A DNA stretch of 64,000 nt from Castor canadensis (lineage: Eukaryota > Chordata > Mammalia > Rodentia > Castoridae). The stretch is taken from positions 143,753,343 to 143,817,342 of the forward strand of contig NC_133394.1 in assembly GCF_047511655.1 (NCBI RefSeq), written 5' to 3'. The translations under genes and the position numbers were made by a program. Below, in pieces: positions 1 to 64,000 of this stretch. The notes below the pieces were generated by a model, which was not told where the DNA came from, searched no databases, and was given only the letters and a program-made list of their open reading frames with translations. Each line of letters opens with the position of its first letter. Position 1 is the stretch's first letter.

Positions 1-289
1 TGGGAAGAACCCGGGGACCTGCAGGTCTGTTTCCACAGCACTACCTCCGCCGTTCTGTGAGCTTCTCCACTAACAGCCCAGAGATGACCATAGTGGGAGG
101 CCAGGGAGGAAGCACACAGCAGCCCTGGGACGCCAGGAAGACTGTGCCAGATGCCTGGAGCCACCTGGAGGTGAGGGGTCCTGGTGACAGGATTCTAAAA
201 CCCAGATCTGGGGCCTCCATTACATGGGAGGAGGCAATGGGGCAGAGAAGAGGAGCACAAAACCCGCCTTGGCTGTGCTTCTGACTCGC

Positions 290-480
290 AGTGGGATTTT
301 AGACATTCTTAAGCTCTTGGTGCCTTGGTTTCCCTCTCTGTAAAATGGGGCGGTCTAATGAGCTAGCACCTAGAGCTACTCACAAAAGAGCGTTTCCTTT
401 TGCCTTTTGGTGAGTTATTTGACCTCCCTGACCTCCGTTTCTTCCTCTGTAGAAATAATAATCCTGACTTCTTTGAGTAC
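290..480 (+). repeat. MIR fragments
   Basis: Two adjacent MIR-like core/3' segments: tttccctctctgtaaaatgg and acctccgtttcttcctctgt. Confidence 0.6.
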
Positions 481-484
481 TACA

Positions 485-645
485 ATGACTGAGTGCATAC
501 TTTGTGCCTAACTCCACTTTTACTCAATTATCTTCCCAATAAGCCTATGGAGTGAGTACTATTACCATCTGCATTTGTACAAGCAAGGACACAAGACACA
601 GAGAGGTTAAGAAACTAGCCCAGAACGCACAGCAGTTTATATGTG
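485..645 (-). repeat. MIR/L2-like fragment
   Basis: The sequence ctatggagtgagtactatta and cacagagaggttaagaaact is the reverse of a MIR-type core. Confidence 0.55.
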
Positions 646-1097
646 CATCCATATTCTCATGGGGGAAAAATGGAAGATTCATCTCTGAAATATTAGCATA
701 ATTATTCTAAAGGATGCCACTTAGTTTTTAATTTTCTTCGTTGGGATTTTCTTCATTTCCAGGATTTCTGCAATGAAATGTAAACTTCTGCTATAATACA
801 CAAAATGGTCTCAACAAAGGTTGAAATAGAGCAAACACAAAAACCACAATTGAGCCCTTCTCAGCTTGATCCTGAGCAGGCTGTTAGAAGAGTGTGGCTT
901 ATACTTCTGTTTATTTGAAATTCCCAGAATGGGTAAATCCTGAGACAGAGTGGATTGGTGGTTGCCAGACCCTGGGGGGGGAAGGGGCAGGGATAAAGGA
1001 GGGTAATTGCTTAGTGACAATGGGATTTTCCTTTGGGAACCAGATAGAGCGGGATTATCCAACATGACTAATTGACAATTGCCACTGAATTGTCACT

Positions 1098-1292
1098 GAA
1101 TTGATTTTCTTTTTGGGAGGACTTGGGTATGAACTCAGGGCTTTGAGCTTGTAAAGCAGGCGCTCTCAGCTTGAGCCACACCTCCAGTCCATTTTGCTCT
1201 GCTTATTTTGGAGCTGGCCTTGAACTGTGATCCTCCTGATCTCAGCCTTCCCAGTAACCAGGATTATAGGCATGAGCCACTGGCACCTGGAT
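1098..1292 (-). mobile_element. Dimeric SINE (B1-like + ID-like)
   Basis: A reverse ID-like unit (gggtatgaactcagggcttt) is followed by the linker cattttgctctgcttatttt and a reverse B1-like monomer ending gccactggcacctgg. Confidence 0.8.
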
Positions 1293-1831
1293 GAACTGTT
1301 CATCAAAAGTGATTTTTTTAATACATAAATTTACCCTCAATTAAAGAAAAAGATGAAGATGGGGTACCCATCACTAATTTCCATTCCATGGCCTGATCTG
1401 CTGGCGAGATGTCACCTCTGCCTTCATCTCCGGAGGACCTTCAGTGAGCTCCTCCTGAGGCTTTGCCTGACTCTTGGGATGGGGCCAGCCCCTGAGTGTG
1501 TGGCCTCTGTAGCACTTAGGAGCAGAAAACATTCATCAGGCCATTGTCATGACAACCCTGCCTGTCCCCCATTCCAGCCCCACTTCAGTGGCAGCTCCAG
1601 AGCACAGAGCCTCTCAGGGTGACCGCAATAAGTAAACATTGTGACCATTTCTAAATTGGTCTGAGCTTAGCTGTTTTCTACCTCTGATGGAGTACTGACA
1701 GGAGGTCATTTTCCCCTTAAAACCCTCCATCTTCTGAGCACAAATCTGGAGAGCGGATCTCACTGTGGTGGTGAACTTGAAGCGTGCAGTAGAACTTGGG
1801 GGACCCCTCATCTTATGACCTGCAATTTTCT

Positions 1832-2026
1832 TTTCTTTCTTTTTTTTTTTTTTTGTGGTACTGGGGCTTGAACTCACAACCTACACCTTGAGCCACTCCA
1901 CCAGCCCTATTTTCTTGTGAAAGGTTTTTTGGAAATGGGGTCTCTGAACTGTTTGCCTAGGTTGGCTTTGAACCTCAATCCTCCTGCGTAGCTAGGATTA
2001 TAGGTATGAGACACTGGCGCCTGGTG
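1832..2026 (-). mobile_element. Dimeric SINE (B1-like + ID-like) with target-site duplication
   Basis: A T tract, a reverse ID-like unit and a reverse B1-like monomer. The 16-base flanking repeats (tgacctgcaattttct at 1816-1831, tgacctagaattttct at 2027-2042) differ at two positions. Confidence 0.85.
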
Positions 2027-2299
2027 TGACCTAGAATTTTCTCTGTGCTTGGCTGCCTCTTGGGAAAAGACTGCTTCACAAAAGCCAGCTATGTACAGTG
2101 GTCACTTGGGAGCTACCTTCTGGTCCCTCCTGATCCTGATTCCCAGTGTCACCCACACCTTTGGGAAACCAAGTTGAAAAGCATCCTTGATATGGGCTCA
2201 GGGAAGCCAAGGGCAGACAAGGTAGTCACCTGTCTTTATTCTCCGCATCCTCCCTCTGCAAACAGCAGGTGCTCAGCAACATTTTCCAGATGGATACTG

Positions 2300-2430
2300 G
2301 GCAGAGATGACAGAAGGCTGTGTTTGACTCTCAGCTCTGCCAGACCGGCCAGGCAACTTTGGGCAAATTTCTCTGCTTCCTTGACCTTGGGTTTCCTTGG
2401 TTGGGAAAGGGAGAATCAAAGCCCAGAAAG
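2300..2430 (+). repeat. MIR fragment
   Basis: The core caactttgggcaaatttctc with ttgaccttgggtttcct is MIR-like. Confidence 0.5.
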
Positions 2431-2854
2431 ACCAGATACATGGAGGGACCTCCGAGAGGGGATCTCAATGCAGTTGCCATGAGATGACATGGGCAGCAAG
2501 GGGACAGTGAGACAGTGATGCAATGGCATTGTCAAACATTTCCTGTTGCTATCTTTCTGGGCTGGCAGGCTGGGGCCACAAATAAGGAAGTGACTGCCAG
2601 GAGTCAGCTTCTGTCACCCCTCAGAGAAGCAAGTGTTCTGTTCTGTGGGTGCCAGGGAGATAAGTGACAGTGTTGCCACCTCACACACAAGGGCAGCTAA
2701 TCGTTCTCTACATAAAATGCCAGGGGCAGTGTGTCCCGGGTGTGGGGAGAGCACAGCCGTCTGGAGCCCCACTCCTTGAGACAGTGCACAGAGCCCTGGA
2801 AAAGGCTCAGGGCCCCAATTTTTGCCTCTCTGCATGTAAGGTCCTGCAGATGGA

Positions 2855-2926
2855 TACCCTGCCTGTGAGCCTCAGTTTCCTCATCTGTAAAATAAAGATG
2901 ATAATCCCTTCCTCCTGGGGTTTGGA
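2855..2926 (+). repeat. MIR fragment
   Basis: The segment gagcctcagtttcctcatct followed by gtaaaataaagatgataatc is a clear MIR core. A MaLR LTR follows immediately. Confidence 0.75.
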
Positions 2927-3301
2927 TGCATTTGTCAGGGCTGCTGTAAAAGTATCCCAACCTGGGTGGCTTCAGCAACAGAAACTTAGTGCCTCACAGC
3001 CCAGAAGGTTGAAAGTCCAGAGATCAAGCTGTGGACAGTTTTGTTTCCTTCTGAGCTGTGAAGGAAAAATGGGGACCAGGTCCCTTGGCTCATAGGTGGC
3101 TGCCATCTCCCCATGACTCTTTGTGTCATCTTCCTCTGGGTCTGAATTTCCCTGTTTTATAAGGACACCCAAATCACCTCATTTTAACCTAACAATTGTT
3201 TCTGTAAACACCTTGTCCCAAGCATGGTTACAGTCTGAAGTACTGGGGCTGAGAACCTCAACACATGAGGTGGGGGAGGGGACACAATTCATCCTATAAC
3301 A
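2927..3301 (-). mobile_element. MaLR LTR (MLT1-type)
   Basis: The + strand shows the reversed MLT1 pattern: tgtcagggctgctgtaaaag, gggtggcttcagcaacagaa, tataaggacacccaaatcac and a terminal cacaattcatcctataac. Confidence 0.8.
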
Positions 3302-3302
3302 G

Positions 3303-4239
3303 AGGGGTGACAGTTAAGAGAGGGATCAGGAGCAGGCTAGATGTTACTCTCCTGGACATTTTTATTGCTCTCATTTTGCCTGGACAGTTGAGCAAGTACT
3401 GTAGGACTCTTGTGAGGTGGTTGCCTGCCCTTTTCCAGATGATTCCAGATGATTCTAGATGATGTCCTTCCCCACTGATGGACATGGGGCTTGGGCGCGG
3501 CGTATAATATTATAGGGTTCCCAGAGGATTCTTTCACACTTTGTTTCCTTTCCCAAGCTTAGGAACCCCTCACTTAACATGCAGTATGGCATGGTGGCCA
3601 AAATGCCAGCCGAGTCAGCCAGCCAGTGTCCCCACCCTTGCCTCTGTTCCTCAGGAGGAAACTTCCCCAAGTCTCTTCACTGTGGGCATCAGAAATAACT
3701 GCAAACGCCTTGTCTGGAGAAAGCATGCTCTTCCAGGTAACCTGCCAAGGTCACGTGCATTCCACCTGCGCACATCCAAGCACACGTCTGCCTCTGCTCT
3801 CCTGCCAGCCCGTCCAGTCTCCACTTCCTCGTGTCCCATTTGAACTTGGACGCCAGCCCCGCACTATTTTCTTGAGTATCTGACTTGCAAGCAGGGTAAG
3901 AGTTCCTCGACCCACGGCCCAAGCCTGAGTCTGGGCGGTCTCCAGGGGACGCCGGCTGAACCCTCCAAGCCAAGCAAAGTGTGACAGCAAGAGGCCACTC
4001 CTCGCTGTCTCACCCTGTGGCCAGTGAGTACAGAAGAGCCAGGCCACCCTGGAACCCAGGGCCTTCTTAACTCCAGGGTCAGGGCCTTTCCCCCTGCTGC
4101 ATTTTCTCTCCAGAACATTCCCACAGGTATCCACTGTGTTGAAAAAAGTCACTTCTGTCTCTCCCCATCATCAATTTTTCCTTCATAAGACTCATTCCCT
4201 AAGAATGTATTCTGCAGAATGTTCATTTGTCCCTCTGAT
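3303..4239. other. Unique intergenic sequence
   Basis: No repeat or gene was recognised. The ORFs here are short and show no domain. Confidence 0.5.
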
Positions 4240-4445
4240 TATTTACCCCAGAAGAGGGTGAGCTCCATGAGAGGCAGGAACTGTGTCATGCTCACTTGGA
4301 CCCCCAAGAGCTTGCAACAGGGCCCGGCACACAGTAGGTACTCAACATAATCAACAGGGCCCGGCACACAGTAGGTACTCAACATTATCAACAGGGCCCG
4401 GCACACAGTAGGTACTCAACATAATCTGTTGAGGAAATGAATGAA
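4240..4445 (+). repeat. L2 LINE 3' end
   Basis: The order 'gagctccatgagaggcaggaactgtg', then a 'cagtaggtactcaa' motif, then 'ttgaggaaatgaatga' is typical of L2 3' ends. It contains the local triplication listed separately. Confidence 0.65.
4315..4425 (+). repeat. Three-copy tandem repeat, 37-base unit
   Basis: The units start at 4315, 4352 and 4389 and are nearly identical: caacagggcccggcacacag followed by taggtactcaacatAat. Only the middle unit differs visibly (cattat instead of cataat). The high identity inside an old L2 implies a recent duplication. Confidence 0.95.
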
Positions 4446-4499
4446 GGCAGTAGCTGTCTTCTTGGCATCTACTAGAGTTCCAAGACAACTTTGTGGAGT

Positions 4500-4673
4500 G
4501 TCAGGCCATCCAAGGCCAGCTTGGGAAAGTTAGCAAGACCCCTCTCCCTCATCTGAAAAACAAAACTGGAAGCAAAAATGATGGGGTGGGGGTGGTGCAT
4601 GGCTCAGGTGGTACAGCACCGCCTAGAAATTGCAAGGCCCTGAGTTCAAACTCTAGTACTGCAAAAAAAAAAA
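4500..4673 (+). mobile_element. Dimeric SINE, 5'-truncated
   Basis: The second half of a B1-like monomer (ggccagcttgggaaag) is joined to an ID-like unit (ggtggtacagcaccgcctag, gagttcaaactctagtactg) with an A12 tail. Confidence 0.75.
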
Positions 4674-4674
4674 A

Positions 4675-5354
4675 TAGTGTTTGCACATAATCTATGTAAG
4701 TCTTACCTTATATTTTATATCATGTCTAGATTACTACATTATTAATGCAATGTGAATAGTTGTCAAACTGTATAGTTTAGGCAATGATAACAAAAGAAAG
4801 TTGTTCATATTTAATACAGATATAATTTTTTCCGAGTATTTGATTGAAGTTATAGATGTAGGACCTACAGATCAGTGACTTCCTTGATGACACTTATTCT
4901 TCCTGTCTTTGCTCTTGCTGGCACCTCTTTCTCCACTCTTAGCTTCCCAAAAATCTTGCTCAGTTGAATGAGGCCAAACTCATCCCTCCTTCAAGGGTGG
5001 GACTGAAGGAGGCTCTTGAAGGTTTTGATAAAATCACACCAAGTGCAGTGGATATTCCATTTCCTAGGAACCTATAGCACTTTGTTCCTACTTCAATTTA
5101 GACAGTTGTCACTACCTGACTTAGTTAGGACACAACAACCTAATTCTGGCCACCCTATAAGTCAGTGAGAATCTTAAAGCCGTGAAGGAAGTGTTGGTAT
5201 CTCTAGGACTTTGTACAAAATAAATGACCAATTAATATTTTGCTCAATTGAATAGAATAGACATTACTCTCTGAGAATCAAGCGTGGAAAAGGAGACAAG
5301 TTCCCACTGTGCTAATGATGTCGCAATCTGCTTTATTTCCCAGTCCTCACAGCT
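4675..5354. other. Unique intergenic sequence
   Basis: AT-rich and featureless to my eye. Confidence 0.5.
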
Positions 5355-5460
5355 GTCTTACAAGGGGTGCATCATCACCTCTGTTTCAGACACAAGGGCC
5401 AGAGAAGTTCACTGAGCTGCCGGGGTCACACAGCTTGTAAGAGGCAGAACCAGGGTTTGA
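5355..5460 (-). repeat. MIR fragment
   Basis: The segment ggccagagaagttcactgag and cacagcttgtaagaggcaga is a reverse MIR. Confidence 0.7.
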
Positions 5461-6137
5461 TGTCAAAAGACAAAAATTATCTATATTCATTTAAAGTATT
5501 TTTATTACTACACATTCAGTGTGGAATTCTAGAAGATAGCAGAGTTAGCCATTCACAGACATGGGCTGGTGATCCTGATTTTAATACACCAAAGGGTAAA
5601 GAAAAGAGTCAATAAAAGAAGTACCTTGATTTGATCGGCAGCACAGCTTATTAAAAAAGTGTCTATTTCCACGAAAGCATGTAATAATTTTCTATAGGAC
5701 ACTCTAAACTACATGAACCCTGGTCCTGGGTGGGTCAGAACAATTGGCTCTAATGAAGCCCCATACATTCATGATGCCTAATTAACAGTTTTTCTTGAGG
5801 CCAAGACTAAGGAGGGGTCACTCAGGGAAAGACAGACATGTATGACAGCATACACAGCTGATGGCAAGTATTTTTGTGCCACTTAAGTTTATTCTAGGGA
5901 AAAACTTATTCTAGGAAATCTTATAAATACTACACTTAATCGCTATCATATTGGGCTTGCAGATGAAGCAGCAGTTTAAATTTAATATTTCTAAAAGCCT
6001 CCCTGAAGTTAAAAACAGAAAAATAGAGGGTTGCCTTGGAACGGTATCTAAGGGCAAGTGTAGCTCGCTGAATTTAGCGTGGTCCCTGGAAGAAGGACAA
6101 CTTTATAATAGTGCAAGTGAACCAAAACTATCCACGA
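5461..6137. other. Unique intergenic sequence
   Basis: Nothing was recognised between a MIR and a trimeric SINE. Confidence 0.5.
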
Positions 6138-6465
6138 GTTGGGCACTGGTGGCTCACACTGTAATCCTAGCTCCTCGGAAGGCTGAGACTGTGAAGTTCA
6201 TGCTTCGAGGCCAGCCAGGGCAAAAATTTATCAAGATCCCCTCTCAGCAGTAAAAGCTGGGTGTGGTGGCGTGTGCCTGTCATCCCAGCTACCGGAAAGC
6301 TATTATAAACAGCAGTCCAGGCTAGCAAAAATGCAGGACCCTATCTCAAAAATAACTAAAGCAGAAAGGGCTGAGGGCATGGCTCAAGAAGTAGTGTCTG
6401 CCTAGCAAGAGCAAACCCTGAGTTCAAATCCCAGAACAGCCAAAAAGAGAAAAAAAAAAAAAACC
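6138..6465 (+). mobile_element. Trimeric SINE (B1-like, B1-like, ID-like)
   Basis: The first B1-like monomer (about 6138-6245) is followed by the linker ctcagcagtaaaagctggg, then a second B1-like monomer (6249-6350), the linker aaataactaaagcagaaagg, and an ID-like unit with box B gagttcaaatccc and an A tail. Confidence 0.8.
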
Positions 6466-7213
6466 TACCCCAAAAAGGCACACTTCCAAAGAATGCACTG
6501 TGCCATTTCACGAAACATCACAGCACAATTGTTCTTTAAGTCACTTCCATTAACTCCTGCTTCAAGTCAATACTTACAAAGCGAAAATGAAACTTTTAAA
6601 CCTTTATGCTTTTTCCAGAAAAGTTGGCTCTCCAAATGTCTCACACATAAACTAGCCATAGGAGCACTTAAAAACCTAGAAAAATATGAAAAGGGCTGAG
6701 TGAAGAATCCTTTACAGAATTACAGTGATTCATTTTTCCTAAAGAAAACTTCCTTCTTTTTATAATAATGGAAGTGAAATGCTTTTTCATGGCAAATCAG
6801 GGAAATACAGAGAAATAAAAAGAAGAGAAAAGAAAAAAAAATCTTGGCTCCATTGCTCATGAGACAACTGTGGTGTCAGTGGCAGTGGTTGTAGTCTGTG
6901 ATCAGAAGATTTCCAAATTCTTGGGTCCCACGTGAACGAATCTATAGAATCCATGGCGGGACACGGGGGTGTGACAGAGTTTATTACAAGTTAGGGAAGG
7001 AAGTACAAAAGGGGCACGGTGGACCAGGTGGAAGCTGGAAGCAGTCTTTCTTTTTCCCAGGTGCTTTAAAACTTACGCTGGCCTATGGGACGGGAAGAAC
7101 CTGTGATGCCCAACCAAGAACTGATGGTGGCCCTAGGCCCAGGTGAGGGTGGTTTGAGTTGTCCCCAAGCTGGGGTGTGGATAACCTACCTTCATTTGCA
7201 ATTTGGAAGAAGG

Positions 7214-7250
<37 letters not shown>

Positions 7251-8309
7251 GAATGTTCAATTTGAAATACAATATTAAGTCATACATTTTCTAAGAGTGC
7301 CAAACTCCCTGATTCTAGCCTGCCTCAGTTGGTGTGTTGTACTTTTTGGCTTGCTTTTCATGGTTTGGGTTCGCAGTTATTTATCTGTTCATCATTTTGT
7401 TCTCAACAGCACCAGTGACCTTGCAGATGGAGGACCCAGCCAGGACCTGGAGGTGGAGGCTGAGCGGCCATAGTGCCGTGATGCTAGGTGAGGTCTCTTT
7501 TTTCTTTTTCACACAGGTCCATCCGGAGAAGCTGAAAAGAGCAGAGGACACAACCAGGGACCTTCAGGTTGGCATGGTCCAGTTGTGTTGGGGTCGGGGG
7601 CAGAACCCAGCAGTTAAAGACCAAGGAAGCATTTGGTTTTCTGCCTCTGCAAATGGTCCTGATTCAAGGCATGTCCCGGCATGTGCGTGATTCCGCCCAG
7701 GTGTGCTGGTCACACCCAGCATCTGACCACATAGGGGAACCAGGACAATGACTGGCTCCAAGAGTGGCCAACCTCTAAACCACCTCAACCACACAGTGTG
7801 GTGGCTGCTCCCCGCTCCACCTCGTCCCCAGGGTCACACTGGGCCTTGGGAAAGACCAGCTCAGTGGGGACAGACGGTCTCGTGGGGTCATCTGGGGCCA
7901 GGGGAGGCTGTAGTGGGGGCACAGAGTAGAAAGAAAGGGGGAGCAAGGACCACACCCAGTGCTCGGGTGCAGCAGTTCTGTTCTTTCACAGGCCGCTGAT
8001 GGGGCCTGTGCCAGACACTGGAGAGACAGAGGACAAATGGCCCCCTGATATGAGATGACAGGTGAACGTGTTGCAAAGGGACAGTCAGTGGCCAGCTAGA
8101 GAGGAAAGGCCTGGGAGTGAGGGAGCTGTGCCATGGCTCCTGAGGAAGGGGGAGTGTGTTTTAGAGACAGCAGGGGGGCCAGAGTGGCTGGTGTCCAGCT
8201 TGGACGGTAAAGGTGATAGAGTTGGGGACAGCGGGCAGGTGACCACAAGCCATGCTGGGTACTTTGGGCATTGTGCTGAGTGACAGAAATGGGAACACTA
8301 AGGGCTCGG
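6466..8309. other. Unique intergenic sequence
   Basis: Apart from the AG microsatellite I recognise nothing. The ORF at 7334-7690 has no family signature. Confidence 0.5.
7216..7250 (+). repeat. (AG)n microsatellite
   Basis: An uninterrupted AG run, then agggagagg. Confidence 0.95.
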
Positions 8310-8615
8310 TTTTTATTCTCAGGGGCAAATTAGGGCTTTGAGATTGCAGGTGCTCTACTACTCGAGCCGTGCCCCCGGCCCTTTTTGTGCTGGTTATTTT
8401 TGAGATGGGGTCTCTCGTGTATGTCCAAACTGGCCTGGACCACAATCCTCCTATTTTTGCTCTCCCAAGCAGTTGAGATTACAGGCATGTATCACCATAC
8501 CCAGCTTTTTTTTATCAGTTGAGATGGGGTGTCTTGAATCTAGGCTGGCTGTGAACCTCCATCCACCCAATCTGTGCCTTCTGATTACAGGCATGCGCCA
8601 CTGCACTGGGCTTTT
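8310..8615 (-). mobile_element. Trimeric SINE (B1-like, B1-like, ID-like)
   Basis: On the + strand the order is reverse ID-like unit, reverse B1-like monomer ending cccagctttt, then a second reverse B1-like monomer beginning gttgagatggggt and ending at gccactgcactgggc. Confidence 0.75.
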
Positions 8616-8789
8616 TTGGGCTTTTGAGCAAAGAAGCCACGGGATTTGGCTTCCATTGCTGTGGTGGCTGGGTGGAGAATTAGACCACAAAGGACAAGAT
8701 GGAAGCAGGAAGCAAATTAGGGCCCCTCATTTTCAAAGACTCTGAGGCTTAGGGACAGGTCTCAGAGTGCACCTGACAGCACCACGACT

Positions 8790-9010
8790 GTCCTGAATCT
8801 TTGGTGACCTTCCTTCACCTTCAGGACAGGGCCCCTGCAAGACCCTGTGTGACATGCTCCAGCCACTGCCCCCTTTCCTTGTCACCCATCACTTTTGGGG
8901 CTCCCCTCTTGCCTCCTCTGGAGGTCATGTGCCCATTACCTACCTGGCCTTCCACAGCCTCCTCCACCTCGTCACCTGGCTAAGTTCTGTCACCCTTCAT
9001 ACCCTTAACC
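8790..9010 (+). repeat. L2-like fragment
   Basis: A CT-rich sequence with gtgaccttccttcaccttca resembles the L2 3' coding/UTR region. Confidence 0.4.
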
Positions 9011-9544
9011 ATCTTTCTCAGGGAAGCCACCTGGGTCCCCCAAAGACTCAGCTGGGTGGGCTCAAGGCCCCTGAAGCCCCCCTCCTCTGCTTTGGTGGTA
9101 CTCCTTACGTTTAAGAGTCCCTCCTGCGTGCTGGCCTCCACCTTGAGCCCCAGGGGCCAAGGGCAGACCAGCTTCCCTCCGTCTCACCGCCAGCACTTGG
9201 GCCAGGAGCACAGTCTCAAGAATCTGCAGGCATCTCCCCCGCCCTGAGGTCTGGGACGCTTGACAATGAATTCCCTGCTACACGAAGGGCACACTGCCAA
9301 CGTCACCGTCAGTAAGTGGGAAGACCAGGCATCAGACTTCTTTACAGCCCAGGACTTGAACTCAAGTCTTTGCTTAGCTGCAGCCAGCAGTTGCTGCTGA
9401 ATGAGACTTTTCATTTTTCTCAGTTTCCCCAGTCGTAAAGTGAAATTTTCAGGGATACTTGCTCTCCAGATGCCCCCCAACCTCATCTGACCACAAGAAT
9501 CTCTCCATCCCTGGGGACACTCCTTAAGAATACTTATTTCTAGG

Positions 9545-9750
9545 GCAGAGTATGGTGGTGCACACCTGTAATCCCAGCTACTTAGGAGGAAAAAGAGGGG
9601 AATCATGGTTCTAGGACAAAAAGTTTAAGACCCAAACTGAACAACAAACTAAAGAAAAAAGGGCTGATGGAGGGGCTGAAGTGGTAAAGCGCCTACCTAG
9701 CAAGTATAAGGCCCTGAGTTCAAAGCCCCAGAACCACAAAAAACAAAATA
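9545..9750 (+). mobile_element. SINE: one B1-like monomer + ID-like unit with the trimer-type linker
   Basis: A B1-like monomer (gtggtgcacacctgtaatcc) is joined by aacaaactaaagaaaaaagg to an ID-like unit (aagcgcctacctagcaagta). The linker is that of the trimeric family, so this is probably a truncated trimer. Confidence 0.75.
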
Positions 9751-9850
9751 AACCCCATTTATTTCTGTTCTCACCTTAACCCGTAGCATCCCAACTCCAG
9801 AAACAGGCTTGGGACTCCGGTTCTGCTTGTGTAATCAAAAGCTTCGGGTA

Positions 9851-9975
9851 AAAGCTGGGAGCAGGTGGCTCACACCTTTAATCCTAGCTACTCGGGAGGC
9901 AGAGATCAGGAGGATCGAGGTCTGAGGCCAGTCTAGGCAAATAGTTCATGAGACCCTATCTTGAAAACACTCATC
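9851..9975 (+). mobile_element. B1-like monomer, solitary
   Basis: This is the left B1-like unit of the dimeric SINE (gcaggtggctcacaccttta to gagaccctatcttgaaaa). The ID-like half is missing. Confidence 0.75.
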
Positions 9976-10594
9976 GCAATCTCAGGTGACTCCTGTCACC
10001 AAATACGTTTTGGACGCACATTTCCACGGGCTTCTTTGAAAGAAGGACCCAAGAGAGTGAGGTCACAGAGAAGGGACCCACGAGCGTGACTGAAGCCTGC
10101 TGTTTATGGATGTAGGTTATTCCAGGCCTTGTGGAAGGTTCCTGAATTTCCACTGAGTGTGCAGGTTCCTGACCACTCATTGCTCTGACAAGCTGGGACC
10201 AAGTCAGAATTAAAGAACCTGCAACAGGAGCACAAGCAAAGGTGGGAGACTCAGAGGCTCGAGAAGCAGTGACCGCGGCCCAGAGAGGGCAGCCAACCTA
10301 CCTGGAGGCACACAGCTGTCCACAGTCTCCACTGTCCTTTTCCTTCTGGATGACAGGGGTGCAGCAGGGAAGGGTGGGATCTGCACAGAGGACTGGGGAG
10401 CCCGTGGTTCCCCTTCAACATCACATCAGTGGTGGTGACCGCCCCTGTGAACACAGCATAGCTTATGGAGGTGGCGGTGCTCTCAGAGAGCTGTTAACCG
10501 ACTGACCCCACACCCTCTTCTCCCGTGATCGGGGAACAAAGCACTTTTTTTTTTTTTTTTTGGAGCACCTCAGATATTTTTCCATGAGTCAGAT

Positions 10595-10790
10595 ATGGCC
10601 AGGCATGGTGGTGCACATCTGTAATCCCAGCTACTCAAGAGGCAGAGGCAGGAGGATTGAGACTTAAGGCCGGCCTGGGAAAAGTTTAGAAAACGTATCT
10701 TAAGACTGGGGTGTGGCTCAGATGGTACAGCACTTGCCTAGCAGGCGAGAGGTCCTGGATTCAATCCCCAGCCCTGCAAAAAAAAAAGTC
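10595..10790 (+). mobile_element. Dimeric SINE with short target-site duplication
   Basis: A B1-like monomer (ggccaggcatggtggtgcac) is joined to an ID-like unit (gctcagatggtacagcactt) with an A10 tail. The flanking repeat agtcagata is present on both sides. Confidence 0.85.
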
Positions 10791-11007
10791 AGATAATTAA
10801 AACTAAGATCAATGTTGGATCAAAGGAGACAAACTGATCCTCACTCAGCCATTGCCTATCCTTCCAGAACCTCATCTGGAAACTGAGTGACGCCACCATC
10901 ACTGTGTGGCATTGTGTGTTGGTGTTTACAGGTGAGGTAAAATGCCATGCAGCACCTGGCACAGATGCTGTCAGCACTAGTTAAATTAAGGAAGAGACAG
11001 ACTGGGT

Positions 11008-11318
11008 GCAGTGGCTCATGCCTGTAATCCCCACTACTGAGGAGGCAGACATGGAGAGGCTGGTAGTTCCAGGTTAGCCTGGGGGCGGTGAAGTTGTCAC
11101 GATCCCATCTCAAAAAGCAAGCCAGCATGATGGTGCACAGCTGTAATCCCAGCTATGCGGGAAGGATCGTGGTCTAAGGTCATCCAGAGCAAAGTTGTAA
11201 GACCTTATCTGGAAAGCAACTAAAGCAAAAAGGCCTGGGGGCGAGGCTGAAGCGGAGCACCTGTAGGAGGCCCAAGGCCCTGGGTTCAAAGCCCAGTACT
11301 GAAAAAACAAAAAACATA
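11008..11318 (+). mobile_element. Trimeric SINE (B1-like, B1-like, ID-like)
   Basis: Two consecutive B1-like monomers (gactgggtgcagtggctcat and gccagcatgatggtgcacag) are joined by catctcaaaaagcaa. The linker gcaactaaagcaaaaaggcc and an ID-like unit with an A tail follow. Confidence 0.8.
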
Positions 11319-12114
11319 AAAACCCACCACCACCACCAGTAAAAGCTGCATGAATGGGAAGGAGGGCATGGCCCACTGTGCCTGGATGTGCTGGATGCGG
11401 AACTGTCCTCTGTTCCCCCATCCTCTATCAGGTGCTGGACCAACTGCTGCTGGACCTTCCTGCGTGAACCATGCAGGCCATGACCAGGTGAGAGGCAGAG
11501 CACCCGCACCCTCCCGAGAGACCCCGCCCCCAAACAGTGGCTCAGGCCTCATTGAGATTTATCTGTCACTCACAATGTCGCAGGGATAGGGTATGTCCAC
11601 CGCTGAGCTCTCAGATTCCTTCCATCTTGTGCTGATGTCCATGGCACTGGTGTCAGTGTCAACTCATGGCCCAAGAGGGCTGTTGAAGCTCCAGCCATCA
11701 GTCCAAAATCTGATCAGCAGATAGGAGGAAGAGATGAAGGAGGGAGGCACCCCTGTCCTCTAAGAACACCTCCCTAAGATTGTACAGGGCACTCCTGCTT
11801 AATGCCACTTGGCCAGTATTTAGTCATGGGGTGGGGGGGGGAGCACACTTAGCTCAAGGAAGCCTGGGAAATGTAGTCTTCACTTGTGGAGGTGTTTTGC
11901 TGAATCCAAGGTCTCCATTAGTAAAAGAAGGTGGGGTAATAGTGGGTGCTGGCAGACATGTGTCTTGGCACATTTATTATTTATGGAAAATATATAATAT
12001 TTGTTATTATGCTTCAATCCCACGACGACCAGTCACTTTTCGGTGTTGAGTGACAGGACACACACAAGTAGGCGTCAAGTAGGTGTCAAGATGTCAAGTA
12101 GGCAGAGGGATCTT

Positions 12115-12450
12115 CCATTTCTCCTCCTCCTTCTCCTTTTGGCGGTCCTGGAGTTTGAACTCAGGGCCTCACGTCTTCGAGGCAGGTGACATTCACTTAA
12201 GCCCTAGCCCTTTCTGCTTTAGTGTAAGGTAGAGTCCCACATCTTGCCTGAAGTCAGCCTCAGACTGAGATCCTCCTACCTGTGCCTCCAGCATAGCTGG
12301 GACTATAAAGCTGGATAGTCTGCCCAGCTTATTGGTTAAGATGGGGTCTTGCTGACTTTTTTCCCCTGGGCTGGCTTTGAACCACAATTTTCCTCATCTC
12401 TGCTCCCAAATAACTGGGATTACAGGTGTGGGCTGCGGACCCAGGCCTTT
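12115..12450 (-). mobile_element. Trimeric SINE (B1-like, B1-like, ID-like)
   Basis: A reverse ID-like unit follows a pyrimidine-rich tail, then the linker ctttctgctttagt, a B1-like monomer, the junction cccagcttattggttaagat and a second B1-like monomer. Confidence 0.75.
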
Positions 12451-13880
12451 CCCTGTGCTTCGGGTGACTGACTACTAATTGGGGTTCCCACAATTCTCTC
12501 CCTAGGGTGTACTAATTTGCCAGAGTGGCTCAGGGGACTCAGGAAAAGTCATTTATTATAAAGGACAGGACAAAGGATACCAATGAAGACACTTGTGGGG
12601 CCAGGTGTGGGGAGGGGTGTGAGCTCCTGCACCCTCTTGGAGTCACTGCCCTCCAGGGACCCCCCACCCAGAAGCTCTCGGAACCCTGTCCTTTGGGGTT
12701 TTGGTGGAGACTTTTCGCACATGGACGGCCATGTGGAAACATGACAGGGCAAAACGGTGTGACGAAATGGTAATCCAGGGGACCAGCCTGGCCTGTCTGC
12801 TCAGATTCCTCCCCCTGGCCATGAAATGGGGTCTCTCACTCTTATCAGGCAAAGTAGATCACAGCATTTCCTTATCCCCAGCTTCAGGACAGAAAGGTGG
12901 GGGGAAATTACGGCTTCTGTGACCCGCCTCGGGGGAGAGAACTTCTGGTTTCTGTGGCTGGTCTTGGGGAGGGAGCTGTGAGCCAAGAACTAGGGACAAA
13001 ACCAAAATATGTGTCACATCTTCTGCTAGGGAATGTGTAGCCCGGCTTTTAGCAAGGGCTCGCTTTGTTGGATCCACAGTCCTACTGTGTGCTTTGCTTA
13101 AAGAGCAGAAACTGAGCCCAGAGCAAGCTCAGAGCTGGTCCGAGGTCAGGAGCCAGCTCACACGAAAGCAGCCCTGGCCTCTGACTGTGGGACCAGGGCC
13201 CCTTCTGGGCCTTGGCTGCTCTTCTAGTTTTCCCTATGGTGGCACTGAAGGGGACACCCTGTGCTGGGGAGTCCTGGGTGCCAATCCTCCAGCTACCCTC
13301 TTCTATAGTCTCTGGAATGTGCTGCTGTTGCCCAGCGCCAAGGACAGAGGGACAGGGGGCTCTGGGTGGGGAGCTGGGGAGGGTCCTAGAAGCCATGCTT
13401 GTGAAGGTCCCGGCCTGGCACGGTTGTCAGCCCTCCCCAGGGGCCCCGAGTGATTGCACCTGCAGGGAAGGGTGAGTAGGATTTGTGCTTTGAATGTCTT
13501 GAGATGAGCGCTAATGGGGAGTCCCACTGGTGACTCTCAGCGACCTGTACGCTTGACTTGGAAGACCACTGGCCTGGATGCTGTCAAGGACTCCTGCAGC
13601 CTCACTTCACTCCACCCTGAGGAACCAGGTGCCCAGGGAATCAACTCGGGGATCCCAATTATCCACAGGATGCCCCCCAGGCAGGGATCGCCCCTGTGGG
13701 GGACCCAGGAGCCAGGGCATGTGGCTTTCTGCTGATTCTGTACCCAGGGGCAGAGAGTTCCTTTATTGCAGTAAAGGTCCCCAGGGCCCCAGGCCTGCTA
13801 GACATGGCTGACATCTTCTGTCTGGAGAGAGGGGACGTGCCTGGTGTCCTGGGCCACATGGGGAAGAGGAGGGGTTTTAT
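12451..13880. other. Moderately GC-rich unique sequence
   Basis: Overlapping short ORFs occur on both strands, up to 119 aa (13094-13453), but none has a domain, a splice-consistent neighbour or biased codon use. No CpG enrichment is obvious. Confidence 0.5.
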
Positions 13881-14256
13881 CAGTGAGCTTCTGATTGCTG
13901 TGATGAAATACCTGAAGCAGGCTATGCATGAAGGAAAGAAGGATACATAACTCACAGTTTTGGAGGTTCAAAATTCAGGACTGGGTAGCCCCACTCATTC
14001 ATCCTCTGCAGCAGGTGATGGATGGTCTCAAATCAGGTCAGGAGCTTGTAGAGGGACAGATGCTCACGTGACAAACCAGGAAGCAGAAAGACAGGGGGAG
14101 AGACCACAGAAATGAACTTAACCCTTTCTGAGGACATTTCACCAGTGACCTCTCACCAGGACGCATCTCTTAAAGGTTCCAGTAGCTCCACGCTGGGAGC
14201 AATCCTTTAGTGTGTGGATCTTTAGGGGACACGCCACCGTATCCAAACCATAGCAG
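13881..14256 (-). mobile_element. MaLR LTR
   Basis: A reverse LTR pattern: ctgattgctgtgatgaaata, ctcacagttttggaggttca and a terminal atccaaaccatagcaggg. Confidence 0.7.
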
Positions 14257-14859
14257 GGACATTAGGGAAGACTCCGGGCAGCACAGGTAGATGATAATAA
14301 AGATGAATTGAACATAATAGGTGTTCGTGTGTCACGACTCATTTGATCCCCACGATCTTATGTTACAGAAGGCGCTAGTCACAGTTACAGGCGACAGAAC
14401 TGACATAGAGAAAGGTTGAATGACGCCTCACTGGGGTGTAGGATCAGCCAGAGTGCTTGGGGAGCACAGGATTTAATTCCCTCCGACGTAAAATACTCAG
14501 CACACACAGCTTCCCAGGTCTCCTGCTCAGGTGCAGCTGGCTGAGAGCTGGGCACAGCCTGACCAAGCCATCCCCAGTGCTGAGATTGGGCCTGAGGACA
14601 GAGAGAGGTCTCCCCAAGTCCAGGATCCGTCAGGGGCCCATGGTGGAGGAAGAATGGAAGAAGAGGAGGAGACTGCAAACAGAGGAAGAGAAAGAAAGCA
14701 GACAGGGCTTCCACACCAGAGAGCAAGAAGATGCAGCTGCTGGGAACTCGCAGAGGAGATAGTTATTGGGCATTAACCATGTCCTCTTGGGAAACCCCCA
14801 TGATAGCTCAGAAAAATGCAAAATCCCCATTTTGTCAATAGCAAAACTAAAATTGTGAG

Positions 14860-15078
14860 CTTTATTTTTGGTGGGACTGGGGTTTGAACTCAGGGCTTCA
14901 CACTTGCAAAGCAGGCGCTCTACCGCTTGAGCCACTCCTCCAGTTCATTTTGCTCTAGTTATTTTGGAGATTGGGGGCATGGGGAGTGTCTCACAATTTG
15001 CCCAGGCTAGTCTCGAACAGTGAGTGATCCTCCACTCTCAGCCTCCCAAGTAGCTGGGATTACAGGCGTGAGCTCAGC
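14860..15078 (-). mobile_element. Dimeric SINE (B1-like + ID-like)
   Basis: A well-preserved reverse copy: ggtttgaactcagggcttca, aggcgctctaccgcttgagc, the linker cattttgctctagttatttt, and a B1-like unit ending ctgggattacaggcgtgagc. It lies about 90 bases from the 5S retropseudogene. Confidence 0.85.
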
Positions 15079-15169
15079 TTAGGCTTTGAACCAAGGTCAG
15101 TTTAGCTCCAAAGCCTGTGTGCTCCCTCTCCTACACACTTCCTATAACTGCCTAGAACTGACCCCACAA

Positions 15170-15285
15170 AGGACATACTTGTCTCCCATCCAAGTACTAA
15201 CCAGGCCCGACCCTGCTCAGCTTCCGAGATCAGACGAGATCGGGCGTGTTCAGGGTGGTATGGCCGTAGACAGGACATACTTGTC
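15170..15285. repeat. Target-site duplication pair around the 5S retropseudogene
   Basis: The direct repeats are identical over 14 bases. The last three bases of the left copy (gtc) also fit the 5S sequence, so microhomology may have helped the junction form. Confidence 0.9.
15181..15271 (-). pseudogene. 5S rRNA retropseudogene, 3'-truncated
   Basis: On the minus strand this is an almost perfect match to the first 91 bases of vertebrate 5S rRNA, from gtctacggccataccaccct to cttggatgggagac. The last ~30 bases of the gene, including the Pol III terminator region, are missing. Fourteen-base direct repeats (aggacatacttgtc, 15170-15183 and 15272-15285) flank it, and there is no A tail. This is the structure of a tailless retropseudogene: an RNA reverse-transcribed from an internal site and inserted by L1 machinery. 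Confidence 0.9.
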
Positions 15286-15419
15286 ATATCAAGAAGGCTT
15301 CTAGGACCTGCTTCTGCGGAGCTGTGCCTCTAGAGTGTTCAGTTACCTCCAATGTCCTTGCAACTCCATCTAAGCCACAGCCAATGTGGGCTGCTCTGAG
15401 TGCAGCACAGTAAACTGAG

Positions 15420-15498
15420 CCTCAAGAAGGAGGTGGTTAAGAGTTTGCCTTGCATTCACTAAGGCCCTAGGTTTGATCCCCAGTTCTGAAAAAATCAG
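15420..15498 (+). mobile_element. ID-like SINE fragment
   Basis: The motifs gagtttgccttgcattcact and taggtttgatccccagttct followed by a short A tract match a diverged tRNA-derived unit. Confidence 0.55.
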
Positions 15499-15499
15499 A

Positions 15500-17789
15500 C
15501 AAAAAGGTGTCCAAGGAGCTTGCTAGAAGCTCTTATAAACACTGTAATGATATGCAGACATTAGCACAGAGTGACACCAGGAGGTGTCCTAGCTTCAATT
15601 TAAGACTCAGAATAAATTGACTAATGAAACTGTTGAGCAGCACGACAGTGCCTATTAACAACTAATTTAATGATCATTTCCTAAATTAAAATATTAAGCT
15701 CCCTGTGAATCAGAAACTTGCTCCAATATAATGCTGACCTTGGGGAAAAAAAAATCATAGACCATGGGACCATGAGAAAAATCTCGGAGCTTCTGTTCTT
15801 GGGTGAGAACCTCAGCTCTCTAAATCTCTGTACCTGACCCAGGCAGAGTCGGGTCTAGAAGCTTCAGGTCCCGCTGCCATTTAGTGCCCAACATTGGCCC
15901 ACGGACTGGAACAAAAGAACTTTCCACCTAGATTGCCGTGTGGGCTTCGCTTGGAGAAGACTCAGCTCTCATCTCCCTAGTCATTTGCTTTGTTCTCTTT
16001 AATGGTTTCCGTGGTTCTGCTGACTTTGTTTACAGATTTCTTCCTCCCAAACTGCACAGTAAGCTCTCCCCTTCTCTGTCTGGATCTTGCCATGTCCTGA
16101 AAACTGGGAGTGACACCTGGCACAGGAAGGAAGTGTACAATAAATGTCTGTACAAGAAAGGGTGGAAGGTCAAGGCAGGGAGGGAGGAAGGAAACCAAAG
16201 AGCCATCAAAAGAAACACGTGCCACCCGCTGGGTGCCAAGTTCTCTACAAGGACACATCTCATTCTGTTCCTCCCTTGTTTGCACCTTGCCTTATTTCTG
16301 AAATACAGCTGGTGCATAGCATTGCACGGTCCATCTCCGGAGAGGAAACTTAGGTGAGAACCATAAAGTGATCAGATTAAAGAGAATGGACCAGCACAGA
16401 GCAGAGCAGGAATCCAGTCTGGTACAATGCTGACATCAGCCATGTTCTGTCTGCTGAGCCTCCAGCTCCCCAAGAACAAGCGTTCATCCATCCCGCGTGT
16501 GTTCATCGAGCCCCAGCTGCACGCCGGGCCCTGTGCTAGGCTGTCGGGTATGTTAGTATGCACAGCACCCTTGCACCCTGTTCTTGCAGACCTTAACATT
16601 TTGTGGTAATCTAACATTTCAATGATGTGGAGCAGAGGAAAGACGACGGGCCCAGAAGCGAAATCTGAGGCAGGCCTCCTATTTTGGAGACCTTCCAAGG
16701 TCATCTTGGGCTGAGCGCTTTACACTCTTGGTCTCGTGCTGTGTGGAAGCTTCCCTGTGGCAGAGGGTGGTCAGGGGAACTGGGCAGGTGACAGCCTTTA
16801 CCCATGCTGGGCCTTGGCAACCTGGCAGGGAGGGTCGTTCAAAGCTGAGCCAATCTCTGGAGAGAAGTGGACATTGGGATTATTATGGCTTTTTCTGGAC
16901 GAATACTCATCCCGGTGGGCTTCTGGCTACAAGAATGAAGATCAAAGGTCATCTGACATGCAGGTGTTTGAGACCATGGCTCCAAGAAGCGATCATGCTC
17001 TGAAGACCAACAGAGACTTCTGCGTCTTGAGCTGAGCTCTGTGGAGAGGAAAAAGAGGGAGGGCTCTGAGGTCAGTGGAAGGCGTCACACAGCCACTGCC
17101 CTGCTCACTCAAATGGGAGGTTCAAGAGTTCGAGCCCTTCAGATCAGAAGGGTAAGATCCAAAGCTGATGAACTGCTTCCCAAGATTCCTGGAATTCTCA
17201 GGAGCATTGGTAGAAGTTTTAAATTCTTAGTTTTAGGCCAGATTTGGGAAGGAGGCCATTCTCCCTAGACCTACACTGCTCCTGGGGATGGCTGTGACAT
17301 GGCCTTGAGTGTCTCCAGCTGGGCTCCTCAGCAGAGCCAGTGCAAGACTTCCTCAGGTGGTTTGGGGGCCATGGCTATTAGAAGAGGAGCCAAGTTCTTC
17401 ACCTCATGGTGGACAAGAAGCTGAGAGAGACACAGGAAGGCACCAGGGCAAAGACCCACCCCCGTTGACATACTTCCTCCAAACGGTCCCTACCTCCTAA
17501 ATTTTCCAGATCTCTCAAAGTTGTACCAGCTGGGGACCAAGTCCCCCCGGTACATGGGACACTTCATATGTAGATCATGACATTCATCGAACATAACCAG
17601 GAACATTCGCCATGTGTATAATCGCACTTTCTGTGCCAGGAGTTGGGAAACAGAGGCACAGGAAGAGAGATTTGGTTTAAGGCGTATTTCAAAGTCCAAA
17701 ACCTTCCAACCTTCGGGAAAGGTCACACTCCTTCACAGATACCACAGCCCTGAGGACCCACCTGGGTTGCCCCTGTCAGTTCCCTCTCT
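15500..17789. other. Unique intergenic sequence
   Basis: Only the L2-like scrap near 16485 is recognised. The ORF at 15938-16357 (139 aa) has no recognisable domain. Confidence 0.45.
16485..16570 (+). repeat. L2-like fragment
   Basis: The segment ttcatcgagccccagctgca followed by gccctgtgctaggctgtc resembles an L2 'cactgtgctagg' tail. Confidence 0.45.
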
Positions 17790-18285
17790 ACCCAGGCTCT
17801 TCTAGATTGATCCTTCTACAAGTAACCTCAAGCCACTTCTCCTCTAGCTTTCTACAGCTCCCCATTGCTAGAGATCCTCCAAGTTCCTTGGCATGACATA
17901 AGAGGCTCTCCTTACCTGACCCCTCCACCCTTCTGCTCCAATGCCATCTCTGGTGCCATGCTCTGTACTGTTGGGACTTATTACGGTCCGACCCTCCTCC
18001 CACTCCATGTCACTGACTGAATCTGAACACAGATGCTTGTGGTGACTCCTCTGCCCAGAATGCCCTTTCCTTATCCTCCATCTGGCAAGCTTCTCGTCCT
18101 AATGAGTTAGCCGCAGCACCGCAAGGAACCTTCTCTGGCCCACCCCTGGTTGAACTGGGCACTCCTGTCTCACACCCACACTCACTGGTACTCACCCTCC
18201 CTTGGTGCCTCTAGAGTTCAGGTTGGCATCTATTTGTTTCTCCCACTAGACAGTGACATTCTTTAAGGTCAGATTTGGTGTTGTC
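17790..18285 (+). repeat. L2 3' region
   Basis: A long CT-rich stretch with ctgcccagaatgccctttcc and a tail cactagacagtgacattctt is characteristic of L2 3' ends. Confidence 0.6.
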
Positions 18286-18319
18286 AACCTAAACAGCAAA
18301 CAGACAAAGCCTCTCTAAA

Positions 18320-18870
18320 GAAAATAAATTGAGTCTAGAATGGCAGGGCCTTGTGGTGGGAATACGTGCCGTGGTGAACTATGAGTGTGTTCAGGAAGGC
18401 AAAGGAAGACAAAAAAAAGTGTTTAAAGGTAAGAGGAAGAGGGCTACATAAGTTGTTTTGAAGCAATTGTCCTTGGCTAGCGGATCAGTAACCTGGGTGA
18501 TATTTGTCTAGGCAGTTGTTGGGTGGACCTCCGCATATAAGTATTTCTGTTTGAGGTTGTGGTGGCTTTTGTGCGAAGCTGTGGTCTGACAGTCTTTTGT
18601 GATAGTTCCTTTCATTAGGCGTTGGTGCCTGAAGACCTATACTTCATGGCTTTCCCTGGCTTCATTTTGTCGGGGTGTGACACAAGTGACTCCATTTTGA
18701 TTCTGATAACTTTCACACTGGGAATCATATCTGCCTCCTTAGAGCCAAGTAGAGTTTGGTGCAGAGGAACCTTCTGAAGAATCTGATTAGTGACTTGGGA
18801 GTGCATGGATGGGCCTTGGTTTTGCTAGCATTGCATAATCACGCAAGGGTCAGCACACAAATTTGTGGGG
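18320..18870. other. Unclassified sequence, possibly LTR-derived
   Basis: The phrases ggcttcattttgtcggggtg and gtgactccattttgattctg repeat a '(c)ttcattttg' theme seen in some LTRs. I cannot place it in a family, and no ORF of interest is present. Confidence 0.25.
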
Positions 18871-19221
18871 TGTCCAAACAGTTCATCCATTGTGTAAGTA
18901 GTGTTTAATATAATATTTTTAGGATGAACATTTATGTCAAAAATGCTGTGCTCAACCCACCTCATAACACCAGATAAAAGCAACATCTGACTCTGCACTT
19001 ACGTGACATCTTTCCTTCCTCCCGGATCCTGACACTGAGCACTGAGTTTAGAGGGAAAAGCCCACCACTGCCACTTTGGAGTGGACAAAGTAGGCGGGAA
19101 CATGGGTTAAAAAGTGAAATGAAGGTGAAAGAGATGTGTGTGTGTGGAGGGGGACGTTATTTATCAATCAGAGCTCAGTGGGAGCCATTTCTGCCTAATC
19201 TTCCTTAGAAAAGGGTATACT

Positions 19222-19441
19222 AAGCCAGGCACCAGTGGCTCATGCCTGTAATCCTAGCTGCTCAGTAGGCAGAGATCAGGAGGATCATGGTTCAAAGCCA
19301 GCCTGGGCAAACAGTTCATGAGACCCTATCTCGAAAAAAGCCCATCTCACAAAAGGGCTAGTGGAGGGGCTCAAGGTGTAGGCCCTGAGTTCAAGCCTCA
19401 GTACTGAAAAAAAAAAAAGAAAAGAAAGAAAAAAAGAAAGC
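19222..19441 (+). mobile_element. Dimeric SINE with target-site duplication
   Basis: A complete B1-like unit, the linker aaaaaagcccatctcacaaa, then a shortened ID-like unit (ggctcaaggtgtaggccctg) with an A-rich tail. Flanking repeats aaaagggtatact (19209-19221) and aaaagagtatact (19442-19454) differ at one base. Confidence 0.9.
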
Positions 19442-19702
19442 AAAAGAGTATACTGGGAGGATGACAGATGGCTCTAGGTCTTGTCTGAAGACTGGAGGAC
19501 AGGATGGGAACCGAAGGTGCGAACGACTTATTTGGGACACTGCTGTTGGCACTTGGCATCACTGTTCCTCCTCTGGTATTATTAGCCCCACATATTGAGT
19601 CACACACTCCAGGATCAACTTCTGTGCAGAAGTGGCCACTGTCTCGTCCTTAGTAAGGTCACACTTGCGTGTGTGACACACAATGGAGGACACTCACTTG
19701 GT

Positions 19703-19898
19703 GTTTGCAGTGGTGAACGGTGCCTGTAATCCTAGTTACTCAGGAGTCAGAGATCAGTAGGATCGAGGTTTGAAGCCAGCCCAGGCAAACGGTTTGAGAG
19801 ACTCTATCTTGAAAAAACCCTTCACAAAAATAGGGCTGGGGGAGTGGCTCCAGGTGAAGGCCCTGAGATCAATCCCTAGTACTGCAAAAAAAAAAAAA
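19703..19898 (+). mobile_element. Dimeric SINE with shortened ID-like half
   Basis: It shows the same B1-like unit, linker (aaaaaacccttcacaaaaat) and shortened ID-like unit (tccaggtgaaggccctgaga) as the copy at 19222, so both belong to one subfamily with an internal ID deletion. Confidence 0.85.
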
Positions 19899-20240
19899 GT
19901 AAAATAAAATTTTTAGACATCACTCTGGACAACTTATAGAATTTGCCTTCCAGCTTGCTTTCTCCAGAATTGTTTATCTTAGTGACTCCCCCCAAAATTC
20001 AGCTTTTCTTATATTAGTTGTCATTTGTTTAGTAGTCATCATGTGACCCTCTTCTAGCTGGGAGAAACTCCCTTTAGTGGAGCAGCTATCTTTTTAATTG
20101 CCATACATTCATGGTAGGAGGGGTGCATGGTAACAGTTCCACAGAAGTGACCAGTGTACTTTGAGCAAGTTCACGCCCTCTTTCCTATTCCCTTCCCCTG
20201 CTTCAGGGTTTGGTGGCTTTCTTTATGCTGTCTTAGGGGT

Positions 20241-20279
<39 letters not shown>
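20241..20279 (+). repeat. (TG)n microsatellite
   Basis: A TG run with a single cg interruption near its start. Confidence 0.95.
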
Positions 20280-20349
20280 TGTACTTTGATCCTCTTCACC
20301 CATTGTGTTTTTATTTTTATGGTTTTTGGAACATGGCAGAAGGAAAACA

Positions 20350-20722
20350 CAGTCATACCTGGTATCCACAGAGGACTGGTTCCAGGATGCCCCTCACACA
20401 CTCACATCCTCAGACACTGCAGTCCCCTACGTAAGATGGCATGGCATTTTCACATACCTCCGGACACCCTCCTGAATCCTTCACGTTGTCTCTAGATGAG
20501 GTCTAATACCTACTACAGCCTAAATGCTACATAAACAGTCGCTATTCTGTACTGTTTAGGGAATAATGACAAGGAAAATAGTGTGCTCATCTTCAGGAGA
20601 AGCTCAGCCATCTTAGGCCTAACTATATAGTACCCATCAGCAACAGTTTTCCCCTGAATATTTTCCATCTGTGATTTATGAAATCCCTGAAGGCTGAGTC
20701 CGCGGATACGGAGGGCTGACTG
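20350..20722 (+). mobile_element. Tigger-type DNA transposon remnant (MER2-like)
   Basis: The element begins cagtcatacctggtatccac and ends tacggagggctgactg, giving imperfect inverted ends. Inside are the MER2-like stretches actggttccaggatgcccc and ctgtttagggaataatgaca. It is non-autonomous and has no transposase ORF. Confidence 0.75.
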
Positions 20723-21404
20723 CACGAAACTGTTTCATGTTTCTGAATGTAAAGGCCTGCAGGCACAGCTGGATTGCTTACCAGGCTGAGGACAGCTGTG
20801 GAGAGCAGTGGATACCAAGAGTTCTGCCCTCCAGCTGTGGGGTCAGAGCACACCATCCCCTGGGGCTCCAGTGTCTTTACGGTGTGACTTTATCCAGCCT
20901 CCCTCACCAACCGCACATCTGGAAGAAGGGAGACGGGCTGGGAAGGAGCCCAAGGAAGGGCTATTATCTTGCCCGACACAGGGTCCACGGTATGGTGGTC
21001 AGAAGACAGCAGGAATCTTCTGAACCCCTGACGCGTGGATACCATGAAGTGTTCTGAACAGGAAGTCCAAGAGACACAGGAAGCTAGGTGTGTCAGAGTC
21101 AGAGTGGAGGCCAACCTGGTCCACTCAGTGACAATGTTGCCTCCTGGCCCCTAATCCAGAGACAACTGTTCCTTACTTATTAAACTCTGGGGGCATTTGA
21201 CATTTTCCTCCCTAAGAACAATTACTGAAAATGTCAAAGAGTGGCCTGTGACAGCTCTCTCTGCTCCACTGCTGCCTCTGCTCTTGTTCCCAGATCCTAC
21301 CCAGCCCTGCCCCTGGCCAGCTGTTGTTGCCTACCCCTGCCGTGCATGGAAAGCTCGGGCACCAACATTTCCTAATGAGTCAGCCATCACTTTCTTTCTT
21401 TCCT

Positions 21405-21530
21405 TTTCTGCAATAGAAATTTCAAATCTGCACAAAATGGACTCCAGATCCCATTACCCAGCTTCAATGATTTACCAATCTGCCCTTGACATCAGGGTGC
21501 ATCACAACGGTCCTGAGCACTGCTTTTGTT
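21405..21530 (+). repeat. Ancient LINE fragment
   Basis: The sequence ttcaaatctgcacaaaatgg then cccagcttcaatgatttacc resembles an old mammalian LINE (L1M/HAL1-like) segment. Confidence 0.4.
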
Positions 21531-21853
21531 TCCTGGGCAGGGGATTTTTCTTTACAATTCCATGTTACTGTTACTTTTTGGGACGGTTCCCCTCCCTCTT
21601 CAAATTAGGTATCTTTAAAAACAATAAATTCTTTTTTTTAGGTCTATGCATTTTAAAAATAAAAGCAGCCTTAAATGGCTCCTGAGATATCATGCAGAAT
21701 GGCAGGCAATTCAAATTCAAAACTCTGTTGTTCCAGTTAATCTCTAGAAACTTCTAACCTCAGCTTAGTTTTCCAAGGCCTTCATCCCCAGTTTTATCAT
21801 CTTTGCTTCCTTCCTTGAATTCAGACAGACCTGGAGATTGTTTTTGGAACGAA

Positions 21854-22030
21854 CTTCCTTCCTTCCTTCCTTCCTCCCTCCCTTCCTTCCTTCCTTCCTT
21901 CCCTCCCTCTCTCCTTCCCTTCCTCCCTCCCTTCCTTTCTTCCTTCTCTCCCTCTCTCCTTCCCTTCCTCCCTCCCTTCCTTTCTTCCTTCCTTTCTTTC
22001 TCTCTTCCTTTCTATCTTTCTGTCTTCTTT
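21854..22030 (+). repeat. (CCTT)n/(CCCT)n polypyrimidine tract
   Basis: About 175 bases of imperfect cttc/ccct repeats on the + strand, ending in an ID-like SINE. A 47-base block containing ctctctccttcccttcctcc occurs twice near 21906 and 21953, showing internal duplication. Confidence 0.95.
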
Positions 22031-22036
22031 TTGTTT

Positions 22037-22125
22037 TTATCTTTGTTGTATGGTGCTGGGGAAAAAACCCAGGGCCTTGAGCATACAAGCCAAAAGCTCC
22101 ATCACTGAGCTGTACCCTCAGTCCA
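22037..22125 (-). mobile_element. ID-like SINE next to a CCTT microsatellite
   Basis: A reverse ID-like unit (aacccagggccttgagcata, ctccatcactgagctgtacc) directly follows the polypyrimidine tract. The tract probably expanded from the element's tail. Confidence 0.7.
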
Positions 22126-22679
22126 CATTTTCTGTCATCTGTCACTTTATTAATAGAGTTTAGTTGATCAACTACAGCATCTGAACAGCGAGTTCCAAGC
22201 AAAGAACATCTTATTGGGATGGAATTAAAGTCTCCTCCATAATTGCCAACCCCAAGGCCCACTTAGTACAGACTAAAGCTCTCTTTTAATTTCCAGCCCT
22301 AGGTCTGAACTCCATCATCTGTTTTCTTATGCTAAAGGCTTCCAAGTTGGAAGCCTAGAAGGGAAGGTGGGATTTGGAATCAAACTAGTCACTAATTGGC
22401 TTTGATTTTAGGCAAGCAAGTCTTTTCTGCTAATTCTCCAGGTTTGGTATCTTCTTCTGACCTCTTAGGAGCTCTCTTCCTCACATCTTTGCTTTGGTGG
22501 TCCCCTCTCTGCTAACCACCTGACTTAACCATCACCTCCGGCATGTCTTGATTTGAAACCCTTTCTCTGTGAGACCTATCATAGTCATTACACTCAGGAC
22601 TTTCTTCTTTATCTTTTCTACTCTATTTTTAGAGCTCTGAACAACTTCCAAAATATACTCTGTGTAAATGTTTTTAGTT

Positions 22680-22825
22680 TCATTGTTTTCCTGTCTAGAA
22701 CAAGGACTCCCTGAAGGCAAGGATCACTGTTGTGTTCATGTCTCAAGTGCTAGTACCAGGCTAGCACAGACGTGCTGTAGGTGTCCAATGACTATTTGTT
22801 GAATGAATGCATGAGTGACTTTGTG
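22680..22825 (+). repeat. L2 3' end
   Basis: The segments gactccctgaaggcaaggat and tgactatttgttgaatgaat are an L2 terminus. Confidence 0.75.
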
Positions 22826-22904
22826 CATTGTAGAAATAATCACTGAACAGAATTTCTGAAGTGTTTTCTCTAGACTTTTCTCCATAAGAGCTGCTTTAGT
22901 ATCA

Positions 22905-23020
22905 TGGTTGAAGGTCTGGCCTCTGGAGTTGGATAGTCTCAGTCAGAATCCCACCTCTACCACCTGCTAGCTAGGCAGCCTTGGGCAGGTCAGTCTCTCT
23001 GAGAACCAGTTACTCCATCT
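22905..23020 (+). repeat. MIR
   Basis: The segments ctggcctctggagttggata, cagccttgggcaggtcagtc and agttactccatctgtatgg match MIR. Confidence 0.75.
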
Positions 23021-23021
23021 G

Positions 23022-23421
23022 TATGGGCTGAGTTGTTTGCCACTAGAAGATGTTAAGAGTCCTAACGCCTGTGGATGTAGTCTTATTTGGACATTGGGTC
23101 TTTGCAAACAATCACTTTAAGAGAGGCCATTATGGCTGGAGTCCTTTTAAAAAGGAAGAAATATGGATGCAGAGACAAACATTTATACTAGAAGGAAGAT
23201 GATGGGAAGATATAAGGGACAATTCTACTTATAAACCAAGGAACGCCTGCAGCTATCAGAAGCTAAGGGGAACTTAGAACAGATTCTTCCTCACAACTTT
23301 TAGTCCTGTTGATACCTTCATTTTGGCCTCCAGAGTACAAGATGGTACATTTCTGCTGTTTAAGTTACCATGTCTACAATAGTGTATTCCAGGAGTTCCA
23401 GAAAACTACTATAGGCACCCT
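23022..23421 (+). mobile_element. MaLR LTR (MLT1-type)
   Basis: The plus-strand MLT1 pattern is atgggctgagttgtttgcca, gtcttatttggacattgggt, cattttggcctccagagtac and ctgctgtttaagttaccatg. It directly follows a MIR. Confidence 0.75.
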
Positions 23422-23484
23422 GGTTACATAGGTGGCAGTACCCCAGTTCACCTGGAGGGGTTGGTTAACACCTACTTTTCTTCC

Positions 23485-23575
23485 TAGACCCCAAGTGCCA
23501 TGAGGCCAATTTGCTACTGTATCCCTACCACCTTCCACCATCCTGGCACCTAATGGATGCTCAATATCTTTCTGT
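23485..23575 (+). repeat. L2 3' end fragment
   Basis: The segment gtgccatgaggccaatttgc followed by cctaatggatgctcaatatc resembles an L2 terminus. Confidence 0.55.
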
Positions 23576-23699
23576 TTAGTTTTTGGATGGTACTTCCTAG
23601 GAATATCTTAAATCTTAAATGACGTATATACGTAAGGTGCCTAAAATAATGATTGCCTCAATTAATGGTAACTGTTACTTGTATTATGAAAGTAAGAAA

Positions 23700-23845
23700 G
23701 TATAGCCTGTGCACCCCAATTTCCTTCTCTGGAAAATGGAGATAACAATGTCCCCTTAAGAGGTTTTGATTGAATAAGGGAATGTAGGGCAAGTTCTTCA
23801 CTCAGTGCCTGGCAAACAGTAGGAGGTCAGTAAATGATAGCAACA
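23700..23845 (+). repeat. MIR fragment
   Basis: The segments tttccttctctggaaaatgg and tgcctggcaaacagtaggag match the MIR 3' half. Confidence 0.65.
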
Positions 23846-24382
23846 GGTGCATAAAACTGTCCTGGGATGTACTCCACCAATTTTTAAAAACACTTTTGCT
23901 ACATAAAGGCAATTGATCTTTACTTTTGTCTTCTTAAAAGCTTATAATTTCACTTTATTATCCCTTGCTTTCCTATGAGATTTATTGAGGTCCAATCATG
24001 TGCAATTTCTCATTTGATTCAAGGAAAATTTCAGAATAATTCTTTTTTTTTCTAAGTATTTTACACTCAGTCAAACTTACAAGTAGAAGTTGGGATTTCA
24101 AGGGCCGTGTTACATTCAGAGCAAGCACCCAGCTCTGTGTCCTGCAAACATCCACAAGGAGCACAGGACACGGGGAGCGAGCTACATCCCCCCAAATAAT
24201 TTCCTTCATAACTGCTCCGCAGCAGACTGTCACTGGAGGTGATGGGGTGTAGCCTGGCCAGCATGGCTCTAATTCATGGCTTTTTTACTCATGCTGGCTT
24301 GTTTGTTGTGGCATTTTACTTAAAGCGTCTGTTAGATGAGAGGCTGTGTTATTCACTCAAGGGAAATTCAAGTTTCACACAG

Positions 24383-24743
24383 TAGTTGTAGTGGTTTAAT
24401 GCCTACTCCAAAACTCATGCTGAATTTAATTGCCACTGAGACATTATCGGGAGGTGGGAGTCCTCAGAGGTAATCAGTTCACAATGGCTCTGGTCTCATG
24501 AATGGATCAAAGCCATCATCACAAGTGGGGGCTAGCTATTAATGGCAGTGGCTTTGTTAGAAGAGCGAGCTCTGTCCAGTGTTCTTATTCTCATTCTGTC
24601 TGCCATGTTGTGACCCAGCACAAGGGCCTTCACCAAATGGGCTCCTCAGTCTTGAACCTCCCAGCCTCAGAACCCTGAGCCAAACAAAGCATCACTTACC
24701 TAGTCTGTGGTATTCTGTTACAGCAACACCAAACAGACAAGAC
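24383..24743 (+). mobile_element. MaLR LTR (MST/MLT1-type)
   Basis: The pattern is tagtggtttaatgcctactc, gaggtgggagtcctcagagg, tctgccatgttgtgacccag and gtattctgttacagcaacac. Confidence 0.75.
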
Positions 24744-24827
24744 AGGAGTTGAGGCTTTATTTCTCACCTGGGCAGTGCAGACCTTCTTTTCTGTGTGGTT
24801 CTGGGTGAGGAGAGTCTTGATAAAGAG

Positions 24828-24915
24828 TCTGAAAGCTTTGAGTCTGGTGTGATGTTGGGCAAATCAGCTACTCTCTCTGCTTTTCATCTGGTAGTGATAC
24901 AGATGAAAATCAGTG
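24828..24915 (+). repeat. MIR fragment
   Basis: The segment gttgggcaaatcagctactc followed by ttttcatctggtagtgat is a diverged MIR core. Confidence 0.5.
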
Positions 24916-25573
24916 ATTCAGGAGAAAATCAGTATCAACCGCAAAACTCACCTGCCACTGGGCCAGGCAGGTAACAAAAATGGGCTGAGTGGGCTGAGTA
25001 GACCTATAAAGATGCTTAGCTCATGACCACGGTGCTCAGCATTTGCCAGAACTGCTACCAAGGACCTCTCTTGAATCTATCTGGTGAGATTCTGCCCAAC
25101 CTGAATAACAATTTTGCTTGAGATTTTGTTTTACAAAATCAAGCCCTGGGTTTTGAGCAGTTTTGGTTGTCCCAACTAAAGGAGATGTTATTAGTTCTAT
25201 CTGATGGAGTTGATACTAAGCATTAGGTATCAAGGAATTATCCAGAAGCCAATGTCAAGAGAGCTGAGGTTAAAAAAAACTCTGATCTAGAATAATTGTC
25301 TCATTTTACTTGTGTTTTTTTTTTTTCCTTCTCATACTGCAACCAGCTCTGGAAATCACACTCAAATTTTGCCTTTATTATTGGAAAGTGTTAGGCAGTG
25401 TAGCTATTTTATCCCAGCTGAAAGCACAACTCCTGAAAATATGTTCCCTCCAGCCAGCCCTGCCTCCTGACTTCCATGGGGAAAGTCGTTCTATTTAAAT
25501 TCTGAGGATGGCTGCTCGGTCAACATTTGAACTTGCCTTCCAGACTCTTTCCTTGCTCTTGAAAACCTCATGC

Positions 25574-25668
25574 TGGGGCCAGTGTAGTAACTCAGTCAAA
25601 TAGCATGTGCTTAGCAAGGACCCATGTTTAACCCCTAGCACCACAAACAAAGCAAAACAAAACAAAAA
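25574..25668 (+). mobile_element. ID-like SINE with AAAC-rich tail
   Basis: A tRNA-derived unit (gtagtaactcagtcaaatag, tgtttaacccctagcaccac) is followed by a tail of aaacaaag/aaaac repeats. Confidence 0.7.
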
Positions 25669-26159
25669 AACTCTTCATGCTTGTTAATTTAAAAAAATTC
25701 ATCACACCATTCTGTGTTCTCCGCAGTTAAAGGAGTTCATTAGAACATAGCTCTTTTAATATTTCCCTGTTTCTAGCAGTTGGAACTTGAGTGAAAGATT
25801 GCTCTAAGTAGGGTCATTAGTGGAGAGAATTAGAAGAAAAAGTGACAGGAACCTTTGGTGTGTGGCTGGCAGCATCTCTGTCCCAGCAAAAAAAGGCTGT
25901 TTTATGATCCCAAATCACTGGTCGAGTCTCTTGAAAGGTTTAGAGGTAACTGTGGATTCACCTTACCAGCATTTATAAGAATTTTATTTATTTTTTATTA
26001 TTATTTTTTGCTTTTTATTTATTTTTATTGCTATTTTACTTTTAAATGTTTTAATTTATTTTTGCAGTCCATTTTTTAAGGTATACACATGAGATTCTGT
26101 TCTGAATAGAAAAAGAATTTGGAGTAGAGGGCAAAAGGTAAGCCCTCTAACAGTCTCAG

Positions 26160-26420
26160 TCACAGTATAAGAATTTTAATTACAAACTCAATTGCATGCT
26201 TAAAATTTGCTATTTATCTCCCTAGAGGTGATGCCCCCACCCCAGGGCTTGTAAATTATAATTTTCAAGGAATTCAAAGCATGACTCCCATGCAAATATA
26301 CAATGAACTCGTGTGAAAGATTTTACTCGGCTCATTAATTAATGAGGGAACCACTGAGTTGTTAGGACAGGACAGGTGCAAAGAGTAATTTGAAGAGCAG
26401 GCATTGCTGTCTGACATGAT
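26160..26420. other. AT-rich unique block, possible conserved regulatory sequence
   Basis: The block is repeat-free and contains an octamer motif atgcaaat (26292-26299), gctcattaattaatgaggga and cttgtaaattataattttca, which suit homeodomain and POU factors. It lies about 4.7 kb upstream of the PROM1 promoter. The regulatory role is a guess. Confidence 0.25.
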
Positions 26421-27279
26421 TTCTTTCAGTAGATGCAAAACTTGTCGGTATATTCAGATAAAGTGCAAAGTAGTTATTCTTTAGAGGAAGGTGATAATGG
26501 TAATTATTCCTGGAAGAGCAAGACATTGCTTAGCGTAGAAGTTTGGCTGTTGTGTAAATTACAAGTTCCTGGCTGAACCTTGAACGGGTTATGATAAAAA
26601 CTAAAGTTCTCAAATTGAAAACGATGGGTTTTCTCCCCATCATGTCTACCTCCTGCAGTAATCGCTCACCCTAGTTGGGGAGAGCCTCATCTTCCTTGTG
26701 AAAGCAAGATGGGGTGCCTTACTGCTTTATAATTCTCTGCCTTTGTGCTGCTCTCATTTCCCCCATGGGATACTAAAGGTGAGTTAGAAAGCCCAATTTG
26801 ATTTAATGCACGTTAAAAAATGGTATCAGAGGGACATACACAGATGAAAGCCAGCTCTAGAGGTAAGGCATTGTCTGACTAGAAGACAGACTTCAGTGCA
26901 TAAAATAGAAATGTACCCAACATCTTCCCCCATCAAATTGTAACTGAGTTTTCAACTTCTCCCACCTTTCATATTCAGAATACTACCCATGAGACACTGT
27001 CATTGCCTGGTCCCAACTCACTTTTTCCCCACTTTATTTCAATGGGATGGATGATTTCCTCCTCTGCCTTTGAATGAGTAATCAATGGGATTGATGAATG
27101 AGTTATAAATCATACCTGAAGGTGCTCCAAGTATAAAAAGAATGTTTTATTAGCATTTGGTAACTAAACATCAGCAATGTTATTTTTGGCATTCCAGTCC
27201 AGAGGCAAGAGGGCAAAAAGCAAGAAGAACAGGAAATCATGAAGTAAAACATTTACAGAATAGCTTGCTTGAAATGATT

Positions 27280-27350
27280 TTCTCTCTCTCTCTTCCTCTC
27301 TCTCCCTCTCTCTCTCTCTCTCTCAACTCCTTCCTTCTCCCTCTCTCCCT
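27280..27350 (+). repeat. (CT)n microsatellite
   Basis: A tctctc run with occasional tcc interruptions. Confidence 0.9.
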
Positions 27351-27490
27351 GGCTATCTGTTACACAAATTTCAATCTTAAGAGGGCACAGTGGTGTTAAG
27401 ATATGATTCTTTCTCTAAGGGGTATACACAGCTTGTTTGTTGATCATACAAAGACTTTATTATTGCCATCATTAGACATGTTTCTTTTGG

Positions 27491-27707
27491 AGCCTGGCAC
27501 CGGTGGCTCACATCTGTAATCCTAGATACTTGGGAGGCTGAGATCGGAAGGATAGCTGTTTGAAGCCAACTTGGGCAAACAGTTCATGAGACCCCATCTC
27601 CAAAATAACCAGAGTGAAATGGACGGGAGGTGTGACTCTAGCAGTAGAGAGCCTGCTTTACAAGTAAAAAGTCTTGAGTTCAAGCCTTACTCCCACACAC
27701 ACAAAAT
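27491..27707 (+). mobile_element. Dimeric SINE (B1-like + ID-like)
   Basis: A B1-like unit (gcctggcaccggtggctcac to gagaccccatctccaaaata) is joined to a diverged ID-like unit (gcagtagagagcctgcttta, gagttcaagccttactccc). Confidence 0.75.
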
Positions 27708-28317
27708 ATTTTGCTACAGTCTATCATAAATAAGTCCCTAGAGGTTCCACTGTGCCACAGGTACATATGAGAAGTCAGAACCCTCTGCCATCCAACTGGT
27801 GACCAGAATGATGTGCTATTTCTTATTCCAGCCAGAGTACGCACCTCCTGTGTTGCCCTGTTTGATGACTGCTTCCAAGTCCAGGTGATCAAATAATCCT
27901 TTATCCCCAGTGTAGGCGCAAAGCAATTGGTTCAGACATTCCAGGATCTGCGTTCCTCTTAAATCCCAGGTAAATCAAGAGAGGACAAAAGCCTCAGTGA
28001 CACCACCCCGGAGAGTGGCTGCCCCCTTGACTTGGCCTCTGCTCAGCTTCACTGTGGGGACCACCAGACCTGCACTGAACACCCCTAGAGCAGCAGCTAC
28101 ATAGGGAATCTGAAATATGACATTGCTTCTTTAGGGACATAGTATTCATGGTAGAAATGGTCATATCAACTAGAATAATGTACTAACGAACCTATTTTGT
28201 TTTAGTCTTAGTGATTCTGAGAAAACTCTCAAGCCCTCTTATAAAAGACATGTCAAAGAGAAAGGGTTATTTAATTAACTTTTGTATAGTCTGACAATAA
28301 TTAACACTTCATTTCTT

Positions 28318-28362
28318 TAAGCACACCTTCTACTGCTAAGCTACACCCCAAGCCCAATGCTT
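28318..28362 (-). mobile_element. Short ID-like SINE remnant
   Basis: Only the 5' half of a reverse ID-like unit is recognisable (ttctactgctaagctacacc, ccaagccc). Confidence 0.45.
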
Positions 28363-29084
28363 CATTTCCAAAGCTCTACGACCTTTAAACTTTGGCTGAT
28401 ACTTAAGTTTCTTAAGCCAGTGCTGCTATAGTTTTTCCTTTATTATGGCCGGCTGTCTCACTGACTAGGTGTTAACCCAGTGCTGTCTGATAGACCTACT
28501 GCAGTAATGACTATCCCCTGTCTGTGATGTCCCGAATGGCAGCCTTTGGCCCTAGATGGTCACTGAGCATGGTCGCTGCACCAGTGAACTATGAAGCCCA
28601 GGAAGGTTACATGGGTCACAGTAGCTGTTAGTGGCGGGACCAGGTTCCCAAGACAATGTTCTTTCCAGAATGGCATGCCGTCTCATGTTTAGATTTCATT
28701 TGTCAGGAAAAGTGAGGAGTGATTTCAGAAAGGAGGACCTGATTTTTCATTTAATGTCTCTCAGTGTGGGAACGAGAATAAACATCACCACCTCTGGTCT
28801 CTCGTATAAGAAACGGCATAGAAACGCGGTTGGGCAGGGTTTCTCGCTATCTGCCTAAGGCTGCCCAGAACACACCTTAATAACGTATTCTATGTTTACA
28901 TTGTTACCTGATGAATATTTACAATGGTCCAGGTAGAAATGGTGTTAGGGTAGGGTATGAAATTGTATAAAAACAGTTGAGGCCTTCAGTATCCTACGTG
29001 AACACAGCCAGCCAACTATTTCAGTTTAATTTGACAGTGGCCACAGAGAGTTTTATCTCTTCTCTGGTGTACTGACAGTCGTGG

Positions 29085-29285
29085 GTTCTGGAGGCCAGAT
29101 CTGGGTTCAGATTTGGGGTTTTACACTAGCTGTGTGACCTCAAATGAATCATTGAAACTGTTGGATCTTATCTTTAAGATGGAGATAATAATATGATCTC
29201 AAACTGCTGTTGTTGCTAAGGTTAAATGAAAAGTCATTTCTAATACTTGGCACAATGCCTCATTGACAGTAAGCGTTCATTAAGT
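29085..29285 (+). repeat. MIR, near full length
   Basis: The segments agctgtgtgacctcaaatga, atctttaagatggagataat, aaggttaaatgaaaagtcat and cttggcacaatgcctcattg are in the right MIR order. Confidence 0.85.
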
Positions 29286-29322
29286 GTGCTGGTCACCACT
29301 GCTGCTGTTCCTGTCACTGATA

Positions 29323-29510
29323 TTTTTTTCAGTACTGGGGTTTGAACTCAGGGTCTACACCTTGAGCGACTCCACAAGCCTTGGTTTGGGATGGGGTTTT
29401 TCCAGAGAGGGTCTTGCGAACTATTTACCTGGTCTGGTTTTGAACCGTAGTCCTCATGATCTCTGCCTCTTGAGTAGCTAGGATTACAGGCATGAGTCAC
29501 CAGCACCTGG
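29323..29510 (-). mobile_element. Dimeric SINE with target-site duplication
   Basis: A reverse ID-like half (tactggggtttgaactcagg) with an internal deletion is followed by a reverse B1-like half. Flanking repeats ctgtcactgata (29311-29322) and ctgtcattgata (29511-29522) differ at one base. It inserted at the end of a MIR. Confidence 0.9.
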
Positions 29511-29934
29511 CTGTCATTGATAGTATTAGGAATGAAAATGAACCCAGGGGTCACAATTGTCTTATTTTGCAGACAAGGAAGCTAAGACCGAGAAATTAAA
29601 GTCACAATGCTAGAAAGGGACAGTACCAAAGTTTGAGGCAGGTCAGGGCCAGTTGCTCTCAGGCCAGCAAACTCTCCTCTTCCACCAGAACCGGTCTTAG
29701 CAGGTGAGCACCGGCTTCAGGAGAAAGGGCAGGTCTGACTAGAACAGTAGCCTTGCCATGTCCCTAGAGAATTTCTAGGGACTTCCATTTCTTATTCTGC
29801 GATTGTGCACATTCGTGATCAATTTAAACTTTAAAAACAGAATTTTTCCTTTTCCAGTCCATTTTATGTTAGATTCTAGGCTAAGTGAAAGAGCTGTGGA
29901 ATAAACATTCCTGCCCATCATTGGTTTGTCCATC

Positions 29935-30055
29935 TGTACATCCATCCTTCCATTCATCCATCCTCCCACCTTTCCACCGCTTCATCCATTTACCTGTTCA
30001 CATCCCAAACATCTATTAAACAGCTCCTGGGTGTTAGCCACTGTCCTAAGGGTGC
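29935..30055 (+). repeat. ATCC-rich repeat and L2-like tail
   Basis: The short catccatcc/cattcatcc repeats lead into cccaaacatctattaaacag and ctgggtgttagccactgtcc, an L2/MIR-type motif. Confidence 0.45.
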
Positions 30056-30074
30056 TTTTTTTCTCTAAATCTTT

Positions 30075-30515
30075 TTTTCTACCAGACATTATGATTGGTA
30101 CATAGAGTTAGGGTGAACAGAAAAGGCAGCCATGCTAAGACCAGACCTCTGCCCCCTGGTAGATGGCTTGCTGGAAACTCCCCACCCAACCCCAAAGACT
30201 GACAACTGGACAGTTATTTACCTTTATCTCCAGGTGGGCACCAAAGACAGTTGAGCAGATGAGTGACCTAACTACAAACTTATCTTCCTTGGCTGTCCAG
30301 GAATGGCATTCTTTGGTGACTCAAAGAACACTTTCTCACTCAGCGACCTTGGTAGCATTTTTCCACCATCTCCCCCTCTATCTGTTCCAATCCTGTATGT
30401 GACAGTAGGCTCTGGCTCTCTTGCTGGAGACCCCCTCCGTAGGGTCTCTCTCTCGAATAAAGCCTGTGCTGATGTTGAGCTGCCTATCCTTCCATGCTTC
30501 TCTTCCGTCTAACAC
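30075..30515 (+). mobile_element. Probable solo LTR of an endogenous retrovirus
   Basis: A U3/R/U5-like layout is visible: a polyadenylation signal AATAAA at 30456-30461 in ctctctctcgaataaagcct, a U5-like pyrimidine-rich stretch and an end near ccgtctaaca. I saw no internal viral genes, and both boundaries are approximate. It lies about 400 bases upstream of the first PROM1 promoter module. Confidence 0.5.
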
Positions 30516-30532
30516 AGAGTAAGGAACCAAAT

Positions 30533-30605
30533 GATTTTTGGGGGGGTGTATGTGGGCCGGGGATCGAACCCAGGGCTTCGTGCACTCTGGGCAAGCTTTG
30601 TGTTT
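30533..30605 (-). mobile_element. ID-like SINE fragment upstream of the PROM1 promoter
   Basis: The segment ggccggggatcgaacccagg followed by gcttcgtgcactctgggcaa is a reverse tRNA-derived unit without its 5' part. Confidence 0.55.
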
Positions 30606-30829
30606 TTGTTTTGCAGTGGGAACTGGCAACAGTGTCTCAAAGGGCCGGGGAAGCAGACACAAAGAGTTTTTAAGAAGGTAGCAGCATTCCAAGGAGAAGG
30701 ATCAGCCTGGGACAGAGAGGCATGTGTGCAAGAAGGGCGTGCAAGGGACTGAGTAAGGTTCCCGCAGCAGGAAATACATGCTAGCCAGATCCTGGTAGAT
30801 GTCCCCCAGGGCGTAGTGACCAAGCTGCT

Positions 30830-30880
30830 CAGATTGTCCAATCACAGCCTAGAGCCCTGGGCTTAGCGATCTTTAAATCA
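30830..30880 (+). promoter_or_regulatory. Candidate upstream PROM1 promoter (CCAAT + TATA-like)
   Basis: A CCAAT box at 30838-30842 lies inside the small palindrome attgtccaat. It is followed by TTTAAAT at 30872-30878. The spacing suits a start site near 30900, just before a donor-bearing stretch. The region lies at the upstream edge of the GC-rich block. Confidence 0.45.
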
Positions 30881-30899
30881 CCGAGCCAGGTCCCGACCC

Positions 30900-30933
30900 T
30901 GCACCTGGCCAGGCGCTCGGCTGTCCGCTGCGG
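30900..30933 (+). other. PROM1: Candidate alternative PROM1 first exon (upstream)
   Basis: A short GC-rich stretch ends with ctgcgg before gtgagta, giving a good splice donor at 30934. The start is inferred from the TATA-like box at 30872 and is approximate. There is no ATG-led ORF, so it would be untranslated. Human PROM1 is known to use several alternative untranslated first exons. Confidence 0.4.
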
Positions 30934-31015
30934 GTGAGTACACGTTTAAGGAGTCATTCCCATTCAGGCGGCCCCATCCCTGGGGACAGAGGAGGCCGCG
31001 ACAGATGCTAGCAGG

Positions 31016-31080
31016 CGGGGCCGTGGGGCGGGGTCTAGGGAAGCCGCCCCGGTGGGCTCCAAAACCGGCTTTTAAATAGT
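31016..31080 (+). promoter_or_regulatory. Main PROM1 promoter candidate (GC box + TATA-like)
   Basis: A GC box (ggggcgggg, 31025-31033) lies about 40 bases upstream of a TATA-like TTTAAATAG (31071-31079). CpG-rich sequence follows. This is the densest promoter-like signal in the window, about 5.2 kb upstream of the PROM1 start codon and on the same strand. Confidence 0.55.
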
Positions 31081-31099
31081 TCACGAGCCGGGGCCGGGA

Positions 31100-31172
31100 G
31101 AGCGGGGCTGTGAGGGAAGGGGGCGGTGGCCGCGGTGACGAGGGCCGGAGCTGGAGCGCGGACTGGGCAGCG
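31100..31172 (+). other. PROM1: Candidate PROM1 untranslated first exon
   Basis: GC-rich sequence downstream of the TATA-like box ends in gggcagcg before gtgagtag, a strong donor at 31173. The 5' end is inferred to lie about 30 bases after the TATA-like box. Splicing from here to 36236 would remove a 5.1 kb intron and produce a leader ahead of the PROM1 start codon. Confidence 0.55.
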
Positions 31173-34100
31173 GTGAGTAGCTGCGACTGCGGGCTCTGCC
31201 ACCCTTTCCAGAATACTTCGGGCGGGCAGCGGGGAGTGGAGGAGTTCGTTCCGCGCCTCCCCCCCCCCCCGGCTCCGCAGGTGGCGGGAGCCCGGGCAGT
31301 GACCAGGACGCGGGCAGATCCCGCATGTTCTGGGACAGTCGGGTAGAGCGCGCAAACTTTTCCGGTGCGGTGGCCCGCGCCACGCGCGCCTCTTAAGTCC
31401 AGCTTCCACCCCCTGGAGGGGACCGGCGACCGGTGTCGCCGGGTTCTGGGGCGCGAGCCTCGGAGGCCGCGGGCTTGCTCTCGGGGAGGGTGGCAGGCCG
31501 AGGGGACGCCGGCCAGGGGTTTGGGAACTCTTCTTCCCCAAGGGGAGCGCTAGGAACGGCCTCGGGGACGCAGGACGCCGAACCTCCGCGACCGAGAACG
31601 AGGGGCCAGCCTTCTGGTTTCCATGTGGACAGTGCAGTGCAAGTGACCACAGCAGGAGGGGCTGTGGCGGTGCAAGAGGGAGCCGTTTCCTTATGGCGGT
31701 TGGAGAGCGCACGCACCCCTGGCTGCAGGCACCCCCGCCCCCATGCGGCCAGTCTGGTTGCACCGTGCTGGGACCTTCGGCTTTTCGGGGTTGAACTGGG
31801 GTGCCCAGGGCTCACCCTTGCCAGTACGCGCCGACCCGACAACAAAGGGGAGCGTGGGACGCACGAGCTTCCCGGCTGCAGGACACTGGTACTCCCGATC
31901 GGTTTCCCTGAGGGCAGATCCGCATGAGGGTGGGGAGCACAGCTCCAGGTCCCCTTCTTTCTGGCGGGAGGGCCCCCAATCCGTGCCCACGGGGACCGCG
32001 GAAGGGAACTGGCGCCCACGCTCTCGGGGCAGAGCGGTCACCGGGCGCCCCCTCCTCCAGGCCCTCCTGGCCTCGCGCGCCCGCCTCGCCGCGCATTCTT
32101 TTGTGTCCCGCAGCTCCGGAGAGACCCCATCCGTGGAGCGAGCCAGGGCAGGAGGGGTCCGGCCCCGCGGTGGGGAAACCCGCGCCCCGCGATTCCTGCA
32201 ACTACCAGTTGCTCCGGGAGCCTGTGACGGAGACCGACCTTCCTCCTGCCCGTGTGGGGAAAGGTTCCAGAGCCTTCTTGTGAGCGGCTGCTGACCTTTG
32301 TTAAGCAAGTCCTTGAAGGCCCCTTTTGCTCTCGCTAAAGACACCAGTTGCAACAAAGAGTTGCAAAGGTTGAACCATTGCAACCTTTTTCTCTTTTGGA
32401 TTGAACATTTGAATATCAGCAACTTCATGTGGTTCCACTTGGGTGACGTTATTTTTCTTTTCTCACTGGTTTGTGAGTTTCCTCTGCTAGTTTCTACGGA
32501 GCTGTCTTGTGTCAGGATGAGCCCAGGGTCCAGGTGGAGTTAAGACTAGAACCTTAAAACAGTAGCAGAACGGGGACAAGCCCCCCAAGAACTGTCAGCT
32601 GCGTGCCACCTGTTCGCTAACCCCATTCGAAATCCCCACTTCACAGATGAGCAAGGCAAAGGTTGGAGAATGTAAGCAGCTGTCACTGTCACAGAACTTA
32701 TCAGAGGGACCAGACACTCTGTCCTGTCTCAGAGGCTTCGTAGTGCCCTTTAGTTTTGTTTTTCTTAACGTGTCCCATAAAATTTGTATAAACTTCCTTA
32801 TGATCTTTGTGCTGGACTATTCTCTATGTCCCGGCATGCAGAAGTAAACAAGTGCATCAAAGGACAGGTTGAAAACAACAAACCTTTAAAACAAGTATTG
32901 GTCTGTTTAAATATGAAGGAAATAGGTTTCTCAGGGGGTGGAGAGCTGCATCTGGAGATTTAAGGACCAGGATGCTTTGTTACAAGTAATACAAGCTGAC
33001 TCTGGGTGATTGTAGCAGAAAAAGGACTTGTTGGAGACTGCCTCCCCCCCTTAGGAATGTGGTAGAAGTCTTCTGAACCCAGGACAGGTCCCCTAATTGG
33101 TGTATAACTGTGACTATGGGGGTGGGGAGAGGTCCAGGAAGGAGTGTCATTGTATGTGGCTGCTACATTGTCACCTTCATTGCTAAAATGAATTAGAAAG
33201 TGCACAGCCTCAGTGTGTGCTCCAGCCCCAGACCTGGGCCCAGATCCAGGAGAAAGCATCTGATTGGCTGAGCCTGGCTCACCCCAGAACCTATTTGGGT
33301 ACCCCAGCTGGCCTCACAATGAGAGGCAGGGCTGCCTCCCACAAGACTCACAAAGGTGGACTCAGAAGTTAGGTAGTCTCAATGTCCCCAAAGAAGCACC
33401 CCAGATGACCAACATCTGCCACGGGGATCCTTTTGAAAAAGAAAAATTTTGAGACATTCCCACCCATCAAAAGAAGAAAAGAAAATGAACCTGACCAGTT
33501 GCCCTATTTGCTTTTAAACCAGTGTTTGCTGAAATGCAGTGCTCTGGACTCCAGTCTCAGAATCATGTGAGGTATTTGTTTAAAAGTGACTGTCTTGGGC
33601 CCCTTTCCCTGTTAGAATTCAGTGAGTTTGGAATGGAAACCAGCAACTTGCTCCCCATCAACCAGGAAAATGGTGAGCAGGTCTTATCCACCAGTAGCTG
33701 TTTAAGAGGATCACCCCAAGGGAACAATTCCAAAGTTTGCAAAGTTGAGGGTCTCAGCAGATGGTAGCTCCCCCAGATTGGTAGACCAGCTATCCGCCAT
33801 GGTGACAATGAGGAGACCATCTGCTGCCTGGCTGGAGGAAATAGCACCAGTAGTCTTAGAGGCAGGACAGGAGCCATCCTTCCCCAGACTGCTAATTGGT
33901 AAAGGCTTGGTACGACATTGACAGAGGCAAAAATGACTGTTTTGTGCTAGCCTCCTTTACCCCATCTTATTTTAACAGTCTTATATTGAGTGTCCACTGT
34001 GTACCAGGTCCTGGGAATACTGAGGAGAGTAAGTCATGGTCCCCACACAGCAGCTGGGACAGATCAGGTCAGAGCAATATGAAAAGGGCACTTGGGAAAG

Positions 34101-34239
34101 CTTTGCCTGACGTCTGCTGTCATCCTGCAGTTGTGTCTGGCCTGGAAAGCCCAAAAGATCCTTGGAAAGTGAAATGAGTAAGTGAGGCAGGTGTTCCAAG
34201 TACAGTGGTGGTTCTTGAACTTCTGTCTTCGAAATCAGT

Positions 34240-34548
34240 CACCTGAGGGAGACTAATGGAGAGTGAAATTATGTCATTCCTGAGAAATGTATGGAACTGG
34301 AGATCACCATGTTAGGTGAAGTAAGCCAGCCCCACAAAGAATAGAATCTCATGTTTTCTATCATCTGTTAGAGGAAAACAAAAACAAAACACAATACACA
34401 ACCAAGTTCATAAAGTGAAAAGAGGACCACTGGGGAGATGAAAGGGAAAGGGAAAAGGGAATGACCAAAGTGTACCGAAATGTCATAATGACACCCCTCA
34501 CTTTGGCCAATTTAATGTATGCCAATAAAAATAAGATTAATGAATCTT
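34240..34548 (+). mobile_element. L1 3' end fragment
   Basis: The stretch tggaactggagatcaccatg followed by ttaggtgaagtaagccagcc is typical of rodent L1 3' regions. It ends in an A-rich tract. Confidence 0.6.
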
Positions 34549-35689
34549 ATCCTAGAAATTAGGTTCAGTCATCTGCATTTTAAACTCCATTTTATGCTGA
34601 CACACATGTTGGTCCTGAGAGCTGTTCTGGATTTTGTTCAGGTAGCTCCATAAGTCTCTCGCAGTGGCTCTTGGAGTGGTCCCAAGGACTTTCTGTTTGT
34701 GTACAGCCTTTAAAACCGAGATGAAAAGCTTCTCCTTTTTGACTTGACTTTCATCAATTGTCTAATGCTTCAAAATTCTTGAGATTTTAATATTTTCTTA
34801 AACTATCTTTAAAACTTAAGAGGGACCTGCACTTTGGGGCAGGATCTGAAGAAATCTGGACACACAACTCCATTTGTCCTCGAGGCAGTTGATGCTTTGT
34901 CCTGGTTGTGGTGAGCACTGGTGTTTCCTGTCTTCTGGGACTTATTTCCCTTCGGTGTTTTCCCTGAGGGAATTCGTGGCTTGTTTGTTCCTGGCTGTTC
35001 TGGGGACAGTTCTTTCTATCTTTGGCTGTGGCTTGGCGGCTTTACCAGGAAGTGAGCCTTACTCCGTTGCTGAGCCTTTAATCCTTCCTAGCCTAGGTGA
35101 GGGCGACATTCAAAGGGAGCCCTTTGGGAAACATCACCCAGGTCACCAGTGCACGGTGTGCCTGTGATGGAGGTGAGGAGGGGCCACAACTTAGCCGTGG
35201 GGTGAATGAGGTTGGTCCCAGGAGCCACGAGGGTCGAGGAACAGCACGATTTGCTGAAATGACCTTAGAGTCAGTCGCTCTGTTGGTAGCTCTGGGCTGC
35301 AGTAATTGGAGTGTCATGGGTCTTAGAAGAGAAGGTAACATCTAAGAGGGATTAGGTATGAATTAAACTCTTCATTTAAATACTCATGAAACCCCGCCCC
35401 TTGTCTGGAACTCCCTTTGACTTGGGACATAGACAGTGGGTCCTCAGGCCCTTTGTAAAATGGATCACGTAATCGTCCCGCTTTGCCTTTCTCACAGTGT
35501 TGAGGGGTGCCCTGCAGTTATCTTGAAAGTTAGTAAGTACGGTATAGATCCAGCATACAAAATGCTAGCTGTGTGTTTTAGAGCACAGAACTGAGAGAAA
35601 GAAACTGGGCATCCCAGGTCCTACTTCTGCCACCCTGCCTGGAGTCTGACTGGGTGCGCTCTGGAGGGTCAGTGGCATGGTGGCTTGGT

Positions 35690-35860
35690 GTCACGGTTAG
35701 AACTTAGGCTCTAAAAGGAAACTACTAGGTTTGAATTGTGGCCCCACCATGAATCACCTGTGACCTTGGGTGGGTTACCAAAATACCCTCTGTCTCAGTT
35801 TCCTTGTTGTATAGTGGGATCATGCCTTAAAAGCACAGTGCCTGCAATGTCATCACTGCT
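35690..35860 (+). repeat. MIR
   Basis: The segments gtttgaattgtggccccacc, tgaccttgggtgggttacca and gtctcagtttccttgttgta match MIR. Confidence 0.75.
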
Positions 35861-36235
35861 CAGTGCTAGTTTCCAAGACTCTGTACCCTGCCTGGGATTT
35901 GCTGAACCCAGAAAGGGTCTGTGCTCCAAGGGTTCTTCCCTTCCTGCCAGCCCCTCCCTTGCAGCCCTGTGTCAGGCTGTCTGGTTTCCATCCACCGGAT
36001 TAGGCCCAAGGGCTGTAACTAAAGCTTTGCCACCTCCTACCCAGGGCAGCTCCTGGGGCAGGCAGATCACCTGTAAGTGACTCTCTGCCCTTTCTCTCCC
36101 TGCCAGGGATGGCGCTTTGAATGAATGACCCCTTTGGAAAACGCTCCTCTGTGCCCTGTGCTGCAAGCCAGCGCCCCAGGAAGCAGAAGATTCTGCAGGT
36201 CCAGGGCCCCCCCACCCCCGGCCTTCTCTGCACAG

Positions 36236-36296
36236 GAAGGCCTGTCTTCCCCAAGGCTTCCAGAATCTACCTCATGCTTGGGGGAATCTGCTAGCT
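36236..36296 (+). other. PROM1: PROM1 exon 2, 5'UTR portion
   Basis: A pyrimidine-rich tract ending in ttctctgcacag gives a strong 3' splice site at 36235/36236. The following UTR resembles the human PROM1 leader just before the start codon (tacctcatg...tgctagctatgg), as I remember it. An alternative acceptor ends at 36106 (ctctccctgccag), which would make the UTR about 130 bases longer. The choice between the two needs transcript data. Confidence 0.75.
36274..36294 (+). promoter_or_regulatory. Six-codon upstream ORF in the PROM1 leader
   Basis: An ATG at 36274 opens a frame of six codons (M-L-G-G-I-C) that stops with TAG at 36292-36294, two bases before the PROM1 ATG and in a different frame. 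The uORF start has C at -3 and C at +4, a weak context, so most ribosomes should scan past it to the stronger PROM1 start. As I remember it, the human leader has an equivalent six-codon uORF with the same TAG-CT-ATG spacing, which would suggest conservation. Confidence 0.7.
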
Positions 36297-36516
36297 ATGG
36301 CCCTCATTCTTGGTGTCCTGCTGCTGCTGGGGCTGTGTGGGAATACCATGTCAGGAGGGCAGTCTGTATCCACAGACACTCCTGGGGCTCTGAATTACGA
36401 ATTGCTTGAAATGAAGTTCGAAACCCAAGACTCCTACCAAGCCGGGCCCATTGGCGCCCTCTTCAACATGGTGCACATCTTCCTTTCTGTGGTGCAGCCC
36501 AACGATTTCCCTGCAG
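36297..36516 (+). CDS. PROM1: Prominin-1 (CD133), first coding exon (N-terminal 73 residues)
   Basis: Prominin-1 is a pentaspan, cholesterol-binding glycoprotein of plasma-membrane protrusions, needed for photoreceptor disc formation and widely used as a stem-cell marker. The exon encodes a start MALILG..., a leucine-rich signal peptide (about residues 1-19, ending near TMSGG) and the beginning of the extracellular N-terminal domain, with NYEL, ETQD, AGPIG, MVHIF and VVQPNDFP. These match the family N-terminus as I remember it, and [15 protein letters not shown] is closer to mouse than to human. The ATG has G at -3 and G at +4. The reading frame leaves one base (g) before a gtaagt donor at 36517, which is the phase expected for the next codon (D in the human protein). 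The ORF beyond 36516 is intron read-through. The remaining exons lie outside the window or were not recognised. No frameshift or premature stop is seen. Confidence 0.95.
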
Positions 36517-37342
36517 GTAAGTGTGGACCTTGGGGAAGATGGCACTTGTCTCTACACTCTCACAGCCCTGCTTCCTAATTCTGGTGCCATCCATATGGGA
36601 TATAGTCAGTATTTTACAGCTTGAGATTCAAAAGGACTTTGCAAATGTTTAGGTAGAACTTCATAAGGCTATATGAAGTTCACTAGGATGGTAGGAAAGT
36701 GATCAGGAGAAAAGGAAGTAAAGTATGGGGCTACATTGGGTTTTCAAGTCCTTTTTGAGCAGTGAATTATTCAAAAGCAAATAACCCAGGTGATAATTAG
36801 GGTAAAAATGCAAATTCTTAGTCACAGGACAAGAAGTTAATAACTGATGGCATCTGTTGGTCACAATAGCACTTAAATTTAACCCTCATTCACCTACCAC
36901 ATTGCAATTTTGACATTGCTTGGGGCAAGGAAAGGCCTGTTCAAGCCTCTTTACCTGATTGACCATTCTAAGAGTTTTGGGTGTGAAGAAAGGAGCGGTA
37001 GTCACTTCCTGGAGCCGTAAATCGAGTAATACAGTTCTTTGTACACACAGTATAGTTGGCCGTTTCTTGTCCTGCTCATCTGAACAAAAAGAAGCCCTCT
37101 GGGGTGTGCAAACACAGGGAAAGGCTGGGGAGCAGGAAAAATGGCCTGTGGGAAGTATCTGCTACTTAAGTACCAGCCAGACTTAGGTTTGGCAGCCTAA
37201 GGTTTTCATTAGCTTAATGTTAGATTTAGCCTAAGCTGGTCTTTAAACTACAAAGATTTCAATGCTATTATTGATTCTAAAATTTGTAGTGATCTTTTTA
37301 TTATTTTCCTCAGCTGGTCAGCAACTGTTTATAAGAGGCTTA

Positions 37343-37344
<2 letters not shown>

Positions 37345-37403
<59 letters not shown>
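37345..37403 (+). repeat. Compound (TG)n(AG)n microsatellite
   Basis: About 17 TG units pass directly into about 12 AG units. It lies in PROM1 intron 2. Confidence 0.95.
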
Positions 37404-38624
37404 ATGTATTATTTGATGTATTTTAATATGAACAATCACCACTTGTTTATATTATGGAGTGTTTCCAGGGTTTCATTAAAATACATTTTTATTGACTTTT
37501 TTTTTTTTTACATGTGTGTCATCTTAGGTTAGCTTGAAATAGTTTGAAGTATGGTTGTCAATTGTTTTTCAATTCAAAGAAATGAGTCACTGTGGGCCCT
37601 TCTTGTCATTGAAGAGGATCCCAAACTAATGCTGCTGACTATTTATGTCACTGCTTAAAAGACTAAATTTGGAAATCCAAGAGATAAAAGTAGAAAATAA
37701 GCTGAGTTGATTTATTGATATTGATTACAAACTCATTGTTCCTAATAGATAGCTTTTAGCTTTATAGACTTCATATGAGTGTTACTGAATAAACAGTAAC
37801 AACCAGTGTTTCTAGTCTTTGCTTTTTTATATGTGTACAGAGCATAGAATTCAGTGTAATATGAATTTACAGTGTTTTTTTAACTGTCTTTTATTAGAAT
37901 GCACTGATAGTACAAGGGACCTTATTGTGCTAATTCACGGATGCTTATAGTGTACTTTGAACAAGTTCACCCCTCTATTATATTTTCTTAACCCTCTAAT
38001 TTCCAGTGTTTTCTTCAGAAGGGCCGGAAGCTTCCCGAGTCTCAGGCTGAAACATACTGTATAATTAGTTAATCCTCTAATCTCTTTCCATGCGTTGTTC
38101 TCTTACACTCTGGCTAGAGTTTGCAGGAAGCCTCCCTCAGACTTACTGAGGGAACGCAGTATTCACAGTCTTCATTCAAACAACCAGGTTAGAAGTCACC
38201 TTTTAGGTGACCATGTGTCCAAGGTTTTGATCTCCAACAACATGAATAGGAGACGTCTGAAGAATTTAAATCCAAATGGAATCTTAGGGTGTTAGCCTAG
38301 TTTGTCTCCTGACCTTCTTCAGTACTTACAACCTTAGAACAAGAAATTCCCCAAAGTTTCAGCACTAAACTTAAGCAGAAGAGCATTACCCTTTTTGGAG
38401 AAAAATTACTAAGTTGCTTAAAAAATATGATAAAGAATTGAACAGATGATATTTTAGAGTCTTGGTTTTCTTCTCCGACCCTTTTAAGATGTTCTTTCTC
38501 TCAGTTACTAGATTTAATAAGTCTGAAAGTACCCACTTTCCACTTGGGGCCAGTGCATTTCACAGACTCTGTGATTATTATTTAGTGTATTAATCAAATC
38601 AGAAGACTTTAAGATGAATATCTT

Positions 38625-38848
38625 CAGAGTCGGGTGCTGGTAGCTCACACTTGTAGTCCTAGCCACTCAGGAAGCAGAGATCGGGAGGATCTCTGTTTGA
38701 AACCAGCCCCTGGCAAACAGTTCTTGAAACTCTTATCTCAAAAATACCCAGCACAAAGAAAAGGGCTGGTGGAGTGGCTCAAGTGATAGAGACCTGCCTA
38801 GCAAGTGTGTGAGTTCAAACCCCAATACAGCACCCCCCCCCAAAAAAA
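38625..38848 (+). mobile_element. Dimeric SINE with target-site duplication
   Basis: A complete B1-like + ID-like element with the linker aaaaatacccagcacaaaga. The tail is C9 followed by A7. Flanking repeats gaatatctt lie at 38616-38624 and 38849-38857. Confidence 0.9.
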
Positions 38849-39450
38849 GAATATCTTTAGGAAAGACATTATCCCATCTGTCCTTTTACTTTGAATGCAA
38901 AGTTCTAGTGCTGGTTGAGGAGTGAAGAGGAAGGAACAACCCTGGAACCTGGACACCCTCTTTTCTTGTCATCGAACTAAGGAGTTTCGCACTTTTATGT
39001 CCTGTGTCTAACCAAAACGGTTTACCAAGTTTTGCATTTGAAACTCTTAAGAAGGCCAGGTTGTATCCTGAAAAAAAAAAAAAAAAAAATCCAAGATGGA
39101 AAGGCCTTTTCAGTTGGGATTTGAGACAAAGCTCTACTTCTTGGGCAGAAGAGAATGGATTTGAATAGATTAGGAACACAGGTAACCATGCCGGATGTGT
39201 TTTAGAACCTGGAGTGGCCACTTCATCCATGTCTGCCCAGATCTGAAGCCACAAGGAAAAACTGTGTGCTGGGTTTTAGTTCACTACGAAGAGAACTAGT
39301 CCTGGTTTGGGAGGAGTCCTTTGTTCATTCATTCAAACCAGAGAGGCTGCTGTTGTTGGGATACCCAGGTGTTGGGATACTGAGGAAAGGGCCTTCCTAG
39401 CAGAGGGAAGGGGATGGCTAAGATAAGGAGGAGACAGTATTTCCAGTAGG

Positions 39451-39858
39451 ACGGTCTTAGTCCATTAGACTGCTATGACAAAATATCATGGGCTGGTTGG
39501 CTGGAACAGTGGACATTGGTTGCTCACGGTTCTGGAGGCTGGGAAGTCCAATATCAAGGTGCTGACAGATTTCATTTCAGCTCACAGACAGTTGTCTTCT
39601 TGTTGGGTGCTCACGTGCTCTTTGTTTGGAGTATACTCTTGGAGATAGACAGACAGATAGTCAGATAGGCAGATACTGAATCTCCCTCTCTTCCTCCTCT
39701 TGTCTCATCAGGAGTAAGTCCCATCACCAGTGTGCTCCACCTTTATGCTTCTGCTAAGCCTAATTCTGTCTTTCTTCTTACTTCCAAATGCTATCACATT
39801 GAAGGCTATAACTTCAACACGTGAATTTGGTGGGATGTACACCTTTGTCCCATAACAG
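39451..39858 (-). mobile_element. MaLR LTR (MLT1-type) with internal GATA-like repeat
   Basis: The reverse pattern is ttagtccattagactgctat, gctcacggttctggaggctg and a terminal acctttgtcccataaca. A short agacagatag repeat lies inside at about 39645-39675. Confidence 0.75.
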
Positions 39859-40174
39859 CAGGGGAGGTGGGAATCCATGGAATAAGTTGGCCAAGGTTAG
39901 GAAAGCCAGAGCTGGAGGGAAGAAAGGTGAGACAGCGTTCATGGAACAAGCTCTTATTCAAAGTCCTGGCTTTCCACGGTGTTCTTGCTGGATGCTGAGA
40001 GCCAGGATGTAAGTGGAATTGGATTTGGGGAAGAAGACCCACTAATAGCTGGTAGGACAGATCACAGGGGGCAGAGGCTCCTGCAGTGGTCCAGAGGGAT
40101 GATAATGAACTGAAAACAAAGCAGAAGGTTATGGGGGAAGTAGATGCAGTAACCATTTTATGTCCAAAGAACTT

Positions 40175-40375
40175 GGGTTAAATCTTAGTACTTGCTATTA
40201 CATGGTGGTAAGTATGGCTGAGTTACTTCAGCTCCAGACTCTTCTCTTAGGCAGAATATGACTGTAATCATAACCTGCTTTATAGCTTTTATTTGTGAGG
40301 CTTAAATGAGATGATGGTTATAAAGCCCATGTTTAGAACCGAGCCTGAAAAGCAAGAGCAGCATCCTCAATTTTG
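40175..40375 (+). repeat. MIR
   Basis: The segments tataacctgctttatagctt-like and gaggcttaaatgagatgatg with a downstream gaaccgagcctgaaaag fit a diverged MIR. Confidence 0.6.
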
Positions 40376-40379
40376 TAAT

Positions 40380-42110
40380 TACTATTAATTTAGCATTTGA
40401 GAGGAAGAATTAGCCAGTTGTGAAACGAAGGTTGATGTAGGGAGGGGTCATGGGAATAAGATGTCTCGCAAAGGCATCATGAAAATGTCCTTGCCACTGC
40501 TCCCTTGGGAACATTCTACATGGAATTGCCTTGCTGAAAGCTGCTCTATTACTTCCGAGGTCAAAGGGCACATCTGCTTGGCAAGCCCTGGGGTAGCAGA
40601 ATGGTCTAGAAGCCAGGGCTTTCTGTGCTGCTGGTTTATTGAATGGCCTTCAGTGCTTTGCAAGAGCATCTGTATCTCCCAGGCTCTCGTTTTTTCTTTC
40701 TTTCTGTGTTCTTTCCTCTGCATCTGGGGTAAAGCTTGCTTTGCTCCATGTGAGCTCACTGGTACTCCCCATCTAATTTGAGGGGTGGGAGACGGCTGTA
40801 GGTGGTAGTGCTATTTTTAATTATTACACTCCTCTTTACAAACTGAAAACTAAGTGACATAGCTTTTCAGTTCAAGGCACAAACTAGCAAGTGGCCAACT
40901 GAGAGACTTTTATCTGGAGGCGAGGACCAGTTATTTCTCCCATAAGCCACAGCTACCTTGTGGATAATTTTTCCTTTTTCTGTGGTGCTTGTAAAATTAC
41001 CATGGGTTAAAAAAGAAACAAACAACAAAATCCCCCAGAATAAAAGAGGAAAAAAAAAAAAAGACGAGATGAAAAGAAAAACAAAGAAAACAAGTTAGGG
41101 AAAAGTAGAATGACCTTGGATTAGTATGAAAAGTAGTAATTTTTGTATATGAAAAATGGGTCTTGCATTGGGTCTACTGTAGGACGGAGTAGTGCTGCTT
41201 TCAGTTTTATGTGGCTGTGATTAATTTGTCACAAGTTAAGACCCAGATCTGAACTATTCTAATGAAGCAAAGTGATGTGGAGGGGGTGCGGATCTCATCT
41301 GTTTTTAGTTTTATAAAATTGTCTAAAGCAACCCTTTACCCTGTTTTGGTAGATTTTCAAAATTAGCTTTAGGATGGTTGACCTATTTCAAAAAGCATTT
41401 TTGGCTACTCTGATTTGCCCCTGGGATCCGCTATGTGTGGGTGTGGAGTGGGTAAGGCAGAAGTGGGACAGGGAAGAGAGACACTGTGCCCCTGGAGTCT
41501 GGGGCAGCCTCAGGGTGTTGCAGTGAGCATAGAGCGCTCTCTCCTACAGCTAACGAAGCTTAGACGATCAAAACAGAGTTGGTCATCAGGACTCTGTGAT
41601 GTGTCATGGCACTCAGTGAGGGAGGAGCCACCATGGCTGGACCTTGCTGGTAGGATTCCCTCTGCCTCCCACGTGGGGTCCACTCTGCACCTCCACACTT
41701 CATGCCTTCTCCTCAGCCCCTGCTCCTCTGACCCCTGACTCGCAGTGGTGGAGACCCAGGCTGCCACATCACGGGTTTTAGGTCAGCTTCCTGAAGAGTG
41801 GCTGGGAGTCCCTTCTCTTCCAGTGTCAATTCTAAATTCCCAGGTAGGGCGCCCTGACCCCCCCGTGACAATCACTTACATGAATCTATTGAGTAATTGT
41901 GGTCAGGGTGGCACTCTGGGTGCCTGGCCACTGAGTCACCACTGTCACTGTGACATTAGAGGTAGAGAGAGGGGGTGGCCAGGTGGCCAGCCCAATAGGT
42001 GTGATTGTGCCAATGTCCACATAGCATTGGGCTCCAACACTTGTGTGTTCTTACCTAGTTCACACAAAGCCAGCATTGTCCTTTTGAGGTCACATGACTC
42101 ATTTGGCAAT
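40380..42110. other. Unique PROM1 intronic sequence
   Basis: An A-rich stretch lies near 41040-41090. No repeat family or exon was recognised. Confidence 0.45.
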
Positions 42111-42119
42111 GGGTCTCAC

Positions 42120-42151
42120 TATAAATAAATAAATAATAAATAAATAAATAA
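42120..42151 (+). repeat. (AAAT)n microsatellite
   Basis: A taaa run with one shortened unit. Confidence 0.9.
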
Positions 42152-42289
42152 GGTCACAGAGGAAAGAACTCATGAGTGTCGTCCTGCTCCTCCCTCCGGG
42201 TGTGGGTCACTGCCTGACAGCCTGCAACAATCCTCTCCTTCCATCCAGCAGTGTTAGGGGACTTAGACAAGTTGCCCACTCTGAACTAG

Positions 42290-42400
42290 GTCCTGTCTGT
42301 GTCTGATTTGACAGAGGAAGAAGCTGAGGCCCAGAAGACTGAGTGAATTGTCAGGGCTGAGCTGGGTTTGAATGTGAGTTGCTGGCTGTGAGTTTGGCCT
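42290..42400 (-). repeat. MIR fragment
   Basis: The segments gaggaagaagctgaggccca and gagctgggtttgaatgtgag are a reverse MIR. Confidence 0.65.
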
Positions 42401-43129
42401 CATCATTGAGGCCATCACTTGTACTTTTGCCCAGAAGGACAGTGAGACTCAGACGGCTTGAGGGAGTGTCTCAAGGTCCCTCGTGGTGATTGCCAAGAGG
42501 CTACACCCAGCTTTGACCCAGGGTCCTGGGACCCCAAGCCTGGCTGTTCCCCAGGCTGCCTATGTTGCCTGTACGGAGCAAGAGATGTGCTGTGTAGACT
42601 GCTTCTAAATGTCACCAGTGCCTTGTGTGTGTGCGTGTGCGTGTGAGGTGCCAGTGCTAGGGGGCATGTCCCAGGCTGTAATGGCGCTGTGATCCTGCGT
42701 GTTTCTCAAGCTTCACAGGATAGCCTTTTAGCCAAACTGAAAAACCCATCCTGCTAACCCTTGTCCCATTTCCTTGTCTGCAAACCCCCGGAGGTGTGAT
42801 AATAGAGGCAGGTTGCGCACAGGCAGGAAATGTCTTTTGAAAGACACAAAAAGTCAAGCTCTTAGCTGTGCAGACCCAAGATGACATTCTACAGGAGGTC
42901 TCCAAACAGGAGATACAGGGAGGCCGCCCCAGCAGCTGAGGGATGAAGCCAGCCCGGTGTATAGCATCACTTGTCTCCTTGGAACCAGGCAGAAGTGGAG
43001 TCTTTTAAGTCTGCATTTGGAGAAGCAGCCGAGGTGTGGTCTGGACAGGGCAGTGCCAAGCAGAGCTGCCAGGAGAGATGGCAACTACTTGATTATTTCT
43101 AGATTCAGAGAAGAGTTCTGTGCTCCGAG

Positions 43130-43330
43130 TGGTGGCGAAGAGCCTGCCTCCTGGAACCATTGCCTGGGTTTGAATCCTGCTCTGTGATGTTGGCCAAGAC
43201 ACTTAACCTCTCTGTTCTTTAGTTATCCCTCTGTAAAATGAAAATTATTAATTGTGCCTACTTTTTGCATCATCACAATATTTAAGTAAGTAACATTTGC
43301 AAAATGGAGTGTGACTGTATAAGGTGCGTG
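43130..43330 (+). repeat. MIR, near full length
   Basis: The segments gcctgggtttgaatcctgct, gacacttaacctctctgttc and ccctctgtaaaatgaaaatt are in MIR order. Confidence 0.85.
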
Positions 43331-43403
43331 TTTATCAAAAACTTTTAAATGAATCTCGGATCTTGGTGATCGCTTGGACAAGAGAGGTATTTATCTGACC
43401 CTC

Positions 43404-43825
43404 ACCGTATTAGTTTGTAAGACAGCTATAACAAGTGATTCCAGTCTGGATGCCCTGAGCCATCCCAAATGCATTCTGTCACAACTGCAAGCCACTGATC
43501 TGAAATCCAGGTATAGGCAGGGCCTGGGGATCCTCCCTTGCTTCCTCCCATCTGATGGCCCCAGTTGTCCCTTGGACTGTGGCAGGATCACTGCCATGTC
43601 TGTCTTCACAAGACCACCTTCTGGGTCTCTGGTCCGAATCTCCTTTGCTTCTGCAGACACCTGGCATTGGGTTTAGGCCCCACGAAGTCCAGGATGAACT
43701 CATTTCAGCATTGTTAACTTAACGTCTGCAAAGACCCTTTTCCCAAATAACGTTGCATTTCCAGGAATTGTCTGGAGTTAGGACTTGAGTAAGTCATTTT
43801 AAGGGCCACCATTCAGCCTGTTACG
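43404..43825 (-). mobile_element. MaLR LTR (MLT1-type)
   Basis: The reverse pattern begins gtattagtttgtaagacagc, has catgtctgtcttcacaagac, and ends ccattcagcctgttacg. Confidence 0.7.
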
Positions 43826-43937
43826 TTTCTTACTCCATTCACTCAGTAATGTTGTGCAGCTCAGAGGTATCAAGGAATGTGCTGAAGGTCATATTTTAAA
43901 AAAATGAACCAGATTGAATTGAAACCTCTCTCTCTCC

Positions 43938-44208
43938 CTCTTTCTCTTGGTGGCACTGGGATTTGAAATCAGTGCTTTGTATTTGCTAGGTAAGTGCTCT
44001 ACCACTTGAGCCATGCTCCAGCCTTTTTTGCTTTAGTGATCTTTCAGGTAGGGTCTCCTATAGCCTCTGTGTAGTTTGCATTATGGTCATGCTGCCACCA
44101 TGTCTGGCTTACTGACTGAGATGGAATTTCAATAACTTTTTCCTAGCCTCAAGCCATGATTCTCCCAAATAGCTAGGATTATAGGTGTGAGCCATTGTGC
44201 CCAGCCCT
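43938..44208 (-). mobile_element. Trimeric SINE (B1-like, B1-like, ID-like)
   Basis: The reverse ID-like unit (ctaccacttgagccatgctc) is followed by ttttttgctttagtg, a diverged B1-like monomer, the junction ggcttactgactgagatgg and a second B1-like monomer ending tgagccattgtgcccagc. Confidence 0.75.
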
Positions 44209-44624
44209 GACTCTCATTTTAAGTGCTCATGGTTCAATTTTGCAAATACTTAGTGAGCCTCTCCTAGTGTGAGCCTGGTGATACTTGGCCACTGGCATTG
44301 CTGTGTTTGGGTTTCTCTTCTCCAAATGCTGACATTCAGCCAAGAAAACCTCTCCTGCCTACCCCACAGTCAGCTGTGGCCATGGACAGGCTGGCCCACA
44401 CTCAGTTTGAGGTGTGTATGGTGTGCGCAAGGCTGTCCAGAGAAGGAATTAAACATGGTGGGGAAATCAGAGGAGGCTTCCTGGAGGAAGGAGTGTTTGA
44501 ACTGAGCCATGAATGTGTGGAGGAGATAAAAGCAGAGAAGGATCCAGGTGGACACAGCTGCACAAGTGAGGCTGAGCGAGGCAAGTTGACACGTGGGCCC
44601 ACGGAATGTGCCAACTGAACTTCT

Positions 44625-44965
44625 TAAACAAATTCCTGTGGATCATTTTGAGTATATACAAAAGCAAAAGCAGGATTGTTTTCCCCATGGTGCAATTTCA
44701 ACCGGACCCATCTTGTTTTTGCTCAATCCCCAGATAAACCTCCTGATTCTTCGTTTATTTCCAAGCAAATCTCAGTCATTCTGACATTTCATGGGTGATG
44801 ATTTCAATATGCATCTCTAGAACTCAAGACCCAATGCTGTTAGTGCAGTGTAGAAAGTTTATCACTAATTCTTTAATACCAAATGTTCAGGAAGTGTTCA
44901 GATTGCTTGACTGTTTCGTAGCTAGTTTTTAAATCGTTTGTTTGAGTCAGGGTCTGAATACATCT
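44625..44965 (+). repeat. Ancient LINE fragment
   Basis: The sequence atatgcatctctagaactca followed by atcactaattctttaatacc and aggaagtgttcagattgctt fits the same old LINE region as the piece at 21405. Confidence 0.4.
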
Positions 44966-45212
44966 CTCTTTAATTAATCAAACGCCTTTCTTTTCTCACT
45001 TGCACTTTATTTGCTGACAAGCCAAGTTGCTTTTTCTGTTGTTCCCCAGAGGCTGACATTGGCGGTTGCAGCTTCCAGAGGTTCTTTGCCATGTTCTCTG
45101 TTCTGTTATCCTCTAGTGGAGGACTGCCTCTCAGACGCCCCCGTGGCTACGTCCATGAACGCTCGGTCCTTTATTTAGGATGACATAGTGTTTGTACAAT
45201 CTGTGCACATTC

Positions 45213-45293
45213 TCTAGCTACACAGCCCAGGCTGAACTCGAACTCCTCTTGCCTCTACCTGCTGAGTGATGGGATCGCCATGCCTGGCCTCTC
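45213..45293 (-). mobile_element. B1 SINE fragment
   Basis: The + strand reads ctacacagcccaggctgaac then gaactcctcttgcctctacc and ends gatcgccatgcctggcct, the reverse of a classical B1. Confidence 0.7.
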
Positions 45294-45295
45294 AT

Positions 45296-45440
45296 GAACT
45301 TAAATCACCTCTAGGTTACTCGTAACACAATGTAAATATTGTTATTCTGCATTTTTTAGGGAATAATGAGAAGAAAAAGAAGTCTGCATCTGTTTGGTAG
45401 AGGTGTATTTTTGTTCAAATATTTTCAAACAGGTGCAGAA
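45296..45440 (+). mobile_element. Tigger/MER2-like fragment
   Basis: The segments aacacaatgtaaatattgtt and ttttagggaataatgagaag resemble the interior of the element at 20350. Confidence 0.55.
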
Positions 45441-46097
45441 TCCCTTGCATCTAGAGGCGTGAGTGTACTTACAAAGACCAGGTTCAGGTTCACCCTTGAG
45501 GTAAAACCGTTTATAGACGGTGGCACACATTTGCACCTGGAGACAGAAAATTGTTGGTTGTGTCTGTATTTCAGATGTTGGCAGCACTGACGGTCAGCGT
45601 CTAGACCCAGTCACTCATACAGGGCCCAATCCTTTCAAAATTGTTTGTAAGCCTGCTCTAAAATATATGAAACCTTTTAAGAAAGAATAGGGTACCTTGC
45701 ATGTTTTGTAACTTGAATTTTTCACTTAAAGTGTCGAGGGCATCTTTCCACTTCTGTTCCTCTTACAGTGTTGTCTAAATTTAAAAGGTTCTTTTAAGAA
45801 AGGAACACAAAACATTCATTCACTGATCTTTTGATGTAGGGCCAACACTTAAAATTTGTTTGTATTATGGGTTAATTGTTTGAAGTTCCAAATTAGTGTT
45901 TCTGATATAAATCACACTCAAAATACATCCTTTATAATTTTGGTTTCTTTGTTTTGGTTTCTTTTAAGTGTAACAAAAGCAAAAACACTTGGAGTTCAGA
46001 GCTCTCCATTTTTAGGTCATCTTTGTTTCTCCCCAGATTTTTACAGTTTACCCACACACTTTCATCCAAATCACTGCCTTTATTATGTCTTTGTAAA

Positions 46098-46170
46098 ACA
46101 TTTGACTCGAACCCACGGCCTCAAGCATGCTAGGCAAGTGCTCTACCTCTGAGCTAAACCCCCAGCCCCT
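46098..46170 (-). mobile_element. ID-like SINE
   Basis: A reverse tRNA-derived unit (ctcgaacccacggcctcaag, aagtgctctacctctgagct, cccccagcccc). Confidence 0.7.
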
Positions 46171-46293
46171 TGTCTTAGTTTCTTAATGCTCTCTTGAGTC
46201 CATCTTTCTTCAGTTGGTGTAATAGTCAATTCTTATATACTGACAGTGGTACTTACTATACATTAAAGCGGAGGGGAGAGGCTTGGGAGACCC

Positions 46294-46612
46294 CGTATTA
46301 TGGGTTGAATTATTTCCTCTCAGAGTTCATATCTAACTCCCTGTACCTCCAAATGTGGCCTTATTTGGACTATTGTCACTGCAGGTGCAATAATGAGGTC
46401 ATACTGGAGTGTGTGTGTGTGGGGGGGTGTGACTTAATCCAATATGGCTGGTGTCCTTTTAGGCAGGAAAATTTGGAGATAGACACACACAGGACAGGCA
46501 GAATGACAAGTGAAGGGAGCTTGTGCTGCCACAAGGCAAGGAGCCAGGACAGAGGTGGGACAGATTCTTCCCTGGAGCCTCAGAGGACTGTGGCTCTGTC
46601 CACACCTTGATC
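46294..46612 (+). mobile_element. MaLR LTR (MLT1-type)
   Basis: The plus-strand pattern is gtattatgggttgaattatt, aatgtggccttatttggact, aatccaatatggctggtgtc and acaccttgatcttggatttc. Confidence 0.75.
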
Positions 46613-47002
46613 TTGGATTTCATTGTACTGCTTGTTTTCCAAATAAACCTTCCCTGCTGAACAGGGAATTAAAGTCAAGCCTTCCTGGCTCCAAGGTCCC
46701 AGTAATCTTGCGTTTGTTCAGTCTATTTTTAGGAGTTCTGCTCTTTTGCTTTTAGAAGTTTTTGAATTGAAATGTCTAATTTCATTTTTATTCATATTTC
46801 CTAATAGTAATTAACACTACAAAATTTTTGCTGAAAATACTTTGGGCTTCATCCTATAGATTTTGAAATGTGATATTCTCATTTTTATAACATTTATTGC
46901 TCTTTTTAAAATCTAGATTGACTAGTGTCGTTTGAGTAAATTTTACTGTTCTGAAAGACAATGATAAAGAGTAAATATAGTCAGTTTATTTCAAAGCATT
47001 AT

Positions 47003-47082
47003 GTTGGAGGTGTGGCTCAAGAATCACAGTGCCTGCCTCACAAGCACAAGCCCTGAGTTCTAACCCCATAGCAGAAAAGAGA
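47003..47082 (+). mobile_element. ID-like SINE
   Basis: A plus-strand tRNA-derived unit (ggaggtgtggctcaagaatc, tgcctgcctcacaagcacaa, gagttctaaccccatagcag) with an A-rich tail. Confidence 0.7.
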
Positions 47083-47387
47083 AAATCTTTAGCTGTGAGT
47101 TCTAAAATCCCATGGCTTTGTTCTGAGCCTCAGCTGTAAACCTGGAGTGATCTGAGTGACTGTCTTCCAGTTCTCTGGGGTCAGGAGGAAAAGTGTCCCT
47201 TTAGTTACGGTTAGGATGTTGGCGAGGCTGTGTTCATTGTGTTCCCAGAATTTCCTTTCTGTGAGGACACTGGGGAAAAGAAGAAGGAGAAGAAAAAAAG
47301 TAACTTTTCCTAACAGCCTAAGCAATTCCAGGTGGCTACTGCTGGAAACTATACAAGTGACTTACGTTTAAGGTGCCCGACTCCCTT

Positions 47388-47584
47388 GCTTTCTCCCTCC
47401 CTCCCTCCCTCCCTCCCTCCCTCCCTCACTCTCTCCCTCTCTCCCTTTCTTCCTTCCTTCTTCCCTTTCTTCCTTCCTTCTTTTCTTCCTTCCTTCCCTC
47501 CCTCCCTTCCCTTCCCTCCTTCCCTCCCTCCCTTCCCTTCCCTCCTTCCCTCCCTCGTTCCTTCCTTCCCCTCCTTCCCTCCCT
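47388..47584 (+). repeat. (CCCT)n/(CCTT)n polypyrimidine tract
   Basis: About 195 bases of almost pure pyrimidine. An internal block ccctccctcccttcccttcc is repeated near 47500 and 47523. Confidence 0.95.
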
Positions 47585-47599
47585 CACACCTGGACTTAT

Positions 47600-47745
47600 T
47601 TATGTTATAATTATATACATATGTATATGTATGTATGTATATTTCTATGTATATGTATATATGCATGTGTGTATATTTGTATGTCTATGTATATATGTGT
47701 CTGTATGTAGATATATGTATGTTTGTATGTATGTATGTCCCTGTA
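47600..47745 (+). repeat. (TATG)n repeat
   Basis: Alternating purine/pyrimidine tatgta repeats follow the polypyrimidine tract. Confidence 0.9.
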
Positions 47746-47899
47746 AGCCTATAAAGACATAAAAAATCCTGGAGACAAACAAAACTAAAATGAGAAAAAA
47801 AATTCTAAAAATAAATAAGATTAAAATCATACAGGTCAAATTGAGTAGGGAAGAGAAAAGCAGCAGAAGGTGACTTACAACTAGGATGGAGAACTAGGG

Positions 47900-47972
47900 G
47901 AAGCTCCCCTCCCCCTCCCCCTTCTCTCTCCTCCCCCTCCCCTTCCACCTCCCCCCACCCTCCCCTCCCCGG
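47900..47972 (+). repeat. C-rich pyrimidine tract
   Basis: A run of cccctccccc/cttcc blocks, about 70 bases. Confidence 0.85.
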
Positions 47973-49385
47973 GATCCAGCATGGAAGCAGCTCCCTGGCT
48001 GGCCTTCCTTCCGAGAGCTGATGGGTTTACAGTAAGAGGCTTGAGAGCCAGACGTGCTTAGGTGACATGTTCTTATTTGGTGTTTCTCTCGCAGGACCTG
48101 TAAATTCCCAAGTGGAGACTGTAAATGTTTCACTTGATGCTGATTAAATATGATGCGCTTATTAATTGAGTGCATGGTTCTCCTGGAGCCCATTCATCAC
48201 TTTCTTATTGGTCTCACGTGGGGAGGTCTGGAGGGCGGCTGAGGGCCACCCGTGTGGTGCTCCACAGCGCCTGGTGTCAAGAGCAGACTCCCAGTGCGGA
48301 CTGCACGCTCGCAAGGAGACCACTGCACATGCAGCTGTGCGTGGAAACTAAGCTGCGTGGAACAATTATCTGCTCTGAGCTTCATCTCTGAAATGAGGCA
48401 TGGCAGTAACAGAAGGAGACCTGTCTTCTCAAAGGCCACCTTGCTCACATGGAAAGTGGACGTCCTGTGGCAGAGTGTTTCAGATGTGTCCCCTTTTCTC
48501 TGGCAGGAGTGCCCATCCTGACCTTTCACAGGTGGGGGCTGCCTTTGGATCTTCCAGGTCTTCTCACGCTGGAAAGCTCAGGTGCTGGTCCCCCCGGGTC
48601 TCCAACCCAGCCCAGGGCCTCTGATCTCACACTGGGAGACCTCCCCTCACTTTGACCTCCACAGCCCTGTGTTATGAACCTCCCTTTGCCTCCCTCTCCC
48701 ACTGAGGCTGTTTTCTGGAGAAATCCCACATCTGGTTTCAGCATTTCCCAGTTGTTACATTTCTCCCTTCCTGCACCCAGCAGCTGACTGCTTCTAGCAC
48801 ACATCACAGCTGTGCCAGCTGGACTCACTTTGCTCGTCCATCCCCGGCTCCCCAAGGACAGTGCTGCTCCTGGCAGCCCCACTGTTACCCTGTAAATCCT
48901 CCTTCCCACCTCCTGCTGCCATTCCTCCTCCTCTGTCCCCAACCTCCAGCTGAACCCTCCCGGCCAGCCAGGGACCTCCTTCTGGATGGAGAAAACAGAT
49001 GGAGCCCCGTGAAAACTGGCTCATCCCTGCCCTGTCTTGTTTCTGGTTTTTCACAAAGGTTACATATGCATAAGACATTTTTTTTTTCTGCTTAGGATTT
49101 TTTTTTTCCTCCAGTAGGGTTTTAGTCAAAAGATAGGATTGTTTTCCAAAGGTTTTGAAAGAATTATCAAGTTGCCAGAAGGTTTTAAGGGCTTATATCA
49201 CCTCCAATAATTTGTTGAGTATTTAGAAATGAATAATAAATGACATCACATCACATTACTCTGCTAGTGACGTTGACTGTTTCCCCATTTTTTTTTTGTT
49301 TCCTTTTTTGAGGAGTTGGTCTGTGAAATGACTTTGCCTTGTGTATGCAGGAGTGTGGTAGTCTTTTTATTATTCATTTGACAAC
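47973..49385. other. Unique PROM1 intronic sequence
   Basis: GC content is higher around 48200-48950, with several short ORFs on both strands. None resembles a PROM1 exon or another known protein. Confidence 0.45.
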
Positions 49386-49387
49386 CC

Positions 49388-49605
49388 CAATTACTGGGGT
49401 CTGAACTCAGGGCCTTGTGTTTGCAAGGCAGGCGCTCTAACACTTGAGCCACACTGCCAGCCCTTTATGCTTTAGTTTTTTTTCACATAGCGTCTCGTTT
49501 GCCTGGGGCTGGCTTTGGGCTGGGATCCACCTATTTATTCCTCCATAGTAGCTGGGATCACAGGCATGATTCACCACACCCAGCTTGTTGGTTGAGATGT
49601 CATCA
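49388..49605 (-). mobile_element. 5'-truncated trimeric SINE
   Basis: A reverse ID-like unit, the linker ctttatgctttagttttt and one full B1-like monomer are present. The junction cccagcttgttggttgagat follows, after which the outer monomer is cut short. Confidence 0.7.
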
Positions 49606-49934
49606 TGCTTTGTGCTGTCAGAGATCAATGGACTCTGCATCACGTGTTTACTGTGAATTGTCACTATTCGCTGAATTAGACCATTTGGCTTTGAGGAATA
49701 TGTAATTTAGAGGAGCTGGCTCATAGAAGAACTGATTGGACAAGCAAGTTGGAAGGACTTGGCTGTCTCCCAGCACACAGGGACGGGGTGTCTCCTTTGT
49801 CCTTCCAAACTGGATTGCTGGAGCTTGGAGTACAGTGGGAGCTCTGGTGTCACTGTGCTTTGATGACCAAGGAAAACAATTGTTAAGTTCTTCTTTGCAG
49901 TATTATTATTCACCGGAAACAGGACAGACATACC

Positions 49935-50027
49935 TTTTTTTAAATTTCCTTTATTCATATGTGCATACAATGATTGGGTCATTACTCCCCCCTTCCCCCC
50001 CTCCCCCTCCCTTTCCCCCCACCCCCT
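49935..50027 (-). mobile_element. Short 5'-truncated L1-like insertion with target-site duplication
   Basis: T8 then ttcctttattcatatgtgca and a C-rich run; reversed, this is an AATAAA-bearing 3' end with an A tail. Identical flanks cagacatacc lie at 49925-49934 and 50028-50037. Confidence 0.75.
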
Positions 50028-51025
50028 CAGACATACCTTTACATACTTTCACTTTACAAGAAGTATGTGTTCATATAAGATATTAAAAGAAAATAGTGTC
50101 TGTTTTCACCCACAGATAACGATTTACATTTTGCTTGACTGTTTTTCAGACTTTGTTTTAGATGGTTGGCTTGCAGAGCTGAAATCACTCCATTCCCATA
50201 CAGAATGAAAGCAGCAAGATATGACCTAGAAGGAGTAGACTGTAGGTCATCCGGCTTTGAACCATTGACTTGCAGGTCCCCTCTGTATGCAGTTATCTAG
50301 GAATGACTGCACTTGCAGGCTTAATGATTTTTTTTGTTGTTATAATAAATGAGATTTTAAAAAATAGGCCCCACATTTAAAAACACGCTGGAAGCTCACA
50401 CTTACAGCTACAGTTGGCTTATGTCAACTCTGCCATTGGAACACCTGTGTTTTAAAGTTCAAGAATAGTTTGGGGTGGGGTTTAACTTTGTCAGAAGCGC
50501 TTGACTGCTTACCTGACCCCACCTGAGGAAGTGAACATCACTCAGAAACTTCCTACACAAAACAAAACTTCTTAAGGATAGTTAAGAAGAATAAAAACCT
50601 TGTTTGTGTTTCTAGATTATTTTCCCCCCTCAAGGAAAATATCCCTGCCAAGAAGAATGTTTCTTTCTTAGATCTCATGTATGTGTTTTGGTGAGTGCTT
50701 GTGAGTTTTACTGAGTACTTGGCATAGGTGCATGTGGTGAGTTAGGGGTTGGGATTTACGTGGGAGAGACATTTCCTTCTTTAAGGAATGGCAGCCTCAC
50801 TGGTGAAGCAGACATGTATTTCCACTAAATAATAGTCTGGGGAACATGTAAGTCAGGAGATCACTAAATGTCACAAGTGAGTAATGGGTTGTAAATATTT
50901 AATGGTGGGGGCAGTTAACTGAGGACCTCCGGTTGTAATTTTGAAGGATGGGGGTTTGATCACTGGGGAAATACAGCAAACCTCAGAGGCATGTTATGGG
51001 ATCTGGCTGCATTAGAAGGGTTTTG

Positions 51026-51111
51026 CTTTTTTTTAGTGGGGCTGGAGTTTGAACTCAGGGCCTCACACTTGCTAGGCAGCACTCTACCAATTAAGCCATT
51101 CCACCAGCCTA
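51026..51111 (-). mobile_element. ID-like SINE with target-site duplication
   Basis: A T tract and a full reverse ID-like unit with no B1 half. Identical 12-base flanks agaagggttttg lie at 51014-51025 and 51112-51123. This shows that the ID-like unit also moves as a monomer. Confidence 0.92.
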
Positions 51112-51214
51112 AGAAGGGTTTTGTTTGAAGAAGACCTAATTGTGACAACCATCTGTTAACTTATTAACACCGATGGGGCATCTTGCTAAAGGGCTATGTG
51201 CACATTTTTTTTAA

Positions 51215-51325
51215 ATGAAGAATATTATCTCCGTTTTACAGATGAGAAAATTGAGGCTCAGGAAAGTAAATATCTTGTCAAGATCACACGCCATGATGTA
51301 TCAGACCTGACATTTGAGCTCTGAA
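51215..51325 (-). repeat. MIR fragment
   Basis: The segment cgttttacagatgagaaaat followed by tgaggctcaggaaagtaaat is a reverse MIR. Confidence 0.75.
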
Positions 51326-51702
51326 TCACCTGGCTTATGGTGACTATATAATTCATCATACGAACTATGGCATTTTAAGAGTAAAAGACACTGTTGGTCA
51401 TGATTATGCCAGGACAGGTGTGAGGCAGGACTGTTGGGACAAGCTAAGGTGCATGTCTGGTCACTCTGACACCAAAGCCTGTCCTCATTTTGATTTAGAT
51501 TGGAAGGCTCTGGTGACAATGTGAATAGCTTTCAAGACAATTAGTGCAGACTAACGTGATGGGAGATGCACTGTGTGTGGGTAGACGGCTCCGGTAGTGC
51601 TATGTAGTCCAGAAAGGAGTACAAGAGAGATGAAAGCCAAAGGAATAATCCGCAGGTGACCTAATTAAACGAGGGTTACATGTGATGAAGACCTGTGCTC
51701 GT

Positions 51703-51795
51703 TTCTGTTTCTTTGTTGGTATTGGGGTTTGAACTCAGGGCCTTGCACTTGATAGGCAGCTGCTCTACCAAATGAGTCATGCCTCTAGCCCTAAA
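51703..51795 (-). mobile_element. ID-like SINE
   Basis: A reverse unit (gggtttgaactcagggcctt, agctgctctaccaaatgagt). A long pyrimidine tract begins about 25 bases after its 5' end. Confidence 0.8.
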
Positions 51796-51819
51796 GATTT
51801 ATCTGCTCCTGGCTCCCCA

Positions 51820-51968
51820 CCTCTTTCCCCTTCTTCCCCCTCTCTCCTTCCTCCCTTCTTCCCTCCTTCCCTCCCTCCCTTTTTTCCTCCCTCCCTCCCC
51901 TCCCTCCTTTCTTTCCTTCCTCCTCCCTTCCTTCCTTCCTCCTCTTTTCTTTGTTTTGTTTTGTTTTG
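51820..51968 (+). repeat. CCTT-type tract with terminal (TTTTG)n
   Basis: About 130 bases of pyrimidine are followed by tttgt repeats, next to an ID-like SINE at 51703. Confidence 0.9.
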
Positions 51969-52049
51969 TCTTTCTTTTGGTGATAATTCTGTTTGAGCAA
52001 AAATCTGAATTGGGTGATGGAGTGTGAGGGAAGTCCAATTTCTTCTAAC

Positions 52050-52330
52050 TTGAAAAATTTTGAAATTTCTCACAACTAGAAAAAAGAATATGATGAATTC
52101 TTGTGAACCAGTTGCCTAGAGAAAAATTACCTGGCTTTGTCAGTTTCCTTCATCTGTTCTCTTTCCTTTCTTTTATCTTTGCATTTTTCTTTGCTGAAGC
52201 ACTTAAAGCAAGCCCAAGTGTACCATCATTCTCCTAAGAAATCATTCTGTCTAAGAAATCTGGGCACTTCCTACTTCCCACAACGTCATTACCAAGTCAC
52301 CAAACTTAATAAGAATTTTGGTTTTTTACT
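52050..52330 (+). repeat. Ancient LINE fragment
   Basis: The sequence gaattcttgtgaaccagttg with gctgaagcacttaaagcaag appears to be a third copy of the same old LINE region. Confidence 0.35.
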
Positions 52331-53024
52331 ATTAAGTTTAATACTCATATCGTCTCAATTATCTTTTTGTGTTTCCTTTTTTTTCTTGAGTCAGAATCCC
52401 AAGAAGGAAGGAAGGAAACCATAAAACATTGTGACTCTGCAAAACTGAGTCAAAAAGTTCTGAACCTGACACACCAGGAAAATTGCTTACCTGGCTTACT
52501 AGATTTTGAAAGTAGAGCTTGGAAGAGGAGACGTGATTGCAGAGAAAGATGGATGGGGCCCAAGTTATATTTTGAATAATTGCAAATCTTTAGCAATGCT
52601 GCAGCAACAGTACAGATGAACACTTGCTGTTCTTTGCTTAGAATTATATTTTGCCATGCCATTAAATATGTCAGCATGCATAACCAAAGTCTCCTACAGA
52701 GCCATGTGCAAATATGACTCTTGGGACAATTAGAATTACTATAGTGCTTTTCTCTATCTGATGGTGCCTATTCTCAAAAACTCTTAATGATTTGTAGTTT
52801 TTATTGAAATTAACTATTTTACCAGGGACACTACATATGGTATACATCCCAGTCTACTCTGTCAGGAGGCACGGGATGTCAGTTTGTCCCATAACTGGTG
52901 AAATTAAGTTTCATTATTTAATTAAGGTGGTAGCCTCCAGATTTTTCCATGTCTGCCCTGTTTCCCGACAGTCATTTGCCTAGTGCTTTTTAGGGGCCAT
53001 AGGTTTTTTGCTTTAATCAGTTAC

Positions 53025-53406
53025 CGCTGCTATAGTTTGGATCTTCAGTGTTCCCCAAAGGCCTATGTGTTCAGGGCCTGGTCCCAGAGTGGTGTTAATG
53101 GGAGGTGGCAGAACCTTTAAGAGGTGGCGCCTAGAGGAAGGTCTTCAGGTCACTGGGGGATATACCTTTGAAGGAGATTGTAGGACCCTGACCCCTCCCT
53201 CTCTCTTTGCTTTCTAGCCATGAGGTAAACAGCTTTGCTCTGCCGTGTGTTCCTGCCAGCTGTTCTGTCTATTTAAGGATATAAAATAATGGAACCAACC
53301 AGTCATGGACTGGAACCTCCAAACCTGAGAGTCAAAATAAACTTTTTCTCAATAAGTTGATTATCTCAGGTATTTTGTAATAGTGCTGGGAAGCTGACTA
53401 ACACAA
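53025..53406 (+). mobile_element. MaLR LTR (MT/ORR1-like)
   Basis: The pattern is ctgctatagtttggatcttc, gggaggtggcagaaccttta, gagagtcaaaataaactttt (carrying the AATAAA signal) and a terminal agctgactaacaca. Confidence 0.75.
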
Positions 53407-53409
53407 TCA

Positions 53410-53490
53410 CTATTTTGTTTTTTGGTTTAAACTTGGCCTCATTCTTGCTAGGCCGATGCTCTACCACTTGAGCCACTCCACCAGTCCTAC
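53410..53490 (-). mobile_element. ID-like SINE abutting a MaLR LTR
   Basis: A reverse unit (gatgctctaccacttgagcc, actccaccagtcc) follows the LTR end within a few bases. Confidence 0.7.
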
Positions 53491-54439
53491 AGTCTCTATT
53501 TTGGTTGTAAAATGGTTATGTTCTAGTTCTTTCATTGCTTTTCTGCTGTATCAGGAGAGTTTTGGTACCAGGTGACAGGAATAGGGGAGCCTGCATATCT
53601 CTGCTTCCCAACAACCTCATGGTAATTTTGTGAGTGCTCCAAGCAGAGCTCAGGATTCTGGATTCCATGGGAAGGCAGTGAGGAAGGCTGGAGATGCGGG
53701 CACCACAGGAGGAGGAAAAACTGAGTAGGCTTTCTACAGAAAGCCCAGGTACCTTGGCAGGGGGGTCACATGGTCCTAAACCACTCCTGTTCATCCTGAC
53801 ACTGGGTTTCCAGCTCAAAGCCAGTATTTAGGTATGAAAAGGGATCTTACAGAGGTTGTTTTATTTTGAAATGGAAAGCTGGTGGCCTCCAGGCATTTCC
53901 CTCCCTTCCTTTTCTTTTGGAGTTCTGTTTTGTGACTTTAAGAAAAGCAAATAGGATGACATCACATTTGTCCTGGACTCCAGGAAGTTGTTTTAGGGCC
54001 ACCAAGCTTTTATTAATCCCAGTGTCGTTCTGAATGTCTCATGCTACTCTTGATACTGCCACACGGAATAATGGGAGACTGTTTAAATTCTGGTTCACTA
54101 AGCTAGAGGGTCAGAAGCCTGGTCCCTGCTTGCTTGTCTGAGGGAAAAATTATTTCGTGTCCAAAGACAGATTTTGCATTTTGACTACCTGGCCAGTTAA
54201 CCACAATGGCTGTGCTACTGGTCACAAAGGAGGGACCTTGTCTGGGGTCTGAACTCTCAGATGTACCCTGATGAGGTCTTCCACTTCCACGTGACTTGTG
54301 CTCAAAACCCTGTACTCGGCACTTTGGCACTTTATGACATGAAGTCAGCTCATCCTGTGCTCAGTGAGGCCCCGGCACACAGCAGGCTCATCCTTTTCCT
54401 CACAGAATGGTGGAAATTTAGAACGCTTAAGAAGTTATG

Positions 54440-54600
54440 AGCTAACTATTAGTTGATGGTTCCTAGTCCTGAACAGGTCATTACTGATTACTGATTACTT
54501 GGCATTTGCAGATGAGGAAACCGAGGCCCCTGTGGTTAAGCCACCTGCCCAAAACTACACCATTATTATACGGCAGGATTGGAATTCCCTGCTATTAATG
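54440..54600 (-). repeat. MIR fragment
   Basis: The segments gcagatgaggaaaccgaggc and ttaagccacctgcccaaaac are a reverse MIR. Confidence 0.7.
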
Positions 54601-54642
54601 GTACGCTAATTGCCTGTCTTTCCTTTTCTCCCATCTTGGACT

Positions 54643-54756
54643 TTTTGTTTTATATATGTTTTTAAAAATGGTTTTTTTCTGGAAGTACTGGGATTTGAAC
54701 TCAGGGCCTTAAGCTTGCTAGGCAGGTACTCTACCACTTGAGCCACTCCACCAGCT
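54643..54756 (-). mobile_element. ID-like SINE with target-site duplication
   Basis: A T/A-rich tail and a reverse ID-like unit (gggatttgaactcagggcct, ctctaccacttgagccactc). Flanks catcttggact lie at 54632-54642 and 54757-54767, identical over 11 bases. Confidence 0.9.
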
Positions 54757-54814
54757 CATCTTGGACTATTTATTAAAGTGGCGACAATGAATTGCAGTTC
54801 CTTAAATATACCGT

Positions 54815-55045
54815 CTCATGCTCCCGTAGCCTCACACCTGCTGCTCCCTGTCTCTGGACTTCCTCCTTCCATTGATACTTTGGCCATTGTACTCCTCTCA
54901 TAAGACACAGCCTGCACATCGTCTGTTCTGGTTAGTGTGTCCTTGCTCCTCACCACTGCCTGCACTGGCCTGCTGGGGTTGAACTTGTGAGTTTGTGTCT
55001 TCTCAGAGACTGGGAGCCCATTGAGTACAGGTGGCACCTTTTCAG
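54815..55045 (+). repeat. L2 3' region
   Basis: A CT-rich stretch ends in gagactgggagcccattgag, as in L2 termini. Confidence 0.55.
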
Positions 55046-55349
55046 CTCTGTAGCTTCACCATCCAGCACTGGGTCTGGGTCTTCTTGGGGCCTATTAACA
55101 TCTTGGAGAATGAAAGTTGGATCATGCCATTATATATGTGAGGGAACTTAGGCCCCAAGAGGGTAAGTAGAGTCAGTAAATGGAGGACCACAAGTAAATC
55201 CCAGCTATGATTTAATCTGTTACTGACTGTGAGCAGATGTTTTGGCAATATTTATCTTGGATTGAAAAGCCCAGCGAAATCTCTATTCATGGCCTTCTGC
55301 TGCAGCTGTACAGCCACTGCCACCACCACCTTTGGAATGTTTGCTTTGT

Positions 55350-55680
55350 GTTAAGATGCTGTTCCAAGTGTTACGTGCGTTATTTCTATTGCTTAGAATG
55401 ATCCTGCAAGGCAGGTATTACCTCTCTGTGAATTCAAGTAAATGACTGAGGTTTCTTCACATGCAAAAAGGTGGCCAGGGGAGATCTGGACTTGAAATCC
55501 ACTCAGTGTGTAGTAGAAAGAGCAATGGGTGTCAGTCATCATTCAGACCATCCTGAGTGTGGGTTCCTGCCCAGCTCACTAGGCAGCAGTTGCTCCCTAT
55601 TTTGGAGGTGAAGACGTTGAGGCCCAGAGAGTGCTTGCTGTTGAAGCCATAGTCAAACCAGCTACATAGCCTGTTGATGC
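55350..55680 (-). repeat. Two MIR-like fragments
   Basis: The first (atcctgcaaggcaggtatta) and second (ggaggtgaagacgttgaggc, ccagagagtgcttgct) segments both look like reverse MIR cores. Confidence 0.55.
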
Positions 55681-55937
55681 TGGAGGCAGAGCTGGAAGCC
55701 AGTTCTGGCTGATTACATATTGCTTGCTCTTCCTGCCCTGCCAACCTGCCAACAGTGCTTGGCTTGGTGGGTGACTGGAGGTGCACAGCAAATGGTCTCT
55801 TCTCTCCCCTCACCTTCCTCTGAGGCCCGCTGAGAAAGAGTGAAAGGGGGAGTTGCATCCACAGGTCAGGGACTTGAGCAGACCAGGATGGGTTATTCTG
55901 TTATTTACAGAATTGACACTGGACTAGTGTTTGGTTA

Positions 55938-56186
55938 AAAAATCTATTTTCATACATGAGTACAAAATATTTCCACTACATTTGCCCTCCTACACCCTTT
56001 CCTTATATCCTCCCCCACCCCCACTGGTACCAAAATGAGACATGTTGACACTATTCCAGAAATGGGGGAAGGGAGATAAAGGAGAATGATGGAGGGGGTG
56101 AATTTAACTATGATAAATTATAAGAACTTTTGTAAATGTTACAGTGTACGCCCAGTATAGCAATAATAAGATAATAAAAAAAACCT
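55938..56186 (+). mobile_element. L1 3' end fragment, possibly composite
   Basis: The last half (ttaactatgataaattataa, gaacttttgtaaatgttaca, A8 tail) is a plus-strand L1-like 3' end. The first half (ttcatacatgagtacaaaat plus C-rich sequence) resembles the element at 49935 in the opposite sense, so the copy may be inverted or composite. Confidence 0.5.
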
Positions 56187-56189
56187 ATC

Positions 56190-57280
56190 TTATCTGTCAG
56201 TCTATCTATCTACCTGTGAATTAATTTAAAGAGAGTAGAACGTTCTTATTCAGCACGATTGTCACCAGTAGTTGGTAGGTTTTCCTTTTATGATAAATAG
56301 TGTACTACACGTTCTACACAAACTATGGTAAAACCTGATTTACACTTCCTGGAGCTAGGATTTTTAACTTTATTGTCTTAAGAACTATGTCTTCTTTATG
56401 TTCCCCTCCACACTTTTTTTTGTTGAAGGTGGGAGGGAGATAGAAGAGTATAGCAAGAAAATTATTTTATTGAAAACATTAAAATTTTTTTTTTAAAAAT
56501 TCAAATCAACTCGAACTATTTATACCCTCCTCCCCCGCGGCCCCAATCCCACACTTTGTCCCTGTGAGGCTGTTGTCACATAGAACAAAGTGGGGTTCAG
56601 TGGATTCACATTCCCACAGTGCTGTCATTAAGATCACATGACCTTTGGTCAAAACGTAATTCAAACCATATGCCTTTCAAATTCTCCAGGCACACTTTTC
56701 CAGAGGAAGAGCAGAGACAAAGGCTGTAAATAGAATTTCACTTTCCAGTGAAATAGAATTTCACTGTAGGGAGGAAATACAAATGTTTTGGCAGTGGTCC
56801 TCCTCCTCCTCTCCCTGGCTATGGGGGAGCCAGATTCTCTGCAGTTCCCTCCCTGGGAGGCCACCTAGCCCAGCACTTACCTGAAAGGCAGCTTTGCCAA
56901 GGATTCCTGGTTCCAGGAGACCTCAGAAGTCTTGCTGAGGGAGGCCAGAGCACCTGCTAGCTTCCTCTACTGGAACTGGAAATGATTGAAGGGTAGTACT
57001 GCTCATGACAGCCTGGGCATATCACATGCTCAGTGGGTCCAGGTAAAGAAATCGCCATGTGTGAGCACATGGCTGGCAGAGAGCCAAAAGGGCCAGGCTG
57101 GTCCCTGAGGCTCCCTCAGAATAGCTTCCTCTGCAGTGACTTTTCTGAGTTAGTGCCAGGCTGTAAATTCTAGTAAGAGCCAACACACAAGGCAAGCAGT
57201 CCAGTTAATGAAAGGAAAGGAACTAGAAAGTGTCGTGCTGACAGCTGTCAAGATGGAAGAAATCACAAAGGTGTTCGAAT
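56190..57280. other. Mostly unrecognised intronic sequence
   Basis: A short local duplication, tttcactttccagtgaaatag with gaatttcac repeats, occurs near 56735-56768. Nothing else is recognised. Confidence 0.4.
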
Positions 57281-57382
57281 TATTATTTTTTAGGCAGGGT
57301 CTCGCTATGTTCACATCGGTCTTGAACTTCTAGGCTCACTTAATCCTCCTGTCTCAGTCTGTTGAGTGCTGGGACTTCAGGT
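57281..57382 (-). mobile_element. B1-like SINE fragment
   Basis: The + strand reads ggcagggtctcgctatgttc then cttgaacttctaggctcact and ends tgagtgctgggacttcagg, a reverse 7SL-derived monomer. Confidence 0.65.
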
Positions 57383-58238
57383 GGGCCTCCTTGAATCCAG
57401 TTTTGGCTTTGTATTTTAGATAAAGGAAAAGAGGCTCCTTTAACCAAAATATTTGGTTATGCTCTTGGAGGTGGAGGGATACATTTGATAAGTCTGATAA
57501 ACCTGACTTGGCTTCTAAGTGACCGAAGCATTGTTCCTTTTTATTAAACGTCAAAGCAAAGCGTTTAGTTAGTTGGCGTGAGGATTTCAGTGGGTCCATC
57601 AAAACATTTCATTTTGTTCCATGAAACTGAAAAGCAGACTTGGAGCAGGAAGTGATTGTCCTAACTCCAAAGGGGCTCAGGGAATGAGCCCAAGAGTGGC
57701 AGGTCAAGTTCATTCCATTGCAAATGACGGCAGACACATCTACATCAGATCACTTGAAGGATGGGATTAGTTTTTTTTGCTTGTTTATTGTTTCCCTAAA
57801 ATGTGACACTTAAACCTTTCAAGTGACACAATTCTCTAGTTCTGTCATTCTTAATGGAAATTTTTTAAGTCAGCACATTCCAAACATTGTCTTTTGGGGG
57901 AGTGTTTAAAGGTGAACTGTTAAGATAAGTTGTCTTCAGAGACTCTGTGTGGTCTCCTCTCCTTGCACTACCTGGGCTCTGGTCGCTGTCCTTTGCTTGG
58001 TGTTGGTTCAAGTTGTCAAGAGTTGGTTAAGGGTAGTTTATGCCCCCACTCTGAAACAGAGCTTTCTCAGAGACATTCTGTCCTGTTAGCTACGGCTCTG
58101 TTTTCTTACAGGAAACAGACCTGACTCAGAGTGATTGAAAGTTTTCTGTGCCAACTCAGCCAGGTTTTAGAACCCAGTGACTTACTCAAACACTAATCTA
58201 GGTATTTGGGTGAGGTTAGCATTTACAGTTAGTTAACT

Positions 58239-58319
58239 ATTTACTTATTTAAGTGATGGGATTGAACCCAGGGCCGTGTGAATGCTAAGTGTGCACTCTT
58301 AGCACTGAGCCCCCAGCCT
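58239..58319 (-). mobile_element. ID-like SINE with target-site duplication
   Basis: A reverse ID-like unit (gattgaacccagggccgtgt) ending cccccagcc. Flanks tacagttagttaact (58224-58238) and tacagttaattaact (58320-58334) differ at one base. Confidence 0.88.
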
Positions 58320-58451
58320 ACAGTTAATTAACTGTAAATAAAGGGCATTACCCGCGATCATGAAGGTGGGCTTCATCCAATGAGTTGAAAGCTTTAGCTG
58401 GGCAAAAATTAAGGTTTCTTGAGGAAGAAGAAATTCCGCCTCAAGACTATA

Positions 58452-58584
58452 GCATTGCTGGTGGAGCGGCTCAAGTGGTAGAACACCTTCCTAGCAAGCT
58501 TAGCAATCATGAGGACCTGAGTTCAAGCCCAAATGCCACCAAAACCAACTAACCAAACAAACAAACAAACAAACAAAAAAAACC
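58452..58584 (+). mobile_element. ID-like SINE with AAAC-repeat tail
   Basis: A plus-strand unit (ctggtggagcggctcaagtg, gtagaacaccttcctagcaa) has a short internal duplication of agcttagca type and an expanded (AAAC) tail. Confidence 0.8.
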
Positions 58585-58969
58585 TGTAGCATCAAATCCT
58601 GCCGGAATCACCAGCCTGCCCTATAGATTTCAGACATCAGCAAGCACAGTCTTAAGGCAAACCTCTGCTATTTATATCTGTATCCATAAATCTGCAGCTC
58701 TATTTCTTCATTGGTTCTGTCTTTCAGAAGCACTTTGATAGATGCAGGCAGTTCTTCCCAGAGTGTGAGCTTGGGGAAGAACGAGATCAATGCTGGGTCC
58801 CCTGAATCCTGACGCTCAGTATGTGATCTGAGAGTGCTGCACTGCTCTGAAGCGCCTGCATTGAGTGTGGCCGTTGTGGTTGTGAGCTGATGAGGCCATT
58901 CTCACTTACCTTGAGCTTGTGGTTGGAACTGGGATGGCTAACACAAATCTACTTTTATTTTTATAACTG

Positions 58970-59054
58970 TTTTTCCTTGTGGTGCTTGAGATCGAACCCA
59001 GGACCTGGAACATGTTAGAGAGGGGTGTGCCGCTGAGCCACCCCCTCAGCCTAC
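58970..59054 (-). mobile_element. ID-like SINE
   Basis: A reverse unit (gagatcgaacccaggacctg, tgccgctgagccaccccctc) with a more typical ID sequence than the gagttcaaac-type copies. Confidence 0.7.
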
Positions 59055-59059
59055 AAGTG

Positions 59060-60295
59060 TATCTTGAAATAAGTGCATAGCTTGCTTTTATAATAGGTGT
59101 CATCTTTACTTACTTCCCTTCTAGCTAGAGGACTCATACTCAAAAAAGGACTGGACTTTGTATCAAACGACGGACAAAGAGTATGAATTTGTATGCCTTA
59201 AGTTAAAATAAAATGTCAAAGGGTGAGCCCATTCTTTTTTTTTTTTTTGGAATGAACCTTTTAGCTGTCAGAACTTATCATACCTACTTTGTTTAGTCAA
59301 TGTAGATGTAAACATTTTCATACAATGAATTGGTTCCTCAAAATTTTTTTTGATAAAAGATAAACCGAATTAAGTTATTTAAATTATCTGGACATTTCTG
59401 AATTTGTTTAAAGTAAGGAGATGTTTTCCTGTTGAGACATTTCCATTTTAGAATTCCGAATTAAGAATTAAGATGTTTTAAAGCATCAAATTCACACCCA
59501 GTACCCAGCATGCCTATATCAACAGAGAAGGCCGAGCCTTAGTGAGTTACCGCTGTAATCTCTGAACCCTTCCCCAGGGTGCCCTGGGAGAAATGCTGGT
59601 GATCACGTTAGCCACATAAATGTTTATATGTGCACCAGCTGGCCCTAGAGCTGGACTTCCATCTGCATTATCCTGCAGAAACAGCTTTCTGGGCCTGGAA
59701 GCTGGTTCTCCCAACCCATCTTAGGCCATTTTGTACACATAACTCTTGGAGATGGTGCCAGAATCTTAAGCCAAGTTAGCCTTAACCGCTACTTGATGCA
59801 CATTTGAGGGTATCACTGTTACCCGAGAGCATTTTCCTTGAATATTTTGGTGGAAAAGCCATGCTGGAATTAATGGATTTAACAGGTTATGAATGTGTGT
59901 TTTGTAGATTGGGAAAATCCGGTTAGTAGTAAAACTTTTGAAGGCGTGTGGACGTATGTCAGGGCTGTGGGTAACTAAGAAAGCTTTGTAGACAGGTGGA
60001 TGAGAAGCAGGCAGGAGGAATGTTTTATATGAGTGATACTGGCCTTTATTTTAAAGTGATTTTTGTGGGCATGAATGCTTCTTCATGCATGCTTTTTTAT
60101 GAGTGCAGGGATTCGGGTCTCAAATGAAGATTGGAATTTGAAATCTTAGTTTCCATTAGTGCCAGTCAGTTGACTTCACCAAATCTCTGTCTGCAGATGT
60201 CATGCCTGTGTATACCCTCTCCTGAGAGAAATGAGTTTTTTCTCATTCTTTGCTTGGTCAGAATTGGCAGGATAGGATACAGGTAGAGAAGGTGT
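59060..60295. other. Unique PROM1 intronic sequence
   Basis: No repeat or exon was recognised except a weak MIR-like segment near 60140-60200. Confidence 0.4.
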
Positions 60296-60634
60296 CTTAA
60301 TGCATTTCGTATTGCTAAGAACATAATACCAGAGACTGAATCCGCTAAAAGAAAAGTTTATCTTGGCTCAGAGTTTCAGTCGGGGTCACGGGGTCTCAGC
60401 TAGTGATGGCCTTCTTGCTGGCTGAGTACGGAGGTGATCCAGGGTATCACGTAGCATGCACAAGATGTAGCCAAACTGGCTTTTATGACAGATCTGCTCT
60501 CAACATAACACGTTAATAGCAAGGCTGCGTTAGCTTATTCATGAAGCCCTGATCGCGTCTTAAAAGTCCATCCTCTGTCTCATCATGGAGATTACATCTC
60601 AGCATGAGTTTTAGAGGGGACACACTAGCAGGAA
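60296..60634 (-). mobile_element. MaLR LTR
   Basis: The reverse pattern is ttcgtattgctaagaacata, gtttatcttggctcagagtt, catggagattacatctcagc and a terminal tttagaggggacacac. Confidence 0.65.
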
Positions 60635-61339
60635 AACATGCCACAAGAAAACAACACAGATCTCAATTGGGACACTTGTTTTTAGTTAAGGAAAGGAACG
60701 CCGGCTGATACACAAAATAAGCCTAACTCCCAGTAAGAACAGTTTATTTCTTAGTCTTCATGTAGAGGGAGCAGGTAGGATATAGTGTTCTAAGGATTCC
60801 ATTCGCTCTACCTCATGGTTCTGCCATGCCCCTGGCCTTCAGCATTCTCCACAAAATCCTCGGCATTTGGAAGGCAGATGGGGACGTAGCAGGCATAAGG
60901 CTCTTTTGGGAGGTTAATTCAGAGGCCAGGAGTAGAAGTGGGTGCATATATGCCTGTTCACAGTCTGCTGGTCAGAACTCAGGTCACGCGGTCCTGCCTA
61001 AGTGCAAGGGGCCTGGGGAATAGAGTCGATCTGTGGACCACAGAAGAAGAGACCACACGTGGATAAATGACATCCTGTGCCACTTACTGAGGGGCAAAGA
61101 GCACAGCGCCGAGGGTCCCCGGGTGGAGGTGCAAGACGCTGACATGTTGGTGTAGCTTATTATTTGTGTTTTATCTGTACTTGTTGGGTGTTCTACTTGG
61201 TTTGCCTTCCTGCCTCTTGATCACTCAGGAATTTGGGCAACAATTTGAGGCAAGTTGTCCAACTTTTTTCTTTTTTTTTTTTAAGTGCCTGTAGAAATGG
61301 TTTTGTACCTGGAAAGAAACAATTATGGTTGTGTTGTGT

Positions 61340-61450
61340 TTGATTTGGTTTGGTTTGGTTTTGCTTGGCTATGTAGCCAAGGCTGTTCTCGAACCTCCTG
61401 CCCCAGCCTCCCCAGTGTTGGGGTCACAGGTGTATCCCACCGTGCTCTGA
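61340..61450 (-). mobile_element. B1 SINE with GGTTT-repeat tail
   Basis: A tail of ggttt repeats (61345-61362) precedes ggctatgtagccaaggctgt and tgttggggtcacaggtgtat, a reverse B1. Confidence 0.75.
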
Positions 61451-61454
61451 TCTA

Positions 61455-63140
61455 TAGTATGTTTTAAATAATTTTTAATTACTAAAATTCATTGTACATT
61501 TGTAAATTTGGGTGTTTGCAAGTCTCTAAATTGAACTTGAATATCATTATTTTCTGTTTATAAAACTAAATCTGAATGAGCTCTCTCACTTTGATCAGTG
61601 TCAAGCGAACAATTAAGACCTTAGCACAGAGCCACGTGAGGGACCCCTGATCCATGTGTGTTTAAGAGGGGCTCCATGTCTCTCTGCAGAGACACCTAAC
61701 ACTGTCGTGCTCTTAATTAATCACATTTCCAAGCAAACACAGGAGACCAAGGCAGCCGACTTACGAATCCCATCAGCAAAATCTTTCCGAGAGCACTTAA
61801 GCTCAGTGCAAATCTGAATGGCAACTGCACATGAGAGTGGTTTTTGAAGTCTATTCATTTTGCCAAGTGAACGTTATGGGGCAGGAGTTCCACTCGGCCC
61901 AGCTCAAGCCAGAACTGATGTATGCATTAAAAGCCAGTAAGGAACAGAAATGTCTTAGTGAAACTGCTCCTTCTGGGCCCGATTTTGCACCCCTGCCTCC
62001 TTCTCAGGGTGTGTCCTCTAGAAAAATATCCTCAAAGTGGAACTCCCATGGCGTCCCCAGGACTGTTTGGCACAGTTCTCCCATGTTGATGTCATTCTTA
62101 GACTCTGGCCCTGTGCTTGGAGGATTGTGGCAGTGGCTTCAGACCCACATCCTCTACTACCAATCTGGGGGAGAGAGACAGGGTGAGTATAGTGACCATT
62201 TCTCCTTCAAAGAGCCAAGGCTTGGGCCTGTCACCGACTGACACTAGATGGTTGGCTGAATCCCAAAGTAAGCTCTATGGCGGAAGGGTGGAATGTGTCC
62301 AGAAGTTCTCACACTTTGTAGATCTCAAATCTCCTCCAACTCTTAAAAATTATTCAGGTCCCCAAAGACAATTTATTTGCACCTATCGACCTTTGCCAGA
62401 TTCTATGTTAAGATGGAAAAGATGCTAACATTTATTTGTTAATTCACTTAAAAATAATGATAGTAAGAGAGAGAAGAATGAGATTGACTTCTATGTTTGT
62501 GCAAATCTTCTTGACATCTGGCATAGTGGAGGTCAGCTGGCTTCTCGTATCTATATCTGAATTCACTCTGTTGCACTAGATGGTTTTGGTTGAAGAATAA
62601 CGAGTACGTCTGGTCACACAGAGACCATAGCTGTAAAGAAGGGCTATTTAGTCATCTCTTCAGATAATTGTAGATATTTTTCTTTGATACTACACCAAAA
62701 CTGCGCAAGTACTAGTTTTTTTTAAAGGTTATTTTCAGTGTGAAATCTGGATTCATTGTTCAGACTTTGATAGGTTAGAATTCCCTGGTCTGTCTTCAAT
62801 TTTGCGTGTTCTTTACCCAGGCAGGATTTTGTGACATCTTGCATTAATCATCTGGAAAATACTGATTCAGTGAGTTTTTCAGTCCACTGTTCATGTGTTT
62901 CATTTTATCAAAAAATTCTGTAATAGCCCTACTGGTCACACCAGGAAAGCTTAATATTGGGATGTTGTCAACCTGATCGCTGTAGAAGTGAAGTTTGCAA
63001 AATTCTAAATTTTTGCTTGAAACTCAATTTTATCATTGGCTATTAGTGGCTTGCTTAAAGTTGCAGGCTCCACTTCCTGCATTTTTAGAGAAAAAAATGG
63101 CTGCCAGATACTCAAGTCAAATTAACAGTGGTTTAATATC
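61455..63140. other. Unique PROM1 intronic sequence
   Basis: It includes the candidate regulatory block at 61690. The 136-aa ORF at 61831-62241 has no recognised homology. Confidence 0.4.
61690..61900. other. Unique intronic block, possible conserved regulatory sequence
   Basis: A repeat-free stretch within PROM1 intron 2 includes ctcttaattaatcacatttc and gcaaaatctttccgagagca. Its sequence complexity differs from nearby repeats. No function is shown. Confidence 0.2.
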
Positions 63141-63302
63141 TTTTCTCTTTCCTTCCTTCCTTCCTTCCTTCCTTCCTTCCTTCTTTCCTTCCTTTCTTCC
63201 TTCCTTTTTTCATCCCTTCCCTCCTTTCCTCCTTTTCTCCCTCCCTTCCCTTCTTCCTTCCCTCCCTCCCTTCTTTCTTCCTTCCTTACTTTTTTTTTTT
63301 TT
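63141..63302 (+). repeat. (CCTT)n polypyrimidine tract
   Basis: About 160 bases of ccttcc repeats end in T12 and an ID-like fragment. Confidence 0.95.
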
Positions 63303-63362
63303 AATGTGTGGAGCAACTGGGTTTTGAATTCAAGGTGTCATGTGTTAGGCAGGTATGGTCCT
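63290..63362 (-). mobile_element. ID-like SINE fragment after a CCTT tract
   Basis: The stretch gggttttgaattcaaggtgt and gttaggcaggtatggtccta is a decayed reverse ID-like unit directly after T12 and the polypyrimidine tract. Confidence 0.6.
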
Positions 63363-63606
63363 AGTCTTAGTCTTTCTTTCAAGGAAAAAGATGGTGTCTC
63401 ATGAAAAATGTAGCTAGTTTAGCTCACGACTGAACCACTGGCACAGATGCTTTATCTTGAGACATGAGGCCATCATTCTTTGGTGTGCGAGAAGAGCTTC
63501 ATGCAGACTTCTCATTTTCTTACCCAGAATAATGAAAAAATGTGCACTCACAAATTAGGGTTGAGTAAAAAATATCTTTTAATGCTTTGTCAAGAATATT
63601 CCTGGT

Positions 63607-63691
63607 GCAAGCTGGTGGAATGGCTCAAGCAGTCTGCCTAGCAAGCATGAGGCCCTGAGTTCAAACCCCAGTACTGCAAAAAAAAAAAAAT
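63607..63691 (+). mobile_element. ID-like SINE, well preserved
   Basis: A plus-strand unit (gctggtggaatggctcaagc, tgcctagcaagcatgaggcc, gagttcaaaccccagtactg) with an A13 tail. Flanks are close to tggtgcaa and tagtgcaa. Confidence 0.85.
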
Positions 63692-64000
63692 AGTGCAAAG
63701 GACTTCATCATTTAATGTGTCCTTTTTAACTGTGCAGTCAGTGTATAGAAGCAGCCATCTATTGCTTTTTTTTTTTAAACAAATGTCAACACAGTGAAAT
63801 GACATTTTCCAACCTCAGGGACATCCTGAACACATCTTGGGGCCTCCCAGGGAGCCTTGACTACTCTTGGAGATCTCTTGGCATAGTCCAGTGAGGACCC
63901 ATCTTTGTGGGCCTGGGTTCACAGGCAGTGTTTTGGTTTAGTTTAGTTTGATTAATGTTCAAATGAAAAGTTGAAAACTTTTTAACTGCCAAAATAGCAG

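What the first reader, a model, noticed from the sequence alone, without database searches (positions are those of the whole stretch)
6138..49605. A trimeric SINE family (B1-like + B1-like + ID-like) with diagnostic linkers
Six loci (6138, 8310, 11008, 12115, 43938, and a truncated one at 49388) share the same order of two tandem 7SL-derived monomers and one tRNA-derived monomer. The junction between the two B1-like units is similar in all (reverse sense near cccagctt-tggttgagatgg). The linker before the ID-like unit is actaaagca(g)aaagg. Ordinary dimeric copies instead carry linkers such as cccatcacaaaaaagggc or the reverse of cattttgctctagttatttt. Shared junctions mean the trimer was itself a mobile source gene, not chance nesting. 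Dimeric B1-ID SINEs are known in several rodent families, but I do not recall a trimeric form being described for this lineage.
Basis: partly seen in the sequence, partly recalled or inferred. Interest (0 to 1): 0.72.

Follow-up and report, generated by a model that had tools for sequence, protein, structure and literature searches.

The report
Three-part jumping gene in beaver
The beaver genome carries an old, very abundant jumping element made of three fused pieces (two from the signal-recognition-particle RNA gene, one from a transfer-RNA gene) that was copied as one unit, and the younger two-part beaver elements may be descendants that lost the middle piece.

Summary
Four of the six loci carry B1a–B1b–ID; one has lost most of B1b and one is cut within B1a. 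Sixteen copies cross the B1–B1 junction in 250 kb taken at preset coordinates of the same genome, about 180,000 copies genome-wide (Poisson 95% 103,000–293,000). Target-site-like repeats flank the whole trimer (24 copies, p=5e-5; 27 more, p=1.5e-4) and do not separate the two B1 units. So the trimer itself was retroposed, probably by L1.

The genome is a beaver: four Castor primers match exactly in one locus.

The trimer is roughly twice as diverged as dimers A and B (0.217 against 0.098 and 0.094). The dimers' B1 body is B1a-like (28 of 28), while their linker aligns with the trimer's second linker. I infer, with less certainty, that trimers gave rise to dimers by loss of the middle B1. In consensus, B1b has lost its box B; B1a and ID keep theirs.

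I found no description of this trimer in open-access searches with capped listings. Repbase, Dfam and SINEBase could not be consulted.

The parts
6137..6452 (+). Trimer copy 1: B1a 6137-6248, B1b 6255-6367, ID 6368-6446
8327..8612 (-). Trimer copy 2: B1a 8519-8606, B1b 8382-8506, ID 8327-8381 (shortened ID)
11000..11314 (+). Trimer copy 3: B1a 11002-11116, B1b 11128-11231, ID 11233-11310; junction 1 worn
12131..12447 (-). Trimer copy 4: B1a 12329-12433, B1b 12211-12310, ID 12137-12206
43941..44206 (-). Trimer copy 5: B1a 44117-44205, B1b remnant with internal deletion, ID 43942-44022; junction 1 worn
49392..49607 (-). Trimer copy 6, 5'-truncated: tail of B1a, B1b 49464-49585, ID 49392-49463
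1847..2021 (-). Dimer type A (B1 + ID with 23-nt internal deletion), for comparison
19234..19415 (+). Dimer type A, for comparison
19707..19894 (+). Dimer type A, for comparison
29323..29512 (-). Dimer type A, for comparison
1108..1288 (-). Dimer type B (linker ccaaaataaccagagcaaaatggactggagg in consensus), for comparison
14863..15073 (-). Dimer type B, for comparison
27496..27697 (+). Dimer type B, for comparison
38629..38831 (+). Dimer type C, for comparison

Best explanation
This is a composite, non-autonomous retroposon (SINE) of beaver, about 320 bp plus an A-rich tail: B1a - junction (catctcaaccaat(aa)aagctggg) - B1b - linker (aaaaataactaaagcaaaaagggctggggg) - ID - A-rich tail. Shown: fixed architecture, shared junctions, high copy number, insertion as one unit with target-site-like duplications. 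Inferred: RNA polymerase III transcribes it from the box A/box B promoter of B1a at the 5' end, and L1 proteins copy it by target-primed reverse transcription from the A-rich tail; B1b is an internal passenger whose box B is lost in the consensus. The confidence given here is for this core claim (one mobile three-part unit). The history is less certain and is scored in the section on the most novel reading: a fresh B1 joined in front of an older B1-ID dimer, and later loss of the middle B1 that made dimers A, B and C.
For: Junction 1 recognisable in 22 of 28 first copies and 30 of 33 further ones; linker in 27 of 28 and 33 of 33. All 33 loci outside the training set cross junction 1 (31 had been picked by similarity to copy 1, L029 and L033 had not). 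16 junction-crossing copies in 250 kb at preset coordinates, in 12 of 25 stretches. Flanking repeats around the whole trimer, absent at the inner junction: 24 copies, mean score 6.85 against 5.53, permutation p=5e-5 (7 of the 24 similarity-chosen); 27 further copies, 6.57 against 5.59, p=1.5e-4, inner-junction tests p=0.89 and 0.13, with one perfect 16-nt repeat (L045). Many of the best repeats begin with A-runs, as expected for L1 (recalled), though they abut an A-rich tail. Box B matches GWTCRANNC (recalled motif) 7 of 7 in B1a and ID consensus, at best 5 of 7 and out of place in B1b.
Against: Most copies show no clear target-site repeat: 7 of 24 and 6 of 27 reach score 8; none of the five window copies tested reached 7. 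Junction 1 is worn beyond individual recognition in 6 of 28 and 3 of 33 copies. Nine T-type B1b-ID pieces without B1a occur in the survey (6 random, 3 window); they may be truncated trimers or separate dimers. The RNA fold of the consensus is no more stable than shuffles (z -0.36). Transcription and L1 dependence were not tested.
Confidence: 0.9

Rival explanations
1. Chance head-to-tail nesting: separate B1 and B1-ID elements landed one after another in each other's A-rich tails.
For: Such nesting happens here: L011 5396-5506 is an extra B1 beside a trimer that has its own flanking repeats; ID>B1 and ID>ID neighbours occur 11 times in 264 kb. PMC8466645 leaves this question open for rodent B2 multimers (passages read).
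Against: Shared junction in unselected copies, 17 of 19 B1>B1 neighbours being trimers, repeats around the whole and none at the inner junction.
Confidence: 0.02
2. The young dimers are not descendants of the trimer: a B1a-like B1 was joined independently to an ID with a similar linker, and the trimer is a side branch.
For: Tree support is very low (UFboot 16). Scored over linker plus ID, 54 of 62 trimers are nearest the trimer consensus and only 3 nearest B, by 1-3 bits. The 5'-end character is not associated with linker type in trimers.
Against: The dimers' linkers align with the trimer's second linker but their B1 body is B1a-like; 7 of 61 trimers score nearer the B-type linker and tend to share gctgag with dimer B; trimers are older.
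Confidence: 0.4
3. The trimer spread by DNA-level duplication (segmental or satellite-like) and not by retroposition.
For: Tandem SINE arrays and SINE-derived satellites are known (PMC10702118, passages).
Against: Hits lie on many different contigs; flanks differ by eye in the 24 copies printed; A-rich tails and flanking repeats.
Confidence: 0.01

Closest known systems
Primate Alu (dimeric 7SL SINE)
   Same: Two 7SL-derived monomers joined by an A-rich linker, moved as one unit (PMC7245038, passages)
   Different: Here both monomers are B1-type, and a third, tRNA-derived unit follows
Rodent B1-dID and other B1+ID dimers
   Same: B1 followed by an ID-derived monomer; the beaver A/B/C/D dimers are of this general kind (name and definition recalled, not checked)
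   Different: The trimer carries a second B1 between a 5' B1 and the ID
Tree-shrew Tu SINEs and GarnAlu of bushbaby
   Same: Fusions of 7SL- and tRNA-derived SINEs (PMC7245038, passages)
   Different: Different lineage; not compared at sequence level
Jerboa Dip/B1 multimers (up to eight units)
   Same: Head-to-tail rodent SINE multimers including trimers (PMC8466645, passages)
   Different: For B2 multimers its authors left open whether they are nested or true mobile units; the beaver trimer has one fixed architecture and repeats around the whole
SP-D-Geo, PB1D, B1F and SINE/ID as annotated in beaver
   Same: Names used for beaver SINEs (PMC5335264, passage); PMC5295618 Table 7 counts Alu/B1 and IDs apart (passage)
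   Different: The words trimer and dimer do not occur in the main text of PMC5335264; the sequence of SP-D-Geo could not be compared

Membership tests
SINE (short non-autonomous retroposon) | Dispersed copies with common ends and A-rich tail | tested here: met
SINE (short non-autonomous retroposon) | Target-site duplications flank the whole element | tested here: met
   as a statistical excess; most single copies show none
[quoted passage not shown]
   box B in B1a and ID consensus 7 of 7; box A compared by eye with a recalled motif, last base of B1a off; transcription not tested
7SL-derived SINE (Alu/B1) | Similarity to the two ends of 7SL RNA with the middle deleted | tested here: met
   both units of L007 and 3 of 8 units of window copies 1-4; scores below Rfam gathering
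ID / tRNA-derived SINE | tRNA-like unit | tested here: inconclusive
   Three related ID units pass RF00005; the IDs of L007 and of the window trimers in 6000-12600 did not hit it; ID consensus of trimer and dimers align
Dimeric B1-ID SINE (B1-dID type) | Exactly two units, one B1 and one ID (definition recalled) | tested here: not met
   Two B1 units precede the ID
Chance nested SINEs | Variable junctions, separate duplications | tested here: not met
L1-mobilised SINE | Copied by L1 proteins | not testable with these tools
   A-rich tail and A-leading repeats only
Known repeat-library entry (Repbase/Dfam/SINEBase) | An existing consensus for this trimer | not testable with these tools
   No repeat library held; eight literature searches on the SINE found none

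The most novel reading that the evidence does not exclude
SINE architecture in the beaver lineage grew and then shrank. An old B1-ID dimer with a failing B1 promoter was rescued by a fresh B1 joined to its front, giving a trimer that reached the order of 100,000 copies. Trimers then repeatedly lost the redundant middle B1 to give the younger dimer families A, B and C. The similar B1 units would act as a built-in device for changing architecture. (Lowered from 0.45 in my draft, which had left out the contrary result.)
Probability: 0.4. Interest if true: 0.55.

Novelty: new variant of a known kind. Interest (0 to 1): 0.42.

Why it matters
Mobile dimers such as Alu are well known; a three-part SINE with fixed architecture and about 10^5 copies is unusual as far as I recall. 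It answers, for this case, the question that PMC8466645 leaves open for rodent B2 multimers: nested by accident, or moved as one. It would change how beaver SINEs are counted: the published beaver RepeatMasker table seen here counts B1 and ID apart. It could give markers for beaver and kangaroo-rat phylogeny, and a testable case of a SINE gaining a new promoter and later shedding the old one.

Tried and rejected
Considered a tetramer at L011 5058-5506: rejected, the extra B1 has its own tail and the trimer has its own flanking repeats. Considered D as an older precursor by age: not supported, its distances are lower than the trimer's in both measures. RNA folding of the consensus: no signal. 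A copy-level tree of B1 units: clean split, very low support. An earlier version of the flank test gave 6.96 against 5.78. An early alignment mixed orientations and was redone. A genome-wide count of junction patterns and a genome search with the trimer consensus did not complete.

Counts to read with care. The survey profile was trained partly on survey copies; only L029 and L033 are random and unseen. The 31 loci L035-L065 were chosen by similarity to window:6100-6600, so their shared junction is partly selection. One of the 32 remaining hits (C9:153386088, broken into pieces) was not fetched. Left out of the age test: 7 similarity-chosen trimers, 3 in their flanks, the truncated copies at 49392 and L027, and L035-L065. 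Of 46 chains called B1-ID, 32 were put by eye into groups A 12, B 11, C 5, D 4; 14 were not (5 too short for, 9 unassigned). The three association tests are not corrected for number.
Full report
What was checked. The six loci were read; five of them were aligned in sense orientation with seven copies found elsewhere in the same genome, and the sixth was added later. The copies show a first B1-like unit, a short junction, a second B1-like unit, a second linker, an ID-like unit and an A-rich tail, each worn to a different degree. A profile places the six window copies at 6137-6452 (+), 8327-8612 (-), 11000-11314 (+), 12131-12447 (-), 43941-44206 (-) and 49392-49607 (-). Copy 43941 has lost most of B1b; copy 49392 keeps only the end of B1a.

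Which genome. The window lies in G000, contig C9, an assembly of 2.81 Gb in 181 contigs. Of eight Castor fiber PAG-L primers from PMC5561160 Table 1 (passages read) tested on one 3-kb locus, four (ATG_F, IntronA_R3, IntronA_F, IntronA_R) match exactly, in compatible order and orientation; IntronA_R2 was not found with up to two mismatches; exon 2 and intron B should lie beyond the fetched stretch by the paper's intron length. IntronA_F occurs twice in the genome, on C10. So the animal is a beaver. The paper gives 40 or 48 chromosomes for the two beaver species (which is which is recalled: 40 for C. canadensis). Nineteen of contigs C1-C20, whose lengths were seen (C14 was not), add up to about 2.68 of the 2.81 Gb, which fits 20 chromosomes and C. 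canadensis.

How common. I took 25 stretches of 10 kb at preset round coordinates. They hold 16 copies that cross junction 1, of which 15 are near full length, in 12 of the 25 stretches; the window holds 6, of which 5 are near full length by model span. Scaled to the genome this is about 180,000 copies, Poisson 95% 103,000-293,000; the range ignores clustering. In the same 250 kb near-full dimers number A 10, B 12, C 6, D 6; a further 6 T-type B1b-ID pieces lack B1a.

One unit or nested. (1) Junction 1 scores above 99% of shuffles in 22 of the first 28 copies and 30 of 33 further ones, the second linker in 27 of 28 and 33 of 33. Of the 33, 31 were selected by similarity and 2 (L029, L033) were not. 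(2) In 264 kb, 17 of 19 same-strand B1>B1 neighbours are trimers; the background of wrong-order neighbours is 7 ID>B1 and 4 ID>ID. (3) 5' and 3' flanks of the same copy match better than flanks of different copies: mean score 6.85 against 5.53 in 24 copies, p=5e-5, and 6.57 against 5.59 in 27 further copies, p=1.5e-4. (4) The same test between either flank and the inner junction gives nothing (4.98 against 4.77 and 5.33 against 5.43; p=0.89 and 0.13). The best repeats are 16 of 16 nt (L045), 15 of 17 (L061), 13 of 14 (L007, L038), 13 of 15 (L005). Against: only 7 of 24 and 6 of 27 copies reach score 8, some by A-rich stretches, and none of the five window copies tested reached 7.

What the parts are. 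In L007 both B1 units match the two ends of Rfam Metazoa_SRP with the middle missing (26.6 and 17.2 bits, below the gathering score), as for Alu and B1; 3 of the 8 units of window copies 1-4 do so at E<=5. Three ID units in the window, none of them in a trimer, pass the tRNA threshold; the IDs of the trimers tested do not hit it. At consensus level box B (GWTCRANNC, recalled) is intact in B1a, in the ID, and in the B1 of A, B and C, and broken in B1b and in the B1 of D (best 5 of 7). B1b also reads tgtcat in consensus (c in 16 of 28) where B1a reads tgtaat. I infer that B1a drives transcription and that B1b is a passenger.

Relation to the dimers. Four dimer families are seen in the survey, assigned by eye. 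A: linker with cccatcacaaaaaa and an ID that lacks 23 nt. B: ccaaaataaccagagcaaaatggactggagg. C: aaatatccaacacaaaaaggggctggtgg. D: aaaaacaaactaaaagcaaaaggactggg. Their linkers align with the trimer's second linker. Yet the B1 body of A, B and C matches B1a better than B1b in 28 of 28 copies, while D is closer to B1b in 3 of 4; the controls (28 of 28 B1a, 27 of 27 B1b) were part of the models. Two small insertions are shared by B1a and A/B/C and missing or shorter in B1b and D. Among 61 trimers, 7 score nearer the B-type linker; these carry the dimer-B-like gctgag in 5 of 7 against 15 of 54 (p=0.033) and a variant junction in 4 of 7 against 4 of 54 (p=0.004), but the 5'-end feature is not associated (3 of 7 against 16 of 54, p=0.38). 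Scored over linker plus ID, however, 54 of 62 trimers are nearest the trimer consensus and only 3 nearest B, by 1-3 bits. So trimers intermediate to dimer B are suggested, not shown.

Ages. Half the median pairwise distance at non-CpG-type sites is 0.217 for 20 trimers of window and survey, 0.183 for D (n=4), 0.136 for C (n=5), 0.098 for A (n=12), 0.094 for B (n=11); divergence from own consensus gives the same order. The trimer is clearly older than A and B and cannot have been made from them. D is not older than the trimer by these measures. A younger set of trimers may exist: seven good matches to copy 1 differ from their own consensus by 0.107, but they were selected by similarity and are few.

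Model. An older B1-ID dimer gained a new B1 at its 5' end; the resulting trimer had a working promoter in front and amplified; later some trimers lost the region between the B1 units and the resulting dimers amplified again. Shown: trimer as unit, relative age, mixed make-up of the dimers. Inferred: promoter use, L1, the fusion and the loss. A tree of B1 units puts 25 of 27 B1b and 4 of 4 D on one side and none of the 56 B1a/A/B/C with them, with UFboot 16, so the tree itself proves little.

Literature. Eight searches of the open-access library on the SINE gave no description of a beaver trimer; listings were capped (for example 12 of 1,402 papers and 25 of 240). Two more searches were for beaver primers. 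PMC5335264 (abstract, two of four text parts, passages) names beaver SINEs B1F, PB1D7, PB1D9, PB1D10, PB1D11, SP-D-Geo and SINE/ID; 'trimer', 'dimer' and '7SL' do not occur in its main text. PMC5295618 (passages) counts Alu/B1 320,643 and IDs 441,613 apart. PMC8466645 (passages) reports B1/B2 dimers and Dip multimers of up to eight units, and leaves open for the B2 ones whether they nest or move as units. PMC7245038 (passages) describes Alu as a fusion of two monomers and tRNA-7SL fusions in tree shrew and bushbaby. PMC10702118 (passages) says that SINEs amplifying as dimers are known. PMC13174262, PMC3747384 and PMC3030560 were seen in passages only. B1-dID, MEN, IDL-Geo and the B1 surveys of Kramerov and colleagues are recalled and were not read. 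The closed literature and the repeat libraries could hold this element.

Verdict. A real, abundant trimeric SINE of beaver, well supported as a mobile unit; a new variant of a known kind as far as could be checked; moderately interesting in itself, more so if the trimer-to-dimer descent holds.

Noticed in passing
window 15139-15271 (-): A 5S rRNA-like copy (Rfam 62.7 bits) whose 5S similarity seems to end after gatgggagac without an A-tail, with the direct repeat gacaagtatgtcct on both sides (by eye), like a tailless retropseudogene.
   Followed up: partly
window 1847-2021, 19234-19415, 19707-19894, 29323-29512: A dimer family whose ID lacks 23 internal nucleotides and is nevertheless one of the two youngest (0.098).
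   Followed up: partly
L011 5058-5506 (-): A trimer inserted beside an older B1, giving a false four-unit array; it has its own flanking repeat.
   Followed up: yes
window 10599-10786 (+): A B1-ID pair without the usual linker whose ID passes the tRNA threshold (34.3 bits); it belongs to none of groups A-D.
   Followed up: no
264 kb survey (window, L009-L028): 62 chains consist of a lone ID unit, so ID monomers (or 5'-truncated composites) are very common.
   Followed up: no
G000 C10:103048798 and C10:103077268: The Castor PAG-L intron A primer occurs twice 28 kb apart, suggesting a duplicated PAG-like gene.
   Followed up: no
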